A stretch of DNA of 64,000 bases, from assembly GCA_907163375.1 (NCBI GenBank), contig CAJQUW010001859.1:868001-932000 (forward strand), in the 5' to 3' direction. The position numbers and the translations under genes are program-made. Source of the DNA: Prostheceraeus crozeri. Taxonomy: Eukaryota; Platyhelminthes; Polycladida; Euryleptidae. The notes beneath the pieces were generated by a model that saw only the letters and a list, made by a program, of their open reading frames with translations, was not told the DNA's origin and did not search any database. Each line of letters begins with the position of its first letter. Positions within the stretch are counted from its first letter, which is position 1. Of the stretch, positions 1 through 64,000 are shown one piece after another.

Positions 1-59
1 CATGCGTTTGTCACATCGGAATAAAGCTTTTTATTATTATATCATTACTATTTATTATC

Positions 60-720
60 GAGCAATGATACTTTCATTTCCAAATATGCTGACGACGTGG
101 TTATTGGCATTCCTATTCGGGCGAATGTAGACTTAGAACTTTCTGTCAGAGAAGAAATTCAACACGTAGAAAATTGGTGTAACACTCACGGGTTAGAACT
201 GAACAAAAAGAAAACGAAATTATGCATATATCAAGAAACCTCATGTTTCTGTTCCTATACCATCGAATGTTGAATTTGTGCGGGAGCTTCGGATTCTTGG
301 TGTAATCTACAATGCAGCATTTTCTTGGGATAGCCATGTACAGAATATCTGAAAACTCACGTGTCAACGAGTCTATGTGATCAAACGTTTGAAGACTTTC
401 TTACAAATACCTGGTCTCATTCGACTATATAATGCAACAGTTTTATTTATTCTAGAATACAATGCACCGTTATTTATAGGCATGAATAAAGAAAGCTCGA
501 AAAAACTTGAGAGAGTAAGAAAGGGCTCTACATGATTTTGTACCTCCAACGTTGTCAACCACAAAGAAAGTACTGCTTCGAAGTTTTGCACCGACACAAG
601 ATTTGACTCCTTCATTCCCACTTGCGCAAAATAAATATGTCATTATCTGATTTTGGATTTGCCTGTAAAAATTACACATGGAATTTTGTGCATAACTGTC
701 TGAGTATGTAATGTTCGATT
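60..720 (+). pseudogene. Non-LTR retrotransposon reverse transcriptase fragment
   Basis: The plus strand carries the reverse transcriptase catalytic box: positions 85-96 read Y-A-D-D, followed by V-V-I-G-I-P and a stretch matching the region after the catalytic Asp pair in LINE-type enzymes (ENWC-THGLELN-KKTK). Past about 230 the frame is broken by repeated stops and shifts, so this is a decayed fragment. No flanking duplication or tail was found. The exact LINE clade cannot be told from what remains. Confidence 0.7.
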
Positions 721-3001
721 TCTAATCATCGCAATAAACGCTTGTTATTATATTCATGCATGTATATGTATGTATCAAATATATCAAATCCAGGTTGCTT
801 ATGAAAGGCTGTCTATTTGTCTCTATATATAACTTAGGAAGAACTCAAAACCTTTTATAACGGAACGGAATGTCGAATGAAAGATCCTTTTCTTGTTTCT
901 GTTCCTGCTTTCTTTTGCGTTACAGGTTAATTAGCAGTATCAACATCATCCTTTATTGTATTGGATTGACATTTTCACATGTTCCCTTTCACCCTTTTGC
1001 AAGCGGATGTTGTTCAACTCAAAGAAAACATTATAAATTGGATATTTTCTATTACCTGAGATATATTTTTCATACATTTTTGTATGCGATAGAGAAATGA
1101 TCTTTGATCTTGGATTCAGTAGGTCAAAGGATATCTCAGGATAACTCATAAAGCCAGTCAGAATGTGGAGGACAATCAGTTGTCTCGACAGTTGACATCG
1201 TGGCGACTGTCGTAGATATTTGCGTCTGACTGCAGTTTGAGAACAATTGCCGAGTGTCAAGTCTCCTCAAAATGGCCTTTTGCAGTGAAGAGGTCGCCGT
1301 TACATTGAAGTCAACGGCCTCTTGTGAGTCAAAGTGGAGGACCTAACAAAGGTAGTGGTCGACTACCTCACAGTGGAATTGAGGCCTAGTCCTCCGCTGT
1401 GGACACAAAGGGTTGCCCATGTGTCCATTGTTGGTCTGTCATTCGAGGTACCCAAAGTCCGGACTAAACGTTGCGGACGAGTTGGCTAATGGGATTGGGC
1501 AGACGGCAATGACACAAATGTGAGCAGACCAAAGATGAATATGGAAATAAGAAGGTTTTCGAGAGAGTTAGTTTGAGGAAGTTGTCATCGAACGTCGTTG
1601 GCAGTTGTGACGTCCAAGACGCGAATGACCAGGAGGTCGTGAAGGGAGGAGTATCAGACGGCACTCCAAATTTCAGGAAGTTGACCTCCAGGGAAATAAA
1701 ACGATGTCCATAAAAGTGCAAGAAAAAAGAACAGCTGATGGATGGAGAAATAACTCACACTATATTTTGTCTATCCATGCTTAGTCCGGGAATGCCTTTT
1801 GTTTGTACGTCATTGTCGTGGAATAAGATCGATTGTTGTCAACATTTGTACCATTGTCAACACGAAAATAAAATACAACACGAATGAAAAAGCTCAACAC
1901 GAAACGAATCAAGATCGTGCTTGTGTCGTGTTCATGTCATGAATACAGGTCTCTAGTTCGGACGGCCATGTCGTGCAGTCGATGGTGCTAAAGCAAAGCG
2001 GATTTCGACCTTCAAGTTTCCGAGTGTCCCTCGTGATTATGAAAGACGGGCGATGTCTTCGCTGTCTCGTGGAGCTGGTACATCTCTCTGTAGAGGTTTC
2101 ACATGACTTCAAGTAGTTAGATCACCTTTCTGACACATGATCTGACTCAGTTTCTCTTCGACAGTAAAGTCCTTCATATAATTCAGCATTCGTATCAACT
2201 TGTAGGCCTATATGTCATGGCTCGGATTTCCATCACGACTATCCAATCCAAATAAAGCCTCCCGATGTTTAAGCCCTAACATCGACCTCAGACGGCGCAG
2301 GACGCCGAAGGCCCATTGTGATTTTAAAAATATATTTTTAACGAATAGACCGAATATGTTCTGTTTACCGTGGATTATTTAGTCAAAATGAGTTCCATTG
2401 GAATACGTGCAGTATCCCGGAGATTGGTCAATCACGTGAATTCAGTTTCCATTCTGCATGGTAAATTTCAACATAGATACAAAAAAATTCATATTTTATT
2501 TGACATTTTTTGCCCCATATAATTGTAAATCCCATGGCAAACCGAGGTCTTGATTTTGAATTGACTGCTTAAGGCAAGACTGCAAAACACTGTTGATGCA
2601 AATTGATCTATTTAGGGAATCAAAACAAAGCCAATTGTTGTACACTAGAAAATACAAAGCTATACACTTATAGGATTTGAGGAAAATCACGAATGTATTA
2701 AGCTGTTCCTAGGACTAGCAAAAACTGGGTAATAAGTGTTCGTGACAACATTTTTGCATGCCAACATGATTGTTTGGAGCATGACAATACGGAGTGTTTC
2801 GATCTGTTATCTCCTGCCTGCTATCAAATTGAAGAGTCACCATGTGTAAATAGAGATTCGTAGCATGCTACGACGACTATTTTGTTCACAAATGATGTCT
2901 ATCACGCATAAATCGAACTAATTGGTGAGCAACAAGTCCACCTAACACTAGAAAAGACAGTTATGAAAGGTGGCAACATGTTATTAATGTCAAAAATCAT
3001 T
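721..3001. other. Host flank without recognisable gene
   Basis: Short open frames occur on both strands but none shows a motif, a start context or a compositional signal that I could support. The segment ends with the target site of the outer Polinton. Confidence 0.5.
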
Positions 3002-3007
3002 AGTTTG
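3002..3007. repeat. Target site duplication AGTTTG, left copy of outer Polinton
   Basis: AGTTTG lies directly outside the left TIR and is repeated directly outside the right TIR at 45209-45214. Six-base duplications are the hallmark of Polinton/Maverick integration. Confidence 0.95.
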
Positions 3008-3769
3008 AGTAGTAAGTAAAACTCCACTTCTGGACCGCGCATTATGGCCGCCGTCGCTGACGTCCCCCCCCTCTGGAACGGCAGAGTGTCGTGGTCGGCC
3101 GCCGTGGTGCTTTGGTTCTGACGTCCCCCCCCCTCTGGCCGACCGTCGTATAGCGCGCGGTGATGTGGCGTCTAGGTTGGCGTGGTGTGCCGGCCAGGTT
3201 GGGAGGGTGGACTGTCGTAGCTCACCTGAAAAAATCCTAAGTGTCAGAGTGGCTTTGTATGGGTAAAATTTTGAAAATTTTCCAAAGTGTGGAATTTCGA
3301 CCTGGGACCGTCACCAAAACATTTTTCATCAAATTTCACTGACCCCCCCCCCCGACAGCAATCTTCTAACTTTGGTTCTAGTGAACGGATTTTGTCTTAA
3401 GGCTACTCGTTTGAAAGAGGAGAAAAAACTGCTCGACGACATTTTTTGTTGCGAGTCAATCGGACCAGCCGTTCAAAAGTTAGAGCGGTTACAAGATTTT
3501 AGGTCGGAGCTCGCTCACCTGAAAAAATCCTAAGTGTCAGAGTGGCTTTGTATGGGTAAAATTTTGAAAATTTTCCAAAGTGTGGAATTTCGACCTGGGA
3601 CCATCACCAAAACATTTTTCATCAAATTTCACTGACCTCCCCCCCTCTGGACAGCTAGCTTCAATCTTGGCTTCTAGTGGACGGATTTTGTCGTGCAATA
3701 GCTCGTTTGAAAGCTAAGAGTGAGACAAATTCAGTGAAAGAATCGGCTTGTTCCTATCTGTCTTCGTTT
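3008..3769 (+). repeat. Left terminal inverted repeat, outer Polinton
   Basis: This matches the reverse complement of 44449-45208. The outer 200 bp are GC-rich with two C-run/CTCTGG blocks. Inside are two copies (about 3222-3345 and 3516-3640) of a 125-bp module that runs from a CTCACCTGAAAAAATCC start to a TTTCACTGAC end. Confidence 0.95.
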
Positions 3770-3911
3770 AGATGTGAGACGCCATTTAAGATTTTGGGAG
3801 ATTGACGAAAAACGACAGAGTTAGAATTTCCCAAGAAACAGCTCCAGCGGGCGAATGAAGGCTCGGATTGGTAAACGGAGACCAGATTTGGAATCAGCTT
3901 GATGTTATTGT

Positions 3912-3957
3912 CCAATGAGGATCATCATCCAATGAGAATCAAGCATTTCTATATGAA
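3912..3957 (+). promoter_or_regulatory. Promoter with two CCAAT boxes and a TATA-like box
   Basis: CCAAT occurs at 3912-3916 and 3929-3933, and a TATATGAA box at 3950-3957, about 105 bp before the ATG at 4062. The same order, two CCAAT boxes then TATA, is seen before the outer DNA polymerase gene. This is a sequence call and is not experimentally mapped. Confidence 0.55.
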
Positions 3958-4061
3958 TAGCGAGCCTTCCACAGTGAGAATCATTCCATCGTTGAATCGC
4001 AAGAGTGACGGACGCACATTTTCTCTCACTCTCTAGTTCCCTGTTCTATTATCCAACTAAA

Positions 4062-4831
4062 ATGGTAAGTCGCTACTTTCCTCCCTCCCTTGAACGTAAA
4101 CTTAATACAATCTTTTCCATTTTCAGGCATCTACTCCATCTGCTGCACTAGTAGGACAAAATGGTGGTCAAACGTTACAAGGTTCGCTACGATCAGATCA
4201 TCTACAACTGAGGCCAGTGGAAGAAACAACCAAGGTACATAATCCTACACCGCTACAGCGTAAATTTAAACAAGTCTTGCGTTATGACGATCATGGTGTA
4301 GTACTCCAAACGGGAATGCTCCCTTCCACGGATGTCAAGATAATGCACAATCAGTATGGGGACTACATACTGATCCCCGTGAGTCCGTACATTCGCCACC
4401 AACTTGATATTATTGAGGAGTACGTGACATTAAATATGGACATTCCTACTCCTCTTGCTCAAGAGTGGAAGGCGAGAGATGACAAGGATACTCCCTATAG
4501 AAAGATTTGGGATGGTAATCAAATTTGCCTACCGGTATCATATTGGTGCACTTACTATAAGAAGGAGGGAGATCATTCAACACCCATCACATGCGACGAG
4601 CTCGGAGAAGGTACTTGGGATATCCTTTTCAAAGTGAATGGGCTATATTATGGTCGGCATAAGGATAATAAAATAGCCTCTCTCTCCATGCATATGGAAT
4701 CCATCCTATATATTCCGAAACCACCCAACGTGGACGACATAATTGATCAAATCCTTAACAGCAGTGGTACGAAGCGCAAGTCGGAGAAGAATGCTGCATC
4801 AAAACGCAAATCAAAGAAGGAGAATTACTAG
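4062..4831 (+). CDS. Early-type gene with an ATG-only first exon, possible ssDNA-binding protein
   Basis: The initiator ATG (4062-4064) is followed at once by GTAAGT, and a 62-nt intron (4065-4126) ends in a TTTTCAG acceptor. Exon 2 (4127-4831) is open in the right frame and gives about 235 residues with an S/T/P-rich N-terminus. The body has regularly spaced aromatic and hydrophobic strands (near W-C-T-Y-Y and G-L-Y-Y-G-R-H) and a Lys-rich basic tail. I do not recognise the family. The strand pattern and the promoter shared with the polymerase suggest an OB-fold single-strand DNA-binding role, which is inference only. Confidence 0.65.
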
Positions 4832-4865
4832 TCCTTTCCTAACTCTACCCTATGACAATTCGCTT

Positions 4866-4991
4866 ATGTGCTTTGAGTGTCGTAGACGTGGTCTTATTAG
4901 ATACATTTTACTTCTTCGTTGCCATCATATCATTTGTGTATTTTGTCGTGAAAAGCATCGATGTAATTCTTCATTTTGTAATATGTTATAG
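4866..4991 (+). CDS. Mini RING-like zinc-binding protein (41 aa)
   Basis: The short frame is Cys/His dense: C-x2-C near the start, then C-x-H-x2-C-x2-C, then two more Cys before the stop. This is the spacing of a RING or RING-like zinc finger, although the protein is far shorter than usual RING proteins. It may be an exon of a larger spliced gene, since the next gene seems to begin at a splice acceptor at 5025. A second RING protein lies at 6075. Confidence 0.4.
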   Translation: MCFECRRRGLIRYILLLRCHHIICVFCREKHRCNSSFCNML

Positions 4992-5025
4992 AACGTTTCC
5001 TTAGATGTGTAAATTTCCGTTTTAG

Positions 5026-5574
5026 GCTTCTATCATCATTTTTATGGATTGTGAGGGTGAACATGTACAGGAGCTCAGTGCTATTGCTATGAACACTTGG
5101 ACATATCAGATTGTTAGTGTCTATCATCAACATGCCAACTGCAATCCCAATGTTGATCAATGGGCGAGAAAACACATTCATGGACTTAATCTGAAATATT
5201 TGCAAGACTATGGCTTTTCTTGTGAGAGTGCTCTTCTTATTGACTTTAAACGATGGTTAGCTGCTTTCAATGTTATACGCATCTTTTGTAATAATCCTGG
5301 TAAGGAGAGGAAAGTATTTCCCAATCTAATCATTGATGATATTTTGCTCCCACCTTGGGATAGTAGAGTGAATCAACATTATCATGAAGTCACGAAACGT
5401 TCTAAGGATTTGTCTGTTCCTATTTTGTCTGTTCGTTGTAGTAGCTACGTTCATAACCAATGCTTCTTTCCTCCTTACCTCAACACTGCCAAAGTCCTGT
5501 ATGGTTATCATTGCTCGCTGTATGATAGTTACCAGCTGTATCTATTTTATCTCTTTCAAACCATTGATTTATAA
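5026..5574 (+). CDS. DEDD-like 3'-5' exonuclease candidate (5' exon missing)
   Basis: The first ATG (5044) starts at M-D-C-E-G, which would cut off the beta strand that normally precedes the D-x-E of DEDD nucleases. In-frame codons upstream (S-I-I-I-F) restore that strand and follow a TTCCGTTTTAG acceptor ending at 5025, so a 5' exon probably exists. Later landmarks are H-I-H-G-L-N, a conserved N-N-P-x-K-E near residue 85 and W-D-S-R. The nuclease assignment rests on motif I and general layout and is tentative. The C-terminal 30 residues look less conserved. Confidence 0.45.
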   Translation, partial: ASIIIFMDCEGEHVQELSAIAMNTWTYQIVSVYHQHANCNPNVDQWARKHIHGLNLKYLQDYGFSCESALLIDFKRWLAAFNVIRIFCNNPGKERKVFPNLIIDDILLPPWDSRVNQHYHEVTKRSKDLSVPILSVRCSSYVHNQCFFPPYLNTAKVLYGYHCSLYDSYQLYLFYLFQTIDL

Positions 5575-5661
5575 TGCATGCTTGTTACCGTTATTCAATA
5601 AATGTTACTATGAGAAGAGTTGTTGTTTTCATGCAATGGATGGGTTAGATAAAGGGCAATC

Positions 5662-6072
5662 ATGTCTTTCTCAAACGACTGCGGAACATTACATTTTCAT
5701 AGGCAAAGTTTAAAAGGAGCTGTTCAAGATTATGTGATAAATTTTCATAAAGATGAGACCGACATCGAAGCAGTGGTCGATGATGCTAGCACTCTATTTC
5801 TAGAGTTAATGAATACATTCTCTGATAGCATTGTCATGGCGCGATTAGTTGCGAAAATTAAGTTTAGTCATTTTGGAAAGGAAGAGGTGGAAAGTCGCTC
5901 TTTCCATTTTGCTTCTTATTCAATGGAAGTGGTAGATCACCCCGAAGAATTTTTTAAAAGACATATGATAAAAATTGCTGAACGTCTTAACGCATTTAAC
6001 CATCATGGTAGCAGTCTAGTGATTGAAGCGATTTCAGATATTCACATTCAACTTTCCATAAAGAATAATTGA
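5662..6072 (+). CDS. Hypothetical Polinton protein
   Basis: This is an open frame of 136 aa between the nuclease-like gene and the RING gene. The C-terminal half has a regular pattern (F-F-K-R-H, R-L-N-A-F-N, H-G-S-S-L-V-I-E-A-I) similar to the segment that sits before the polymerase core in some Polinton proteins, but here it is a separate gene. No catalytic motif is visible. The stop overlaps the sequence just before the next ATG. Confidence 0.5.
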   Translation: MSFSNDCGTLHFHRQSLKGAVQDYVINFHKDETDIEAVVDDASTLFLELMNTFSDSIVMARLVAKIKFSHFGKEEVESRSFHFASYSMEVVDHPEEFFKRHMIKIAERLNAFNHHGSSLVIEAISDIHIQLSIKNN

Positions 6073-6074
6073 AA

Positions 6075-6398
6075 ATGCAGTGGTACTTGATTGTAGCACA
6101 ACTGGTTTTCGAGCTATGTCTGCTCACTCTCGAAGTATATTCCTTCTGTACATATGTCTATTATTTAGAAAAGGCTAGCAAATTCATATCTTCAAAAAGA
6201 CTTGATATAGACATCAGTAACGGTGAAACTATGTGTTGTGATGTATGTAAGCGAAAGGATGGAAATGAAAAGCGCATCTTCAAGAGATGTAAGCATGCTT
6301 TTTGTCAACGCTGTTTCATACGTAATTGCATTCAACTTTGCAAATGTAACCACTGTGACATTGCTCATTTCGAGTGTCACTTATTTCGCAATAGTTAG
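6075..6398 (+). CDS. Membrane-anchored RING finger protein
   Basis: About 107 aa start at the ATG at 6075, 3 nt after the previous stop. Residues 3-30 form a hydrophobic membrane segment. Residues 53-95 carry a RING finger: C-x2-C, then C-x-H-x2-C-x2-C, then C-x2-C. The layout suggests a membrane-bound E3 ubiquitin ligase acting on host proteins, as in several DNA viruses. That role is inferred from the fold alone. Confidence 0.6.
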   Translation: MQWYLIVAQLVFELCLLTLEVYSFCTYVYYLEKASKFISSKRLDIDISNGETMCCDVCKRKDGNEKRIFKRCKHAFCQRCFIRNCIQLCKCNHCDIAHFECHLFRNS

Positions 6399-6449
6399 TA
6401 CCTATGCAAATGTGGTAAAGATAGGTTTTAGCAAAGACTAACACGGAAA

Positions 6450-6800
6450 ATGGCGAAACGTAAAAGTCAAAAGTCTTCAAAGTTTTCTTCAGCCATTCAA
6501 GCTCTCCGACGAATGAAAGCAAATCAGCGATACAATGCTATACGACATGCTAACGATAAATTCATTTGTGAAATTATTTCTCATGTGAGGAAGTTGAGGA
6601 CGAAGAAATTAGCGCCAAAACAACGAAAGTTACTTAAGCGATATGCTACGAAATTGCGTTTCATCTCCAATCCTAAAGTCACCCTTCAAAGAAAGAGGAA
6701 AACTTTAACACAAAAGGGCGGTTTCCTTTCAGCAATACTTCCAATGATAGCTCCTGCCGTGGGCAACCTATTGGGTAATATCTTTGGCTCTAAGCGTTAA
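6450..6800 (+). CDS. Basic virion core protein with C-terminal hydrophobic segment
   Basis: The 116-aa product is very rich in Lys and Arg through residue 88 and ends in a Gly/Ala/Ile/Leu amphipathic stretch (F-L-S-A-I-L-P-M-I-A-P-A). A Q-K-G-G-F junction separates the two parts and resembles an adenain cleavage site. Small basic proteins with such ends are found beside the ATPase in Polintons and adintoviruses and are compared with adenovirus core and pVI proteins. DNA condensation or membrane lysis is inferred. Confidence 0.6.
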   Translation: MAKRKSQKSSKFSSAIQALRRMKANQRYNAIRHANDKFICEIISHVRKLRTKKLAPKQRKLLKRYATKLRFISNPKVTLQRKRKTLTQKGGFLSAILPMIAPAVGNLLGNIFGSKR

Positions 6801-6831
6801 TTATGCAAATGTTGAGTCTCAAAGTAATAAA

Positions 6832-7449
6832 ATGGATTTCAGACTTCAATGTGATAAAGTTCTGACTGTATCAGGTCAATCTCATGCAGGTAAAACTGTT
6901 TTGACGTTGAATTTATTGGATAAAAGAAGGGAGTTGTTTAAGGAAGCTATCAATCGAGTGATTTGGTGTTATGGTATTTATCAACCGTCGCTGTTTCAGG
7001 AATTGCAAAGTCGCAACTTTATTCGATATGAAGGAATTATTCCAGTGGATAAACTTCAGTCTAATGATGTTGTTGTATTGGATGATTTATTAAAAGAAAG
7101 TAAGAATTCAAAAGATGTTACAGATATGTTCACTCGTGCAGCACATCATAAAAGGTGCTTTATCATCTATATCACACAAAATTTGTTTCCTGATGGAAAA
7201 GAAGCTCGTACACGAAACCTGAATACACACTATTATGCTATTTTCAAGAATCCGCGAGATAAAAGTCAATTTGAAATTTTAGCGCGACAAGTTGCACCCA
7301 GAGGATCAAAATCCTTAATTGAAATTTTTCAAGCAGCTACTGAAAAACCATACGGTTACTTATTCATTGACTTTACGCAAGAGTGTCCGGAAGAATTTAG
7401 ATTTCGAAGTGATATTTTGAAAACTCCCATGATTATCTACAAACTATGA
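6832..7449 (+). CDS. Genome packaging ATPase (FtsK/HerA, A32-like)
   Basis: The start at 6832 places the Walker A loop (S-G-Q-S-H-A-G-K-T) about 12 residues in, as usual for the family. Walker B is V-V-V-L-D-D-L near residue 70. A Q-N motif (Y-I-T-Q-N-L-F) follows. An upstream in-frame start at 6784 would overlap the previous gene and is less likely. The 205-aa length fits Polinton ATPases, which pump DNA into the capsid. The gene ends in an ATGA overlap with the next. Confidence 0.9.
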   Translation: MDFRLQCDKVLTVSGQSHAGKTVLTLNLLDKRRELFKEAINRVIWCYGIYQPSLFQELQSRNFIRYEGIIPVDKLQSNDVVVLDDLLKESKNSKDVTDMFTRAAHHKRCFIIYITQNLFPDGKEARTRNLNTHYYAIFKNPRDKSQFEILARQVAPRGSKSLIEIFQAATEKPYGYLFIDFTQECPEEFRFRSDILKTPMIIYKL

Positions 7450-8138
7450 GTTCTTATTCTCGCATGATTGTTATTCCTCAGGATGAATATGTACAATTGA
7501 CTGCCATGCAGCAAGTAAAGCAACCTCTTGCAAATCAAATGTATAGGAAAGAAATAGATTATCAGCAAAATGTTCACATCAAAGATCCACATCGTGCTGT
7601 ATTATTACAATCGGAAACTGTTGAGCAATTGAAAAACTTGAAGAATAAGATGCGTGACTCTGTATCGACTGCTACACCTTTAGCATCTCGCGCACATGCC
7701 ATATCTCTTTTCAATAGTATTGAACCCCATCTCAATGTAAATGATAGAGGAGAAATCATTACAGATGAAAATAAAGTGATTGACGCTTCACGTTATGAAG
7801 ACTTGATTCAGTATGCGACACGTAGAAAGCGCCGTCAGGGCTATGTTCCACCTGGTTGGTCATACTTTCTTAAACTATTGAAAAAGCATAATGTACCAAA
7901 ATTTGCTTTGAATAATGAGACATTGAAAGAACTTGATTCAACAGTGGCTACTGCTCCAATGCTTCAGACGATGAAAATGCCAACAAATTGGTTTAAGACG
8001 TCACCTGCTACATCCCCTCCCACACTCACTAAGCAAACAAGAGGAAGAACTCGACGTAGATCTACATCGCCACTAAAACTAGTAAAAGGAAAACGTAAAA
8101 CAGCTCCTCCCAGGAAATACATGTTCTCAAACTATTAA
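7446..8138 (+). CDS. Conserved Polinton structural protein
   Basis: The 230-aa frame overlaps the ATPase stop by 4 nt. Residues 115-165 have a pattern common to this Polinton family (R-Y-E-D-L-I-Q-Y, P-P-G-W-S-Y-F, L-L-K-K-H-N-V-P). The C-terminus is rich in Thr, Ser, Arg and Lys. By position it may match the nested-element gene at 34493-35314. The exact virion role is unknown. Confidence 0.65.
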   Translation: MSSYSRMIVIPQDEYVQLTAMQQVKQPLANQMYRKEIDYQQNVHIKDPHRAVLLQSETVEQLKNLKNKMRDSVSTATPLASRAHAISLFNSIEPHLNVNDRGEIITDENKVIDASRYEDLIQYATRRKRRQGYVPPGWSYFLKLLKKHNVPKFALNNETLKELDSTVATAPMLQTMKMPTNWFKTSPATSPPTLTKQTRGRTRRRSTSPLKLVKGKRKTAPPRKYMFSNY

Positions 8139-8139
8139 T

Positions 8140-8355
8140 ATGAAGCAGATGTGTTGCTTGCCATGTAATGAGCCGCCAGAGGTGAATGTCGTTGTCACTT
8201 GCACTTGCTGCGCCAGCTCTCACAATGAAACCCCTAAGCAATGTGAACACGATCGCAAAACCGCTAAAGCTAAATGCTGCAGTTGTTGTAAATGTAGAAA
8301 GGCAAGAAAACAAAAAGATGAGAAGGAGGAAAAAGAGTCAGTCGTCATCGACTGA
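8140..8355 (+). CDS. Small cysteine-rich protein
   Basis: A 71-aa frame starts 2 nt after the previous stop and contains about 13 Cys, mostly in C-C and C-x-C pairs, then a Lys/Glu-rich tail. It overlaps the integrase start at 8318 in another frame. Tight packing in line with its neighbours favours a real gene. Function is unknown; metal binding is plausible. Confidence 0.45.
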   Translation: MKQMCCLPCNEPPEVNVVVTCTCCASSHNETPKQCEHDRKTAKAKCCSCCKCRKARKQKDEKEEKESVVID

Positions 8356-9406
8356 ACGTTTGAAGTCAATCTATTATGATGTAAAGCATCCGGCAGGATT
8401 TGCATCTATCAAGAAATTATCAAAAGCGAGTGGTCTTCCACAATCACAAGTGAAACGATGGTTAAAGGGTCAGGCTACCTATACACTCCACAAACAAGCG
8501 AAAAAGAAGTACCGCACCCGCCATTATATTGTTCATGAAATCGATGAACAGTGGCAAGCAGACTTGTGTGATGTTGCCTCCATTTCAAAACATAACTCGG
8601 GCAATAACTTTATTTTAACCGTCATTGATATTTTTTCGCGTTATGCGTGGGCTCAACCTTTAAAAACTAAAGAAGGGAAAGGAGTAGCAAAAGCATTCCA
8701 AACAATTTTTCGAGAAGGTCGCATTCCAAAAAGAATTCAGAGTGATCAAGGAAAAGAGTTTGAAAATCAGCATGTGAGAAGATTATTTGAGAGGCATGAC
8801 ATTGAGTTGTTTAGTGTAAAGAGTGCTTATAAAGCTGCACTCGTTGAACGTTTTAATCGCACATTAAAAAATCGCTTGTGGCGACATTTTACTGCCAACT
8901 TGACACAAAATTGGACAAAGGTTCTACAAGATACACTCCATGCCTACAATCACTCTATCCATCGTTCTATTGGACTCAGACCAGTAGATGTAAATGCTGA
9001 CAATGTAGATAAAGTGCGCAAATCATTCCAACGTAAACGCACTCATGTGAAAAGTGATGTGAAAATTGGCGATAAAGTTCGTATCTCAAAAGTGAAAAGT
9101 GTTTTTGCTAAAGGGTACCTTCCGAATTGGACAGAGGAGGTATTTACAGTATCAAGGATTAATCAAAAAGACTCTCCGACCACCTACAAGTTGAAAGATT
9201 ACGATAATGAAGAAATTGAGGGTATCTTTTACCGCGATGAGATTGAGGTAGTCACTGAAAGTGAAACATATTTGGTAGAAAAAATCATTCGATGTAAAAA
9301 ACGGCAAGGTGAAGAATGGTGTCTTGTTAAATGGACTGGTTATCCTTCAAGTATGAACTCTTGGATGCGTCGTGCCGACATCTTTCATCTAAGTGATCGA
9401 CAGTGA
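8318..9406 (+). CDS. Retroviral-type integrase with C-terminal chromodomain
   Basis: The start at 8318 leaves an N-terminal helical region with the Polinton W-L-x2-Q-x-x-Y-T-L-H-K motif. The DDE core is clear: D in W-Q-A-D-L, D in I-Q-S-D-Q-G-K-E-F, E in V-E-R-F-N-R-T-L-K. An SH3-like region follows, then a chromodomain near residues 315-350 (Y-L-V-E-K-I-I, W-C-L-V-K-W-T-G-Y, N-S-W). It would insert the element with the 6-bp duplication seen here, and the chromodomain may direct it to marked chromatin. All three catalytic residues are present. Confidence 0.95.
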   Translation: MRRRKKSQSSSTERLKSIYYDVKHPAGFASIKKLSKASGLPQSQVKRWLKGQATYTLHKQAKKKYRTRHYIVHEIDEQWQADLCDVASISKHNSGNNFILTVIDIFSRYAWAQPLKTKEGKGVAKAFQTIFREGRIPKRIQSDQGKEFENQHVRRLFERHDIELFSVKSAYKAALVERFNRTLKNRLWRHFTANLTQNWTKVLQDTLHAYNHSIHRSIGLRPVDVNADNVDKVRKSFQRKRTHVKSDVKIGDKVRISKVKSVFAKGYLPNWTEEVFTVSRINQKDSPTTYKLKDYDNEEIEGIFYRDEIEVVTESETYLVEKIIRCKKRQGEEWCLVKWTGYPSSMNSWMRRADIFHLSDRQ

Positions 9407-9447
9407 TTCATGCAAAGTTGTAACTAACAATGTTTAGGGTTTGAGCT

Positions 9448-9903
9448 ATGAATCCAACTGCCTCATTTTATTCACGACCCTCCTATGTAAGTGGTGGAGG
9501 ACAAATTTACATCGGCGCTCGCCGCCAACGTGGAGGTAGCATACTTGGTGCACTGAAATCTGTTGTAGCACCTCTCATATCCAATGTCGGTAGATCTTTA
9601 AAACGAAATGTTTTAAGTAATGCCGTTGGCTTTGCTGGTGATGTTGCTAGTGATCTTTCCAGAGGTAGAAGTTTTAAGAGCAGTTTGTTGAATCGTGGGA
9701 AGGAACGCGGTTTAAAAACATTGAAGCAGACCTTTGCTGGTGTTACTCAAGGAAAGAAATCACCTAAACGAATGAATAAAGGAAGGAGGAAACATCGCGG
9801 AGCTGGTAAGGTGCGATCTTCAGTCAAAAGGCATTCAAGCAAACGTCGTAGAGGCTCTAATCATTCATCAGGCGCTAAACGACAACGCTGCTATAACTTC
9901 TAA
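9448..9903 (+). CDS. pVI/pX-like basic minor virion protein
   Basis: The 151-aa protein has an N-terminal Y-x-R-P-S-Y-V-S-G-G-G block, an A-R-R-Q-R-G-G-S junction resembling an adenain site, then a Gly/Val/Leu amphipathic stretch, and a strongly basic C-terminal third. It lies 41 nt after the integrase and 2 nt before the major capsid gene. The layout matches Polinton proteins compared with adenovirus pVI and pX, which link DNA to capsid and disrupt membranes during entry. Confidence 0.65.
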   Translation: MNPTASFYSRPSYVSGGGQIYIGARRQRGGSILGALKSVVAPLISNVGRSLKRNVLSNAVGFAGDVASDLSRGRSFKSSLLNRGKERGLKTLKQTFAGVTQGKKSPKRMNKGRRKHRGAGKVRSSVKRHSSKRRRGSNHSSGAKRQRCYNF

Positions 9904-9905
9904 TC

Positions 9906-11183
9906 ATGGAGTGTAAAACTTCCGGTTTTTGTTTGTTCGATCAACAAGCCATACAGACAGATATTCTTAGTTCAAGTATTGTAGATTATCATCCTCGAAC
10001 AGCTGAGAATGCTGGCCCCATTGAATTTGTTATTCCTGGTGGTAGTGATGACTACATAGATTTGAGTTATGCGATGCTTGATTTGAGGTTTAGAATTCAG
10101 CAAGCAGATGGAACTGCTATTGACGATGCACATAAAGTTGGACTGAACAATTTACCATTGACTACATTACTTCGCGATGTTTCTCTAACGATTGGAGAGC
10201 AGCAGGTGGAAGGTGGTCAAAGCGATTATCCCTATAAATCATATTTCAATCATGTATCACAGTTTCATCCAGCAGCACAAAAAAGTCATATGGAAGCCAT
10301 GGGATGGTACAGAGATGAAGCAGGAAAATTTGATGTTGAAACAAACAGTGGCTTTGTAAAGCGATCTGCTATGATTAAAGATAGTAAAGTATGTCAGCTA
10401 TATGGTCCGCTGAATTTAGACTTCTTTAGACAGTCAAAGTTTTTACTCTGTAATACCAGCATGCGACTCAAGCTGACATTGAATAAGCCTGAATTTGCGC
10501 TGAATGCATTTGCTAAAGTTGACAATTTTAGAATTCATGTGGAAGATATTGCACTTTACATTCGTCGAGTAGTACCGAATCCAAGTGTCATTAGAGGGCA
10601 TGCTGAAGGCCTTAACCGCCAAAATGCCATTTACCCCGTTCAGCATACAAAGCTTCTCACCTTTACAATTCCGAAAGATCAAAAGAGTTTCATGAAAGAT
10701 GGCCTCTTTCCATCGGAAGCACCGAAGCTCCTCATGGTGGCAATGGTTGAAAATGATGCATTTAATGGTAATATAAAGAAGAATCCTTTCAATTTTAAAC
10801 ACAATCAGTTAAGTGAAATTGCTTTACGTGTAAATGGTGTGAGTCATCCTGGTCCACCCTACAAACCAGATTTTGCTTCGGATCAATTTATGCGCAGTTG
10901 TGTTGATCTTATGGATGTCTTTGGCTTTTACAATACGGATGACACCAACGGACTGACTATGAAAGAGTTTAAGAGTGGATATACTATTTATGCATTTGAT
11001 TTGACTGCTGACAGATATATTAGTGCCCCCTATCGTCAAGCGAACGTGCCTCATAATATTCGTTTGGATTTGACGTTCAAAAGAACACTACCTGAGACGA
11101 TCAATGTATTAATTTATGCAGTCTTCGATTCAAATATTGAAATTACAAAGTATCATGACGTGATTCTTCAGTATAATCGTTAA
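9906..11183 (+). CDS. Major capsid protein, double jelly-roll type (F54H12.2-like)
   Basis: The 425-aa frame has the features of the Polinton capsid family known from C. elegans F54H12.2-like proteins. These are I-E-F-V-I-P-G then Y-I-D-L-S near residues 37-55, a Y-P-Y-K-S-Y-F-N block near 112, I-R-G-H-A-E-G in the middle, and a C-terminal P-E-T-I-N-V-L-I-Y-A-V-F. It is intact with no stop. It sits between the pVI-like gene and the protease, with a TAATG overlap to the latter. It would form the capsid hexons. Confidence 0.8.
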   Translation: MECKTSGFCLFDQQAIQTDILSSSIVDYHPRTAENAGPIEFVIPGGSDDYIDLSYAMLDLRFRIQQADGTAIDDAHKVGLNNLPLTTLLRDVSLTIGEQQVEGGQSDYPYKSYFNHVSQFHPAAQKSHMEAMGWYRDEAGKFDVETNSGFVKRSAMIKDSKVCQLYGPLNLDFFRQSKFLLCNTSMRLKLTLNKPEFALNAFAKVDNFRIHVEDIALYIRRVVPNPSVIRGHAEGLNRQNAIYPVQHTKLLTFTIPKDQKSFMKDGLFPSEAPKLLMVAMVENDAFNGNIKKNPFNFKHNQLSEIALRVNGVSHPGPPYKPDFASDQFMRSCVDLMDVFGFYNTDDTNGLTMKEFKSGYTIYAFDLTADRYISAPYRQANVPHNIRLDLTFKRTLPETINVLIYAVFDSNIEITKYHDVILQYNR

Positions 11184-11644
11184 TGAGTTGGTTGACTGCT
11201 GACGATATTAAGACTAAAGTACAGCGTAATGCAGACGAAGCGACGTTGAAAGCTTTCGATAATGTCTATTCACTCGATACCTTACCACCTGCAGTAAATC
11301 ACTATCCCATCTTTATTGTGCTAAACACTCATTCGCAGAATTTAGGCGGTGAGCATTGGAAAGCGATCTTTATTGGAGAAGACCGACGTGGTGAACTATT
11401 TGACTCTCTTGCTCAACCTCCAAATATACCAACACAGCAGTGGTTGAGAAAACATACGCGTCAATATCAGCGAAATGAACGCATACTACAACATCCACTT
11501 TCATCAACGTGTGGTGCTTTTGTACTGTACTTCATCTTAAAACGTTTACATGTATCTCGATTTGCATCTATTATTCAAAACTTTTCATGTAATCCATCCT
11601 CTAATGAAAAAATGATTTGTAAGTTCTATCATGATTTGAAATAA
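11183..11644 (+). CDS. Adenain-like cysteine protease
   Basis: The 153-aa protein has the catalytic order of adenain and Ulp1 proteases: His in G-G-E-H-W, Asp in L-F-D-S-L-A-Q-P-P, and Cys in S-T-C-G-A-F-V. The start overlaps the capsid gene stop. Its likely substrates are the neighbouring virion proteins, which carry x-G-G and G-x-G type sites. AATAAA overlaps the stop at 11640-11645. Confidence 0.9.
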   Translation: MSWLTADDIKTKVQRNADEATLKAFDNVYSLDTLPPAVNHYPIFIVLNTHSQNLGGEHWKAIFIGEDRRGELFDSLAQPPNIPTQQWLRKHTRQYQRNERILQHPLSSTCGAFVLYFILKRLHVSRFASIIQNFSCNPSSNEKMICKFYHDLK

Positions 11645-11670
11645 AAACATCATGTTGGAAAAATTGTTTT

Positions 11671-12537
11671 TTATTTTACAATCCGCTGGGTACGTACATA
11701 CTCAATGAGATAGTCTAGGATCACATTTGCTTGTACATGAGATTTTAGTCCAGTAATGATCACTTTACTATTATGAAAGATTGCCACATGCACAGGTAAC
11801 CAACAACTAATGAGAGCTGCAGGAAAAAGTTCGGGTTCATAACACAAATTGTAACTGCTGGTACGAATCTTCAAAAATGAAACACTTTCACTCAATTGAG
11901 TAGAGATCACCATATTGTCCACACTCAGATTCGACATCACACACCTCTCCCTCTTCCATATCCGACTTAGTACTCTCTGTAGCTCTAAGCGCATTGACTG
12001 CGCCGATGAATGAGAAAGGGCGCCGAGAATCTGTACAGTCCCATTTGGGAAGAGTTGAAGATTCCGTGAATTGTTCATCTTCACCACTAACATTTGAGGA
12101 CGGCCGGGTAATACTTGCTGTTTGGAAGCTGTTGGTGTAATGTTGTGAGATCGATTTTGGTGTAGAGTCTGAAGCGACGGAGAATGTTGACGATGGTGTA
12201 GCGATGGCGCTTCATGATGAAAGAATGAGTAAATTGAGCGATGCACCTTCCTTTTATACTTTTCCCAACTACCTTGATGAAATGTGAAGTTAGTATGAAG
12301 TTGGGAATGATAGAGTTGAATTCGCCGATTGTTGACGCGCAGCCAGATGCGATTTCCAATACGTGAATGTCTTTTCATATAGAAGTATTTCAAGTCCTTC
12401 ATGATATGATGTAGAGATTGAAAATGACGATAAGATAAAGCAAACTCTCTTCTCACATTTCCAGTTGAATCTTTGAAATAGACGTTTCGATCATGATCCG
12501 TTTCAATACGTTGTAGGGAATCTAATTTCCAACTCAT
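11671..12537 (-). CDS. TBP-like protein with N-terminal PC4-like domain
   Basis: The 288-aa protein converges on the protease gene. Its last 140 residues resemble TATA-binding protein. A first repeat has L-F-P-N-G-T-V-Q-I-L-G, aligning with the TBP strand before G-A-K. A second has D-N-M-V-I-S, then C-Y-E-P-E-L-F-P-A-A-L-I, then F-H-N-S-K-V-I-I-T-G, matching the TBP YEPELFPGLIY and SGKVVLTGAK signatures. Residues 5-105 form a domain shared with the protein at 12560, with some resemblance to the PC4 coactivator. The first TBP repeat is shorter than usual. A role in viral transcription initiation is inferred and fits the TATA boxes in this element. Confidence 0.7.
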   Translation of the reverse strand: MSWKLDSLQRIETDHDRNVYFKDSTGNVRREFALSYRHFQSLHHIMKDLKYFYMKRHSRIGNRIWLRVNNRRIQLYHSQLHTNFTFHQGSWEKYKRKVHRSIYSFFHHEAPSLHHRQHSPSLQTLHQNRSHNITPTASKQQVLPGRPQMLVVKMNNSRNLQLFPNGTVQILGALSHSSAQSMRLELQRVLSRIWKRERCVMSNLSVDNMVISTQLSESVSFLKIRTSSYNLCYEPELFPAALISCWLPVHVAIFHNSKVIITGLKSHVQANVILDYLIEYVRTQRIVK

Positions 12538-12559
12538 GATGTGTGGTAGTCATGTCTGA

Positions 12560-12916
12560 TTAAGATTTGCATAGTAGGGCGATGAACTCACGACGAATAA
12601 ATGTCATGATGGAGCGATGTATGTATCTTCTATACTTCTCCCAATTGTATTTGAGAAATGAGAAACAGTTTGCGGAATGAGAATGGTAGATTTGAATTTC
12701 ATTTCTGTAATGTTGAAGCCAAACTTGATCACCCAAGGAGATGAATCTTAATGTTTCAAAATATTCCAAATCCCTCATGATATCATTGAGGTTGACAAAT
12801 TGTCGCCATGTTAATGTAATACCTCTTGATGTATGACCATGAGAATTTTTGAAATGTACGTTTCCATCACGATCAACTCTGATATATTGTAGAGAGTCCA
12901 AAATCCAAGTCTTCAT
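12560..12916 (-). CDS. Stand-alone copy of the N-terminal domain of the TBP-like protein
   Basis: The 118-aa product aligns along its length with residues 3-105 of the TBP-like protein 23 bp away. Shared landmarks are L-D-S-L-Q, a D-x-N-V-x-F-K strand, W-or-Y-R-x-F/H-F-x2-L, I-W-L or V-W-L, W-E-K-Y and I-H-R-S-I. It is a tandem gene duplication that lost or never had the TBP part. Nucleic acid binding is suggested by the PC4-like look, at low confidence. Confidence 0.6.
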   Translation of the reverse strand: MKTWILDSLQYIRVDRDGNVHFKNSHGHTSRGITLTWRQFVNLNDIMRDLEYFETLRFISLGDQVWLQHYRNEIQIYHSHSANCFSFLKYNWEKYRRYIHRSIMTFIRREFIALLCKS

Positions 12917-12951
12917 GATGTTATGCAAAGTCGCAGATCAGCAATATAAAA

Positions 12952-14348
12952 ATGTCGTTTTATCATATTTTGCTTAGCAATACGGCTACAAAGAGATTTA
13001 CTAGTAATCGAGCCGCACTCTTTTCTACTCCCATTGATCATGTACAACAGCTAAATGGAAATTGGGAAGTGGGTGTCACTCAACTTGTTTATAGCAACTG
13101 TGTCTATACTTTTGATCATGAGGTGATGACTATTAATATGAGACGTACAGCTGCTTATCAATGTGAAAAGGGGTGCCGAGTATAAATTCCACAGTGGCCA
13201 AAGAAAGACCTCTTATCATGTAAAAAGTTTATATATGATTTCTTGAATAAAGCGAGTAAACATATTGTCCAATTTACTCCGCACAATGTTGATTATAATT
13301 ATGTACATCATGTAGTTGAGAAAGATTGGATTGTTGGTTTAAGTCCAAGTTTAAGAAATGATTTAGGTTACCTCGCTAGCGCCTTAACAAGCTATGATAA
13401 TTTTAACGTTAATTACCACATAAGTGGTCATAAACAGTTAATATATCGAGAGGAAGCTTATTATGTAGATCTTATTCCAAGAAATGAGAAGACGTTGGTG
13501 AAGAAGATTGTGATTAAGCCAAGAAAGACAAACATGACTCCTGAAACATTATTGAAGAAATTTAATTATCTCCTTCGAGTTGATGGCAAACAAGTGGCAA
13601 CATTGACATCAAATCATCTAATCATATTGCAATAAGCAAATTAAATGATGATGATGATCTAGTATTAGTTTGTTCAAAAGATTTTCATCAGTTCTTACGA
13701 CATCGTTCTGCAGCTGTTCATGGAAAATCTGATATGCAACATTTACCATGTGAAAGGTCAAATCAATTTGATACAGAATGGACCGTATCTTTATACAGAA
13801 AGTGTGTAGAGCCTTTAGGTGGTATCTTACATGAAACAAGAGTGTTGATGCCTCGCATTATTACTTCGGTTAAATTGGTTGTAGATTATTTAAATGAAGT
13901 GATTAATGAGCAACATATTTCATTTTCTGAAAAAGAAGGTACTTTGTCTCTCACTATAAGTGGAAAAGGTATTGAACTAATTATGGATAAAACTCTAATG
14001 GACATTTTGGGTTTTGATCAAAATATCTTTAAAAGTGGTACTGTAACCAAAGCTAGCGCAGACATGTCGCTATCGCGTCGTATTAACTATTTTCATATAT
14101 ATTCCAATATTGGTGAAGATGTACGTGTGGGATATGTTGAAGCTCCATTGCTAGCAATGATACCATACCAGCCAAAAAGCTGCAGTATTTTATCTCAGCA
14201 TACTTTCGAGAAAGTGCATTATACAAAGCTGAAATCAAACTACATCCCACAAATTGATATTGCCATTTATGACGATGCTGGTGCGTTGATTCCTTTTCAT
14301 AAAGATGCTGTGACAAGTATCACACTCCATTTCCGAATGAAGAGTTAA
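12952..14348 (+). pseudogene. Penton-like minor capsid gene, first copy, broken
   Basis: The N-terminus has the Polinton penton signature N-G-N-W-E-V-G-V preceded by an N-S-or-S-N block. The frame meets an in-frame TAA at 13183-13185, resumes in the same frame, then shifts near 13610, and is open again to 14348. The rest resembles the intact copy that follows. The two breaks indicate decay of a duplicated gene, with the downstream copy able to cover its role. Confidence 0.75.
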
Positions 14349-14387
14349 TGCAAAAGTATGCTAATATATTTTTCCAATGTGAATAAT

Positions 14388-15908
14388 ATGGAAAGTGAAA
14401 ATAAGGACTCGTTTCTAATCTACTTGCCCAGTAATGCTTCTATGAATAAATTTCCCAAAAATAAACCATCAGACTATCGAGTAGAATTAAATCGGCCACT
14501 GCATTTAGAAGGTGAATGGGAGGTTGGCGTTTCTAGTATTTGCTATGATAGCAATATTCAGAATGTGAATAATTTGGAAGAAATGATATTGACTCCTCGC
14601 ACCCATGATGGAATAACGATGAATAATGCATTTCAGTTCCCATACAATTTAACATCAGATGGAAAGTGGAACTATGAATGGATTCAGATAAAATCAGATT
14701 CTTATGAACCATTTGGGAATGAGAAAATTATTCAGGCATTCAACAGTGGTAATACTTCCATCATGAAGAATAAAAATCAGAAAGCTTATGAATTTACTAT
14801 CTATCATTGGAGTGGGAGACAGTTCCTCCGCTTTCATTCTTTTACTAAAGGTTTTACGCTGAGGTTGGATAATGAATTCTATCCACATCTTGGTTTTGGT
14901 CATGGACTACATCTAACGTCAATTGCTACTGCAAATGTTAAAAAAGTTTATTCAAATCGAATCAACAAATTTCATTATAGATTTAAAATATTTGATGAAG
15001 ATGTTGTAGAATGCGAAGAACGCATCATTTTGAAAAAGCGTGGTGTTCAACCTTTATCACTTATTGAGTTAGTAAAACGATGGAATGAGACTGTGGGTAA
15101 GAAGTATGGAGAGAACATTATGGCGAACAAAAATAAGTTGGTTATTCAGAAATATAATGACAAACTTACAGTTTATTTCTCTCCAACCTTGCGTCATTTT
15201 GTAAGACATTATACACCTATTATTGGAAGCGGTGTGGTGTATGCTTCTCATGAATATCACACTAAAGCTGATTCAGTTAATGATGAATGGTGGGTGGACA
15301 TCTATGGCGATCGCATCAAGAAAATTTACCAGTCTTATGAAGAATCTAAAGTTGCTATCAATATAATGCCGCGTCTATATCATACAGTTGAAAGCTTCAT
15401 TCATGTAGTTAATCCTTATTTACAACAGAAGTTGAAGCATGTGATGAAAAGTAAATATGATGTAAAGACACACCACATTTCGTTTTCAATTGAAAATCAA
15501 CGCGTTGTTCTGAAACTGGGTGATGACATTCAATGTCAATTGAGTAAAAATTTGAAAAAACTCTTTGGTTTTTCAATGCTACAAACAGTGTTTGCTGCTG
15601 CGCATACGATTGGTATAGAAACACCAATGACACTTGATAAACATGAACAGCACCTTTACATTCAAAGTGATTTGATTCTACCTATTTCTGTTGGTGAGAA
15701 AAAAGAATACATTTTACGTGATTTCATTCATGATAAAGACGCTTCATATGGAATAGTCGAGAAGATGTTTGAATCTATTTTCTATCATCCCGTCGTCAAA
15801 CAAACTATACCCTCTATTGCTATCAAAATTACCAATGGTTTACAAGAGTGCATCCATGTGAAAGATACTAGATCCCTCGTAACTTTAGTGTTTCGGAAAA
15901 CAAAGTGA
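14388..15908 (+). CDS. Penton-like minor capsid protein, second copy
   Basis: The intact frame gives 506 aa from the ATG at 14388. The N-terminus holds the family marks L-P-S-N-A-S-M, F-P-K-N-K-P-S-D-Y and G-E-W-E-V-G-V. It is longer than the nested-element penton at 33581 (262 aa), so it probably has extra domains. A single jelly-roll penton at capsid vertices is the known role of the family. AATAAA lies 24 nt after the stop. Confidence 0.8.
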   Translation: MESENKDSFLIYLPSNASMNKFPKNKPSDYRVELNRPLHLEGEWEVGVSSICYDSNIQNVNNLEEMILTPRTHDGITMNNAFQFPYNLTSDGKWNYEWIQIKSDSYEPFGNEKIIQAFNSGNTSIMKNKNQKAYEFTIYHWSGRQFLRFHSFTKGFTLRLDNEFYPHLGFGHGLHLTSIATANVKKVYSNRINKFHYRFKIFDEDVVECEERIILKKRGVQPLSLIELVKRWNETVGKKYGENIMANKNKLVIQKYNDKLTVYFSPTLRHFVRHYTPIIGSGVVYASHEYHTKADSVNDEWWVDIYGDRIKKIYQSYEESKVAINIMPRLYHTVESFIHVVNPYLQQKLKHVMKSKYDVKTHHISFSIENQRVVLKLGDDIQCQLSKNLKKLFGFSMLQTVFAAAHTIGIETPMTLDKHEQHLYIQSDLILPISVGEKKEYILRDFIHDKDASYGIVEKMFESIFYHPVVKQTIPSIAIKITNGLQECIHVKDTRSLVTLVFRKTK

Positions 15909-15973
15909 AGTCATTGTGATATGTTTATTGAAATAAAAATATGTATATGAAAAAGTCTTTTCACAGATATAGG

Positions 15974-16152
15974 GGGAATGGGCTGACTGTAGGCATATAT
16001 TCACAAGGAAGAAACGATCTCATGCGGTACATAAAACAACCATGTATATCTACAAAAAGCAAGAGGAATGGGCTGACTGTAGGCATATATTCACAAGGAA
16101 GAAACGATCTCATGCGATACATAAAACAACCATGTATATCTACAAAAAGCAA
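15974..16152. repeat. Two tandem copies of a 90-bp unit
   Basis: Two near-identical 90-bp units begin with GGAATGGGCTGACTGTAGG at 15975 and 16065. They lie between the converging penton and polymerase genes. Purpose unknown; it could be a 3' end or replication structure. Confidence 0.9.
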
Positions 16153-16177
16153 CATCAAAATACTGAGTTAAAGTTGA

Positions 16178-18507
16178 TTATGTCAATACATCTCCTGAAT
16201 GTGGTAGCGTGAGTTTTATTCTTTTGGGTGGAGGTATGTTTGTGTCAGGATGTCCATGTGGAAGAGATGTGTTATGTCCTATCCAACACCTCTTATCCTC
16301 CCATGCTGAAAGTGCTCGTTTCTTGAACGTGTACGTTTTCACAGTATGAACTTGAGATTTTAAGATTGTCATATTGACAAACGTTATATTTATATTTTTA
16401 TAGGCCTTCTTATAGGACCGATGTTTCATTTTATGAACAATGGATTTTGATATACCTTTAGCACGCTTAATACTATCTGCACATTCTTTTAATTTCATGG
16501 AATACATTTTAGGACGGAGGAGAATCATTTCATCTATTTCCTTTCCTGCTGTTTTATCCTTAAAACAACCAAGTTTGGCTTTATTCTGTATGGAATAGAG
16601 TGGATGAGTGGGATTGTAGTTAGATGTGTCGAAATATTTTTCTAATGACTTGCCTACTTCATTAAAATTTAAATCTTTTTGAGTGGTAATTCGTAAAAAG
16701 AAACTATCTGTATCACCACCCAGCAAGTCAACCTCTTTTACGAGAGGGCATGGTTTTAATATTTTGCAGAAGAGTTGATACATTTCAAGCTTGGAATAAT
16801 CTAAAACGGCTTGCCCAATATAGATGGGTTTGCACAACTCAACTTCTGATTTTATCATTTTAACACCTACAAGATCCTCATCGATGATGTCTCTATCAAT
16901 GAAAAGAGGTGATGAGGTCAATTTGTGATATTTTTGTTCATCAACGACTAGTTTGTAATTCATACGTTTTCTAACATCCTCCATGGTCTTTCCGAATAGA
17001 CTGTTATTCTTATATTTATAAAAATCCTTTTCAAAATGATTTTGGGCGAGTGCACGTTTTTGACTGTTACTATCTATGTAGGGTTTGAGGAAGGCTTTCT
17101 GTCTAAATTTGATAATGCGGTGAACTGACTTTAGAAGCATGCCCATTTCTAAATAGAATTTTAATATGCAGAAGTGTACGAGATAATTTTTCTTATCATA
17201 TTAGGTGAGTAAATGTTTGCGGCATGGTTTGTACCTTGGCTGTCCACACTCTATTAAGTTATTATGAAATTGTGACATGAATGGTGAAAACATATCTTCA
17301 GTCACTTCACCAGATTCAGGTGCGAGTGGGAAATCAGCAGTTTTATTTTTAATGCTATTTGGATAGATCAAATCCACTTCAAAATAATATCCCCAATCAC
17401 CTTCATCTGGAATCTTCAGTATGTTTGAAGGGTTGGAGTAATACTCAAGCTCATCTTGATTTAACCAACTAAACTCGGAATGAGGTAGTGGTTTAGACAG
17501 TGAACTGCCATATAAATTATTTTGGTCATAGTACTTTAGGTGGATATGATCATCACCTACTGTTTCAGATTTTATATGATGTTTATTTACAAATGTGAGA
17601 CCACCGCGTATTCCGCGCTCAAATATATTATACATCTTCGGGTCTTGCAAGAGATGAATGGTCTCACCAGTCATTTTAAAGGCTGATTTAAAGGACATGG
17701 CTGGTAGACTGACAAAGTGGACAGGATCTAATTTGTCTTCTTCTAATGCCACTCGTCGAAATTCCTGAAAGACATCAGCCAGCAAAATGACATCTAATTC
17801 TAAGTAAGCGATCATATAATCGCCAAACGTTTTACAATCAAATTTTAACCATGCCTCTTGAGCATGTTCATAGTCCTCTACTGGACAATCTTCACCCGTC
17901 AAATCGTTTTTGAATTTGTCAATGGAAGGAAGGGTTGTTTCATTTAGTTTAGACATTGAGCTAAAATACGCATAAGGAAAGACTCCTTTGCGAGTGATTA
18001 TTTCATCCGTTAAGTTTGGATAGTGTTTCTTCAAAGTTTGACTATGGGGAAGAAACTTCAGATTTCGAACGAGAGAAGCTAGTGACGCTGACATGAATTG
18101 AAATGAATCTAAAAATTTTATTTCGAAGAAGACTGTCTTATTTTCTTTAGTTTTATCTACTGGTACTTTTGCTGTCATTGCCATGAATTTTTCTCTCGTT
18201 TGTGCTATTACATTAAACTGCCACGATTTCATCTGGCTCAACCCTCCTTTTATGAGCATATGACTGTCATAGCCCTTAAAGTTATGAAAAATGACGGGTA
18301 GTACACGACGTCTCAACCTAAGTGAAAAGTTACATTTGGAGCAGAGTGCGTTTCTAAATTTACCAGTGATGTGATCATGATCACGCATTTTCTTAATTTT
18401 ATCGTCATCAAACGTTTTATGACATTTAGGACAGGATGTGCAACTTTCAAATTTTTGTTTGTCTTCATCTGACATATGTAGTGACTTACGCTGCAATTGG
18501 GAATAAT
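16178..18507 (-). pseudogene. polB: Outer DNA polymerase B, 3' (C-terminal) part
   Basis: This part carries the exonuclease end and polymerase core of a protein-primed family B enzyme. It has a zinc-finger-like C-P-K-C block with M-R-D-H-D-H, Exo II (F-K-G-Y-D-S-H), Exo III (Y-L-E-L-D-V-I), motif A (D-Q-N-N-L-Y-G-S-S), motif B (N-N-S-L-F-G-K-T) and motif C (G-D-T-D-S). It is broken by an in-frame TAA near 17203 and by a shift in a six-base A/T run near 17160. Upstream it is cut by the Penelope insert at 18508. It cannot make a full enzyme. Confidence 0.9.
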
Positions 18508-18519
18508 ATGATTGTTGAA
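18508..18519. repeat. 12-bp target duplication of Penelope insert, left copy
   Basis: ATGATTGTTGAA is repeated exactly at 19496-19507. The polymerase reading on either side meets at this sequence, which supports a target duplication. Confidence 0.9.
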
Positions 18520-19461
18520 GATAAGACAAAACGATGTCATTAGTTGCGAGGCCTTTCGCCGATTCTTTTCGGGCAACACTTCGGAACGCGTACAATAAAA
18601 GAAAAATCAAGTCATTATATACAGTTAAAATGAAAGAAAGGACGGAGTTGAAGTCACTGCCACGGAAGAGCGAGCGTTAATACAGTGTTTATCTCAATGC
18701 TGAAATAAAGTTTCTCTTTGAAACTTTACGCGATAATGGCTATCCATCTTCATTCATCGAAAAGTACAGTCTGCAAAGACAAAGAGAAGCTGTTACTGGA
18801 CCTGAAAAGAAGCCAGCTTACCTGATGGTTCCGTATTTGGGAGAACAGTTCTCAAGCGAAGTGAGAATGAGAGTCCGTGCTGCAACAGCTCTGGCGTTCT
18901 ATGCCATCGAGCCGAAGATCGTCTTCTCCACCACCAAGATTCCAGCTCGCCCCCTCAAGGATTCGCTGCCGCCGACCTGTGCCTCCGACATCGTTTACCA
19001 ATTCACATGTAACTGTGGTGACAGTTACGTCGGACGCACGGAGAGGTGGTTGGCCAAGCGAGCTGATGAACACCTTCCACAATGGCTGATGAAGGACAAG
19101 TGCAGGCGATCTTCAGCAGCACCGACAAGCGCGGTCACGCGTCACACGATGACGTGTACATCGTTCGATCGCGCCAACGAGAAGATCTCCTACTTCAAGC
19201 AGCTGGTTCGCGCTCGCCACCCAATGTTGCTACCATTTCTCGAAGCGACAATGATAGCATCATTGCGGCCGGTTTTATGTGTCCAGAAGCAAACTGTATT
19301 AACGCTCGCTCTTCCGTGGCAGTGACTTCAACTCCGTCCTTTCTTTCATTTTAACTGTATATAATGACTTGATTTTTCTTTTATTGTACGCGTTCCGAAG
19401 TGTTGCCCGAAAAGAATCGGCGAAAGGCCTCGCAACTAATGACATCGTTTTGTCTTATCTT
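18518..19461. repeat. 169-bp inverted arms of the Penelope insert
   Basis: 18518-18686 is the reverse complement of 19293-19461. Both arms contain the element's 3' untranslated end, so one end of the insert carries an inverted copy of the other. Such inverted ends are known in Penelope-like elements. Confidence 0.85.
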
Positions 19462-19495
19462 TATTACCAATACGATCACGGCCAACAAGTGTTTC
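18520..19495 (+). mobile_element. 5'-truncated Penelope-like element inserted in polymerase gene
   Basis: The 976-bp insert is flanked by a 12-bp duplication, has 169-bp inverted arms, and carries the C-terminal part of a Penelope reverse transcriptase/endonuclease on the plus strand. It disrupts the outer polymerase gene in antisense. It differs clearly from the element at 50008-54251. Confidence 0.85.
18825..19325 (+). pseudogene. Penelope GIY-YIG endonuclease domain fragment
   Basis: The frame carries V-P-Y-L-G-E-Q-F, then I-V-Y-Q-F-T-C-N-C-G-D-S-Y-V-G-R-T-E, a GIY-YIG domain start typical of the C-terminal nuclease of Penelope/Poseidon proteins, followed by H-L-P-Q-W. The reverse transcriptase part is missing through 5' truncation. 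Confidence 0.8.
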
Positions 19496-19879
19496 ATGAT
19501 TGTTGAAATTTAGCAGCTTTATCGAGAAATTCTAGAAATTTTGAAATGCAATCTTCACCTTGCCAAGTATGCATTTTGTTTTGTCTATTCCTAAAGTGGT
19601 CATGCCATACTTCATAGCAGGATATGGCAGCTGGCTTGTGGATGATTATCATCAATGTAGCATTCTATGTCTGCGTAAATGACACGCAGGGGACTTAATT
19701 CGTCACCATTATCCCTATGTGAAAATATTTTATCTTTGGGCATGCGTTCCATTTGTAATTTACCTCGCTTGCACCATTCATAGTGAGTTTCAAATTTATC
19801 TTTACTCCAAAAGGAGCGGATGCAGCGGTCGCATACAAAATGTTCACCTCTTTTAGAGTGCCCCAAGTGAGTGTACAAG
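19496..19879 (-). pseudogene. polB: Outer DNA polymerase B, middle part
   Basis: A short piece of the polymerase lies between the Penelope insert and the nested Polinton. It holds a zinc-binding C-D-R-C block and Exo I (A-D-I-E-C). A frameshift near 19612-19640 separates the Exo I frame from the W-H-D-H-F frame that follows. At its 5' side the reading frame is in register with the 5' part across the nested element if one copy of TACAAG is discounted. Confidence 0.85.
19874..19879. repeat. Target site duplication TACAAG, left copy of nested Polinton
   Basis: TACAAG flanks the left TIR and recurs at 38270-38275 outside the right TIR. Confidence 0.95.
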
Positions 19880-20110
19880 AGTAATGGGTAAAAGACCGTT
19901 CCAGGACACCATAAAATCAAAAAAATTGGTATCTTTAAAAACGACATAAATTCATGAATTTGAACCCTTTTTCAGGTTTTTAAGACCTAAATTCATGAAT
20001 TTAGTCCATTCAAAAAGTACCATTTTTTCAAAAAATGACATTTTTAAAAACGACATAAATTCATGATTTTGAACCTTTTTTCAGGTTATGAAGACCTAAA
20101 TTCATAAATC

Positions 20111-20136
20111 GGCTAAAGCCAGAGGAGCTTCGCTCC
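20111..20136. repeat. Double-hairpin element in left TIR
   Basis: Two small hairpins stand side by side: GGCTAAAGCC (20111-20120) and GGAGC-TTC-GCTCC (20124-20136). The same pair in reverse is found at 23240-23264 and 38012-38038. Confidence 0.85.
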
Positions 20137-20204
20137 GATTTGGGCGTTTTTAAAAATACCCAATTTTCAAATTTTTCAAAATCTCAAATTTGAGAATTAC
20201 AATC

Positions 20205-20420
20205 GGGCGAAGCCCTAGAACCTTCGGTTCGATTTTCACCGCTTAAATCATGTCCGTTCCAGGACACCGAAAATCATAAAAGTTAAGAATCTCAAATTTG
20301 TGATTATGACATTTTTCATTGCTTAAATCATGACCGTTCAAGGACACCGAAAAAATCATAAAAGTTAAGAATCTCAAAATTTGAGAATTACAATCGGGCG
20401 AAGCCCTAGAACCTTCGGTT
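20205..20420. repeat. Two double-hairpin elements in left TIR
   Basis: GGGC-GAA-GCCC then AACC-TTC-GGTT occurs at 20205-20229 and again at 20396-20420. The reverse-oriented copy lies in the right TIR at 37919-37943. Confidence 0.9.
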
Positions 20421-20552
20421 CGATTTTCATTGCTTAAATCATGACCGTTCAAGGACACCAAAAATCATAAAAGTTGAGAATTTCAAATTCATGAATTTTA
20501 TCCATCTTTCAGGTTTTTAAAATATATCATGTGACTAATAATATTTCTTTAA

Positions 20553-20625
20553 AAGTGGAAGAAACAAAAGTGGAAGAAGCCGCAAGAATATATCCTTCAA
20601 TATCATATGAACGTAGTTCTACTAC
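20553..20625 (+). pseudogene. Inverted fragment of the gene start at 36058-36130
   Basis: This stretch closely matches the reverse complement of 36058-36130, the first codons of the membrane protein gene near the right end (E-E-T-K...A-R-I-Y-P). It makes the inverted repeat extend inward past the TIR, with no gene continuing from it. Confidence 0.7.
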
Positions 20626-20676
20626 CCCCTCCCTTCTAACTTCTATGGGTCCCTTAAGAAATTTTTTTATTATAAA

Positions 20677-21138
20677 ATGAGCAACATAAATAAGTTTTTT
20701 AAATTATATGGAACGCAAACTACGACAAATTTCGACCTAAAGAAAATCGCAAATGAATTAGGAATAAAGAATTTTCATGTTCTAATGAGAGACGAATTAC
20801 AATTCCTAAAAAATAAGCCAACAGGAACCTTCAGTTCCCGGAACAAAGTTCCATCAATAACTGTAAATTTCGTAACCAATCTCCATACGTCAGATGAAAA
20901 AGGCGTACATTGGTCAGCAGGACAAAGAAATATAAACTGTTCAAATTATTATTTTGACTCATACGGACTTCCACCTACGAATGAAGTAACAGAAATACTT
21001 GGCAATGGAATTTATAATACGTTTCAAATTCAAAAACCGGGAACTACTTATTGTGGACAATTATGTTTATACGTTTTGTACAAATTACAAAAAGGAGTAT
21101 CATTTCTAGATATTATGTTAGAGTTAAACAATCTATAA
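20677..21138 (+). CDS. Adenain-like cysteine protease, nested element
   Basis: The 153-aa protein has the catalytic order H (V-H-W-S-A-G), D (Y-Y-F-D-S-Y-G-L-P-P), C (T-Y-C-G-Q-L-C). The N-terminus carries T-Q-T-T-T-N-F-D-L, which also appears in the fragment at 36131-36327. A pair of hairpins at 20824-20852 is read through in frame near residues 50-58. It should mature the capsid proteins of this element, several of which bear adenain-type sites. Confidence 0.9.
   Translation: MSNINKFFKLYGTQTTTNFDLKKIANELGIKNFHVLMRDELQFLKNKPTGTFSSRNKVPSITVNFVTNLHTSDEKGVHWSAGQRNINCSNYYFDSYGLPPTNEVTEILGNGIYNTFQIQKPGTTYCGQLCLYVLYKLQKGVSFLDIMLELNNL
20824..20852. repeat. Hairpin pair inside protease gene
   Basis: GGAAC-CTTCA-GTTCC (20824-20838) is followed by GGAAC-AAA-GTTCC (20840-20852). 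Both are translated in frame. The arrangement matches the double-hairpin elements elsewhere, with different stem sequences. Confidence 0.7.
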
Positions 21139-21172
21139 CTCAAGCGAAGCTAGCTAAAGCGCCACCTAAAGG

Positions 21173-22477
21173 TTAAAGCTCTGTTTTCTGTAATTCATTT
21201 TGATAAAAACGACCTCTGATATCCTCATTATCTAAATCTTTAATTTCATAAGTAATCGGATAACTTTGATTTATTTTAGAAACTTCAAATATTTCTTTAG
21301 TCCAATAGCCAACAAAGCCTTTTTCAAATTTATTCTTATATTTAAATATTCTAACTCTATCTCCAATTTTAAATTTCGGCTTAAGTTTCTGCAAATTCGG
21401 ATTACTCTCATTCAAATTATTATTCTCGAATATTTTCTTTCGTATCAAATCAGGGTCGTCAGAAGCATTCTTTGGGGTTTCTTCAATACCAGAATGAACT
21501 TTATTATTGTACTCTTCTACAACTCCTGGTAATATCTTCAACCATTTCTGATTTCCTTGCTGAGTAAATTTCTTGAATAATTTATTTTTTAACGTCCGAT
21601 TGAATCTTTCTATCACTACAGCTTTTCCTGCATTTTCAGTTGAATAAACAATTTCAAATAGCGGCTGAACGTTTCGGTTATAAAATTCCGATCCTTTATC
21701 AACAAACAATTTCCTTGGCTTTCTATTACTTTCTTTAAAGATTCCTTCAAACGCATATTTAACTGATAGACCACTTTTATTTTTTAAAGGCTTTACCCAA
21801 GTGTATCGTGTATATAAATCTATAACGGTCAATGCGTATTTGTAGTCCCTTTCATTCGGCATATGAATAAGATCAGCACTCCAAATATCATCTTTATTAA
21901 ATACTTTTACTTTCAATAAATATTTAGGTCTTCTATATTCCTTGTGGATTTCAGACGCATAAACGTCTAAATTATGATTTTCATTTAAACCCTGACCGAA
22001 TAATATTTTAGCTTGTAAAGCTTTTTTAACAAACATTCTTTCAATTTTTTCTCTAAATGTAGGATTCTGAATACTATCTAATTCTTGAATCATCTTCTTA
22101 TCAGCTGCATGTCGAGAATTTAGATCATGATTTCGATAAGCTAAATCATGCCTGTAAGCTGCGGCATCTACTCTATTTATTGGTTCTTCACCTGGTTTCG
22201 GATTATTATTCTCATCTAGTCTTATATCTAATCGAGTTCCTGGACCAGTATATGAATGACCAGGAAGATGTTTTTCTTTCGAATATTTACTCCAAATAAA
22301 TCCAGGAAAGTTTTCTAATGTTTTTTGTATATCACCACCGAAGTGGTATGGAACTTTGTTCTTGTCACCTCCAATATCCTGACAATGTGAGTTTTTATTT
22401 TTGTTTAATAGATAATTCAATAAATCTAAATTAGAAATTTTTAATTTAGTTAAATTTTCGGAATTTGTAGAATTCAT
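21173..22477 (-). CDS. Integrase fused to parvovirus-type phospholipase A2 domain
   Basis: From the ATG at 22477 the protein is about 434 aa. Residues 45-135 carry the PLA2 pattern of parvovirus VP1: a Y-T-G-P-G-T-x-L-D calcium-binding loop, then D-x-A-A-Y-R-H-D-L-A-Y with the catalytic H-D pair and Tyr. Residues 190-430 form the integrase core: D in I-W-S-A-D-L, D in F-V-D-K-G-S-E-F, E in I-E-R-F-N-R-T-L-K. There is no chromodomain. PLA2 domains breach endosomes in parvoviruses; here the fusion may be cleaved by the protease or made as one chain. Hairpins at 22334-22361 are translated in the PLA2 part. Confidence 0.85.
   Translation of the reverse strand: MNSTNSENLTKLKISNLDLLNYLLNKNKNSHCQDIGGDKNKVPYHFGGDIQKTLENFPGFIWSKYSKEKHLPGHSYTGPGTRLDIRLDENNNPKPGEEPINRVDAAAYRHDLAYRNHDLNSRHAADKKMIQELDSIQNPTFREKIERMFVKKALQAKILFGQGLNENHNLDVYASEIHKEYRRPKYLLKVKVFNKDDIWSADLIHMPNERDYKYALTVIDLYTRYTWVKPLKNKSGLSVKYAFEGIFKESNRKPRKLFVDKGSEFYNRNVQPLFEIVYSTENAGKAVVIERFNRTLKNKLFKKFTQQGNQKWLKILPGVVEEYNNKVHSGIEETPKNASDDPDLIRKKIFENNNLNESNPNLQKLKPKFKIGDRVRIFKYKNKFEKGFVGYWTKEIFEVSKINQSYPITYEIKDLDNEDIRGRFYQNELQKTEL
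22334..22361. repeat. Hairpin pair inside PLA2-integrase gene
   Basis: ACCAC-CGAA-GTGGT (22334-22347) precedes GAAC-TTT-GTTC (22351-22361). The pair lies in frame just before the PLA2 motif. The stems are weaker than in the polymerase copies. Confidence 0.55.
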
Positions 22478-22508
22478 TTTAAAAGATAAAATAAATGTTT
22501 TACCGAAA

Positions 22509-22523
22509 AGAACCAAAGGTTCT
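22509..22523. repeat. Single hairpin between integrase and minor capsid genes
   Basis: AGAACC-AAA-GGTTCT is a perfect 6-bp stem with a 3-nt loop, placed between two head-to-tail minus-strand genes. It may be a remnant of a double-hairpin element. Confidence 0.6.
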
Positions 22524-22530
22524 GAGGTTA

Positions 22531-23016
22531 TTACCTTATCATACTAGGACTTAGATATATTCCAGAACCATCTTTAGTTTCTTTAATTTCAATTAAATCA
22601 TCAACATTGTGGAGAATATTTTTAAGAACTCGTTTTCCTTCATCAACTAATTTTAATTTACTAATAAAATTATCTACTATTCCGTCACCCCTAGCAACTT
22701 TCTCTAACTCTCTATTATGTCGTTTTTGTTCTTCTAATGCTGCTTTCTCTGATTTATTTTTATTTACTGCTTGGACAATACCAGCTGTCCCACCTGCAAC
22801 ACTTCCTGCTGAAGCTATGCCTCCTATTATTAGTGGAATTAATGGGAGAATCCCGCCATTCTTTTCTTCTTGTAATTGAATATTCTCTATCATTGGTTTA
22901 CTTATGTAATACTTTTTTTTGTTAATCGTAATAGTTTTAGGGGTATTTTTGTCAACAATATTACGTAATTTTAATTCAACAGTTTTATTATTAATATTAC
23001 TTTTCGCTTGCGACAT
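22531..23016 (-). CDS. Minor virion protein with adenain-type site and Gly-rich membrane segment
   Basis: The 161-aa protein has an N-terminal part ending in K-N-G-G-I-L-P-L-I-P-L, where G-G followed by a hydrophobic stretch resembles an adenain cleavage site. A Gly/Ala-rich segment (I-I-G-G-I-A-S-A-G-S-V-A-G-G) and a charged helix (H-N-R-E-L-E-K-V-A-R-G) follow. This set is common in Polintons and compared with adenovirus pVI. Starts with the A-run ATG motif. Confidence 0.7.
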   Translation of the reverse strand: MSQAKSNINNKTVELKLRNIVDKNTPKTITINKKKYYISKPMIENIQLQEEKNGGILPLIPLIIGGIASAGSVAGGTAGIVQAVNKNKSEKAALEEQKRHNRELEKVARGDGIVDNFISKLKLVDEGKRVLKNILHNVDDLIEIKETKDGSGIYLSPSMIR

Positions 23017-23036
23017 TTTTAATAAAAAATTTTAAG

Positions 23037-23232
23037 TTATCAAAAATTTAAATCTATTCTAGTTATGAAAAAATTTTAAGTTACCAAAAAATTTAAATCT
23101 ATTCTAGTTATGAAAAAATTTTAAGTTACTAAAAAATTTTAAGTTACCAAAAAATTTTAATCTATTCTAGTTATGAAAAATTTTAAGTTAAGAATTTTTA
23201 ATCTATTCTAGTTATGAAAAAATTTTAATTAA
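23037..23232. repeat. AT-rich direct repeats between minor and major capsid genes
   Basis: About four imperfect copies of a unit with TCTATTCTAGTTATGAAAAA and TTTTAAGTTA, spaced by 40-60 bp, fill the gap upstream of the minor virion gene. They may hold promoter or replication signals. Confidence 0.8.
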
Positions 23233-23239
23233 CTTATCA

Positions 23240-23264
23240 GAGCGAAGCTCCTCTGGCTTTAGCC
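23240..23264. repeat. Double-hairpin element at the 3' end of the capsid gene
   Basis: GAGC-GAA-GCTC (23240-23250) and GGCTTTAGCC (23255-23264) lie just past the capsid stop. The same pair occurs in both TIRs. Confidence 0.85.
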
Positions 23265-24593
23265 TATCCTTACCATCTTTCCATTAAGAATTTCAATAGA
23301 ATATTTTACATCTTCTAGCAATAAACCATAAGCCATCAATGAAGTTGTGGAATCTTTCTTTTCAATATTAATTGTTACATCACAACCATTTTTAATAATA
23401 TCTTCAGATTGTGCACTTAAATCGAAACAGAAAATTGGATATAAATGTCTCCAATCTCCAGGAGTTAATTGTGGTTCAACTCCAAATTCTGTACAAAGAT
23501 TTCGATAAGAATCATATCCTTCCATAAATTGATTATTGGTATCATCGAATCTTAATGGATCAATTGGATATCGCGTTTGATTTAATGAAACTTGTAAACT
23601 TCGAATTGTATTAATATGAAAAATATTATTGTTCTTATCAAAACTTGGAGAATTATTTCTTTGAAATGTTAGTAATAAATATCTTGGAGTATTCGCAGTT
23701 CTAGAAAAATGCCAGTTAAATCTTTGTTCGGAAAAAGTTACTGAACTAGCAGTACGCTTTAGAAAATTTACTGGAATTGGTTTGTTAGTATTTAATCTTT
23801 TTGCAATAGCTGTTTCAACCTCTAAACTGGGAGTAATATGCTTAATCCACCATTCAAGTCTATCAATTTTTAAATATGCTTTTTTCCCAGTCTTACCAAA
23901 AAAGATTAATTCATTATTTGCTGTACGATGAATTATTAATTAAAATTTTAATTGATATGATATTTTATCATAATCTAAATATCCGAATAATGGAGACAAT
24001 GACCAATTTACTGTCTGTTTACTTTTTTTGTTAAATTCACGTCTTTCTTTATATGCATCATTATTTGTTTTATTTAAATGTTTTGCAATATTTTCTACAT
24101 CTTTCGCAATTCCTGCGGCATCTGTTCCAGCGTGAGTTAAATCATCAACAATTATACCATCATTAGTATCAGGAAACCAACCTTCGATTTCATACTTTTT
24201 ATTATTTTCACCAATTGTTATAAATCTAAGCATTGTATCAATTACACCTGGAGAATCACTTATTGTTTCTATATTTTGAGTTGCAACATCTAAACGCATT
24301 TGTGTAAATAATCTTGGAAAGAAATTATTCTCTAGTGCAATATTATCGGTTTCTGGTAATGGTGTTGTAAAATTGGCATCACTATACAAAGAATATTCAC
24401 AGTGTAAAAATGAATCAGGTAGATATAAATAACTCTGCTGATTATCAACTTCAAAAATTAAATCTCCTCCAGTATTTACTCTACTGGAAGATCCGGGATT
24501 CATAGCAATTCTTATATAGTCATTCTTTTTTTGATTATAACTGACGAACGGAGGATCGTCTAATCTAAATTTATTTTCGATAAGCGAAGACAT
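23259..24593 (-). pseudogene. Major capsid protein (hexon) gene with one in-frame stop
   Basis: The frame of 445 codons is a Polinton/adintovirus major capsid of the family that starts D-D-P-P-F-V-S-Y. It has L-E-N-N-F-F-P-R-L-F, S-D-S-P-G-V-I-D-T-M-L-R-F, L-E-W-W-I-K-H, L-K-R-T-A-S-S-V-T-F and P-I-F-C-F-D-L-S-A-Q. A single TAA at 23940-23942 interrupts it at about codon 218 with the same frame open on both sides. This is a double jelly-roll protein of a different branch from the outer capsid. Decay, recoding or a sequencing error could each explain the lone stop. Confidence 0.85.
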
Positions 24594-24688
24594 TTTTATA
24601 AAAAATAATTTGACTTTTTGTTTTTCTCACACACAGAAAAAATTCTGCTAAAATAATTTTACTTAAATAATTTTACTTAAATATAATT

Positions 24689-25198
24689 TTAGAATTTTGC
24701 TAGCCCATTACCTCTTATTTCTTCAATTGTTTTTTTATTATTTTTATTTTCATTATGTTTACTATTAGACGGAGCTCCGCTCCTCAAGGTTTCACCCCCC
24801 ACAGCTATGTTAGCAATTTTATTTTTTGTTTCATCTGAAAGTTTTTTTAAATTTTTTAGTTCTTCAGAATCATTCCTAAGTTTACGAATAGCTTCTAGTT
24901 GTTTTAATTCGTTTTGAGATTTAACAGCATTTGATATTGCACTAGCTGTACTACCTATAGCAGCTGCTCCTTTTGCAGCAGATGTAATCAAATCTTTATT
25001 ATTTTTAATTAAGTTAACGATACTTCCAATACCAGAAAAGATGCCAGCCCCTTCTTTTTGGAACGTCTTTTCTAGGAACTTTTGTGTTCCGACAGTTTCT
25101 ACACTATCATAATGGTACATAGGTTTCTGAGATGGTTCATGAGCAATTTTATTATTTGATGCAAAATGTTTAAGATTGTGTTTATAAATTATAGGCAT
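24689..25198 (-). CDS. pVI-like virion protein with C-terminal adenain site
   Basis: The 169-aa protein has an amphipathic middle (G-I-F-S-G-I-G-S-I-V then A-A-K-G-A-A-A-I-G-S-T) and ends E-I-R-G-N-G-L-A-K-F. I-R-G-N-G fits the adenain consensus (M/I/L)-x-G-x-G and sits where adenovirus pVI is cut. A short C-terminal peptide would be released. A GGAGC-TCC-GCTCC and GGT-TTC-ACC hairpin pair (24771-24796) is translated in frame near residues 136-143. Confidence 0.7.
   Translation of the reverse strand: MPIIYKHNLKHFASNNKIAHEPSQKPMYHYDSVETVGTQKFLEKTFQKEGAGIFSGIGSIVNLIKNNKDLITSAAKGAAAIGSTASAISNAVKSQNELKQLEAIRKLRNDSEELKNLKKLSDETKNKIANIAVGGETLRSGAPSNSKHNENKNNKKTIEEIRGNGLAKF
24771..24796. repeat. 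Hairpin pair inside pVI-like gene
   Basis: GGAGC-TCC-GCTCC (24771-24783) and GGT-TTC-ACC (24788-24796) form adjacent hairpins in a very AT-rich gene and are read in frame. Confidence 0.65.
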
Positions 25199-25250
25199 TT
25201 TTTAGGATTAAATTTGACTTTTGGGAAAAATATCTACGTTAATATTTACG

Positions 25251-26139
25251 CTAAGATTTACGTTTGTGAATGGACAACAACTTCGAGATAACTTTATTAA
25301 TTGATTGTTGCACTTTATCTATTGCGTCAAGCAGCGTGTGATGTACTTTAATTTCTTTTCTATTAACTTGCATTTTCACCTGATTCATCTTCAACGCCGT
25401 TTTAAGTGCATTTAACTTAATTTTAAGAACATCTAATTGTCTTTTAACGGAATCTAACTGTTCTTTATTTTCTTTAGAGTTTTCTTGTAAATTTTTCTTT
25501 AATTCATTTTCTAAATTGATTTTAAGAGTTTTCATTTTATCAACTTTTTGATTAAGTGAGTTTACTTCATTTATTATTCTATTCATCTTTTTCATTTGTT
25601 GAGTAATTTTAGAACTTAATTCATCAACACTTTTTTGGAATGTAGTTTGTAACTGCTTTAAATTTTTTTTTAATTCTTTCAGGAAGTTTTTCTATTTCAT
25701 CTTCTAATTGTTCTTCTAACATTTTGATCTGATGTTTATTTTTAATTACAGCAGATTTTAACTTTATAGAAAGTAATATTAAAATTTTTGATTGTTCTGA
25801 AATCTTTTTAAAAAGTTTTGCTATATCTGCTTCTAGCTGTCTATCCTTTTTATCAAGTTTTAATAATTTTTCGTTTAATGATTTGTCATTAAGTTTTAGC
25901 AACTTTAATTCATTCATCAGTGGAACCAAAACATCGTTTATATATTTTTCCTTTAAATCATTGATTTGTGTATCAACATATTGTTTATTTGTTAACTCTG
26001 TATTTTGTTGTGGAAGAATAGAAAGATGCAATGTACCAGATAAAACGTCTCCAGTTTTCATGATATAATTTTCTATCTCTATTTCTAATTCACGATTATT
26101 CGGGATATATGCACCTCCACCAACATTTGGTAACATCAT
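25251..26139 (-). pseudogene. Fiber-like coiled-coil protein with homopolymer frameshift
   Basis: The N-terminal part has N-V-G-G-G-A-Y-I-P then M-K-T-G-D-V-L-S-G-T-L and T-E-L-T-N-K-Q-Y-V-D, the pattern of phage tail-fiber collar repeats. After that come long heptad-like Leu/Ile/Lys stretches. The frame shifts at a run of nine T (25663-25671, A on the coding strand) and continues in the next frame for 114+ codons of the same coiled coil. An attachment fiber standing on the penton is the likely role. The shift may be slippage, programmed or an error. Confidence 0.65.
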
Positions 26140-26151
26140 TTTTAAAACAAT

Positions 26152-26243
26152 AAAAAAGTAAAACTTTTTCTAATAAAAATAAAAAAATAAAATTTTTTCT
26201 AATAAAAATAAAAAAATAAAATTTTTTCTAATAAAAATAAAAA
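26152..26243. repeat. 31-bp AT-rich tandem repeat in divergent promoter region
   Basis: Three copies of a 31-bp unit (TCTAATAAAAATAAAAAAAT with a T-run) fill the space between the diverging fiber-like and clamp-like genes, ending in the ATG of the latter. Confidence 0.85.
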
Positions 26244-26244
26244 A

Positions 26245-27561
26245 ATGGAAAATCCAAATTTAAAAAAATTATATTCGCCCGCATCATCCTGTTCTTCTTA
26301 TTCGACGAGATCAACGGGATTTGAAAATAAATGTTTTGATAATAATAATAATAATAATAATCCATGTATAGATGTTAATATTTTATTTCAATTACAAGCC
26401 GAAATATTTAGAGAACAGACTAAAGGTTTACCTTCTATAGAAACTAATTATTGTTTATTTCCGGGGGATCCATTTATTAAATTTATGGAGATTGTAAGTA
26501 AATATAATGATGTAGCTTATGTTGAATTAAATAAAGAAAATATGGTTATAATAGGTCATAATAATGTTTATGGATTTATTAGAGCAGTGTTACCAATTAG
26601 TAATACTGATTGGATAGAAACTAAAATTATTAATTACATCAATATTAAAGAATTAGTTAAAAAATTAAAATCTTTTTCGAAAGAAAAAATTAGATTATTT
26701 GTTGACGATCAAAATCAATATAACATTCACATAGAGAGTAAAAAACATAATGAAGAATTATTATGTCAAGTTTATTATAGAGACACAATTTATAAACAAG
26801 AAACATTAGAAATGCCCCAAAGATATGATGATGATACGTATATAGGATTATATTCCAACTTAAATATTAATTTATTAAAATCTTATATAAATGGTTTAGC
26901 TCAACAAGAGAAAATTTATATGTGGTCTACACCTTATACTATTAACAATGACCATAATCATATTCATAATAAACGAACCGAAGATTCTAGGGCTTTGCCC
27001 GATCTTAAAGAATCTTATAATAATAATGATGATTCTGTAACATCTGAAAAAGGTGTAAATGGTAAAAAAGATTATAAAAATATTAGTAATTATAAAAATA
27101 TTAGTAATTATAAAAATTTATCTAAATTTCATTTTCTTACAATTGAAAATAATAATGATGGCATAGTTGAAGATACTGTTAGACAACTATGTGTGGGGTC
27201 TACAAAATTTAAATTAGGATTTACATCTAATCAATTTAAAATTTTATCATCTTTAACAAAAACTAAAAGTGATTCAAATTATGGTGGTGTTATTAAATTT
27301 TCCAAAAGAGATCAAAGACCAATATTTTTCTCTATTATATTATTATCAGATAAAAGATGTAATTTAGAATTAGATATTCCAATAAGAGAATGGTATCCTA
27401 TCATGGAAGGGCATCCTATACCAAAAAGTGTAATTTATGATGATGAAGAAACAATTTATGATGATGATGAAGAATCAATTGATGATGATGATGATGAATC
27501 AATAGTTAGTGAAAAAAAATTTAAATTATCTTTTGATAAAACATTATATGATGAAACTTAA
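26245..27561 (+). CDS. Unrecognised protein next to polymerase, possible sliding clamp
   Basis: The 438-aa protein is Asn/Asp rich with an Asn run near the N-terminus, an internal Y-K-N-I-S-N repeat and an acidic tail. Two regions (about residues 75-235 and 290-385) each show alternating strand patterns such as Y-V-E-L-N-K-E-N-M-V-I-I-G and F-K-L-G-F-T-S-N-Q-F. This could fit a PCNA-like or processivity factor fold, and the gene lies just upstream of the polymerase on the same strand. No diagnostic motif is present, so this is inference. A decayed double-hairpin element (26976-27000) is translated in the linker. Confidence 0.5.
   Translation: MENPNLKKLYSPASSCSSYSTRSTGFENKCFDNNNNNNNPCIDVNILFQLQAEIFREQTKGLPSIETNYCLFPGDPFIKFMEIVSKYNDVAYVELNKENMVIIGHNNVYGFIRAVLPISNTDWIETKIINYINIKELVKKLKSFSKEKIRLFVDDQNQYNIHIESKKHNEELLCQVYYRDTIYKQETLEMPQRYDDDTYIGLYSNLNINLLKSYINGLAQQEKIYMWSTPYTINNDHNHIHNKRTEDSRALPDLKESYNNNDDSVTSEKGVNGKKDYKNISNYKNISNYKNLSKFHFLTIENNNDGIVEDTVRQLCVGSTKFKLGFTSNQFKILSSLTKTKSDSNYGGVIKFSKRDQRPIFFSIILLSDKRCNLELDIPIREWYPIMEGHPIPKSVIYDDEETIYDDDEESIDDDDDESIVSEKKFKLSFDKTLYDET
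26976..27000. repeat. Decayed double-hairpin element inside clamp-like gene
   Basis: AACC-GAA-GATT with one mismatch precedes GGGC-TTT-GCCC. It is read in frame as R-T-E-D-S-R-A-L-P-D, a variant of the peptide seen in the polymerase. Confidence 0.8.
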
Positions 27562-27630
27562 TAAGATAAAACTTAATATGATAAAACTTAATATTATAAA
27601 ACTTAATATGATAAAACTTAATGTGATAAA
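27552..27630. repeat. Short AT-rich tandem repeat after clamp-like gene
   Basis: About five copies of a 16-17 bp unit (GATAAAACTTAATAT) start at the stop codon. Confidence 0.85.
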
Positions 27631-28016
27631 GAAAAAAATAACTAAAGAACGTGAAATATATAATAATATAAAATAACACTCAAGTCCTTGATATTAGAAT
27701 GTTTATATCTAAAATTAAAACACAAATTTTTTTCTTAAATTTTCTCTAAAAAAATAAAAAAAATGGAAAATACCAAGTTTTATTGTGTCTTATGTAAAAA
27801 AAAGTTGCAAACAAAAAGAAGTTATCAATCTCATTTAAATAGTAAATTGCATTTACAAAATGTAGAACGAGTTGATGAAGGAAATATATTAAAATTAAAT
27901 AGTTATAAAAACTATCTAGAAACATTGCCTACTGATATAAGAGTTAAAAAAATGTTTGATGATTATTCACATTCGGAATATAAAAAAGTTTTTAATAGTG
28001 AAGATGAGACCATACA

Positions 28017-28080
28017 AACCGAAGGTTCTAGGGCTTCGCCCGTACATGTGACATCGGAGATGTCTTCCAGGGCTTCGCCC
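28017..28080. repeat. Two adjacent double-hairpin elements inside polymerase gene
   Basis: The first is AACC-GAA-GGTT then GGGC-TTC-GCCC (28017-28041). The second is ACATC-GGA-GATGT then GGGC-TTC-GCCC (28051-28080). Both are in frame and give R-A-S-P-V endings. The left hairpin differs in sequence between the two but keeps its pairing. Confidence 0.9.
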
Positions 28081-28154
28081 GTACCAGATGGAAGATATTT
28101 ATTTGGCGATACTGATGAATTTGATGAAGCTGAACGAAACGATGAAGCCTTACA

Positions 28155-28240
28155 AACAGAAGGTTCTAGGGCTTCGCCCGTAACAGATATAAAATATTTA
28201 TTTAATCAGTCTTTTCGCACCGAAGGTTCCAGGGCTTCGC
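28155..28240. repeat. Two double-hairpin elements inside polymerase gene
   Basis: GGGC-TTC-GCCC hairpins at about 28169-28179 and 28229-28239 are each preceded by a GAA-GGTT arm. The first has lost one left-arm pair. Both are read as E-G-S-R-A-S-P-V. Confidence 0.85.
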
Positions 28241-29764
28241 CCGTTGAATATAATGAAACCGATAAAACTTTTTCTGATATTCTAACCAACTTTTATAATA
28301 TATTTAAGAAATCTTTCAAATGTTATATGAATGTAGAAGTACTTTATACAAAAAATGGACCTGATGGAATTCCTGAAGAAATAATACAAGGACATTTTAC
28401 AAATTCACAAGAAATTCATAATGTAAATGATATACAACCCATATTTGAATCGATGATACTTAAATTAGAAAATTGTATAATTGAAGCCCAGTTACGTGAA
28501 TCTGGTTGGAGATTTGTTAAAATAATATCTAAGAAAATAGTAATTGATAAATATAAAAATAATACTGGTGGTAGTTATGTTTCTTTACCTTTCAGTTCAC
28601 CACAAATAATCAACATAAAAAATGAAGATGATTATTGTTTTCTGTGGAGTATTATAGCACATTTACATCCTGCAGAATATCATAAAGAAAGACTAAGTCA
28701 TTATAATAAAGAAGAATACATAAATGAATTTGATCTTTCTGATGGCTTAGATGAATTTCCATATGATTATAATAGGTTAATAAAGTTTCATAAAAAGAAT
28801 AAAAATTTAATAGAAGTAAATGTTTTTGAATTAAATGTGAATTATGTTTCTATTGGTAAAATTATTCCACTTTACTCAGATTCAAAAAAATTTTATTTGA
28901 ATAATAAAAATTTATGTCAATCAGAAATAGTATATAATGATAGAGGAAATTACATGCATCATAATATTTTTTACCAAGGAAATATAATATGTACTGAAAA
29001 ATTTGAACTTGTTAAAACACTATCACCAATAATGATTAATCATAATAATTATAAAGGACGTACTGATGATTATAATTACAAATATTCATCTTTATCTTCA
29101 GAATATCAACAAAAATTAGAAAATTTAAATAAAAGTTTACAAAAATGTAAAACAGATTATCAACAACAAACAAAAATATTAGTACAAGAATATGGCCATA
29201 AATATGAAAATAAGATAGAAACGATTCAAAAATTAAATGAAGAAAATAATGAATTAAATAATGAAGAAAATGAAACCAATCAAAAAATAAATGAATCTTT
29301 AAGAAAATGTCTACAACAATATAAAGAACAATATGATAAAGTATATATTTATCAGCTACAAATATTAAATCAAAATTATTATCAAAATACATTTAATATT
29401 ACAAAAGAAATTAATGAAACACATGAAATATATCAAGATAAATTTGAAAAACTAGAACAGTCAAAACAACCAGCACAAGCGAATATATTATATTATCAGG
29501 GTCATTTTATATTGTGTAAAGATGTTTCTATATTTACAAAAACTTCAGATAATAAAAATTTTCCTTGTCTTCAATGTATGACAAGTTTTAAAACTTTAGA
29601 AGAAATGAATAGACATTTGGAGAATTGCCAACAAAATGAAGCAGTTCAAAATACTTTTCCAAAAGATGATTATTTAGAATATAATAAATGGTATTTCAAA
29701 AATAAAGTACCCTTTACTATTTATTGTGATTTTGAAGCATATAATGTTAATATGACACAAAATC

Positions 29765-29789
29765 GAACGGAAAGTTCCAGGGCTTCACC
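29765..29789. repeat. Decayed double-hairpin element inside polymerase gene
   Basis: GAAC-GGAAA-GTTC keeps its stem, while the right hairpin has mutated to GGGC-TTC-ACC. It is read as R-T-E-S-S-R-A-S-P-D. Confidence 0.75.
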
Positions 29790-29793
29790 TGAT

Positions 29794-29913
29794 TCTGAAA
29801 ATTATAATTCTGAAAATTATAATTCTGAAAATTATAATTCTGAAAATTATAATCCTGAAAATTATAATTCTGAAAATTATAATTCTGAAAATTATAATTC
29901 TGAAAATTATAAT
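29794..29913 (+). repeat. 15-bp tandem repeat coding S-E-N-Y-N
   Basis: Eight units of TCTGAAAATTATAAT lie in frame in the polymerase gene after Exo I; one unit has C in place of T. It encodes a low-complexity linker. Confidence 0.95.
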
Positions 29914-30276
29914 TCTGAAAAAAGTGCGCCTGAAAGAAGTGCGCCTGGAAAAAGTTCAACTGAACAAAGTAAAGAAAAATATTTATTTGAACAAAAACCA
30001 TTATGTTGGGGAATGTACATTCATTCAAATTATCCTGAATTATTTAAATCAGAATATTATCAATACTATGGTGAAGATAGTTCAGAAATGTTTACAAAGA
30101 AAGTAGAAGAATTACAAAATTATTTTTCACAATTGCTTGAAACAAATATACCGATGATGCCATTAACAGAAAAAGAAAAATTAAATTTTATTAATGAAAC
30201 AAAATGTTATTACTGTGGAAGAGAATTTACAAAAAATTATAAAAATGGCAAAGGTAGATATCTTGATAGGCGAAGC

Positions 30277-30291
30277 GACGGCTCTGCCGTC
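30277..30291. repeat. Hairpin inside polymerase zinc-finger region
   Basis: GACGGC-TCT-GCCGTC is a perfect 6-bp stem just before the conserved K-D-H-D-H block. It extends this region by about eight residues and follows a partial GGCGAAGC arm. Confidence 0.75.
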
Positions 30292-30665
30292 AAGGTAAAA
30301 GATCATGATCATCTAAATGGATTATATAGAGGTGCAGCACATAATTCTTGTAATCTTAATGCTAATAAATTTAAATATAACTTTGTTCCTTTATATTTCT
30401 ATAATGGTTCTAAATATGATTTCCATCTAGTAATGAAAGATTTATTTTCATCTGAAAAATTACAACAACAAATAAATGTACTATGTAAAACAGAAGAAGA
30501 ATATTTTTCAATGCAATTAGGTTGTATTAGAATTTTAGATGCATTTAGATTTTTTACTCCTTATTCATTAGATGTTATGGGAAAAACTTTGAAATCTGAA
30601 CAATGTAAAATATTAAATAAATATAATTTAAAACCTTTAAAAGGCATATTTCCGTATGAGTACAT

Positions 30666-30733
30666 AGCCTTCGGCTCACAGTCGAAGACTGATATAACTG
30701 GAGATAAAACCTGTGGTTCACAGTCGAAGACTG
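30666..30733. repeat. Two double-hairpin elements of a second type inside polymerase gene
   Basis: AGCC-TTC-GGCT then CAGTC-GAA-GACTG (30666-30691), and AACC-TGT-GGTT then CAGTC-GAA-GACTG (30708-30733). Each pair is joined by CA. The right hairpin is the same in both and the left differs but stays paired. Both are in frame. Confidence 0.9.
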
Positions 30734-31382
30734 GTTTTAATTCTGTGAATAAAATTATGGAAGAAGAACAACTTCCTCCAATAAATAAATTTAAATCAAC
30801 ATTAAAACAATCACAATTATCAGACGAAGACTATGCAGAAGCTGAAAAAAATTGGAGAGAGTTAAATTGTAAAACAATGTATGATTATACAATGAAATAT
30901 CTTCAGATAGATGTATTAATACTAGCTGATCTTTTCGAAAACTTTCGTGACATGTGTTTAGAATATTACGGAATAGATCCATGTTATTGTTATTCTACAC
31001 CAGGTTTAACATGGTTAGCAGGATTAAAACATACAAATGTTAAACTTAAACATTATAAAGAAAATACATAATATAAATTATTATTTTTTGAATCTGGAAT
31101 TAGAGGTGGAGTTTCATCAGTTTTAGGTAATAGATATGTTAAATGTTATAATAAGAAAGTAAATCCACATACATATGGAATAATGAAACCTTTATCTCCA
31201 GAAGAAAAAGAAAAAATATTAGAAATTTTTCGAACGAAACAAGAAGGAGTAGACCGTGAAAAAGCAATTGATGAATTCATGAGAGAAAACTATTTGTTAT
31301 ATTATGATTTTAATAGCTTATATTCTTCTTGCATGATACAAGAATTACCAACAGGTGAAATGTCATGGTGTAATATTCGTAC

Positions 31383-31413
31383 GACATCAGAGATGTCTAC
31401 TAGGGCTTCGCCC
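31383..31413. repeat. Double-hairpin element inside polymerase gene
   Basis: GACATC-AGA-GATGTC and GGGC-TTC-GCCC are read in frame between motif A and the next conserved block. Confidence 0.9.
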
Positions 31414-32318
31414 TTTCTTGATTATCAAAGAACATATGATGGTGAAAATAATTTTGGTTATGTATATGAAGTTGATTTAGTATACCCTGATTATATAAAA
31501 GATAAAACAAAATATTTTCCTTTCTGTCCCGAAAACAAAATTCCTAATATAGAAGATTTTTCAGATTATCAAAAATCTATAATACCGAAAAAATACAGAC
31601 CAACAAAAAAACTTATGTTAACACAAAGCAATAAAGGAAAGTATGTTGTTGAAGGAAGAATGCTAGATTGGTATTTAGATCATGGAATGATTCTCACCAA
31701 AATACATCGAAAACTAGAGTATAGAAAATCTAAATGGTTAAAAAATTATATAGAGTTCAATATTGAAAAACGTAAAATAGCTAAAAGAAATAAAGATGAT
31801 TTTGGAAACGTGTTCTTCAAATTAATGAATAATGCATTTTATGGTAAGACTTTAGAAAATGTGCGTAATAGACAAAATATTGAAATAGTTTATGATAAAG
31901 ATAGGTTTCAAAATTTAACAAGGAAACCTACATATAAAAGAACTACTAGATTTAGTGATGAACTATGTGCTGTACATTTACGTCGAATTAGCGTAAAACA
32001 TGATAAGTTTAATTTCATTGGTTTCACTATATTAGAATTAGCTAAACTATTTATGTATAGATTTATATATGATTATTTAGCACCTGCTTATGGCAAAAAC
32101 TATAAATTACACTTTACAGATACGGATTCTGTTTTCTTAGAATTAACAATACCGTATAATTCTACACTTGATGAAGAAATAGATAAAATAAAAGATATCA
32201 TTCATCCTTCTGATTTATGTAAAGTAAAAGATGAATTAGAAGGAAATGAAGATTTCATAACAGAAGCTATATTTTTAAAATCTAAATGTTACTGTTATGA
32301 TACAACTAATAATACTAG

Positions 32319-32349
32319 GACATCGGAGATGTCTTCCAGGGCTTCGCCC
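32319..32349. repeat. Double-hairpin element inside polymerase gene
   Basis: GACATC-GGA-GATGTC and GGGC-TTC-GCCC are read as E-M-S-S-R-A-S-P-V near the C-terminus of the polymerase. Confidence 0.9.
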
Positions 32350-32687
32350 GTTAAAACACATAAAACATTAAAAGGAATTTCAAAGGCATCAGTGGCTAAT
32401 CAAATAACATTTCAAGATTATAAAAATGCATTATTTAATAATGAAATAAAAACAGCATGTAATTATAGACTTAATTCAAAAAAACATAACATGTATTTAA
32501 AAGAAGAACATAAATTAGCATTAGATCCATTTGATGATAAAAGAAAAATTTTACCTGATGGAATAACTACTGAACCTTTTTAATTTTCTAATTTCTAAGA
32601 TAGACAAATTTGATATATATAAAATAAAAAAAAATATTGTAACACTATATTTGTATATTTTTATCACTCCGCGAAAATATTTTCGAT

Positions 32688-32726
32688 CGACTTTCAGTCG
32701 GGGCGAAGCCCCTCGAGGCGATGCCT
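32688..32726. repeat. Hairpin cluster between polymerase and ATPase genes
   Basis: CGACT-TTC-AGTCG (32688-32700), GGGGC-GAA-GCCCC (32700-32712) and AGGC-GAT-GCCT (about 32716-32726) lie in tandem between converging genes. Besides being a double-hairpin element, they could act in transcript ending. Confidence 0.85.
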
Positions 32727-33492
32727 AGTCAGAGAACAATTGTTCGATAACTCTTTCATGAATTTTTTTATCAATATTAATTGTAATGAAGCCATAATCT
32801 TTTGACCAAGCATTATTACACGATTGTTTAAATTCATCTTTATTTCTTACGCATAAATCTCTTAACAAATCACTTAAGTTTCTTGCATTTATTTCAAATA
32901 GTATAAATATATTTGCATTCTTTCTAATAACACTTCCGTCTAATGAATACATACTTTGTGTTAAATAAAATACACTACAGTTATTATGTCTACCTCTTGT
33001 GAAATAATTTCTCTGAACTGACTGATTTCTATCATTAACACAATCATCAAAAATTACACAATGTTTCATTGTTTTATCTAGTTTACTAGGATCCTGCATA
33101 TTACCACTATCATCTATTAATTGTATCTTTATATGGTTATTTTTATTAGATTCTACTAACTGATTATTTTTTGCTGCTTCTTCACACCACGAACTTATTT
33201 CTTCTTCATCTTCAGATTTTTCATATTCTTTGAATAATGAAGCAATTGCTGTTTTTTTAAGATTATTTTCAAATCCATATTTTAAAAATTGATAGACGGG
33301 TTGTTCTGCCGTTGTTGTATAAATTATAAGATTGTTATAATCCAAAAAATTTGGAGTTGTTAAAATTTTAAACAATAGATACGTTTTTCCACAACCTGAT
33401 CTTCCACAAATAACTGACAAAACTTTATTAGATAAATTTGGATGATGATTAAATTTAAGTTTTTTTTTATTTAATGGAGGTAGTTCACTCAT
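32725..33492 (-). CDS. Genome packaging ATPase, nested element
   Basis: The 255-aa protein has Walker A (G-R-S-G-C-G-K-T) near residue 30, Walker B (C-V-I-F-D-D-C) near 145, and Q-S at the sensor position (Y-L-T-Q-S). It is longer than the outer ATPase owing to an acidic insert near residue 90. The gene starts with an A-run ATG. Confidence 0.9.
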   Translation of the reverse strand: MSELPPLNKKKLKFNHHPNLSNKVLSVICGRSGCGKTYLLFKILTTPNFLDYNNLIIYTTTAEQPVYQFLKYGFENNLKKTAIASLFKEYEKSEDEEEISSWCEEAAKNNQLVESNKNNHIKIQLIDDSGNMQDPSKLDKTMKHCVIFDDCVNDRNQSVQRNYFTRGRHNNCSVFYLTQSMYSLDGSVIRKNANIFILFEINARNLSDLLRDLCVRNKDEFKQSCNNAWSKDYGFITINIDKKIHERVIEQLFSD

Positions 33493-33580
33493 TTTTTAAT
33501 AAAAAAATTTATTTTTATTTTTTTTATTTTTTGTTTCTAAAGAAGAAGAAAATTAAACTTCTCTAGCTTCGCGTAGGAGT

Positions 33581-34369
33581 TTATACCTCTCGAACCAAAA
33601 GATCTATCATAATCTCTTCACCTCCAAAATTTATTTCTTGTCCTTTCTCATCAGTGATTCTAATGCCAATGTTGTTAATAGTTTTTCTTGTAATAGGAAA
33701 ATATATTAATGTTTGTGGAAATACATTTAGTCTATAACCAATGGGTACAGTAAAAGCTGGAAAACTGAATATTAAATTTGATAATTTACCATTTATATAT
33801 CCTCCTTCAATAATGTCACAATGTACAACAATTGAATTTATTTCAGTTATTTTTGGAATCTTCTCACCTAAATGATAACCTTGACTATAGGTTTGTTTAT
33901 TAAATCCTAATAGCTTTGACAATGATCTATCATGATTAAAATCAACTTGATGATTTTCGTCTAAAGTAAGAGAAAATTTGTTAACTGCCGGTTCAACTGC
34001 AAAATGTAATTGTTTCTTATCTTTAAATGATATACCTAAATGTCTCTTAATTTCATTTGATATTGTTTCAACTTCGTAAGAACCAGGAAGAAAAGTTAAT
34101 ATTTTCCACGTTTTGCCTTTATCAGTAGAATATCTAAATTGATCATTCACATCTTTGATAACGTTTTGAATAGTGTTAAATGTAGAGAAACTAGTCAATG
34201 CAATTTGATAATTTTTATTTTGTTCCAAATGTAGAATGGGTTCTAAATTACAAGTGTGTGATGAAGTAGTTGTTATAATTTTTAACGTCGTACTAAATTT
34301 TGATGAACCCAAAATCTCTGTCAAATTTTCTAAATGATTATTAATTTTGTCTAAATCTGCTGAACACAT
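33581..34369 (-). CDS. Penton-like minor capsid protein, nested element
   Basis: The 262-aa protein has the beta-rich pattern of Polinton penton proteins, with G-S-Y-E-V-E-T-I-S-N-E-I, a Leu-G-F-N strand (S-K-L-L-G-F-N-K) and a C-terminal I-G-I-R-I-T-D-E-K-G. It lies next to the ATPase on the same strand. It is about half as long as the outer penton proteins. Confidence 0.65.
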   Translation of the reverse strand: MCSADLDKINNHLENLTEILGSSKFSTTLKIITTTSSHTCNLEPILHLEQNKNYQIALTSFSTFNTIQNVIKDVNDQFRYSTDKGKTWKILTFLPGSYEVETISNEIKRHLGISFKDKKQLHFAVEPAVNKFSLTLDENHQVDFNHDRSLSKLLGFNKQTYSQGYHLGEKIPKITEINSIVVHCDIIEGGYINGKLSNLIFSFPAFTVPIGYRLNVFPQTLIYFPITRKTINNIGIRITDEKGQEINFGGEEIMIDLLVREV

Positions 34370-34435
34370 TTTTAAACTAAAAAAATTAAATAAATATTTT
34401 TTTAAAAAAAATTAGAAACAACATATTTCAGCTAC

Positions 34436-34504
34436 GGGCGAAGCCCTGGAGGACATCAGAGATGACCGGTTCGGGCGAAGCCCTGGAGGACATCAGAGAT
34501 GTCC
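34436..34504. repeat. Two tandem double-hairpin elements at a gene end
   Basis: GGGC-GAA-GCCC with a decayed GGACATC arm (34436-34467) is followed by GGGC-GAA-GCCC and GGACATC-AGA-GATGTCC (34473-34504). The last one overlaps the stop region of the gene at 34493. Confidence 0.9.
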
Positions 34505-35314
34505 GGTTATACGTTTATAATCCTCTTCATTTAGAATCTTCTTTTCTAACAGTCTTTTCAATATAGCATGAATTTCATTGAAACTAGAATTATGTCCTTC
34601 TTTTATTGCAGATATTAAAATATTTAATCTATTTAGTAATTCTTGTGGATCATCTGGTAAAAATACAGTTGTTTCAGTTTTCTGTTTTTCAGATAAACCT
34701 TTCCCTACTTTAACTCCCGTTGATAATAAATTTTCTAATTGTTTATAACGTCTAAGAGATTTTACTGCACCAACTCTGTCTAACATAGCTTTATATTTTA
34801 TGAGATCTTCTACAGCATAATTATTTAAATCTGCTCCTCTTAAAAGATTAACAAAATTTCTATCTAAATTAAAAGGAGATTTATCTGGTGAAAAAATTAT
34901 ACCTCGAAAAGGTTGTGGAAATATTTCTTTTTGTCCGAGATAAAATCTAGGTATTGTTTTTCCATCTATAAATGAAATAGAATGTTCAAATTGCATAGAT
35001 TTTGGTAATTTCTTATTAATGTTTGATTCTAGTAATCCATAGTCATCTAATATAGTTTTGTGCTCTGGATCTGTTATATCAATTTGTTTATCATTATTTG
35101 TACTTTCTTTTTCAAGAGTTTTAAATGGTTTCATAGTTTTCTCAAAATCAGTTTTTACTTGCTCGGTTTGCTGCATTTGTTCAAACATATCAGATTGAAT
35201 ACCAGCTTTTATCATTCTATGTTGAAGATGATTTTCTTTCATAATATTTCTTTGTTTTATTAACTCTTCTAATTGTTTTATTCTTTTAAAATTATCAGCT
35301 CTAATTTTATCCAT
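34493..35314 (-). CDS. Conserved Polinton structural protein, nested element
   Basis: From the A-run ATG at 35314 the protein has 273 aa. It has a helical N-terminal third (K-Q-L-E-E-L-I-K-Q-R), a middle with I-P-R-F-Y-L-G and F-N-L-D-R-N-F-V-N-L-L-R-G, then A-V-E-D-L-I-K-Y and a helical end. This pattern is common to Polintons and may be the counterpart of the outer gene at 7446. Role in the virion unknown. Confidence 0.6.
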   Translation of the reverse strand: MDKIRADNFKRIKQLEELIKQRNIMKENHLQHRMIKAGIQSDMFEQMQQTEQVKTDFEKTMKPFKTLEKESTNNDKQIDITDPEHKTILDDYGLLESNINKKLPKSMQFEHSISFIDGKTIPRFYLGQKEIFPQPFRGIIFSPDKSPFNLDRNFVNLLRGADLNNYAVEDLIKYKAMLDRVGAVKSLRRYKQLENLLSTGVKVGKGLSEKQKTETTVFLPDDPQELLNRLNILISAIKEGHNSSFNEIHAILKRLLEKKILNEEDYKRITGHL

Positions 35315-35435
35315 TTTTAAAATATAATATTTGAATTTTGTGGTAACATTGGAATACAGCAAAAACATTTTACTGAACAAATTATTTTTTTATTGCTTTG
35401 TTGTTTGACATCTTTTCGTTTAAAGTTTTCTCGTT

Positions 35436-36130
35436 TTAAGTTTTGTTTAATAAAGTTTTGCTTAAATTTTCGCTTAAAGTTTTTAGCTCTTCTAAAAAAA
35501 TTTTGTAATTTTCTTCATTAGAAATTTTGCCATCACTAGAAATTTTGCCATCCTGTTTATTCTTATCATCAACTTTTTCGGACTTTAAATGAAAGGTTTG
35601 ATTTACTTCATTAGCTATTTGATCAAATTTTTCAATCTCATCTAACGTAATAACATTATCATCACATACTCTTTGAAAGTAGTAATGTAGTTTATCATAG
35701 ACTTCTTTAATATGTAAATGCTTAGTTTTTAATGATTTTCGTTTCTTAGTTATTAAAGATTTATCTAACATTGTAACAAGTGAAGTTGCAAAAACGCCCG
35801 TACCTGTTAAAGCTGTAGCAACTACTGGAATTACTAAAACACCAGAAGATATAACAATTGTTAAAGCACCTAAACTTATTGTTAAGAATATGCCAATTCC
35901 TTGTGTTACATTCTTAACTTTAGTCCATCTCTTTCTTAATTTTTTTTATAATGCTCTAATCTTAATAATAATTGAGATTCCTTATCTTTCATATAGCGTA
36001 CTCTATCTTTGTGTTTTTCAATGTTCATTTTTTCAATGTTAATCTTTTCAATGTCCATTAAAGTAGAACTACGTTCATATGATAACGAAGGATATATTCT
36101 TGCGGTTTCTTCCATTTTTGTTTCTTCCAT
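35436..36130 (-). pseudogene. Membrane structural protein with homopolymer frameshift
   Basis: The first part (64 codons) has a Lys/Glu/Met-rich helix. After a shift at an 8-base T run (35940-35947) the frame continues with two hydrophobic segments rich in Gly, Ala, Ile and Val, then a Lys-rich turn and a conserved end (H-I-K-E-V, D-N-V-I-T-L-D-E-I-E-K-F). This set is a known uncharacterised Polinton family with membrane spans and an EF-hand-like D-N-x-I-T-x-D-E loop. The shift is similar to that in the fiber-like gene. Confidence 0.65.
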
Positions 36131-36327
36131 TTTTTAAAGAAATATTTTGAATAAATATTTTGAAAACAATCTTCTGAAATGCTATTTAAATCGAAATACG
36201 TAGTTGTTTGTTTGTCGTATATTTCTAAGAACTCAGTCATGTTATTAACCTGAGGTAATATATCACCTATATTACTCAGTATAACTGTCGGATTTTCATC
36301 ATTCATTTTAAATGAAATAAATTCCAA
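36131..36327 (-). pseudogene. Fragment of a protease gene N-terminus
   Basis: The frame includes Q-T-T-T-Y-F-D-L-N, matching Q-T-T-T-N-F-D-L-K at the start of the protease at 20677, then ends. It lies in inverted order relative to that gene. It suggests that the inverted repeat once reached into the protease gene or that a second protease copy was lost. Confidence 0.6.
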
Positions 36328-36389
36328 TAACTGTAATAATGACTACTTCTTGTACAGGAAAATGAAAACAACGGCAGTGTATTTTGCAT

Positions 36390-36806
36390 CAAATATAATA
36401 ATACAACAATCAATCTTATCATACAATTGTACAATGTCAGTCTACTACCATTAGACTGGAGAACAAAAGAAAATTTAATTACATTTCAAAATAATCCAAA
36501 ATGCAATACTACTAAGTTCCATGAATCATTCTTAAATACCAAATATAATAATACAACAATCAATCTTATCATACAATTGTACAATGTCAGTCTACTACCA
36601 TTAGACTGGAGAACAAAAGAAAATTTAATTACATTTCAAAATAATCCAAAATGTGTTACTACTAAGTTCCATGAATCATTCTTAAATACCAAAGATTATG
36701 TTACATACTGAAATATAGATCTATACAATAGCAGTCTACTACCATTAGACTGGAGAACAAAAGAAAATTTAATTACATTTCAAAATAATCCAAAATGTGT
36801 TACTAC
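36390..36806 (+). repeat. Tandem repeat with 150-bp unit, about 2.6 copies
   Basis: Two full units (about 36390 and 36540) and a partial third (from about 36728) are nearly identical, with TCAGTCTACTACCATTAGAC as landmark. The period is a multiple of three and the first two units form one open frame of 94 codons. No known motif. Confidence 0.9.
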
Positions 36807-36893
36807 TTATAAATAAGTCTTCATAAATATGTATACATCAAATATGCATGTACATTGCACATATCTTAAAAAGTGAAACAACACAGTTAATGT

Positions 36894-37499
36894 TCATTCA
36901 TCTTGGGAACCAAACCTCATTTCTTCTATAGTTGTCGGTTGATTCAATTTTTCTATATAAATTTTGATTTCTTTAAAATGTTTTCTAACAAAACTAATGG
37001 GCATTGATGAATTTAAAAATAATACGTGTGGTAGAATTAGATCTGATAAGTTCATCAAGAAATAACAATAACTTACGTTATAGGAAATTCTAAATAGTTC
37101 CAAGTTTGCCACAAATCTGTTTTTTTTATTGTCACTCAATTCCAGAATTCTTTTAAATCCATAACCTTGATAAGCAGCACTTCTCAGCAACGACCCATGG
37201 TGCACTTTATCACTTGCAATCAGTTTTGAAATCATAGTAGCACTATCTTCGATGGTAATGAAATGTTCTTTTGTAACATTGAACTGAGGAATTGTAGTAG
37301 TGTTAAGATACTGTTCTATTTTTACTGTAATATCCTCCACTTGTTTTTGAGAGTCCAATTTGTTCTTCTTTCTCGATTGAATTTCTAACTTCCACTCTTC
37401 AAAGTATTTATTCGCAGTTTCCTTGTGCTCTTCTTTAATTAAGTTTAGTAAAATCGGCATGTAAAACGAAAAAGCTTCTGCGGCAGTACGTTTTGGCAT
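36894..37499 (-). CDS. Unrecognised protein in right end of nested element
   Basis: From ATG 37499 the frame gives 201 aa starting M-P-K-R-T. A charged helical first third is followed by a more hydrophobic region (F-R-I-S-Y-N-V-S-Y-C-Y-F-L-M-N-L-S) and P-H-V-L-F-L-N-S-S. It is less AT-rich than its neighbours and lies between two repeats, so it could be cargo from elsewhere. No motif recognised. Confidence 0.5.
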   Translation of the reverse strand: MPKRTAAEAFSFYMPILLNLIKEEHKETANKYFEEWKLEIQSRKKNKLDSQKQVEDITVKIEQYLNTTTIPQFNVTKEHFITIEDSATMISKLIASDKVHHGSLLRSAAYQGYGFKRILELSDNKKNRFVANLELFRISYNVSYCYFLMNLSDLILPHVLFLNSSMPISFVRKHFKEIKIYIEKLNQPTTIEEMRFGSQDE

Positions 37500-37770
37500 T
37501 TTGCAATAAGGAAAGAAAACAGTCACTAGTTATGATTAATGGAATTGTAAATGAAGTCTTACTTCCTACATGCTGCAATTATATTCAACGTCATTTTAAT
37601 CTTTAATCTTTAATACGGGTTGCTTGCTTTGTAATTCAATGGCTCAGGAATGCGATAAGCAGCTGCAATTATATCATGTATGCGGGAGCAGCTGTTCCCT
37701 ACAATTGGGTAGTTCATCAGAGTGCAAAGCAGTAACAATAACGGGCATTCTAAGAGATTGTGTTACATTC

Positions 37771-38269
37771 TTAAAGAAATATTATTAGTCACATGATATA
37801 TTTTAAAAACCTGAAAGATGGATAAAATTCATGAATTTGAAATTCTTAACTTTTCTGATTTTTTCGGTGTCCGGTTTTACATGACCTGGAACGGTCATGA
37901 TTTTCAAGGTAAAAATCGAACCGAAGGTTCTAGGGCTTCGCCCGATTGTAATTCTCAAATTTTGAGATTTTGAAAAATTTGAAAATTGGGTATTTTTAAA
38001 AACGCCCAAATCGGAGCGAAGCTCCTCTGGCTTTAGCCGATTTATGAATTTAGGTCTTCATAACCTGAAAAAAGGTTCAAAATCATGAATTTATGTCGTT
38101 TTTAAAAATGTCATTTTTTGAAAAAATGGTACTTTTTGAATGGACTAAATTCATGAATTTAGGTCTTAAAAACCTGAAAAAGGGTTCAAATTCATGAATT
38201 TATGTCGTTTTTAAAGATACCAATTTTTTTGATTTTATGGTGTCCTGGAACGGTCTTTTGCCCATTACT
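37771..38269 (-). repeat. Right TIR of nested Polinton
   Basis: This is the inverted counterpart of 19880-20552. It carries double-hairpin elements at 37919-37943 (AACC-GAA-GGTT, GGGC-TTC-GCCC) and 38012-38038. Confidence 0.9.
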
Positions 38270-38275
38270 TACAAG
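38270..38275. repeat. Target site duplication TACAAG, right copy of nested Polinton
   Basis: It matches 19874-19879 exactly. Confidence 0.95.
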
Positions 38276-39498
38276 CGAGAGATTTTGGGAATACCACAGT
38301 AGTGCCATTCCTCGCTATCATCTTGTTTTACTAATAAGAGGTTGACTACACGTTCATAACAAGTTGAACGTGAATTATAGCGGGCACCCTTCAACCCCTT
38401 CTCCCACACGTGAACGACAATTTTAATCTTATTATGTTTTTCGAACGTTTCTACATCTTTGATTTTCATATTGTTACTATCACAACCATCAAAGTCTAGT
38501 TCATCCTCCTAATGTCGATAGCTATAGGTGCGATCTCGGTGCGCGTTGATATCATTATAGTGAAGGATGGATAGGACTGCATATTTGAAACACTGTGATT
38601 TACAATCGACATTGATGACAGCTTTCTTATTATACAACGTTTTTGGTAGTTTAAATGTACCTCGAGCTGCATGACTTTCTAATAGTGAAATTTTGAATAT
38701 GGCTGAGTCCACACCATCAAAAATGAGAGCGCTGTCGCGTTGATTGAATTTATCTACATTTGATTTTAAACATTGAATGTGAAAATTTAGCCAAGACTCG
38801 CAATCTACAACTTCGGTTGCGGAAGAGGAAGGAACATGAAACTGTATTCTCTCCGTCACTTGACCCGTTTGAAAATCTATCTTAATATATTTTAGTTTAA
38901 GGTAGATGAGCGCCTTCATTCTAAAATTGTCTAAATTGTTGAAGAGAAAATCTACTATTTGAGTATTGGAATCAATGCAGTAGTCGCGTACTAAATTATT
39001 ATGTGAAACATTAATGAGGGAGATGGTAGAGGTACCGTTGGTGTAGTGATCATTTGCATGCGTGTGTTGAAGTCTGTGCGAAGATCGCTGAAAGTGACTA
39101 TCAAAAGAAAGAGGGCACAAATCGCAAGGAAAGGAGATGTCATCGTCAGAATCAACTTCACCTCTGGAGATTGACGCCGCTTTGCGTTGACACACACGTT
39201 GTTTGATGTGTCGAAGGAGACTGTGCTTCCTTGTAAACATATGTCCGCAGTCGGCACATTCCCACTCGTTGCCTTGTCGCGAGAGTCCTGAGATGGAACT
39301 CACATCACCTGAAACAGAAATCATTCTATCATCTCTGTTCAAGTCTCAGTGTATTGTTACAACCTACCTTGACTCAACAACTCTAAACTTTCCTCGAGAA
39401 GGGAGGGCGTTGGTGATGAAGTTGATGGCTGAAATTGAGGAAGATGCTATTAACCACACGTTTGACGGAGATGAGTGAAGAAATTTTCAACTTACCAT
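38276..39498 (-). pseudogene. polB: Outer DNA polymerase B, 5' (N-terminal) part, spliced
   Basis: The ATG (39496-39498) is its own exon, followed by a 67-nt intron (39495-39429), a 61-nt exon (39428-39368), a 59-nt intron (39367-39309) and the main exon from 39308. All junctions are GT-AG and keep frame. The protein start has two Cys/His zinc fingers (C-A-D-C...H-x4-H and C-D-L-C...H-x4-H) and the conserved region with C-F-K-Y-A-V-L-S-I-L-H. An in-frame TAG lies at 38509-38511. The nested Polinton cuts the gene at 38275. Confidence 0.85.
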
Positions 39499-39652
39499 TT
39501 CAACGAAATCGAGTTTAAGGTTGATACTTCAACAAGATAGAGACTTCACGAGAGAGCAGTTTACTTGTACGCCTCAAATATAGAATTCGTCAGAGAACAC
39601 TTCACTTATATGTCACAAAGACAGAGTGAAATGATACGGATGTCACTTTACA

Positions 39653-39698
39653 TATATACTTTCATATTCATCATTCATTGGCTGTTCATTCTGATTGG
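39653..39698 (-). promoter_or_regulatory. Promoter of outer polymerase, two CCAAT boxes and TATA
   Basis: On the minus strand CCAAT boxes at 39694-39698 and 39677-39681 precede a TATATA at 39653-39658, about 155 nt before the ATG. The order matches the promoter at 3912-3957. The gap is shared with the diverging gene at 39756, so it may drive both. Confidence 0.55.
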
Positions 39699-39755
39699 TT
39701 GCTTGTTGATACTTAAGAATTAGAAAACATTTCAAAGTTATTATTCACAGTCAAC

Positions 39756-40151
39756 ATGACAAGCCCTCCGACAACACCAAACACAAAATTCTCTTCTCCA
39801 TCCTCAACACCAAATGCTCCAACGAAGGTAGAGAAGGTGTTATTACCAGCGGACAACGAAGAGAGTATATGTGAGAAGGAGTGTCCCGACTTAACAGGCG
39901 TGAGGTGGAAGTATCTCCAGTACGATACTGACGATGTGATGGAGATCACCAGCACAAAATTCCTCCACCAATTATGGGAGTGGTACACCCCTAACTCCCA
40001 GCCACGAACTATGGAGGAGTGGGAGTATATTGACAAAGTGAGGCTCGCAGTGGAAGAACGATTAAAGCAACTGAACTGTTTTTGTTATCTATGTGAAGCC
40101 AGACTCTGGGACGATATTGACGATGAAGACCTTTTGAAATACATGCCATAA
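39756..40151 (+). CDS. Unrecognised acidic protein diverging from polymerase
   Basis: The 131-aa protein has an S/T/P-rich start and a C-terminal C-F-C-Y-L-C-E block followed by an acidic D-D-I-D-D-E-D tail. AATAAA (40150-40155) overlaps the stop. Position opposite the polymerase suggests an early regulatory or replication role, which is a guess. Confidence 0.6.
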   Translation: MTSPPTTPNTKFSSPSSTPNAPTKVEKVLLPADNEESICEKECPDLTGVRWKYLQYDTDDVMEITSTKFLHQLWEWYTPNSQPRTMEEWEYIDKVRLAVEERLKQLNCFCYLCEARLWDDIDDEDLLKYMP

Positions 40152-40198
40152 TAAATTTTTATTTCGTATTATCTTTGCTTTCATACTGACTTACTTGA

Positions 40199-40609
40199 AT
40201 GGGGCTTCAGTGGATGATTTAACCATGTATACATTTTCATTTGGAAATAGTAGCACGCTTAGTCTAACTTGTAAATCTTAAAACATTTCATATGGACGAT
40301 GATGGTAGATGAAATAGTGTCAAATAAATTAAGATAGCTTACACTTCTGATACAGGGATAGCAATCGACTGCGATCCATGTGTAAAGAGCTTGTTAGACT
40401 ACGGATGGGCTTAAGTGGATGATTTAACCATGTATACTTTTTCATTTGGAAATAGTAGCACGCTTAGTCTAACTTGTAAATCTTAAAACATTTCATATGG
40501 ACGATGATGATAGATGAAATAGTGTCAAATAAAATTAAGATAGCTTACACTTCTGATACAGGGATAGCAATCGACTGCGATCCATGTGTAAAGAGCTTGT
40601 TAGACTACG
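40199..40609. repeat. Tandem duplication of a 205-bp unit
   Basis: Units at 40199-40403 and 40404-40609 are nearly identical. Both end with GATAGCAATCGACTGC, which recurs at 41456-41471. No gene is convincing here. Confidence 0.9.
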
Positions 40610-40950
40610 GAAGAGAGAAGTGTGTTATGTTGCGTGTGGCGCGTGAGTGTCCTCCCATTTCATTCCATTCATCAATTCGTCTCATTGATAGAGACAGGTA
40701 GAACTCATGGTTCTCATAACGTATGCAATGGAAAGTTTTAGGCGACCTTCGACAGTTGGCTAAATGTCGCCCTGGCGCGAATGCATACTACGTTGAGACA
40801 GAGGCAATCACTTGCAAACATGACGCAGAGAGGTTTAACAAGATTGACCATTGCCGAATGTCCCTTGCGGTATACATAGCTACGGGTTTCACCGCCGCCC
40901 TTTACAGGAACGCCCGTCGAAAGGAAGTATTACACCGAACTTCATTTGCA

Positions 40951-41090
40951 ACGTTCAAGTTGACTGATAGCAGATTCAACTTAATGATAGTATTCGCCAG
41001 TCCGAAGACTGCCCAGGGCAAACCGCGAGGAGGTTCTATCATGTCTTGCCCCATGGTGGCCCTTAAGAGAGCCGATGGTTCGTTCTCGGG
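40951..41090 (-). repeat. 140-bp 3' module, copy A
   Basis: This module recurs at about 41474-41613 and 41950-42089. It carries AAGTTGA-N12-TCAACTT and, on the minus strand, a histone-type stem-loop. It follows the gene at 41105. The plus strand is also open through copies A and B with few changes, but copy C has a stop in that frame. Confidence 0.85.
41054..41073 (-). terminator. Histone-type 3' stem-loop after the gene at 41105
   Basis: On the minus strand the stem GGCTCT, loop CTTA and stem AGGGCC (one G-U pair) are followed by ACCA, then a purine-rich GGGGCAAGA. The size (6-bp stem, 4-nt loop), the GGC start and the ACCA flank match replication-dependent histone mRNA 3' ends. The stem starts 32 nt after the stop codon. 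The first loop base is C rather than the usual U. Confidence 0.6.
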
Positions 41091-41104
41091 GGGTGTGAAT
41101 TTGA

Positions 41105-41359
41105 CTATTGGCTGGAATAGTCAATGGGTATGACGGTTAGGTTGTCATAGACCCTATACCGCCGAGGTCGTACTGGTGCATCTGGCACCTTTCGGATGCG
41201 GGTGGTTTTAGGAGTCCACACCTCATCCGTCCAAACGATCCTCTTGATCTTCCCCTTCTTCTCATCCTCTTCATCCCACTCGTCGAGGATGACGAACTCG
41301 GGAATGGCGTTGTCTTCATCGATGAAGACGGGAATGTTGTCGGCAGATGTCGCTTCCAT
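41105..41359 (-). CDS. Small unrecognised protein, histone-type 3' end
   Basis: The 84-aa protein is acidic in the first half (D-E-W-D-E-E-D-E-K-K) and basic later (R-P-R-R-Y-R-V-Y). A TATATAA box lies 42 nt upstream and a histone-like stem-loop 32 nt downstream. No family was recognised. Confidence 0.6.
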   Translation of the reverse strand: MEATSADNIPVFIDEDNAIPEFVILDEWDEEDEKKGKIKRIVWTDEVWTPKTTRIRKVPDAPVRPRRYRVYDNLTVIPIDYSSQ

Positions 41360-41400
41360 CGTGACTTGAAATTGAATGAGAAGTGCTACAATCTTCTGGC

Positions 41401-41407
41401 TTATATA
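41401..41407 (-). promoter_or_regulatory. TATA box for gene at 41105
   Basis: TATATAA on the minus strand lies 42 nt before the ATG at 41359. Confidence 0.6.
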
Positions 41408-41473
41408 GGGTTTTCAACAATGAATTGCTCAACAGCGAATCAGAATGCTTCAGGGATAGCAATCGACTGCATA

Positions 41474-41613
41474 ATGTTCAAGTTGACTGATAGCAGATTC
41501 AACTTAATGATAGTATTCGCCAGTCCGAAGACTGCCCAGGGCAAACCGCGTGGAGGTTCTATCATGTCTTGCCCCATGGTGGCCCTTAAGAGAGCCGGTG
41601 GTTCGTTCTCGGG
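41474..41613 (-). repeat. 140-bp 3' module, copy B
   Basis: It is nearly identical to copy A and follows the gene at 41626. The GATAGCAATCGACTGC block precedes it. Confidence 0.85.
41577..41596 (-). terminator. Histone-type 3' stem-loop after the gene at 41626
   Basis: The same GGCTCT, CTTA, AGGGCC, ACCA series occurs on the minus strand, starting 30 nt after the stop. Confidence 0.6.
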
Positions 41614-41625
41614 AGTAACGTCATC

Positions 41626-41892
41626 TTACACCCTACCAATTCTACTGAGAGAGTCTTTGACTCTCTCTTTGGTAGCACTGTCAACTTCCACACTAACTGG
41701 TACATGGCTAAAAAGTGGAATGTAGCGCCATTCCGTTGGATTGACAGCAGTTGCTGTCATCGGATTGCCAATCCGAGCAAGATTATTAAAAACTCTGTCT
41801 TGCTCCTCTAGCCTGACAAACTCCTCAAATAAATTTCGCGGCCTTAACTGCGGTCCGCGAGGAGAGCTGACTTGACTGTTCGGCGTCTGCAT
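41626..41892 (-). CDS. Small unrecognised protein, histone-type 3' end
   Basis: The 88-aa protein starts M-Q-T-P-N-S and has E-E-F-V-R-L-E-E-Q-D-R-V-F and an S-H-V-P-V-S-V-E-V strand. A TATA box lies 33 nt upstream and a stem-loop 30 nt downstream, the same cassette layout as its neighbour. Confidence 0.6.
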   Translation of the reverse strand: MQTPNSQVSSPRGPQLRPRNLFEEFVRLEEQDRVFNNLARIGNPMTATAVNPTEWRYIPLFSHVPVSVEVDSATKERVKDSLSRIGRV

Positions 41893-41924
41893 GATTGAAA
41901 TGAAATGAAATGAGAGGCAGTGGT

Positions 41925-41931
41925 TTATATA
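41925..41931 (-). promoter_or_regulatory. TATA box for gene at 41626
   Basis: TATATAA on the minus strand, in the context GGGTATATAAACC, lies 33 nt before the ATG. Confidence 0.65.
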
Positions 41932-41949
41932 CCCCTCTAACGCGACGCA

Positions 41950-42089
41950 ACGTTCAAGTTGACTGATAGCAGATTCAACTTAATGATAGTATTCGCCAGT
42001 CCGAAGACTGCCCAGGGCAAACCGCGTGGAGGTTCTATCATGTCTTGCCCCTAGGTGGCCCTTAAGAGAGCCGATGGTTCGTTCTCGGG
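41950..42089 (-). repeat. 140-bp 3' module, copy C
   Basis: It is nearly identical to copies A and B and lies downstream of the gene at 42190 and just upstream of the TATA box of the gene at 41626. Confidence 0.85.
42053..42072 (-). terminator. Histone-type 3' stem-loop after the gene at 42190
   Basis: The stem and loop are as in the other copies; the flank is ACCT instead of ACCA. After removal of the intron at 42125-42185 it starts about 57 nt from the stop. Confidence 0.5.
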
Positions 42090-42189
42090 AGTGACGTGAT
42101 AGGGTGGTGAAGGCGGGCAAAGATCTGCAATGAAAATGATATGTATTAGAATAGGATATACTATCTTATTTACTTTTTCACTTACCAAG

Positions 42190-43296
42190 TTAGCCATCCT
42201 TTGGCAGTCTCGCGCGCTTCCGAATAGAAAATTTGTGCAGATGGCCGCGCATTCTCAGGCTGGCATGGAGACATTTTTTCGTTGGATGGCCGTTATAACA
42301 TAGGATGGACTCGTCCAGATTTTGATTGACGAGTACTTCGCCGGCCAAATGATTATCCCGAATAGGGATGTGAAACTCAAACAAACGATCCTCATTCACA
42401 CGTTCCCACTCATCCCTCATGCGCTCCAACTTCTCATACGCCTGCCTCTCATCACCCCGCCGAGCCACAGTCCTCTCCAACTCAACATTCCTCGCTCTCA
42501 ACACACTCATCTCCTTCATCATCTCCTCAAACTTCGCTTCTGCATCTCTCATTCTTCTCTCCGCAGCACTCGCCCTCTTCTCACACTCATCATTCTTCTC
42601 TTCCAACTCTCGCGTCTTATTCTTCAAATCAGTCACACTACGCCTCATTCTAATATTTTCATCCGCTACCTCCTTCGACTTCAGTTCCTTCTTTTTCAAC
42701 TCATCCAACTCCTTCACAACTTCATCCTTCACTTTCTTCAAACTCTCATACTTATTAACCAGCAAATCATGCGCCATCTGCTGCGAAACATGCCTCTTCT
42801 CTTCATCCTTCAACCACCTCGCCGACTGCACACGAATCCCACCACTCTTCACTTTTGGGGAAGATGAGCTCTTCGGGGGGTCGGTGATCACAATGTTTGA
42901 CACCTCCGACGACGAAGAGCTCAACTTCCTCACACGCTTCCTCACACGCTCCCTATCTAAATCCACATCATCCTCATCATCACTCTCAAGCACTCTCTTT
43001 CGCTCAATCTCAGCCTCCAACGACGCAACCGCTCTCGCCAACTCATCATTCTCAACAACATTCTCAACAACATTCTCAACAACATTCTCGACCTTACCCT
43101 CTCCCTCGATCGCCAACATTCGCTCCCTCTCTTCCACAATCAACTGCGTAAATCTCAAATCACTCACTAAACCACCACTACAGTCAGCATGCACTCTGTA
43201 GAAACGCGCCTCATCCTCATCACCCTTCAGCACTCTACACTTCACACACGCAACCCTATTCAAGATAATCATGTGGCCGGTGCCCGCCTTCTTCAC
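42190..43296 (-). CDS. Long coiled-coil protein with Cys-rich ends
   Basis: About 368 aa. The first 40 residues hold C-V-K-C and H-A-D-C. Then come an E-N-V-V repeat coded by an 11-12 nt tandem, an acidic/Ser-rich region, and a heptad-rich coiled coil of about 140 residues. The end has C-Y-N-G-H and K-K-C-L-H. No ATG precedes the frame directly; reading upstream to 43379 (M-A-N-D-K) needs a shift near 43330 or an intron ending at an AATCGCAG acceptor. A GT-AG intron (42185-42125) lies 4 nt after the stop. Confidence 0.6.
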   Translation of the reverse strand: MKKAGTGHMIILNRVACVKCRVLKGDEDEARFYRVHADCSGGLVSDLRFTQLIVEERERMLAIEGEGKVENVVENVVENVVENDELARAVASLEAEIERKRVLESDDEDDVDLDRERVRKRVRKLSSSSSEVSNIVITDPPKSSSSPKVKSGGIRVQSARWLKDEEKRHVSQQMAHDLLVNKYESLKKVKDEVVKELDELKKKELKSKEVADENIRMRRSVTDLKNKTRELEEKNDECEKRASAAERRMRDAEAKFEEMMKEMSVLRARNVELERTVARRGDERQAYEKLERMRDEWERVNEDRLFEFHIPIRDNHLAGEVLVNQNLDESILCYNGHPTKKCLHASLRMRGHLHKFSIRKRARLPKDG

Positions 43297-43379
43297 ATGC
43301 GCCTTGGCGTCCGCCTGCGATTAATTCGCCCACATGAGCACATTTTGATGTGATATTTACGATTCTTATCGTTTGCCAT

Positions 43380-44155
43380 GCCTGATTTATTGTTAACTGT
43401 AAGATAATGAAATTTGTATCAGTTTGGAATCATGTAGTACAGTCATATTCCTAAAGTATTACACTTAGTCAGGAATGATAGATTTGAGTGTAGTGAGTGG
43501 CACTCGATCCCGTCGACAGCCCGAAGGCCTTGTACTGATCACTAGGGAAGTGAGAGATCTTCCCCGATACCCGCTCTTTACAGCTGAAGACATCATTGTC
43601 ACTGCCCCGAAGTGGTAACAGGAACGCCGAGTCAAAGGTAGTGATCAGTAGCTGGGATCTAACCCCTCAAAGCTGCCTTAGACTGAGTTAAATTTCACAT
43701 CTGATAGCAGATTTGAACTCAGGATACTTGAAAACCTTAGTCTATATGTTAAAACTTTGAAAAAACTGAAAATTAAGAATTTTTAAAAAAATTCCGCATT
43801 TTACTACTCATACTACTTTTAAAAAATTTTATCAGTAGTAAAGACACTATCAAACTCTATCATACAAACTTTGAAGTAAGAAGATAGCTTGCCTACTTCA
43901 AAAGATAGAGTCCTTTGAAACGACCGTCGCTTACCTCGTCTTTCGATGAAGTGATCAGACTTACGTTGTCGGGGGTTTATATATGCTCGGAAGAAAACTT
44001 AAAATGGCTCTATCTCCGAAAGTATTCATCGTAGCGACATGCGATTTGTTGCAAACGATTAGTCTCATCATTCTCTATCATATGACACCTGAACCATTCT
44101 CATATGACCACGGGAAGTTGGTCCGTCAGCACATGTCCATGTAACATGCCACAAG
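43380..44155. other. Non-coding stretch before right TIR
   Basis: No gene is visible. It has a block with CTGATAGCAGATT (about 43694), a weak echo of the 3' module, and no clear promoter. Confidence 0.4.
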
Positions 44156-44410
44156 TGAAAAAATTCCTAAGTGTGAGAGCTCCAGTGTGGTGAAAATTTT
44201 GAAAAATTTAACTTCCGAATTTCGACCTGGGACCTTTACCAAAACATTTTTCATCAAATTTCACGGACACCCCTCCCCCCCTCGTTCAGAGGAATTTGAT
44301 GAAAAATGTTTTGGTGACGGTCCCAGGTCGAAATTCCACACTTTGGAAAATTTTCAAAATTTCACCCATACAAAGCCACTCTGACACTTAGGATTTTTTC
44401 AGGTGAGCGA
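44156..44410. repeat. Large imperfect palindrome of TIR modules
   Basis: A diverged left-facing copy of the 125-bp TIR module (44156-44270) stands head to head with a right-facing copy (44285-44405). Confidence 0.75.
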
Positions 44411-44448
44411 GCTCCGACCTAAAATCTTGTAACCGCTCTAACTTTTGA

Positions 44449-45208
44449 ACGAAGACAGATATGAACAAGCCGTTTCTTTCACTGGATTTGTCTCACTCTT
44501 AGCTTTCAAACGAGCTATTGCACGACAAAATCCGTCCACTAGAAGCCAAGATTGAAGCTAGCTGTCCAGAGGGGGGGGGAGGTCAGTGAAATTTGATGAA
44601 AAATGTTTTGGTGACGGTCCCAGGTCGAAATTCCACACTTTGGAAAATTTTCAAAATTTCACCCATACAAAGCCACTCTGACACTTAGGATTTTTTCAGG
44701 TGAGCGAGCTCCGACCTAAAATCTTGTAACCGCTCTAACTTTTGAACGGCTGGTCCGATTGACTCGCAACAAAAAATGTCGTCGAGCAGTTTTTTCTCCT
44801 CTTTCAAACGAGTAGCCTTAAGACAAAATCCGTTCACTAGAACCAAAGTTAGAAGATTGCTGTCGGGGGGGGGGTCAGTGAAATTTGATGAAAAATGTTT
44901 TGGTGACGGTCCCAGGTCGAAATTCCACACTTTGGAAAATTTTCAAAATTTTACCCATACAAAGCCACTCTGACACTTAGGATTTTTTCAGGTGAGCTAC
45001 GACAGTCCACCCTCCCAACCTGGCCGGCACACCACGCCAACCTAGACACCACATCACCGCGCGCTATACGACGGTCGGCCAGAGGGGGGGGACGTCAGAA
45101 CCAAAGCACCACGGCGGCCGACCACGACACTCTGCCGTTCCAGAGGGGGGGGACGTCAGCGACGGCGGCCATCTTGCGCGGTCCAGAAGTGGAGTTTTAC
45201 TTACTACT
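44449..45208 (-). repeat. Right terminal inverted repeat, outer Polinton
   Basis: It matches the reverse complement of 3008-3769 with few changes. The element ends ACTTACTACT. Confidence 0.95.
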
Positions 45209-45214
45209 AGTTTG
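45209..45214. repeat. Target site duplication AGTTTG, right copy of outer Polinton
   Basis: It matches 3002-3007 exactly. Confidence 0.95.
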
Positions 45215-46256
45215 CACAAGTGAATCTTGTATCTCACATGACTATTTGAAAAATCTAAAAAAAGCGAAAAATATATCATTTTGTTCGAAACATGTTTCAA
45301 ATCCAGCTTTATTTTTTAAACTTGCTCAGATTAAAGCAATGAAAGAAATCGCACAAACTGACTAAAGAAAAAGAAAGTCACTAAAACACAAAGTTACTGA
45401 GTTCCTTTCTCTCTTTCCTGTCCAGTTGCATGATTATGTCAGATTAATGATCAGTTTTTTGATAAATGATTGATATAGCTCTACTTCAGTATAAAAAGAC
45501 AATATATAGGTAAATTTAATTACAGGCCCAGTATTTTGTGTTATATGTTATAATATGCAAACGATAATTCATAATGCTATATTTGTTTACATACATATCT
45601 ACTGACAGCATAGATGTCCATTTGTGGAATGATGGATTCTTAGGTAGGCCTTGGGTAGGCCTAGCATTTTCCAATAAAAGTGAAGGATTAATTTGCATGA
45701 ATGGGTAGAAATTTTATCGTTGTAGTAGGTTAGAGGCATTATTGTAAATCATTGTATATCATTATTAAAGTTTATATTGATATCATACGGCAACATTTCA
45801 GGTCATAAATCTCATTGGTGATTGCAATTAATGATGCCAAAATGGTTGGACACACTGAAAATTGCACAGATGTGTATGAAGTCTGGATGTTTTTACTTTA
45901 CAAAAATATAGCCAAAAGCAACGATTTAGTGAAGGAAATAGCACAATATACCCTACATTGCATTCAAGTGTCAATCACTGCATTATGTGGCGACTGCAGC
46001 ATCAAAAATCACGTCAAAAATCAATAGAAAGACATCTGACGATATGCGCGGCAGTGTTCTCGTATAATGCCTGTAATATTGATAAATTTTGCTTTTTTTG
46101 CAAGTGCAATGTAAACAGGGTTTCAGAGCCGGAGCCGTCCGCAGTCGTGGTAGCCGGTCGGAGCCGACAGGAAATACCACGGCTCCGGCTTCAGACTTTA
46201 TACTAAGAATTCAGTCACTTTTCGAGATAAAGTGATATTTGATAGTGTAGCTGAAA

Positions 46257-46454
46257 CCATAGAGTAGGGATATGTAGGTAGAGTGTCGACTCAGAAAAGT
46301 ATCTGTATACAGTGAAAATTTTTATATCAAAACATTCAGTTTTTTGAGGAGATAACGTTCCCGTGGTCCGAAAATTATTTGAGCAGTTTTGAAAAAAGTC
46401 AAAATTTGCCAATTTATATACTACCGAGATGACTCTCCTATATAAGTAGTATGA
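46257..46454 (+). repeat. Dispersed 200-bp repeat, copy 1
   Basis: It is about 90 percent alike to 59600-59799, same strand, beginning CCATAGAGTAGGGATAT and ending ATATAAGTAGTATGAA. Likely a short non-autonomous element. Confidence 0.85.
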
Positions 46455-48406
46455 AACAAGTTGGATATCAATAGGAATGAATATTTGCTAATAGCCATCC
46501 TAACTAAACGGAAATCAAGATGATTATCAAGTGAATTTCATGATCCGTGTTATAATGAAAGTCCTCATGAAAAAATCTACATCTTATTGTGCTTTCTTGG
46601 CTGATATTTCAAGTTTTTAATTCAATTTTCACCGGCATGATTTCATGATTCCGGATGAATTCATGTTTCATTTCTAGAATCTGGATAGTGATGTGGACCT
46701 ATATTTGCATCTTTCAAAGATAATTTAAATCATTGTCTTTGATTCTGTTATTTTGCTCTGCCAGTGGCAGGTTGCCTGTGATATGATCACGCTTAAGAAA
46801 ATACTCTTGAGGTTGAGCATGAAAGTACTAGGAACCTATCGAATTGCTAATTTAGCAAACATTAAATCTCCAAGGCTGTCATGAGAATCTGTGAAATCTG
46901 TGAAATACCATCATTTCTTCTGCATGACAATCATGATCTCTCAATTCCGCTATAATTTCTGCAAAACTGCAAAAAATTTGCATATCTCACATTTGGTGAC
47001 AATACCACCTGCATCTCCCTTGAGTTCATTTAATAAAATGGAAAGTATATACACATTGGGAATTTAATAAATGCGGAGTTACTACTCTACCTAATATACC
47101 TACTCTATGACTGAAACGAATACAAGTGTGTCATCATTGTAGGTTATTGTTGTAGACCTCTCAGAACCTGCTGTCCTTCATCTCCTTTGAATGCACAGCC
47201 CACTGCGAATCATCTATTTGGATTTTAATGGAGATCGCAGACTTCCTTCAGATTATGTTCCATTCGAAAACAGGCACATGCATTCTCTCCACAAATTTAA
47301 TACACTTATTGATTCTTGATTATTATTCATTTAAAAATGTATGGTCATTTTATAGGTGTCTCATTCACAATAAAATACCTAATGAAGTATTAAAATGCTT
47401 CTGAAGAAGTATTTTTGATATAAAAAGAATTTTAGTTCAATGTGGAAATATGTTTCACTTGATTGATGAATATTAGAGCCCTGACAGCTAAGTGGTTGAA
47501 TCATCTCGTCCAAACGGCAACACAGCTGTTTCTGCAGGGAACGAGGCTGAAAATGAGACTTTCAGAGAATGCAGTGCACCCTATCCATATCTGCTACGCA
47601 TGTGTGCGTCTGCAGAGCTCTACCCGGTTCATGTTCGTATCAGACACGATCAATAAAAAGTGAGCGTACATGTCATACACCGTGCGGATTGAAGCTTTTG
47701 AAGAGCCTTCCACTGACCAAAATACCTCGATGTGTCTGATTGAAATACTTCTTCTTTATCAATGTTGCCTCACTATGGAAGAATGAAATATTTGTTCTCG
47801 CCTCTGATCAGGCGCTAAGAGCGGCAGTGGTAGGGACTAAATCAGAGACTTGCATCATTCCCATATACATGCAAGTAGATTAAATTTTCATGGCTCCCTC
47901 GATGCGACTCATGCTTGTGCTTAGCCTCCAATCAGTGATATGTACGAAAATGTATTGGAAGACCAAATAAGTTTCAGCTAACTTAATCAGGATGCTGTGT
48001 TTTACGACAAAACAACGATTTGATGGATCTAGATGTGTTTAGCTTTAGTTTAGCTTCTAAGACAGTATGAACTGCATGACTTAGAGAAGGCTCTACACGT
48101 TGTTTTCTCACTCAGTCTCAGAAAACACAGACAAATGTCACTTTGCCGAAAACCTCAGTCTGCTCCCATTGGATATATACGTATCTGCTTCCTGTGATCT
48201 TGTCTGACAAGAAGAGGTACCAGGTAGACCTTGACAATCGTGCAGTTTCGCAGTAGCCATTCGGGTGTGCATCATTCTGTGAAGTCTCCTGTTCGGCTTC
48301 GTATTGGGGGTCAGACTATATGTCGAAGGGTCTTGGGTCGGAGCCGGAGCCGGAGCCGTGGTAGCTGGACCACGGTTCCGAAACCTTGCAGAATGTAAAA
48401 AGAAAA

Positions 48407-48595
48407 ATTAGATATTTAGTTGCATCCTCAGTTGAAAAATTGAAACAGACCTGAATAGCTGCCATTTCATTCAATATCAGGAATCATCAGCAGGCCTAGT
48501 TCACTGGATTCCTGGTATTGAATGAAATGGCAGTTACTCAGGTCTGTTCTCATTTTCAGCTGAGGATGCAGCTCAATATCTAATTATTCTAATTG
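48407..48595. repeat. Palindromic element with 80-bp arms
   Basis: 48407-48486 pairs with 48512-48595. The tips read AATTAGATATT. MITE-like, no protein. Confidence 0.8.
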
Positions 48596-49101
48596 CAAGA
48601 AAGAACATATTGAGTCTCGGAAAGATCAAAGAAGGATAAAGAGAATGTTTGAGGAAATGGTGAGTGAACTAAAGGTGAGTTTGAAAGACTTGAAAACTAT
48701 GGACCCTGGGATGTGAGAAAGCTGCGAAATAAAATATGAATTTTTCTAAGAAACTAACATTTTTCTGAGGAATAGCATCTTAAACCACAACTATTTTTTA
48801 TTTGCACAGATTGCCACATAATGACTTCGAAAGACCAGTGAAGTTTTGTTTTGATTTTCAAGTTAATGCGGTGGAAGCGTAAGCAAATGTGATATGCGTC
48901 GAAATTAGGGACATACGCTGAAGTAACAGTTATTTTCATACTCAATGACTTAGTATGTCATAACTACTAAACATCACACTTATACTACAGACTGAGGTGA
49001 AGTATTGAGATACGTTAGGTAATATGGCACCAGTTGGATTGAAAAATGTCATCTGTAAAAAAAAATCCACATGAAACTCAAATGACTATAAAGACTACTA
49101 A

Positions 49102-49163
49102 CAGGGACATCTATGATTTTTTATATTAATCATATTATATTTTATATTAATCACAGATGTCCC
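49102..49163. repeat. Small hairpin repeat
   Basis: AGGGACATCT and its inverse AGATGTCCCT bound a 62-bp AT-rich palindrome. Confidence 0.7.
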
Positions 49164-49694
49164 TCATACTTAGCGATAATTCGCCGCATTTAGGTCAATC
49201 TACTTAATCTTCCTTGGGTGATGCATTATAAGCATGTCCCCTCTAGCAACTGCGGATAGACAGCGGGATTATTCATCAGTTTGTATGAATAAATCTTTTA
49301 CCGCACTGCAATACTTGAAAATTGCATTTCATATGTATCATATTTTGAATGTATGTAAAATTTACAACCTAGCACCTTAACGGAGATTCGCATTAATGAC
49401 ATAAATAGAGTCCAATGGATGTGGCTAACTGAAGGATTATAAGAGTATTATTATTGCTCAACATGATGTCACACTTTCAGACCTGATCAAAAGTGCTAAC
49501 AACAAGCGATTTCAAGGATGGGGTCATCTCCTTTTGCCGATTGCCAATTCTGTAATTCATCAATTTATTCACGAAATATTGACAAGCCTTTATGATACAC
49601 ATGACCTCGCTTATCCTGACACAATTTATTGGCTGGGCTTCGTTATTTTGCATACTATATGTTGACATGATGGATAAGCGACACGAGACAGTGG

Positions 49695-49985
49695 TAAAGG
49701 CTTTCCGCTGAGTGGGTGTCCGGTAAGTGGGCCTTCCGCTGAGTGGGTTTCCGGTAAGTTGGCTTTCCGCTGAGTAGGTGTCCGGTAAGTGGGTTTTCCG
49801 CTGAGTGGGTGTCCGGTAAGTGGGCTTTCCGGTGGTTTTCAGGTAAGTGAGTTTTCCGCTGGGTGGGTGTCCGGTAAGTGAGTTTTCCGCTGAGTGGGTG
49901 TCCGGTAAGTGGGCTTTCCGGTGGTTTTCAGGTAAGTGAGTTTTCCGCTGGGTGGGTTTCCGGTAAGTGGGTTTTCCGCTCCACT
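49695..49985. repeat. Minisatellite with about 31-bp unit
   Basis: About nine variant units contain TTTCCGCTGAGTGGGTG and TCCGGTAAGTGG. Some units are shortened to about 26 bp. It abuts the Penelope element. Confidence 0.9.
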
Positions 49986-50007
49986 CTGCATATATATATA
50001 TACATAT

Positions 50008-50513
50008 AAGGAAAAATATAAAAGCAAAAATGGCAAGTAATATAAATGAAATCAGACACGCGAATATCAGAAAAAAACTTGCAAATTTATCGCCCGACCG
50101 GTTTCACTTGGTCACCCAAGCATTTCAAGGGCATTCATTTAATGAAGAAATATCATATTTACATGCATTTCACAAAATTAAATCAAAGAGATCATGCATT
50201 GAAATGAAATATCAATAATTATGAAAGAATGCAATGAAAGAAGCAGAGAATTAACATGTCTATGTACATATCAAACACGATTTAGTGATGGTCTAATTAT
50301 ATTGATGCATAGCTTTTCTTTGCCTTCCCTATATGAACGATCACAATTGGTGGGGAGTTTCAATATCGGAATGATGTTAAATGGAGGATCCATGTCTTTA
50401 GCACATGAATGAATATGATGACTGACATTAAGAACTCGATATTTGTCATCTTTCACTTGCTGTCGGTGGACTCGAGTTCTTGCTCTCAGGGAAGTCCCTG
50501 TCTGTCCCACGTA
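50008..50513 (-). repeat. pLTR of Penelope-like element, downstream copy
   Basis: It matches 53713-54217 nearly base for base and includes the end of the reverse transcriptase/GIY-YIG gene. Confidence 0.95.
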
Positions 50514-52520
50514 TAAATCCTGACAGCCCCTGCATTGCAAAACGTAAATAAGATCACTTGAATTGCAGTTCATATTATGTTGAATGTTGAATGTTCTTTG
50601 TTCATTGTTGATTTTGTAATTGAACGACTTGCCGGTAAGTAATGAGTTACAACATAAACATCTGGTCTCCCCACACTTAGTTACGCCTGAAATGATAGTG
50701 CGTTTATTTTTTGATAATATATTCAGAAGTGATGGGGGTTGTCGATAAGATGGAATGAGCTTATACTGTGCAAAAGGCTGAGTAAGTTTTAAATTCGAAT
50801 ATACCGGAACAATCACATCTTTGAAGAAATTGGGGTTATTTGGGTTGTACGTTTGGATGTATGGAATAACTTTTGACTCGTTATCATTAGCTGATTGACT
50901 TTGGGGCTGATTGTTGGCCGATTTTGCTCTTAGTATAGCATTTGTAATTAAAGTCTTAGGATAACCCAGCATGATAAGACGATTAGTCATTTCATTGAAT
51001 CTCATATCTTTTAGAGCTTTATCCGTAACAATTCTATTGATCCTATTTGCCAATGTATATGGTACATTGCGTATGATATGTCGCGGATGACACGAGTCGA
51101 AAGGAACATGGGCATGGCTGTCAGTAGTTTTGAAGAAGATATCAGTCTCAAGTTTGGAGCCAACTTTGTATACCAAAACATCGAGGAAATTAAGTCTATG
51201 ACTGTTCATTTCGATGGTAAATTTAATATCATTACTTAATGTGTTTAGAAATGAATGAAAATGGTCAATATTTCCGAAGTTCTTACTCCAAATGATGAAA
51301 CAATCATCTAAATATCTTAACCAGGATTGACGGAAGGATTGAGCATTGGCGGGAGAAAGAATTTGATTAGTAAAAGAATATACTTTTTCTTCGAGAAAAC
51401 CCATGACGAGATTCGCGTAGGTTGGAGCAACCTTTGTCCCCATCTCGTCCCGGATATTTGCAGATAAATAGTCATTTCAAAACTGAAGTAGTTGTTATGC
51501 AATATGAGCTCCAATCCTTCAAGTAAAAAATCTTTAGAAAATCTATCATCAATTAAACGTGTACATTTATCAATCCAGAATCCAACGGCATTTAACCCTA
51601 CCTCTGATTTGATGTTCGCATACAGAGATACTACGTCCAAAGACACAAAGACATCATCCTCAGATATTTCTTGAGGTAGCTTGGACAGAAAATAAAATGT
51701 ATCTTTGCAGTAGCTTGGTAGGGATGGAACTATAGGTTTCAATATCTCGTCCAGAAAAAAACTAACACGACTGGTAGGCGAATTACGACTGGCAACAATA
51801 GGTCGAAACTTTAAATCAATTGGTATATCGGTTTTCAAATATCCATATTCATCAATAGGTTTGTTTGATAAAAGATGTAATTGTTTATGGATTTTTCGTA
51901 ACCCATACATGAACGGCAGTGTTGGATTAAATTTGCACAAGAATTTATTTTCTTTCGTTGTCAAAGAACTTTTAAATTTATGACAATATGCCTTTAACTT
52001 ATTCATAGTAGTTGATGGGTCATACTTATCTATCGGTTTATATGTATTAAGATCATTAAGATGTTCCTTTAGCATATTTTCTTTATAGTTGGAATAATTC
52101 AGTATCACAAATGTGCCACCTTTGTCTGCATTAATAATGTGTAAATCTTCATTCTTTCTCAATTCGTCAAGTGTTATTCGTTAATTGTTCGATAAATTAT
52201 TTCGTTTACCTCTATTGGTATTATCAATTGAGTTGACTTTATTAGTGATCATGGTAATACCTTGGTCAAGATCTATATTGAGTCCTTTTGGAGGCTGACA
52301 GTTGGAAGGATTATGGGCTATGGAAATAATCGATTCTTCAGAATGCATTTGATTTTGCTCATTCGCGAAAAAGTCAATTAATCGTAATTTCCTGCAAAAT
52401 TCAAGCGAATCAGAGTATATCATTGAGGTATTCGATTTTGAATAGGGAGTGAATTTGCAACCTCGAGATAGTAACTTTTTTCGGATAGAGTCATATCCTT
52501 TTTTGAAAAATTTAGAATTT
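50271..52520 (-). pseudogene. Penelope reverse transcriptase with GIY-YIG endonuclease
   Basis: The reading starts near 52520 (S-K-K-G-Y-D-S-I) and shows R-K-I-H-K, F-R-P-I-V-A-S, V-S-L-D-V-V-S-L-Y-A-N-I, then G-T-K-V-A-P-T-Y-A-N and Y-L-D-D-C for the catalytic site. The C-terminal nuclease has Y-V-L-Q-C-R-G-C-Q-D-L-Y-V-G-Q-T-G. An in-frame TAA lies at 52181-52183 and a frameshift near 51440, at the G-T-K-V-A-P block. Its wording is closest to the Neptune-like GIY-YIG-containing group by recollection. Confidence 0.85.
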
Positions 52521-52535
52521 TAAGATTCTTTAGTA

Positions 52536-52985
52536 TTATAAAAAATGGTTCTGATTCTGATTGAAATTTTCATATAATACAGTTTGGTCATCATTCATTT
52601 CATTTCGTGTATCTTGTACACCGTATTCTTCATTTTCATCGAAACTGTCATAAACATTACTGTTAAAACGATTGCGGTTATTATAACGGCGATTTCTGTT
52701 GTTGAAACGAAAGGAGTTAGGATAATTAGGATTATAGAAATCATTAGAATTGTATCTATAAAATGGGTTCCGATTAAAGCGGTTATTATAATTAAAACGA
52801 CTTTGATTATTCCTAATATTACGATTTTGGATCATGAAATTACGTCTAGCAGGTTGATAATTAAAATTAGGTCGATCGAAACCGTTATTGTTCCAACGTT
52901 TAGGATTTTGAAATCTTTGAAAATTCGGTCGATTGATGGGCTTATTAAAACGCGGGTAATTATTTTCAGTAAAGTTATTCTGCAT
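52536..52985 (-). CDS. Asn/Arg-rich protein of Penelope-like element
   Basis: The 149-aa frame is built from N, R, F, Y and P in R-F-N-x-R-N type repeats, as in low-complexity RNA-binding proteins. It lies between the first frame and the reverse transcriptase on the same strand and may be part of one longer protein. Confidence 0.5.
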   Translation of the reverse strand: MQNNFTENNYPRFNKPINRPNFQRFQNPKRWNNNGFDRPNFNYQPARRNFMIQNRNIRNNQSRFNYNNRFNRNPFYRYNSNDFYNPNYPNSFRFNNRNRRYNNRNRFNSNVYDSFDENEEYGVQDTRNEMNDDQTVLYENFNQNQNHFL

Positions 52986-52995
52986 CTTACCGTTC

Positions 52996-53625
52996 CTACG
53001 TAGATTCCTGAATCCAAAATTTAATTAATGACACTAAATGTTTGTCTGAATTAAAAAAGGCACTCTTTTTCACCCAAATTATGTGACTTAACTGTTCTTC
53101 TTTTTCTACCTCCTGTTTCCAAATTTGTAATTTACGTGCCGCGGAGTCCTCGTCAAATAAATTTTTAATATAATCCTGTAATTCTGAATCAATTTTGTTA
53201 TAAAAATCTGTTTTGATAGACGCCACGGACCTCAAACGTTGAATCTCGTTTTCTACTTCAGCTGTAGTGAGTGAATTTCTTAATTCTAATTCCTCATTGG
53301 AGATGCCATCATAAGGTCTTCGCCAAAATTTTCTAGGGACCTTTTTCTCATCACCAATTAGGGCACTCTCGTATATACCAGCGAGATTATTATTCCGGAA
53401 AGCTTGGAAATAAGCTATTTTTCTTTTATACAACTTTTGTTCTTTGTACCTCTCAAAGTTACCACCATTCATTTTAAGTTGAATTTCCTTCGACATTTTC
53501 GAAATTTCGGATTTAATATTATTGCTCAAATTATTGATAGGCTCCTCCATATTCGCTGCCTCATTACCAATCAAGGATAAATTAATACTATGCACAGTTG
53601 TTATCAATGACTCCAATTTCCCCAT
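52996..53625 (-). CDS. First frame (ORF1-like) of Penelope-like element
   Basis: The 209-aa protein begins M-G-K-L-E-S-L-I and is helix-rich (N-L-S-N-N-I-K-S-E-I-S-K-M-S-K-E-I). It is the first frame after the upstream pLTR. No conserved domain recognised. Confidence 0.5.
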   Translation of the reverse strand: MGKLESLITTVHSINLSLIGNEAANMEEPINNLSNNIKSEISKMSKEIQLKMNGGNFERYKEQKLYKRKIAYFQAFRNNNLAGIYESALIGDEKKVPRKFWRRPYDGISNEELELRNSLTTAEVENEIQRLRSVASIKTDFYNKIDSELQDYIKNLFDEDSAARKLQIWKQEVEKEEQLSHIIWVKKSAFFNSDKHLVSLIKFWIQEST

Positions 53626-53712
53626 TAATGTATCAATTTCTCTGCTAAAAAAGCAACGTCTTCTCTGATCACGTGCAACGTCTTCCCACGTGTATCCATT
53701 TTTGGTATATAA

Positions 53713-54217
53713 AAGGAAAAATATAAAAGCAAAAATGGCAAGTAATATAAATGAAATCAGACACGCGAATATCAGAAAAAACTTGCAAATTTATCGCCCG
53801 ACCGGTTTCACTTGGTCACCCAAGCATTTCAAGGGCATTCATTTAATGAAGAAATATCATATTTACATGCATTTCACAAAATTAAATCAAAGAAATCATG
53901 CATTGAAATGAAATATCAATAATTATGAAAGAATGCAATGAAAGAAGCAGAGAATTAACATGTCTATGTACATATCAAACACGATTTAGTGATGGTCTAA
54001 TTATATTGATGCATAGCTTTTCTTTGCCTTCCCTATATGAACGATCACAATTGGTGGGGAGTTTCAATATCGGAATGATGTTAAATGGAGGATCCATGTC
54101 TTTAGCACATGAATGAATATGATGACTGACATTAAGAACTCGATATTTGTCATCTTTCACTTGCTGTCGGTGGACTCGAGTTCTTGCTCTCAGGGAAGTC
54201 CATGTCTGTCCCACGTA
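53713..54217 (-). repeat. pLTR of Penelope-like element, upstream copy
   Basis: It matches 50008-50513 with one fewer A in an A-run and few substitutions. The adjacent 54218-54251 is an inverted copy of 50042-50073. Confidence 0.95.
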
Positions 54218-54251
54218 ATTTCTGATATTCGCGTGTCTGATTTCATTTATA

Positions 54252-56818
54252 TATATATATGAATGATATAATGAATATATATATATAGATGAATTTCGCC
54301 ATTGGTAAAATCAATGTACTATAAGAAGAATACATCAACATCTTACTATGAAAGAAAGCAATGTGTATAAACATTTCAAAAGTAAGCACACCTCAATCTG
54401 TTTAACATCTGATATGCTCAAAATATTAGTGCTCCAACACAATTTTTCCAACAGCTATGAACGAAAGACAGCAGAGAAATATTACATCAAAGTGAATTCA
54501 CCAGCTATGAATGTAATGCTCAATCAAAATCCATCGATGTATAAATTTCTTTTCAAATTTTGTATGTTAATGTGTTGATAGAATTCTTTTTACCATCAGA
54601 CTTGTAAAAGAGACAGTCGAAATATTGTCATAATAAGATCTTATTTATTGGCCTTGTCTTTCTTTTCATTTATATATATATATATATATATATCAGTGGT
54701 CAGTGAATCTATGAAGAATCGACTATTTCTAGTATTTTTTAACTGCACTTTCGCTACTGCAAGCTCATAATATGCAATAATTCATGTAGGTTACTTGAAT
54801 AGTATATCATATCGACAAATGATTTGGATGTTCGTGCAAGACAAACTGATAATATTATTTTTAATGAAATACATGATAATTCTTTATTATGTGACCACAC
54901 TTTGTAGATAGTTTAATAACCTTCGCCCAACTAAGGTGTTTGCCAAACGCGGCCATTGCCCCCTACCGGGGCGATGGCTAAGAAACAAAGAAATCAAAAC
55001 CTTAAATTCGAGAACATTCCAGAATCATCACACATCGCATCAGCACATGAATAAAGAACTACTTTTGGAGCAATTCAATCCATTATGTGGAATCGATCCA
55101 TCGTGTGAGAAAAATAGGCAGAGAAGTTGGGGTAGAATTGCAGAGACCGGAAATTACAATGAATGGTCATGACTGCAGCTTGATGCTACTCACGTTGGCT
55201 TTGATGATCAATTACATCTTTAATTGATATTGTCGAATATTTAAAAACGAGCAAATTATCCATCACTCCAACTTATTTCTCTTTGGTGAGAAATAAGAGA
55301 GACATTGTCTTAGGAGCCAGGAGCGACATTATCTTAATCACATTGCATTGTTATGCCAAATCCGCGGATCGACCCGCGAGCTTCAAGGTTCAGACCCGAT
55401 CCGACCCGACCGGCAGATCACGTTTCCGCAGGTCTGCCCGTGGGTCTTGTACCCGTGTGCAACTCTGGAATCATAGAAATTTTTTTAAAGAAGATTGTCT
55501 ATCTGAAGTTGACTAGAAAGTTGACTAGAAATTGATTAAATGTCGCAGCAAAACCGGTGGAACTACATTGGGGTATGAATCATCAATGAAAAGCTTATAA
55601 TTGCACATGTGACTAATTCTGACCCAATGACACAGCCGTTGACAAAGGGAAAATGCTTGCGTTTTTTGTGCCGTGCAATTGTACATTGCATGAAGCTTTA
55701 CTTCCATCCTAGAAGTTTTATTGTTATCGATTTCTATTTCTGGAACCAACCCACAAGCAAAAGTCGATTCCTTTCTCAGACAATTTTGTTCTGCTCTGAA
55801 AATGCATTAAAATTGGCATCCTTTCTAGTTTCGTTCAACCGCCTGGTCGTCTGCTATATGGACTATAGGTGTGTGGTGGAAGCGGCTGGTGAATCATTGC
55901 GAAAGTTTCTTAAATTACGACGGACGTTGAGTGCAAAGTGGGCGATTCAAAAATTATAATATAAATTCTTTGCATCACATTTCATTGGAATATAAAGATT
56001 GCTGGAAGAATGATACCTGATACGCGACGGATGATTTTATTAATCTTCCTTAAATGTGAATAGCTCAATGTGACATAACTTAGATTTGCGAGACTCCTCA
56101 TCAATAATCCTTTTTGATTACTAATTATTATTTCGCTTCTTTTATAAGGCAAAATGTGTCCAAATGGCATTGGCAATTATACTATGAATCTGAAGACAAC
56201 ATTTAATTGCACCTCTGCTTCCGCATGAAGACTTATAGAGACATGGAATGACATGACAGCTAAAGGCAAGATTACGCAAACCATGTCAGTCATATTATAG
56301 AATTTTACTTAGCAGCGTCTTCTTTCAGATGGCAGACAAGGCAGCCATCTATCTTACAAACTTACTTGTCGTTCTAAGAGGTGCACGATCGATCTCAAAA
56401 TATAGAAAACTTTAAGCTGTCACCTCTTCAAGTTTCAAATTCTTTGAATGTTCAAAATATTAAAAAAAGCGTTCATGATTAGATTTAACAAGTAAACTTC
56501 ATCAAGGCTCGAATTAAAATGCATAAAGAAGCGAAATACATCCGCATTGCACATGCAGATCTATTACATTTCATGCATTTTTCTATTTTCATCTCATGTA
56601 CATATATTTCATCGAATTATGTAAATGTAGAGTATCATCTTTGTAATTATTCTGAATTTGTAAAAGTCATTGTCCTGAATCATCTCATCCTCGTGTTCTC
56701 TTTTTTGAAAAATAAACGATTTGATATTTCGACATTTCGACATGCATGCTAAAATCCCAAGGATATGCAATTGCATGCTAAATACACCTAATATAAAGAA
56801 ACAGTGGCAGCTACGATA
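54252..56818. other. Host flank without recognisable gene
   Basis: AT dinucleotide runs lie near 54247-54290 and 54668-54694. Other short frames show no motif. Confidence 0.5.
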
Positions 56819-58108
56819 AGCTCCATTCATACAGGCGACAGCGACACGACAGCGACACCTTGCGACATTGACGACACCGTTCAGACCAACTCGGCGACGC
56901 TCTGACGACATTTCGACGGCATTCACGCGACAAATTAACACAGAATCATTAACGTTTTTCATAAATATCTTATTACTCATTATTGTGTTTTTTTTATTAT
57001 CACGATGAGCTTCCTTGCATGATCAGCTTTCAAACGAATACAAATATGGTTCAGTTATCAACTGTATTTTAGTTGATATTTTGTGAATCAATTACTCGTC
57101 AATAACCGATCCTTTTCACCAAGCATGCTTAGTTATTGGCGTCAGCTTGAAGAAATTTCGTTGGGTTAAAGATGGTGTGAGGTCATGCTTTTGTCTATTT
57201 GTGCGTAAATTGGGTCTAGCACATGATTGAGTTTGCATATCCTTGCAATGATGTCTGACGCAGAGGTTGTGTTATCCTTCCACTATCTACATCGGCGAAA
57301 GCAAAGAAGGCGCATTTGGCAGAGGAGCCACATTGAAGGCAGAGATGAGAGAGGGGAAATGCTGCTGTTCAAGGAACTACATGTACTCCCGCATGAGTCG
57401 GTGAACTTTTGCTTTTTTATTGTCTTTCATCGGACCAGCGATCCAAAAGAAAGACACTAATTATCAGCAGATGAGACGGCTTGTCATATTTATTTTAATC
57501 ACATTCATTCTCAATAACATCCCTTTCAACTCACATCAAGGTTTACAGTAATTCAATTTCAATAATACAATTGTGAAGCAAGTAAACAATGAGATGCATT
57601 AATTAGGTATGTCATCAAAAGTTGGAATAACCACTACCCATCCCATGAATTTATCTCCACACATTTCCTTGTCATGTTTGATATCAAATTGAAGCAAATG
57701 TTTTTCTCTACACAAATATCAGGTATCGCAAGGTCAAAACGAAAAGCAAATGATTTTGTTTTCGTTCTGACTACCAGCCATTACACATTTTTGTGTTCCT
57801 GCACAGAAAGCTATGATCCTAAATCATTTGTCAAGTCATTCTCGTCTCAGTCACCTGCAGATGTGCGGGGCAAACCAGCGACTTCACGCGACATAACAAA
57901 TTTTGGAGCTCCTATCTGTAACATAGGTCGCCGAGAATTTCAGAACATTTTTCTGAGCAAGGAGCGTGTCGTCGAATGTCGCGTTCATGTCGCGTGGTCT
58001 ATGTGAACGCGCAGGCAGGTTTACATATAATCTTGAAATAACTACTGCAATTGACTGCAATGATTGACAGTGTCACTATCGTGTCGTGTCGCCTGTCTGA
58101 ATGGAGCT
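56819..58108. mobile_element. TIR-bounded non-autonomous DNA element
   Basis: The ends AGCTCCATTCA-T-ACAGGCGACA and the inverse at 58103-58108 inward pair over about 40 bp with mismatches. ATA flanks both sides and may be a 3-bp duplication. Many GCGAC blocks lie near the ends. No transposase frame was found. Confidence 0.55.
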
Positions 58109-58922
58109 ATAGAAATCCATTCCAACTGATGCTACAATTTAAAGTGGTTTAGCCAGCAGCTCGAATATCTTGATTGTCTGAAATAATTTGGATTAATCGT
58201 CTTCTGTGCAAAATATTCATCTACATCAGATGCTTCCGGCATTGCTATATTATATTTCCATAAAATGAAGCGAATTCAATCAAACTCAAACAGATCGGTA
58301 TTGATCAATAAATTTTCTGAAAATCAAGTGTTCGAATGAGTTATGAATGTCAGATTCACTTTTAGCATGAAAATTAGATCCAGACTCGACGTTTATAGGC
58401 TATAAACAACATTTTTCTGCAACATCAATCGCAAGCAATCAATCAAATAAATACTGATCAAGAAACTTCATATACGGCTCGATCTGTTGATGAGCTCAAT
58501 TAATTTTGTTTTGAATGCACATTCGTCTTAGCGCAAAATTCTATCAGCAACGTTGAGATGAATTCTTTACTTTCAACATGCTGCATATACTTAATTACGT
58601 TTATATTGTGCATAGAATATCTGAAGAGTCTATGGATCCGCTTTGGCCGTGATGCTCAATGCTTCCCATAATGCTGGGCTTGTATGATGAATTGATAATC
58701 AATGATAGTGGGCTGCTACAGTCGCTGACAGTTGCGTGATAAGGAACGCCGAGTTTAGTTGTACGCCATTGCTTTGAAGTAAAAGTGAGGTATTATTCAT
58801 ACAAACTAAAATTATGACTAAAAATTATTGAGATTTTCACGAGAGAAGATGATATAACATATCTATGGTCTAAAATTCGATGTGTCGTAGCATGGTCGTA
58901 GCATGGACTCCTAGATATTGGC

Positions 58923-58983
58923 AGGGATGTCTATGAACAATATGATATAGAAGTTCTATATCATATTATTCATAGACATTCCT
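58923..58983. mobile_element. 61-bp palindromic element with 9-bp direct repeats
   Basis: Arms of about 28 bp pair with small mismatches. GATATTGGC flanks both sides (58914-58922 and 58984-58992), looking like a 9-bp target duplication. Confidence 0.6.
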
Positions 58984-59599
58984 GATATTGGCCACAATTA
59001 TAGCGACGTCTATGGTCGCAGTAAAGTAGCGTTCTACCGATTGTCTGACAAAAATTTGAGTCTCTCCGAATGACATGTCACATCGCTGATAATCTTAGAT
59101 GTGTACAAACGTGCGGGCAACGAGGCACTACAGACTGTCATTTTTGGAAATTGCATCGAATGTTCTGACCAGGTTTTCCTCCCAAATACCAATTTTGTTT
59201 GACGAAATACTTGCTAGTGTTTTCAAACTCAATGTGACAATGAAACTCTTTCCCGTTTGACCATTTTTCGCTAGACAAAGATGCCATCCACGTCCGGTGA
59301 GTCCGCTGAAGCATACAGAGCAGTTACTCGTGCAAAATCAATGTCTGTCTAATTTACTAGCCAATTCACTATCTGCTGTTTAGGAAAATTGAAAGTTCAA
59401 TTAAGATTTTTCTGGCAATGAGTCGTGAAATATCTACGATTCCGATTCATTTCATTACTAGTAAACTTGTATATAATAGAAATAATTATCTAGCTTCATA
59501 AAGTGGCTGAAAATTGTTGTTATCAGCGTTTGATTTTATTATGGCAGCTTCTTAACTTTCAATGATTGTAAAGATACCATACAGTGCAGATAGCCTAAG

Positions 59600-59799
59600 C
59601 CATAGAGTAGGGATATACAGGTAGAGTGTCGACTCAAGAAAGTATCTGTATACAATGAAAATTTTTATATCAAAAGTTTCAGTTTTTTGAGGAGATTACG
59701 TTCCCGTGGTCCAAAAAAATATTTGAGCAGTTTTGAAAAAAGTCAAAATTTGCCAATTTATATACTACCGAGATGACGCCCCTATATAAGTAGTATGAA
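59600..59799 (+). repeat. Dispersed 200-bp repeat, copy 2
   Basis: See copy 1 at 46257-46454; the differences are scattered substitutions and short indels. Confidence 0.85.

Positions 59800-64000: not shown

Follow-up and report, generated by a model that had tools for sequence, protein, structure and literature searches.

Double-hairpin units, probably mobile, inserted in frame in the genes of a Polinton from Prostheceraeus crozeri

The double-hairpin elements of Allomyces mitochondria consist of adjacent small hairpins present in many copies, and the Byp elements of Magnusiomyces mitochondria are short inserts in genes that are skipped in translation. The units described here, which lie in a Polinton, resemble the organellar Allomyces elements in both respects and, because they keep the reading frame, need no skipping of the Byp type. 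Adjacent small hairpins in many copies also characterize the repetitive hairpin elements of sponges, which are organellar and located in intergenic regions and rRNA genes (PMC2800124); the term 'in-frame' is absent from that paper. The GC clusters of yeast mitochondria (GC42) share with the units GC-rich hairpins in AT-rich DNA, presence or absence among strains, short flanking repeats (AG or ACT in yeast), and hairpin modules that merge and shuffle, with different forms at one site; a 13-mer common to the clusters reads as having a TTC triloop (PMC4478555). By contrast, that account places the yeast clusters in mitochondria, mostly between genes, whereas the units lie in a nuclear virus-like element, mostly within genes whose frame is kept. 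The palindromic elements of Rickettsia are likewise inserted in frames without destroying them, there at solvent-exposed places; they are bacterial, 100-150 bp long and occupy identical sites in every orthologue compared (PMC3767692), in contrast to the Polinton units of 24-42 nt that are polymorphic between copies with 99% identity. Mitochondrial coding palindromes of Nematomorpha are also inverted repeats in coding sequence, although both arms encode conserved residues and are not inserts (PMC6649704). In agreement with the first-pass annotation of this DNA, which knew of no Polinton case, the titles and abstract openings among the matches listed contain no description of such units from Polintons or from any other DNA virus. 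A text search for hairpin or palindrom in PMC12220804 and PMC11071308 returned no such element, and PMC5799277, in its available part, concerns other hairpins.

The window, a stretch of 64,000 nucleotides from the 2.05-Gb genome of P. crozeri, contains the element that hosts the units:

19880..38269, no strand assigned, inner Polinton with terminal inverted repeats (TIRs), TACAAG duplication and Polinton gene set

The TIRs (19880-20191 and 37958-38269) are 312 nt long with 99% identity, and are flanked by a 6-bp target duplication, TACAAG, at 19874-19879 and 38270-38275. Together with genes for a type B polymerase, an rve integrase, an A32-like ATPase and a double jelly-roll capsid, these features place the element among the Polintons. 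That 6-bp duplication is the integrase's own. Pfam gave no match for the protease, which takes its name from the first-pass annotation and from its relatives. The polymerase and capsid frames each contain one in-frame stop, at 31069 and 23940 respectively, both outside the units and absent from all other copies covering these places (0 of 14 and 0 of 6). A scan of the window against Rfam at gathering scores gave no match.

Each unit is a set of adjacent GC-rich hairpins within AT-rich DNA, the same architecture as in GC clusters and double-hairpin elements. The first-pass annotation had claimed about 20 of them; a hand count that includes imperfect units gives about 23, and a unit, in some cases partly decayed, lies at each of its 17 named coordinates. 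The named families are F1 (AACC-GAA-GGTT + GGGC-TTC-GCCC), F2 (GACATC-AGA-GATGTC + GGGC-TTC-GCCC), F3 (GCC-GGC + CAGTC-GAA-GACTG) and F4 (GGAGC + GGCTAAAGCC). Hairpin modules are common to different families, and about a dozen hairpin-pair families of one design that swap hairpins form part of a wider reading weighed as a whole below. The individual units are as follows; copies from the same genome are scored as filled or empty at each site.

20108..20137, minus strand, F4 unit in left TIR, 30 nt, AT repeat; 3 filled, 6 empty of 10 copies
20202..20231, minus strand, F1 unit in left TIR; 4 filled, 5 empty of 9
20393..20422, minus strand, second F1 copy in left TIR; 7 filled, 4 empty of 11
20818..20850, plus strand, unit in protease gene, 33 nt; 4 filled, 1 empty of 5; in 2 of 15 aligned database relatives
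22330..22362, minus strand, unit in PLA2-integrase gene, 33 nt; 5 filled, 1 empty of 6
23236..23267, minus strand, F4 unit at capsid gene end, contains capsid stop codon; 5 filled, 1 empty, 1 other of 7
24767..24793, minus strand, unit in pVI-like gene, 27 nt; 5 filled, 2 empty of 7
26974..27003, plus strand, F1 unit in clamp-like gene (RTEDSRALPD); 9 of 9 filled, 0 empty
28013..28081, plus strand, adjoining F1 then F2 in polymerase; 9 filled, 2 empty of 11; elsewhere F1 alone, F2 alone, or neither
28148..28180, plus strand, F1 unit in polymerase; 3 filled, 3 empty, 1 other of 7; another copy with F2
28214..28243, plus strand, F1 unit in polymerase; 7 filled, 4 empty, 1 other of 12; two other copies with F2
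29762..29791, plus strand, partly decayed F1 unit in polymerase; 12 filled, 1 empty of 13
30268..30291, plus strand, 24-nt unit in polymerase, one strong hairpin, within endonuclease VII-like stretch; 6 filled, 6 empty, 1 other of 13
30664..30693, plus strand, F3 unit in polymerase; 8 filled, 7 empty of 15
30705..30734, plus strand, F3 unit in polymerase; 10 filled, 5 empty of 15
31376..31414, plus strand, F2 unit in polymerase, 39 nt; 4 filled, 11 empty of 15
32315..32350, plus strand, F2 unit in polymerase, 36 nt; 3 filled, 12 empty of 15; TTA repeat in two other copies
32682..32742, plus strand, 61-nt insert of three hairpins at ATPase gene end, contains ATPase stop codon; 5 filled, 6 empty of 11
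34435..34508, minus strand, two tandem F2 units of 37 nt each, intergenic; 14 of 14 copies with at least one unit, 0 empty
37915..37944, plus strand, F1 unit in right TIR; 3 filled, 1 empty of 4
38010..38039, plus strand, F4 unit in right TIR; 4 filled, 1 empty of 5, the empty one a doubtful alignment; other TIRs show the empty form

Some units are weak: the second hairpin at 30268-30291 has only 2 bp, those at 26974 and 29762 are partly decayed, and the second hairpin at 24767 is poor. As points against the reading favored below, families show almost no compensatory change (none in F1, F2 and F4, one pair in F3), and in F1 variation is nearly equal in stems (34 over 18 positions) and loops (26 over 10). 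The cores mostly start with C and end with G, and are too short for comparison with transposon terminal inverted repeats.

Short stems can arise from GC-rich codons, and base composition or codon usage might thus yield hairpins by chance. A strict scan, which required a pair of perfect hairpins with stems of 4 or more, loops of 3-5 and a spacing of at most 8 nt, detected 15 units in the inner Polinton, against a mean of 0.12 and a maximum of 1 in 100 dinucleotide shuffles. In the flanks (19.9 and 25.7 kb) it detected 4 and 2 pairs, none from the families of the inner element. The genome contains 13,298 occurrences of the motif GGGCTTCGCCC but 36 of the reversed pattern that served as control, and whole units are present in some copies and absent in others, so that a chance origin is close to inconceivable.

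We tested 31 sites across the element, from TIR to TIR. In the DNA alignment of copies from the one genome, what separates a filled from an empty site is a whole unit: 19 of the 21 sites filled in the window, TIR units included, are empty in some other copy, 18 have an empty copy with no residual base, and 102 of the 116 empty cells lack any residual base. At any single site, gain and precise loss are indistinguishable. Several units lie at gene ends and in TIRs, and three genes terminate within units, namely capsid, ATPase and the gene at 34493-35317, whose stop codon lies in the tandem F2 pair; these positions would suit terminators or packaging or replication signals held at fixed places by selection. 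Such a role is highly improbable given the polymorphism and the location of most sites in mid-gene, and the terminator reading was rejected because the sites are polymorphic.

The first-pass annotation had proposed alignment with related Polintons as a check for exact insertion, and the alignments are in keeping with it, as are the empty DNA sites. Polymerase relatives (73-81% identity) lack the unit-encoded residues where the sequences overlap; for the protease (92 relatives found), 13 of 15 aligned sequences lack the insert and two have one at the same place. Confinement to one internal duplication block, which that annotation had named as contrary evidence, does not describe sites that extend from TIR to TIR, although 28012 and 28150 are sister places of a local tandem duplication.

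This duplication also speaks for the proposal that the units are immobile, having spread from a loaded ancestor by recombination or gene conversion among Polinton copies, with empty sites as precise losses. The proposal accords with the homoplasic presence of units, which also fits mobile ones (in a tree of 15 copies, nine sites show two to five changes each, and no inner branch reaches the tool's mark of firm support), with units at 31035 and 32315 that a diverged copy, L061, has in common with others, and with copy L073, whose site at 28213 is empty except for 3 extra bases that could be a footprint of loss. Against it, two copies with 99.37% identity across 8,840 ungapped bases are distinguished by two whole units, of 30 nt and 39 nt, in addition to repeat changes; the same nucleotide carries F1 in some copies and F2 in others; and most empty cells are clean. 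At 31376, three copies with the target TTC have TTC on both sides and one with ATC has ATC on both sides, the pattern expected from fresh insertion, and conversion from a filled copy would need a further change to give each allele its own base. Immobility is therefore decidedly unlikely.

Most unit sites display a direct repeat of 2-3 nt, as after a staggered cut. Taking the best event at each of 26 hand-grouped sites, one of them counted through a tandem duplication, the repeat is at least 2 nt at 21 (chance, 16.3%), 1 nt at five and 0 nt at none; with a random event per site, the average is 16.7 of 26. Target-site duplication, a property of MITEs, is thus observed, together with the insertion polymorphism and short flanking repeats of GC clusters and double-hairpin elements. 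An initial idea of a 3-nt duplication gave way, because all 22 30-nt TIR events yield AT only; 2 nt fits better, and the sites themselves do not separate 2 from 3.

As the first-pass annotation had noted, no unit in a gene of the window breaks its frame. The intact insert is a multiple of three at 21 coding sites, of which three (26974, 29252 and 29908) lie in repeats and one, 26974, has no empty copy. Lengths of 3n were found in 101 of 107 filled coding cells (the other six are not 3n) against 25 of 50 non-coding cells, and some intergenic inserts have 37, 58 or 61 nt. This length is partly intrinsic to the unit, since the non-coding TIR units are also 30 nt. In-frame gene insertion, as in Rickettsia, is thus observed at lengths below 100-150 bp. 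In a folded model of half of the polymerase, two of the three stretches with pLDDT below 50 are the two unit loops.

The frames at 50271-52162, whose motifs look to us like those of a reverse transcriptase and which gave no Pfam match, were counted in favor of an RNA route, in which the transcript of a hairpin pair would be copied back into DNA by reverse transcription and then inserted at a break. The architecture and short direct repeats resemble those of yeast GC42 clusters, for which an RNA step is suspected (PMC4478555). Conversely, units occur in both orientations inside genes (polymerase unit 29908 is reversed) and also in TIRs, and the route is fairly unlikely.

Among 24 genome stretches examined, 21 carry genes of the inner Polinton's family, and all 123 units matched by seven patterns lie within Polinton-like DNA, not in an organelle as for GC clusters; these patterns gave no unit in 66.6 kb of other genome DNA or in the remainder of the window. 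Stretches L056 and L062, picked for a lone GGGCTTCGCCC, each contain a single longer inverted repeat, and neither has a double hairpin. The search of host and virus genomes proposed in the first-pass annotation, done with exact patterns, recovered the motif in the host and gave no true match in IMG/VR; prokaryote genomes gave no match. One pattern hit 50 IMG/VR contigs once each and the others hit none; the 50 hits are ones which we attribute to chance because the preceding first hairpin is absent from all 50 and 47 loci have at least 50% GC. No relative of the Polinton proteins was confirmed in IMG/VR. Among 332 database relatives, six-residue words from the units match five proteins, and the matches in P0241, P0242 and P0246 look real; the same words reversed match four, and the P0246 match is therefore weak.

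These comparisons show the units to be insertions, mostly of two GC-rich hairpins with a short duplicated target, and we consider it likely that they are non-autonomous mobile elements living in this Polinton family. The suggestion that they are selfish inserts tolerated as linkers fits, and gains from the two whole-unit differences between near-identical copies; the case for mobility, as for translation, comes from sequence. In the proposed route, a copy of a unit from one place would enter a staggered break of 2 nt at an AT-rich dinucleotide elsewhere, most likely during the joint replication of many Polinton genomes, when strands can fold, and fill-in of the stagger would leave an AT, TT or TA repeat. 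With 2 nt added to a core of 3n+1, any reading frame would be preserved in any phase, so that the unit would be translated as a tolerated loop such as RTEGSRASPV. Exchange of hairpins and the spread of filled sites would follow from recombination, both among units and among Polinton copies.

A candidate cutter is an endonuclease VII-like domain inside the Polinton's own polymerase, because such enzymes act on cruciforms. Endonuclease VII of phage T4 cuts near the junction with a small stagger. The closest relative, P0123, scores 25.8 bits for this family, above the cut-off of 23.6, and P0121 (23.4) and the window polymerase (19.8), whose match is interrupted by the unit at 30268..30291, score below it. 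The window slice gave no true match among solved structures, and no transposase other than the rve integrase exceeded the cut-off in Pfam and PHROGs searches of the element's main frames. The enzyme is treated in the available parts of PMC4678824 and PMC3176155. We tentatively propose, as possible rather than probable, that a mobile element of about 30-40 nt parasitizes a Polinton and nothing else; that core and duplicated target make whole codons, rendering jumps into the carrier's essential genes harmless; and that about a dozen families revisit the same nucleotide in separate copies because the endonuclease VII-like domain opens both the target and the hairpin.

Micro-elements of this hairpin kind have been described in organelles and in Rickettsia, and their mode of movement has been open for decades. 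The present case is nuclear and comprises very many copies; sites occur both filled and empty, and single units distinguish near-identical copies, which makes it possible to measure the rate, the rule of target choice and the loss of such elements. The Polinton polymerase domain is a candidate enzyme for their movement, and the units illustrate how protein loops can be gained repeatedly in a DNA virus lineage with the frame kept. Because the units are present or absent between copies, inside genes and with the frame intact, this Polinton likely carries its own miniature mobile parasites.

The GC-rich double-hairpin units reside in a Polinton:

19880-38269: inner Polinton, bounded by 312-nt TIRs that are 99% identical and flanked on both sides by a 6-bp duplication, TACAAG

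The element encodes a type B DNA polymerase, an A32-like ATPase, a capsid protein of the double jelly-roll type and an integrase in which the rve part is joined to a phospholipase A2-like domain. The inner Polinton appears to interrupt a polymerase gene belonging to an outer Polinton, and the apparent pieces of this gene lie at 16178-19947 and 38509-39345. For the outer element, Pfam gives an rve integrase and, in the frame read as its polymerase, a match to endonuclease VII; no unit of this kind was seen in it. The window copy of the inner Polinton is decayed, since in-frame stops in its polymerase (31069-31071) and capsid (23940-23942) genes are private to it, being found in none of the 14 and none of the 6 other copies that cover them. 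A segment of about 150 nt is present in three tandem copies inside the Polinton (36390-36833), and a 21-nt tandem repeat that ends the gene at 33581 (33581-33600) differs in copy number among Polinton copies, including L059, L063 and L064. Elsewhere in the window, frames at 50271-52162 resemble a reverse transcriptase whose end is GIY-YIG-like; they gave zero Pfam matches at E 0.01, and they look Penelope-like.

Hairpin units are present at the places where the first-pass annotation had put them. A strict scan of the inner Polinton returned 15 double hairpins, compared to a mean of 0.12 and a maximum of 1 in 100 dinucleotide shuffles, and no unit was found in the window outside it (45.6 kb) using seven family patterns with up to four substitutions. 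A 14-nt hairpin, CAGTCCGAAGACTG, occurs three times outside the Polinton (40998, 41521 and 41997); its likeness to one hairpin of the F3 family (GCC-GGC with CAGTC-GAA-GACTG) is probably a coincidence. Across the whole genome (2,048,925,868 bases in 14,165 contigs), GGGCTTCGCCC was counted 6,782 + 6,516 times, versus 17 + 19 for the reversed letter order. We fetched 24 stretches of 9.9 kb for containing the GGGCTTCGCCC hairpin, a selection that favours Polintons and is not a random genome sample. Same-family Polinton genes were found in 17 of the first 20, a TIR only in one and an unrelated lone hairpin in two, and the last four are likewise copies of the Polinton family. Among the 17 gene-bearing stretches, the longest DNA match lies at 87-97% identity for 16 and at 81% for L061. 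The seven patterns identify 123 units, every one of them in Polinton-like DNA (171 kb) or at most 150 nt away from it, with none in the other 66.6 kb.

Alignment of the copies reveals the units as whole-unit insertions. Thirty-one sites were tested, of which 21 are filled in the window; an empty copy exists for 19 of these 21, with zero leftover bases at 18, while sites 26974 and 34434 have no empty copy and the one at 38009 is doubtful. Counted per copy and site, 102 of 116 empty cells have zero leftover bases. Within the polymerase gene, filled and empty copies number 4 and 11 of 15 at 31376, 3 and 12 of 15 at 32315, 8 and 7 at 30663, 10 and 5 at 30702, and 6 and 6 of 13 at 30268; site 31035 is empty in the window and filled in seven other copies. 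The anchors captured no filled copy at 20954, 25072 and 29905, though units do occur there. Between L071 and L055, two copies with 99.37% identity over 8,840 ungapped bases, two whole units, of 30 and 39 nt, are found in L071 only; the remaining gaps of at least 6 nt comprise three that measure 15 nt and a single 116-nt gap, which is a TIR repeat containing an F1 unit (AACC-GAA-GGTT with GGGC-TTC-GCCC). On a tree of 15 copies (2,109 polymerase columns), in which none of the 12 inner branches reaches the tool's mark for firm support, each of nine sites shows 2-5 switches between filled and empty, and the diverged copy L061 has two filled sites in common with other copies. Filled sites thus appear and disappear, whether through insertion, through loss or through exchange, with insertion likely outweighing loss.

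Database relatives of the encoded proteins agree with the earlier proposal that the units were inserted into the polymerase and protease genes. The polymerases P0121 and P0123 (73-81% identity) lack the unit-encoded residues wherever they overlap the window protein, P0121 starting after the first four units and P0123 stopping before 30664. The more distant P0122 and P0124 also lack them, though near 30268 and 32315 they carry residues peculiar to themselves. The protease insert is absent from 13 of 15 aligned relatives (of 92 found), including P0243-P0247 at 73-79% identity, and is present in P0241 (89%); P0242 (78%) has a version with two residues fewer at that place. The integrase end that bears its unit is too variable among proteins for insertion to be judged. 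Near the start of P0246, a metagenome protease relative, residues 10-16 read SPRTFGL, as an F1 unit does in reverse; this may weakly hint at units in Polintons elsewhere, a control having matched four proteins.

The intact inserts at the 21 coding sites measure 24, 27, 30, 33, 36, 39 or 42 nt, always a multiple of three, and the site with the 42-nt insert also has 57- and 72-nt forms; sites 26974, 29252 and 29908 lie in repeats, where the 30-nt reading is less certain. Multiples of three account for 101 of 107 coding and 25 of 50 non-coding filled cells, which are non-independent and include small neighbouring gaps. By hand-grouped site the figures are 21/21 versus 5/8 (Fisher p = 0.015, or 0.022 by the same formula without the three unsure sites). 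Units in the TIRs also measure 30 nt, so the length is in part fixed by the unit itself. At four of its five polymerase sites F1 gives TEGSRASP or a close variant, and reversed at 29908 it gives GQALEPSV; four of six frames are open in its TCTAG form and six of six in its TCCAG form. The stop codons that end the capsid gene, the ATPase gene and the gene at 34493 lie inside units. The unit-encoded peptides are presumably made. The predicted fold of the polymerase half has a mean pLDDT of 84.1, with values below 50 at 105-113, 258-262 and 416-422; the outer two of these three segments are the two unit loops, each predicted to join two strands, and their low pLDDT may also reflect an absence of insert-bearing relatives.

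Direct repeats, their length taken as the distance an insertion can be slid, flank most units. With the best event per site, a repeat of at least 2 nt is found at 21 of 26 hand-grouped sites and of at least 3 nt at 14, one of which (34434) counts through a tandem duplication; picking one event at random for each site yields means of 16.7 and 10.3 sites, and chance placement 16.3% and 4.8%. An AT repeat is found in 22 of 22 TIR 30-nt events, and most unit cores, once AT is removed, have C as their first and G as their last base; the best fit is therefore that an AT-rich dinucleotide is duplicated, and 3 nt is possible. Such a duplication suggests a 2-nt staggered break, which may arise during Polinton DNA replication. 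At 31376, TTC flanks the unit on both sides in three copies and ATC in one, and empty copies carry either. This pattern would be the expected trace of separate insertions at one nucleotide, and the copying of a filled site would need one extra change.

About a dozen hairpin pairs were counted by hand, several with a part in common: F1 shares GGGC-TTC-GCCC with F2 (GACATC-AGA-GATGTC with GGGC-TTC-GCCC) and AACC-GAA-GGTT with a pVI unit, and the unit in the protease gene shares AAC-AAA-GTTCC with that in the integrase gene. The same place holds F1 or F2, depending on the copy, at 28012, 28150, 28213 and 20535, and both stand in tandem at 28012 in the window and in L066. Recombination across the shared halves of such a tandem stage could convert F1 to F2 or vice versa. 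The F2 units at 34435-34508 have a first-hairpin triloop, TCT, that is reverse-complemented with respect to the AGA found at 31376 and is inverted relative to the second hairpin, as though the hairpin had flipped in place. Changes in F2 fall mostly outside the stems (12 at the 20 stem positions, 54 at the other 14), and F1 shows no clear stem sparing (34 at 18 stem positions, 26 at the other 10); compensatory change within families is limited to one pair of F3. Just after the decayed polymerase unit lies a 15-nt tandem repeat (ENYNS; 29792-29920), an array in which other copies carry reversed F1 units.

A stretch of the polymerase resembles recombination endonuclease VII, scoring above the cut-off of 23.6 bits in the outer polymerase frame (29.6) and P0123 (25.8) and below it in P0121 (23.4) and a 100-residue slice from the window (19.8). 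T4 endonuclease VII is among the cruciform-acting proteins listed in PMC3176155. A junction cutter supplied by the Polinton could open the feet of the hairpins and also make staggered ends, and from kinship we would guess at this domain as a candidate. The corresponding stretch of the window polymerase (30100-30399) itself contains a 24-nt unit, at 30268-30291.

The literature matches listed, with subscription papers mostly outside their scope, include no case of such units in Polintons. Organellar double-hairpin elements also include those of Allomyces. The closest known things are organellar double-hairpin elements (PMC2800124), the palindromic elements of Rickettsia (PMC3767692), and the GC clusters of yeast, with AG or ACT repeats, merger and shuffling (PMC4478555). 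The Polinton units are similar to the yeast clusters in their working and to the Rickettsia elements in being tolerated, but place or size denies them membership of either class. In their behaviour they resemble non-autonomous mobile elements with a Polinton as their carrier.
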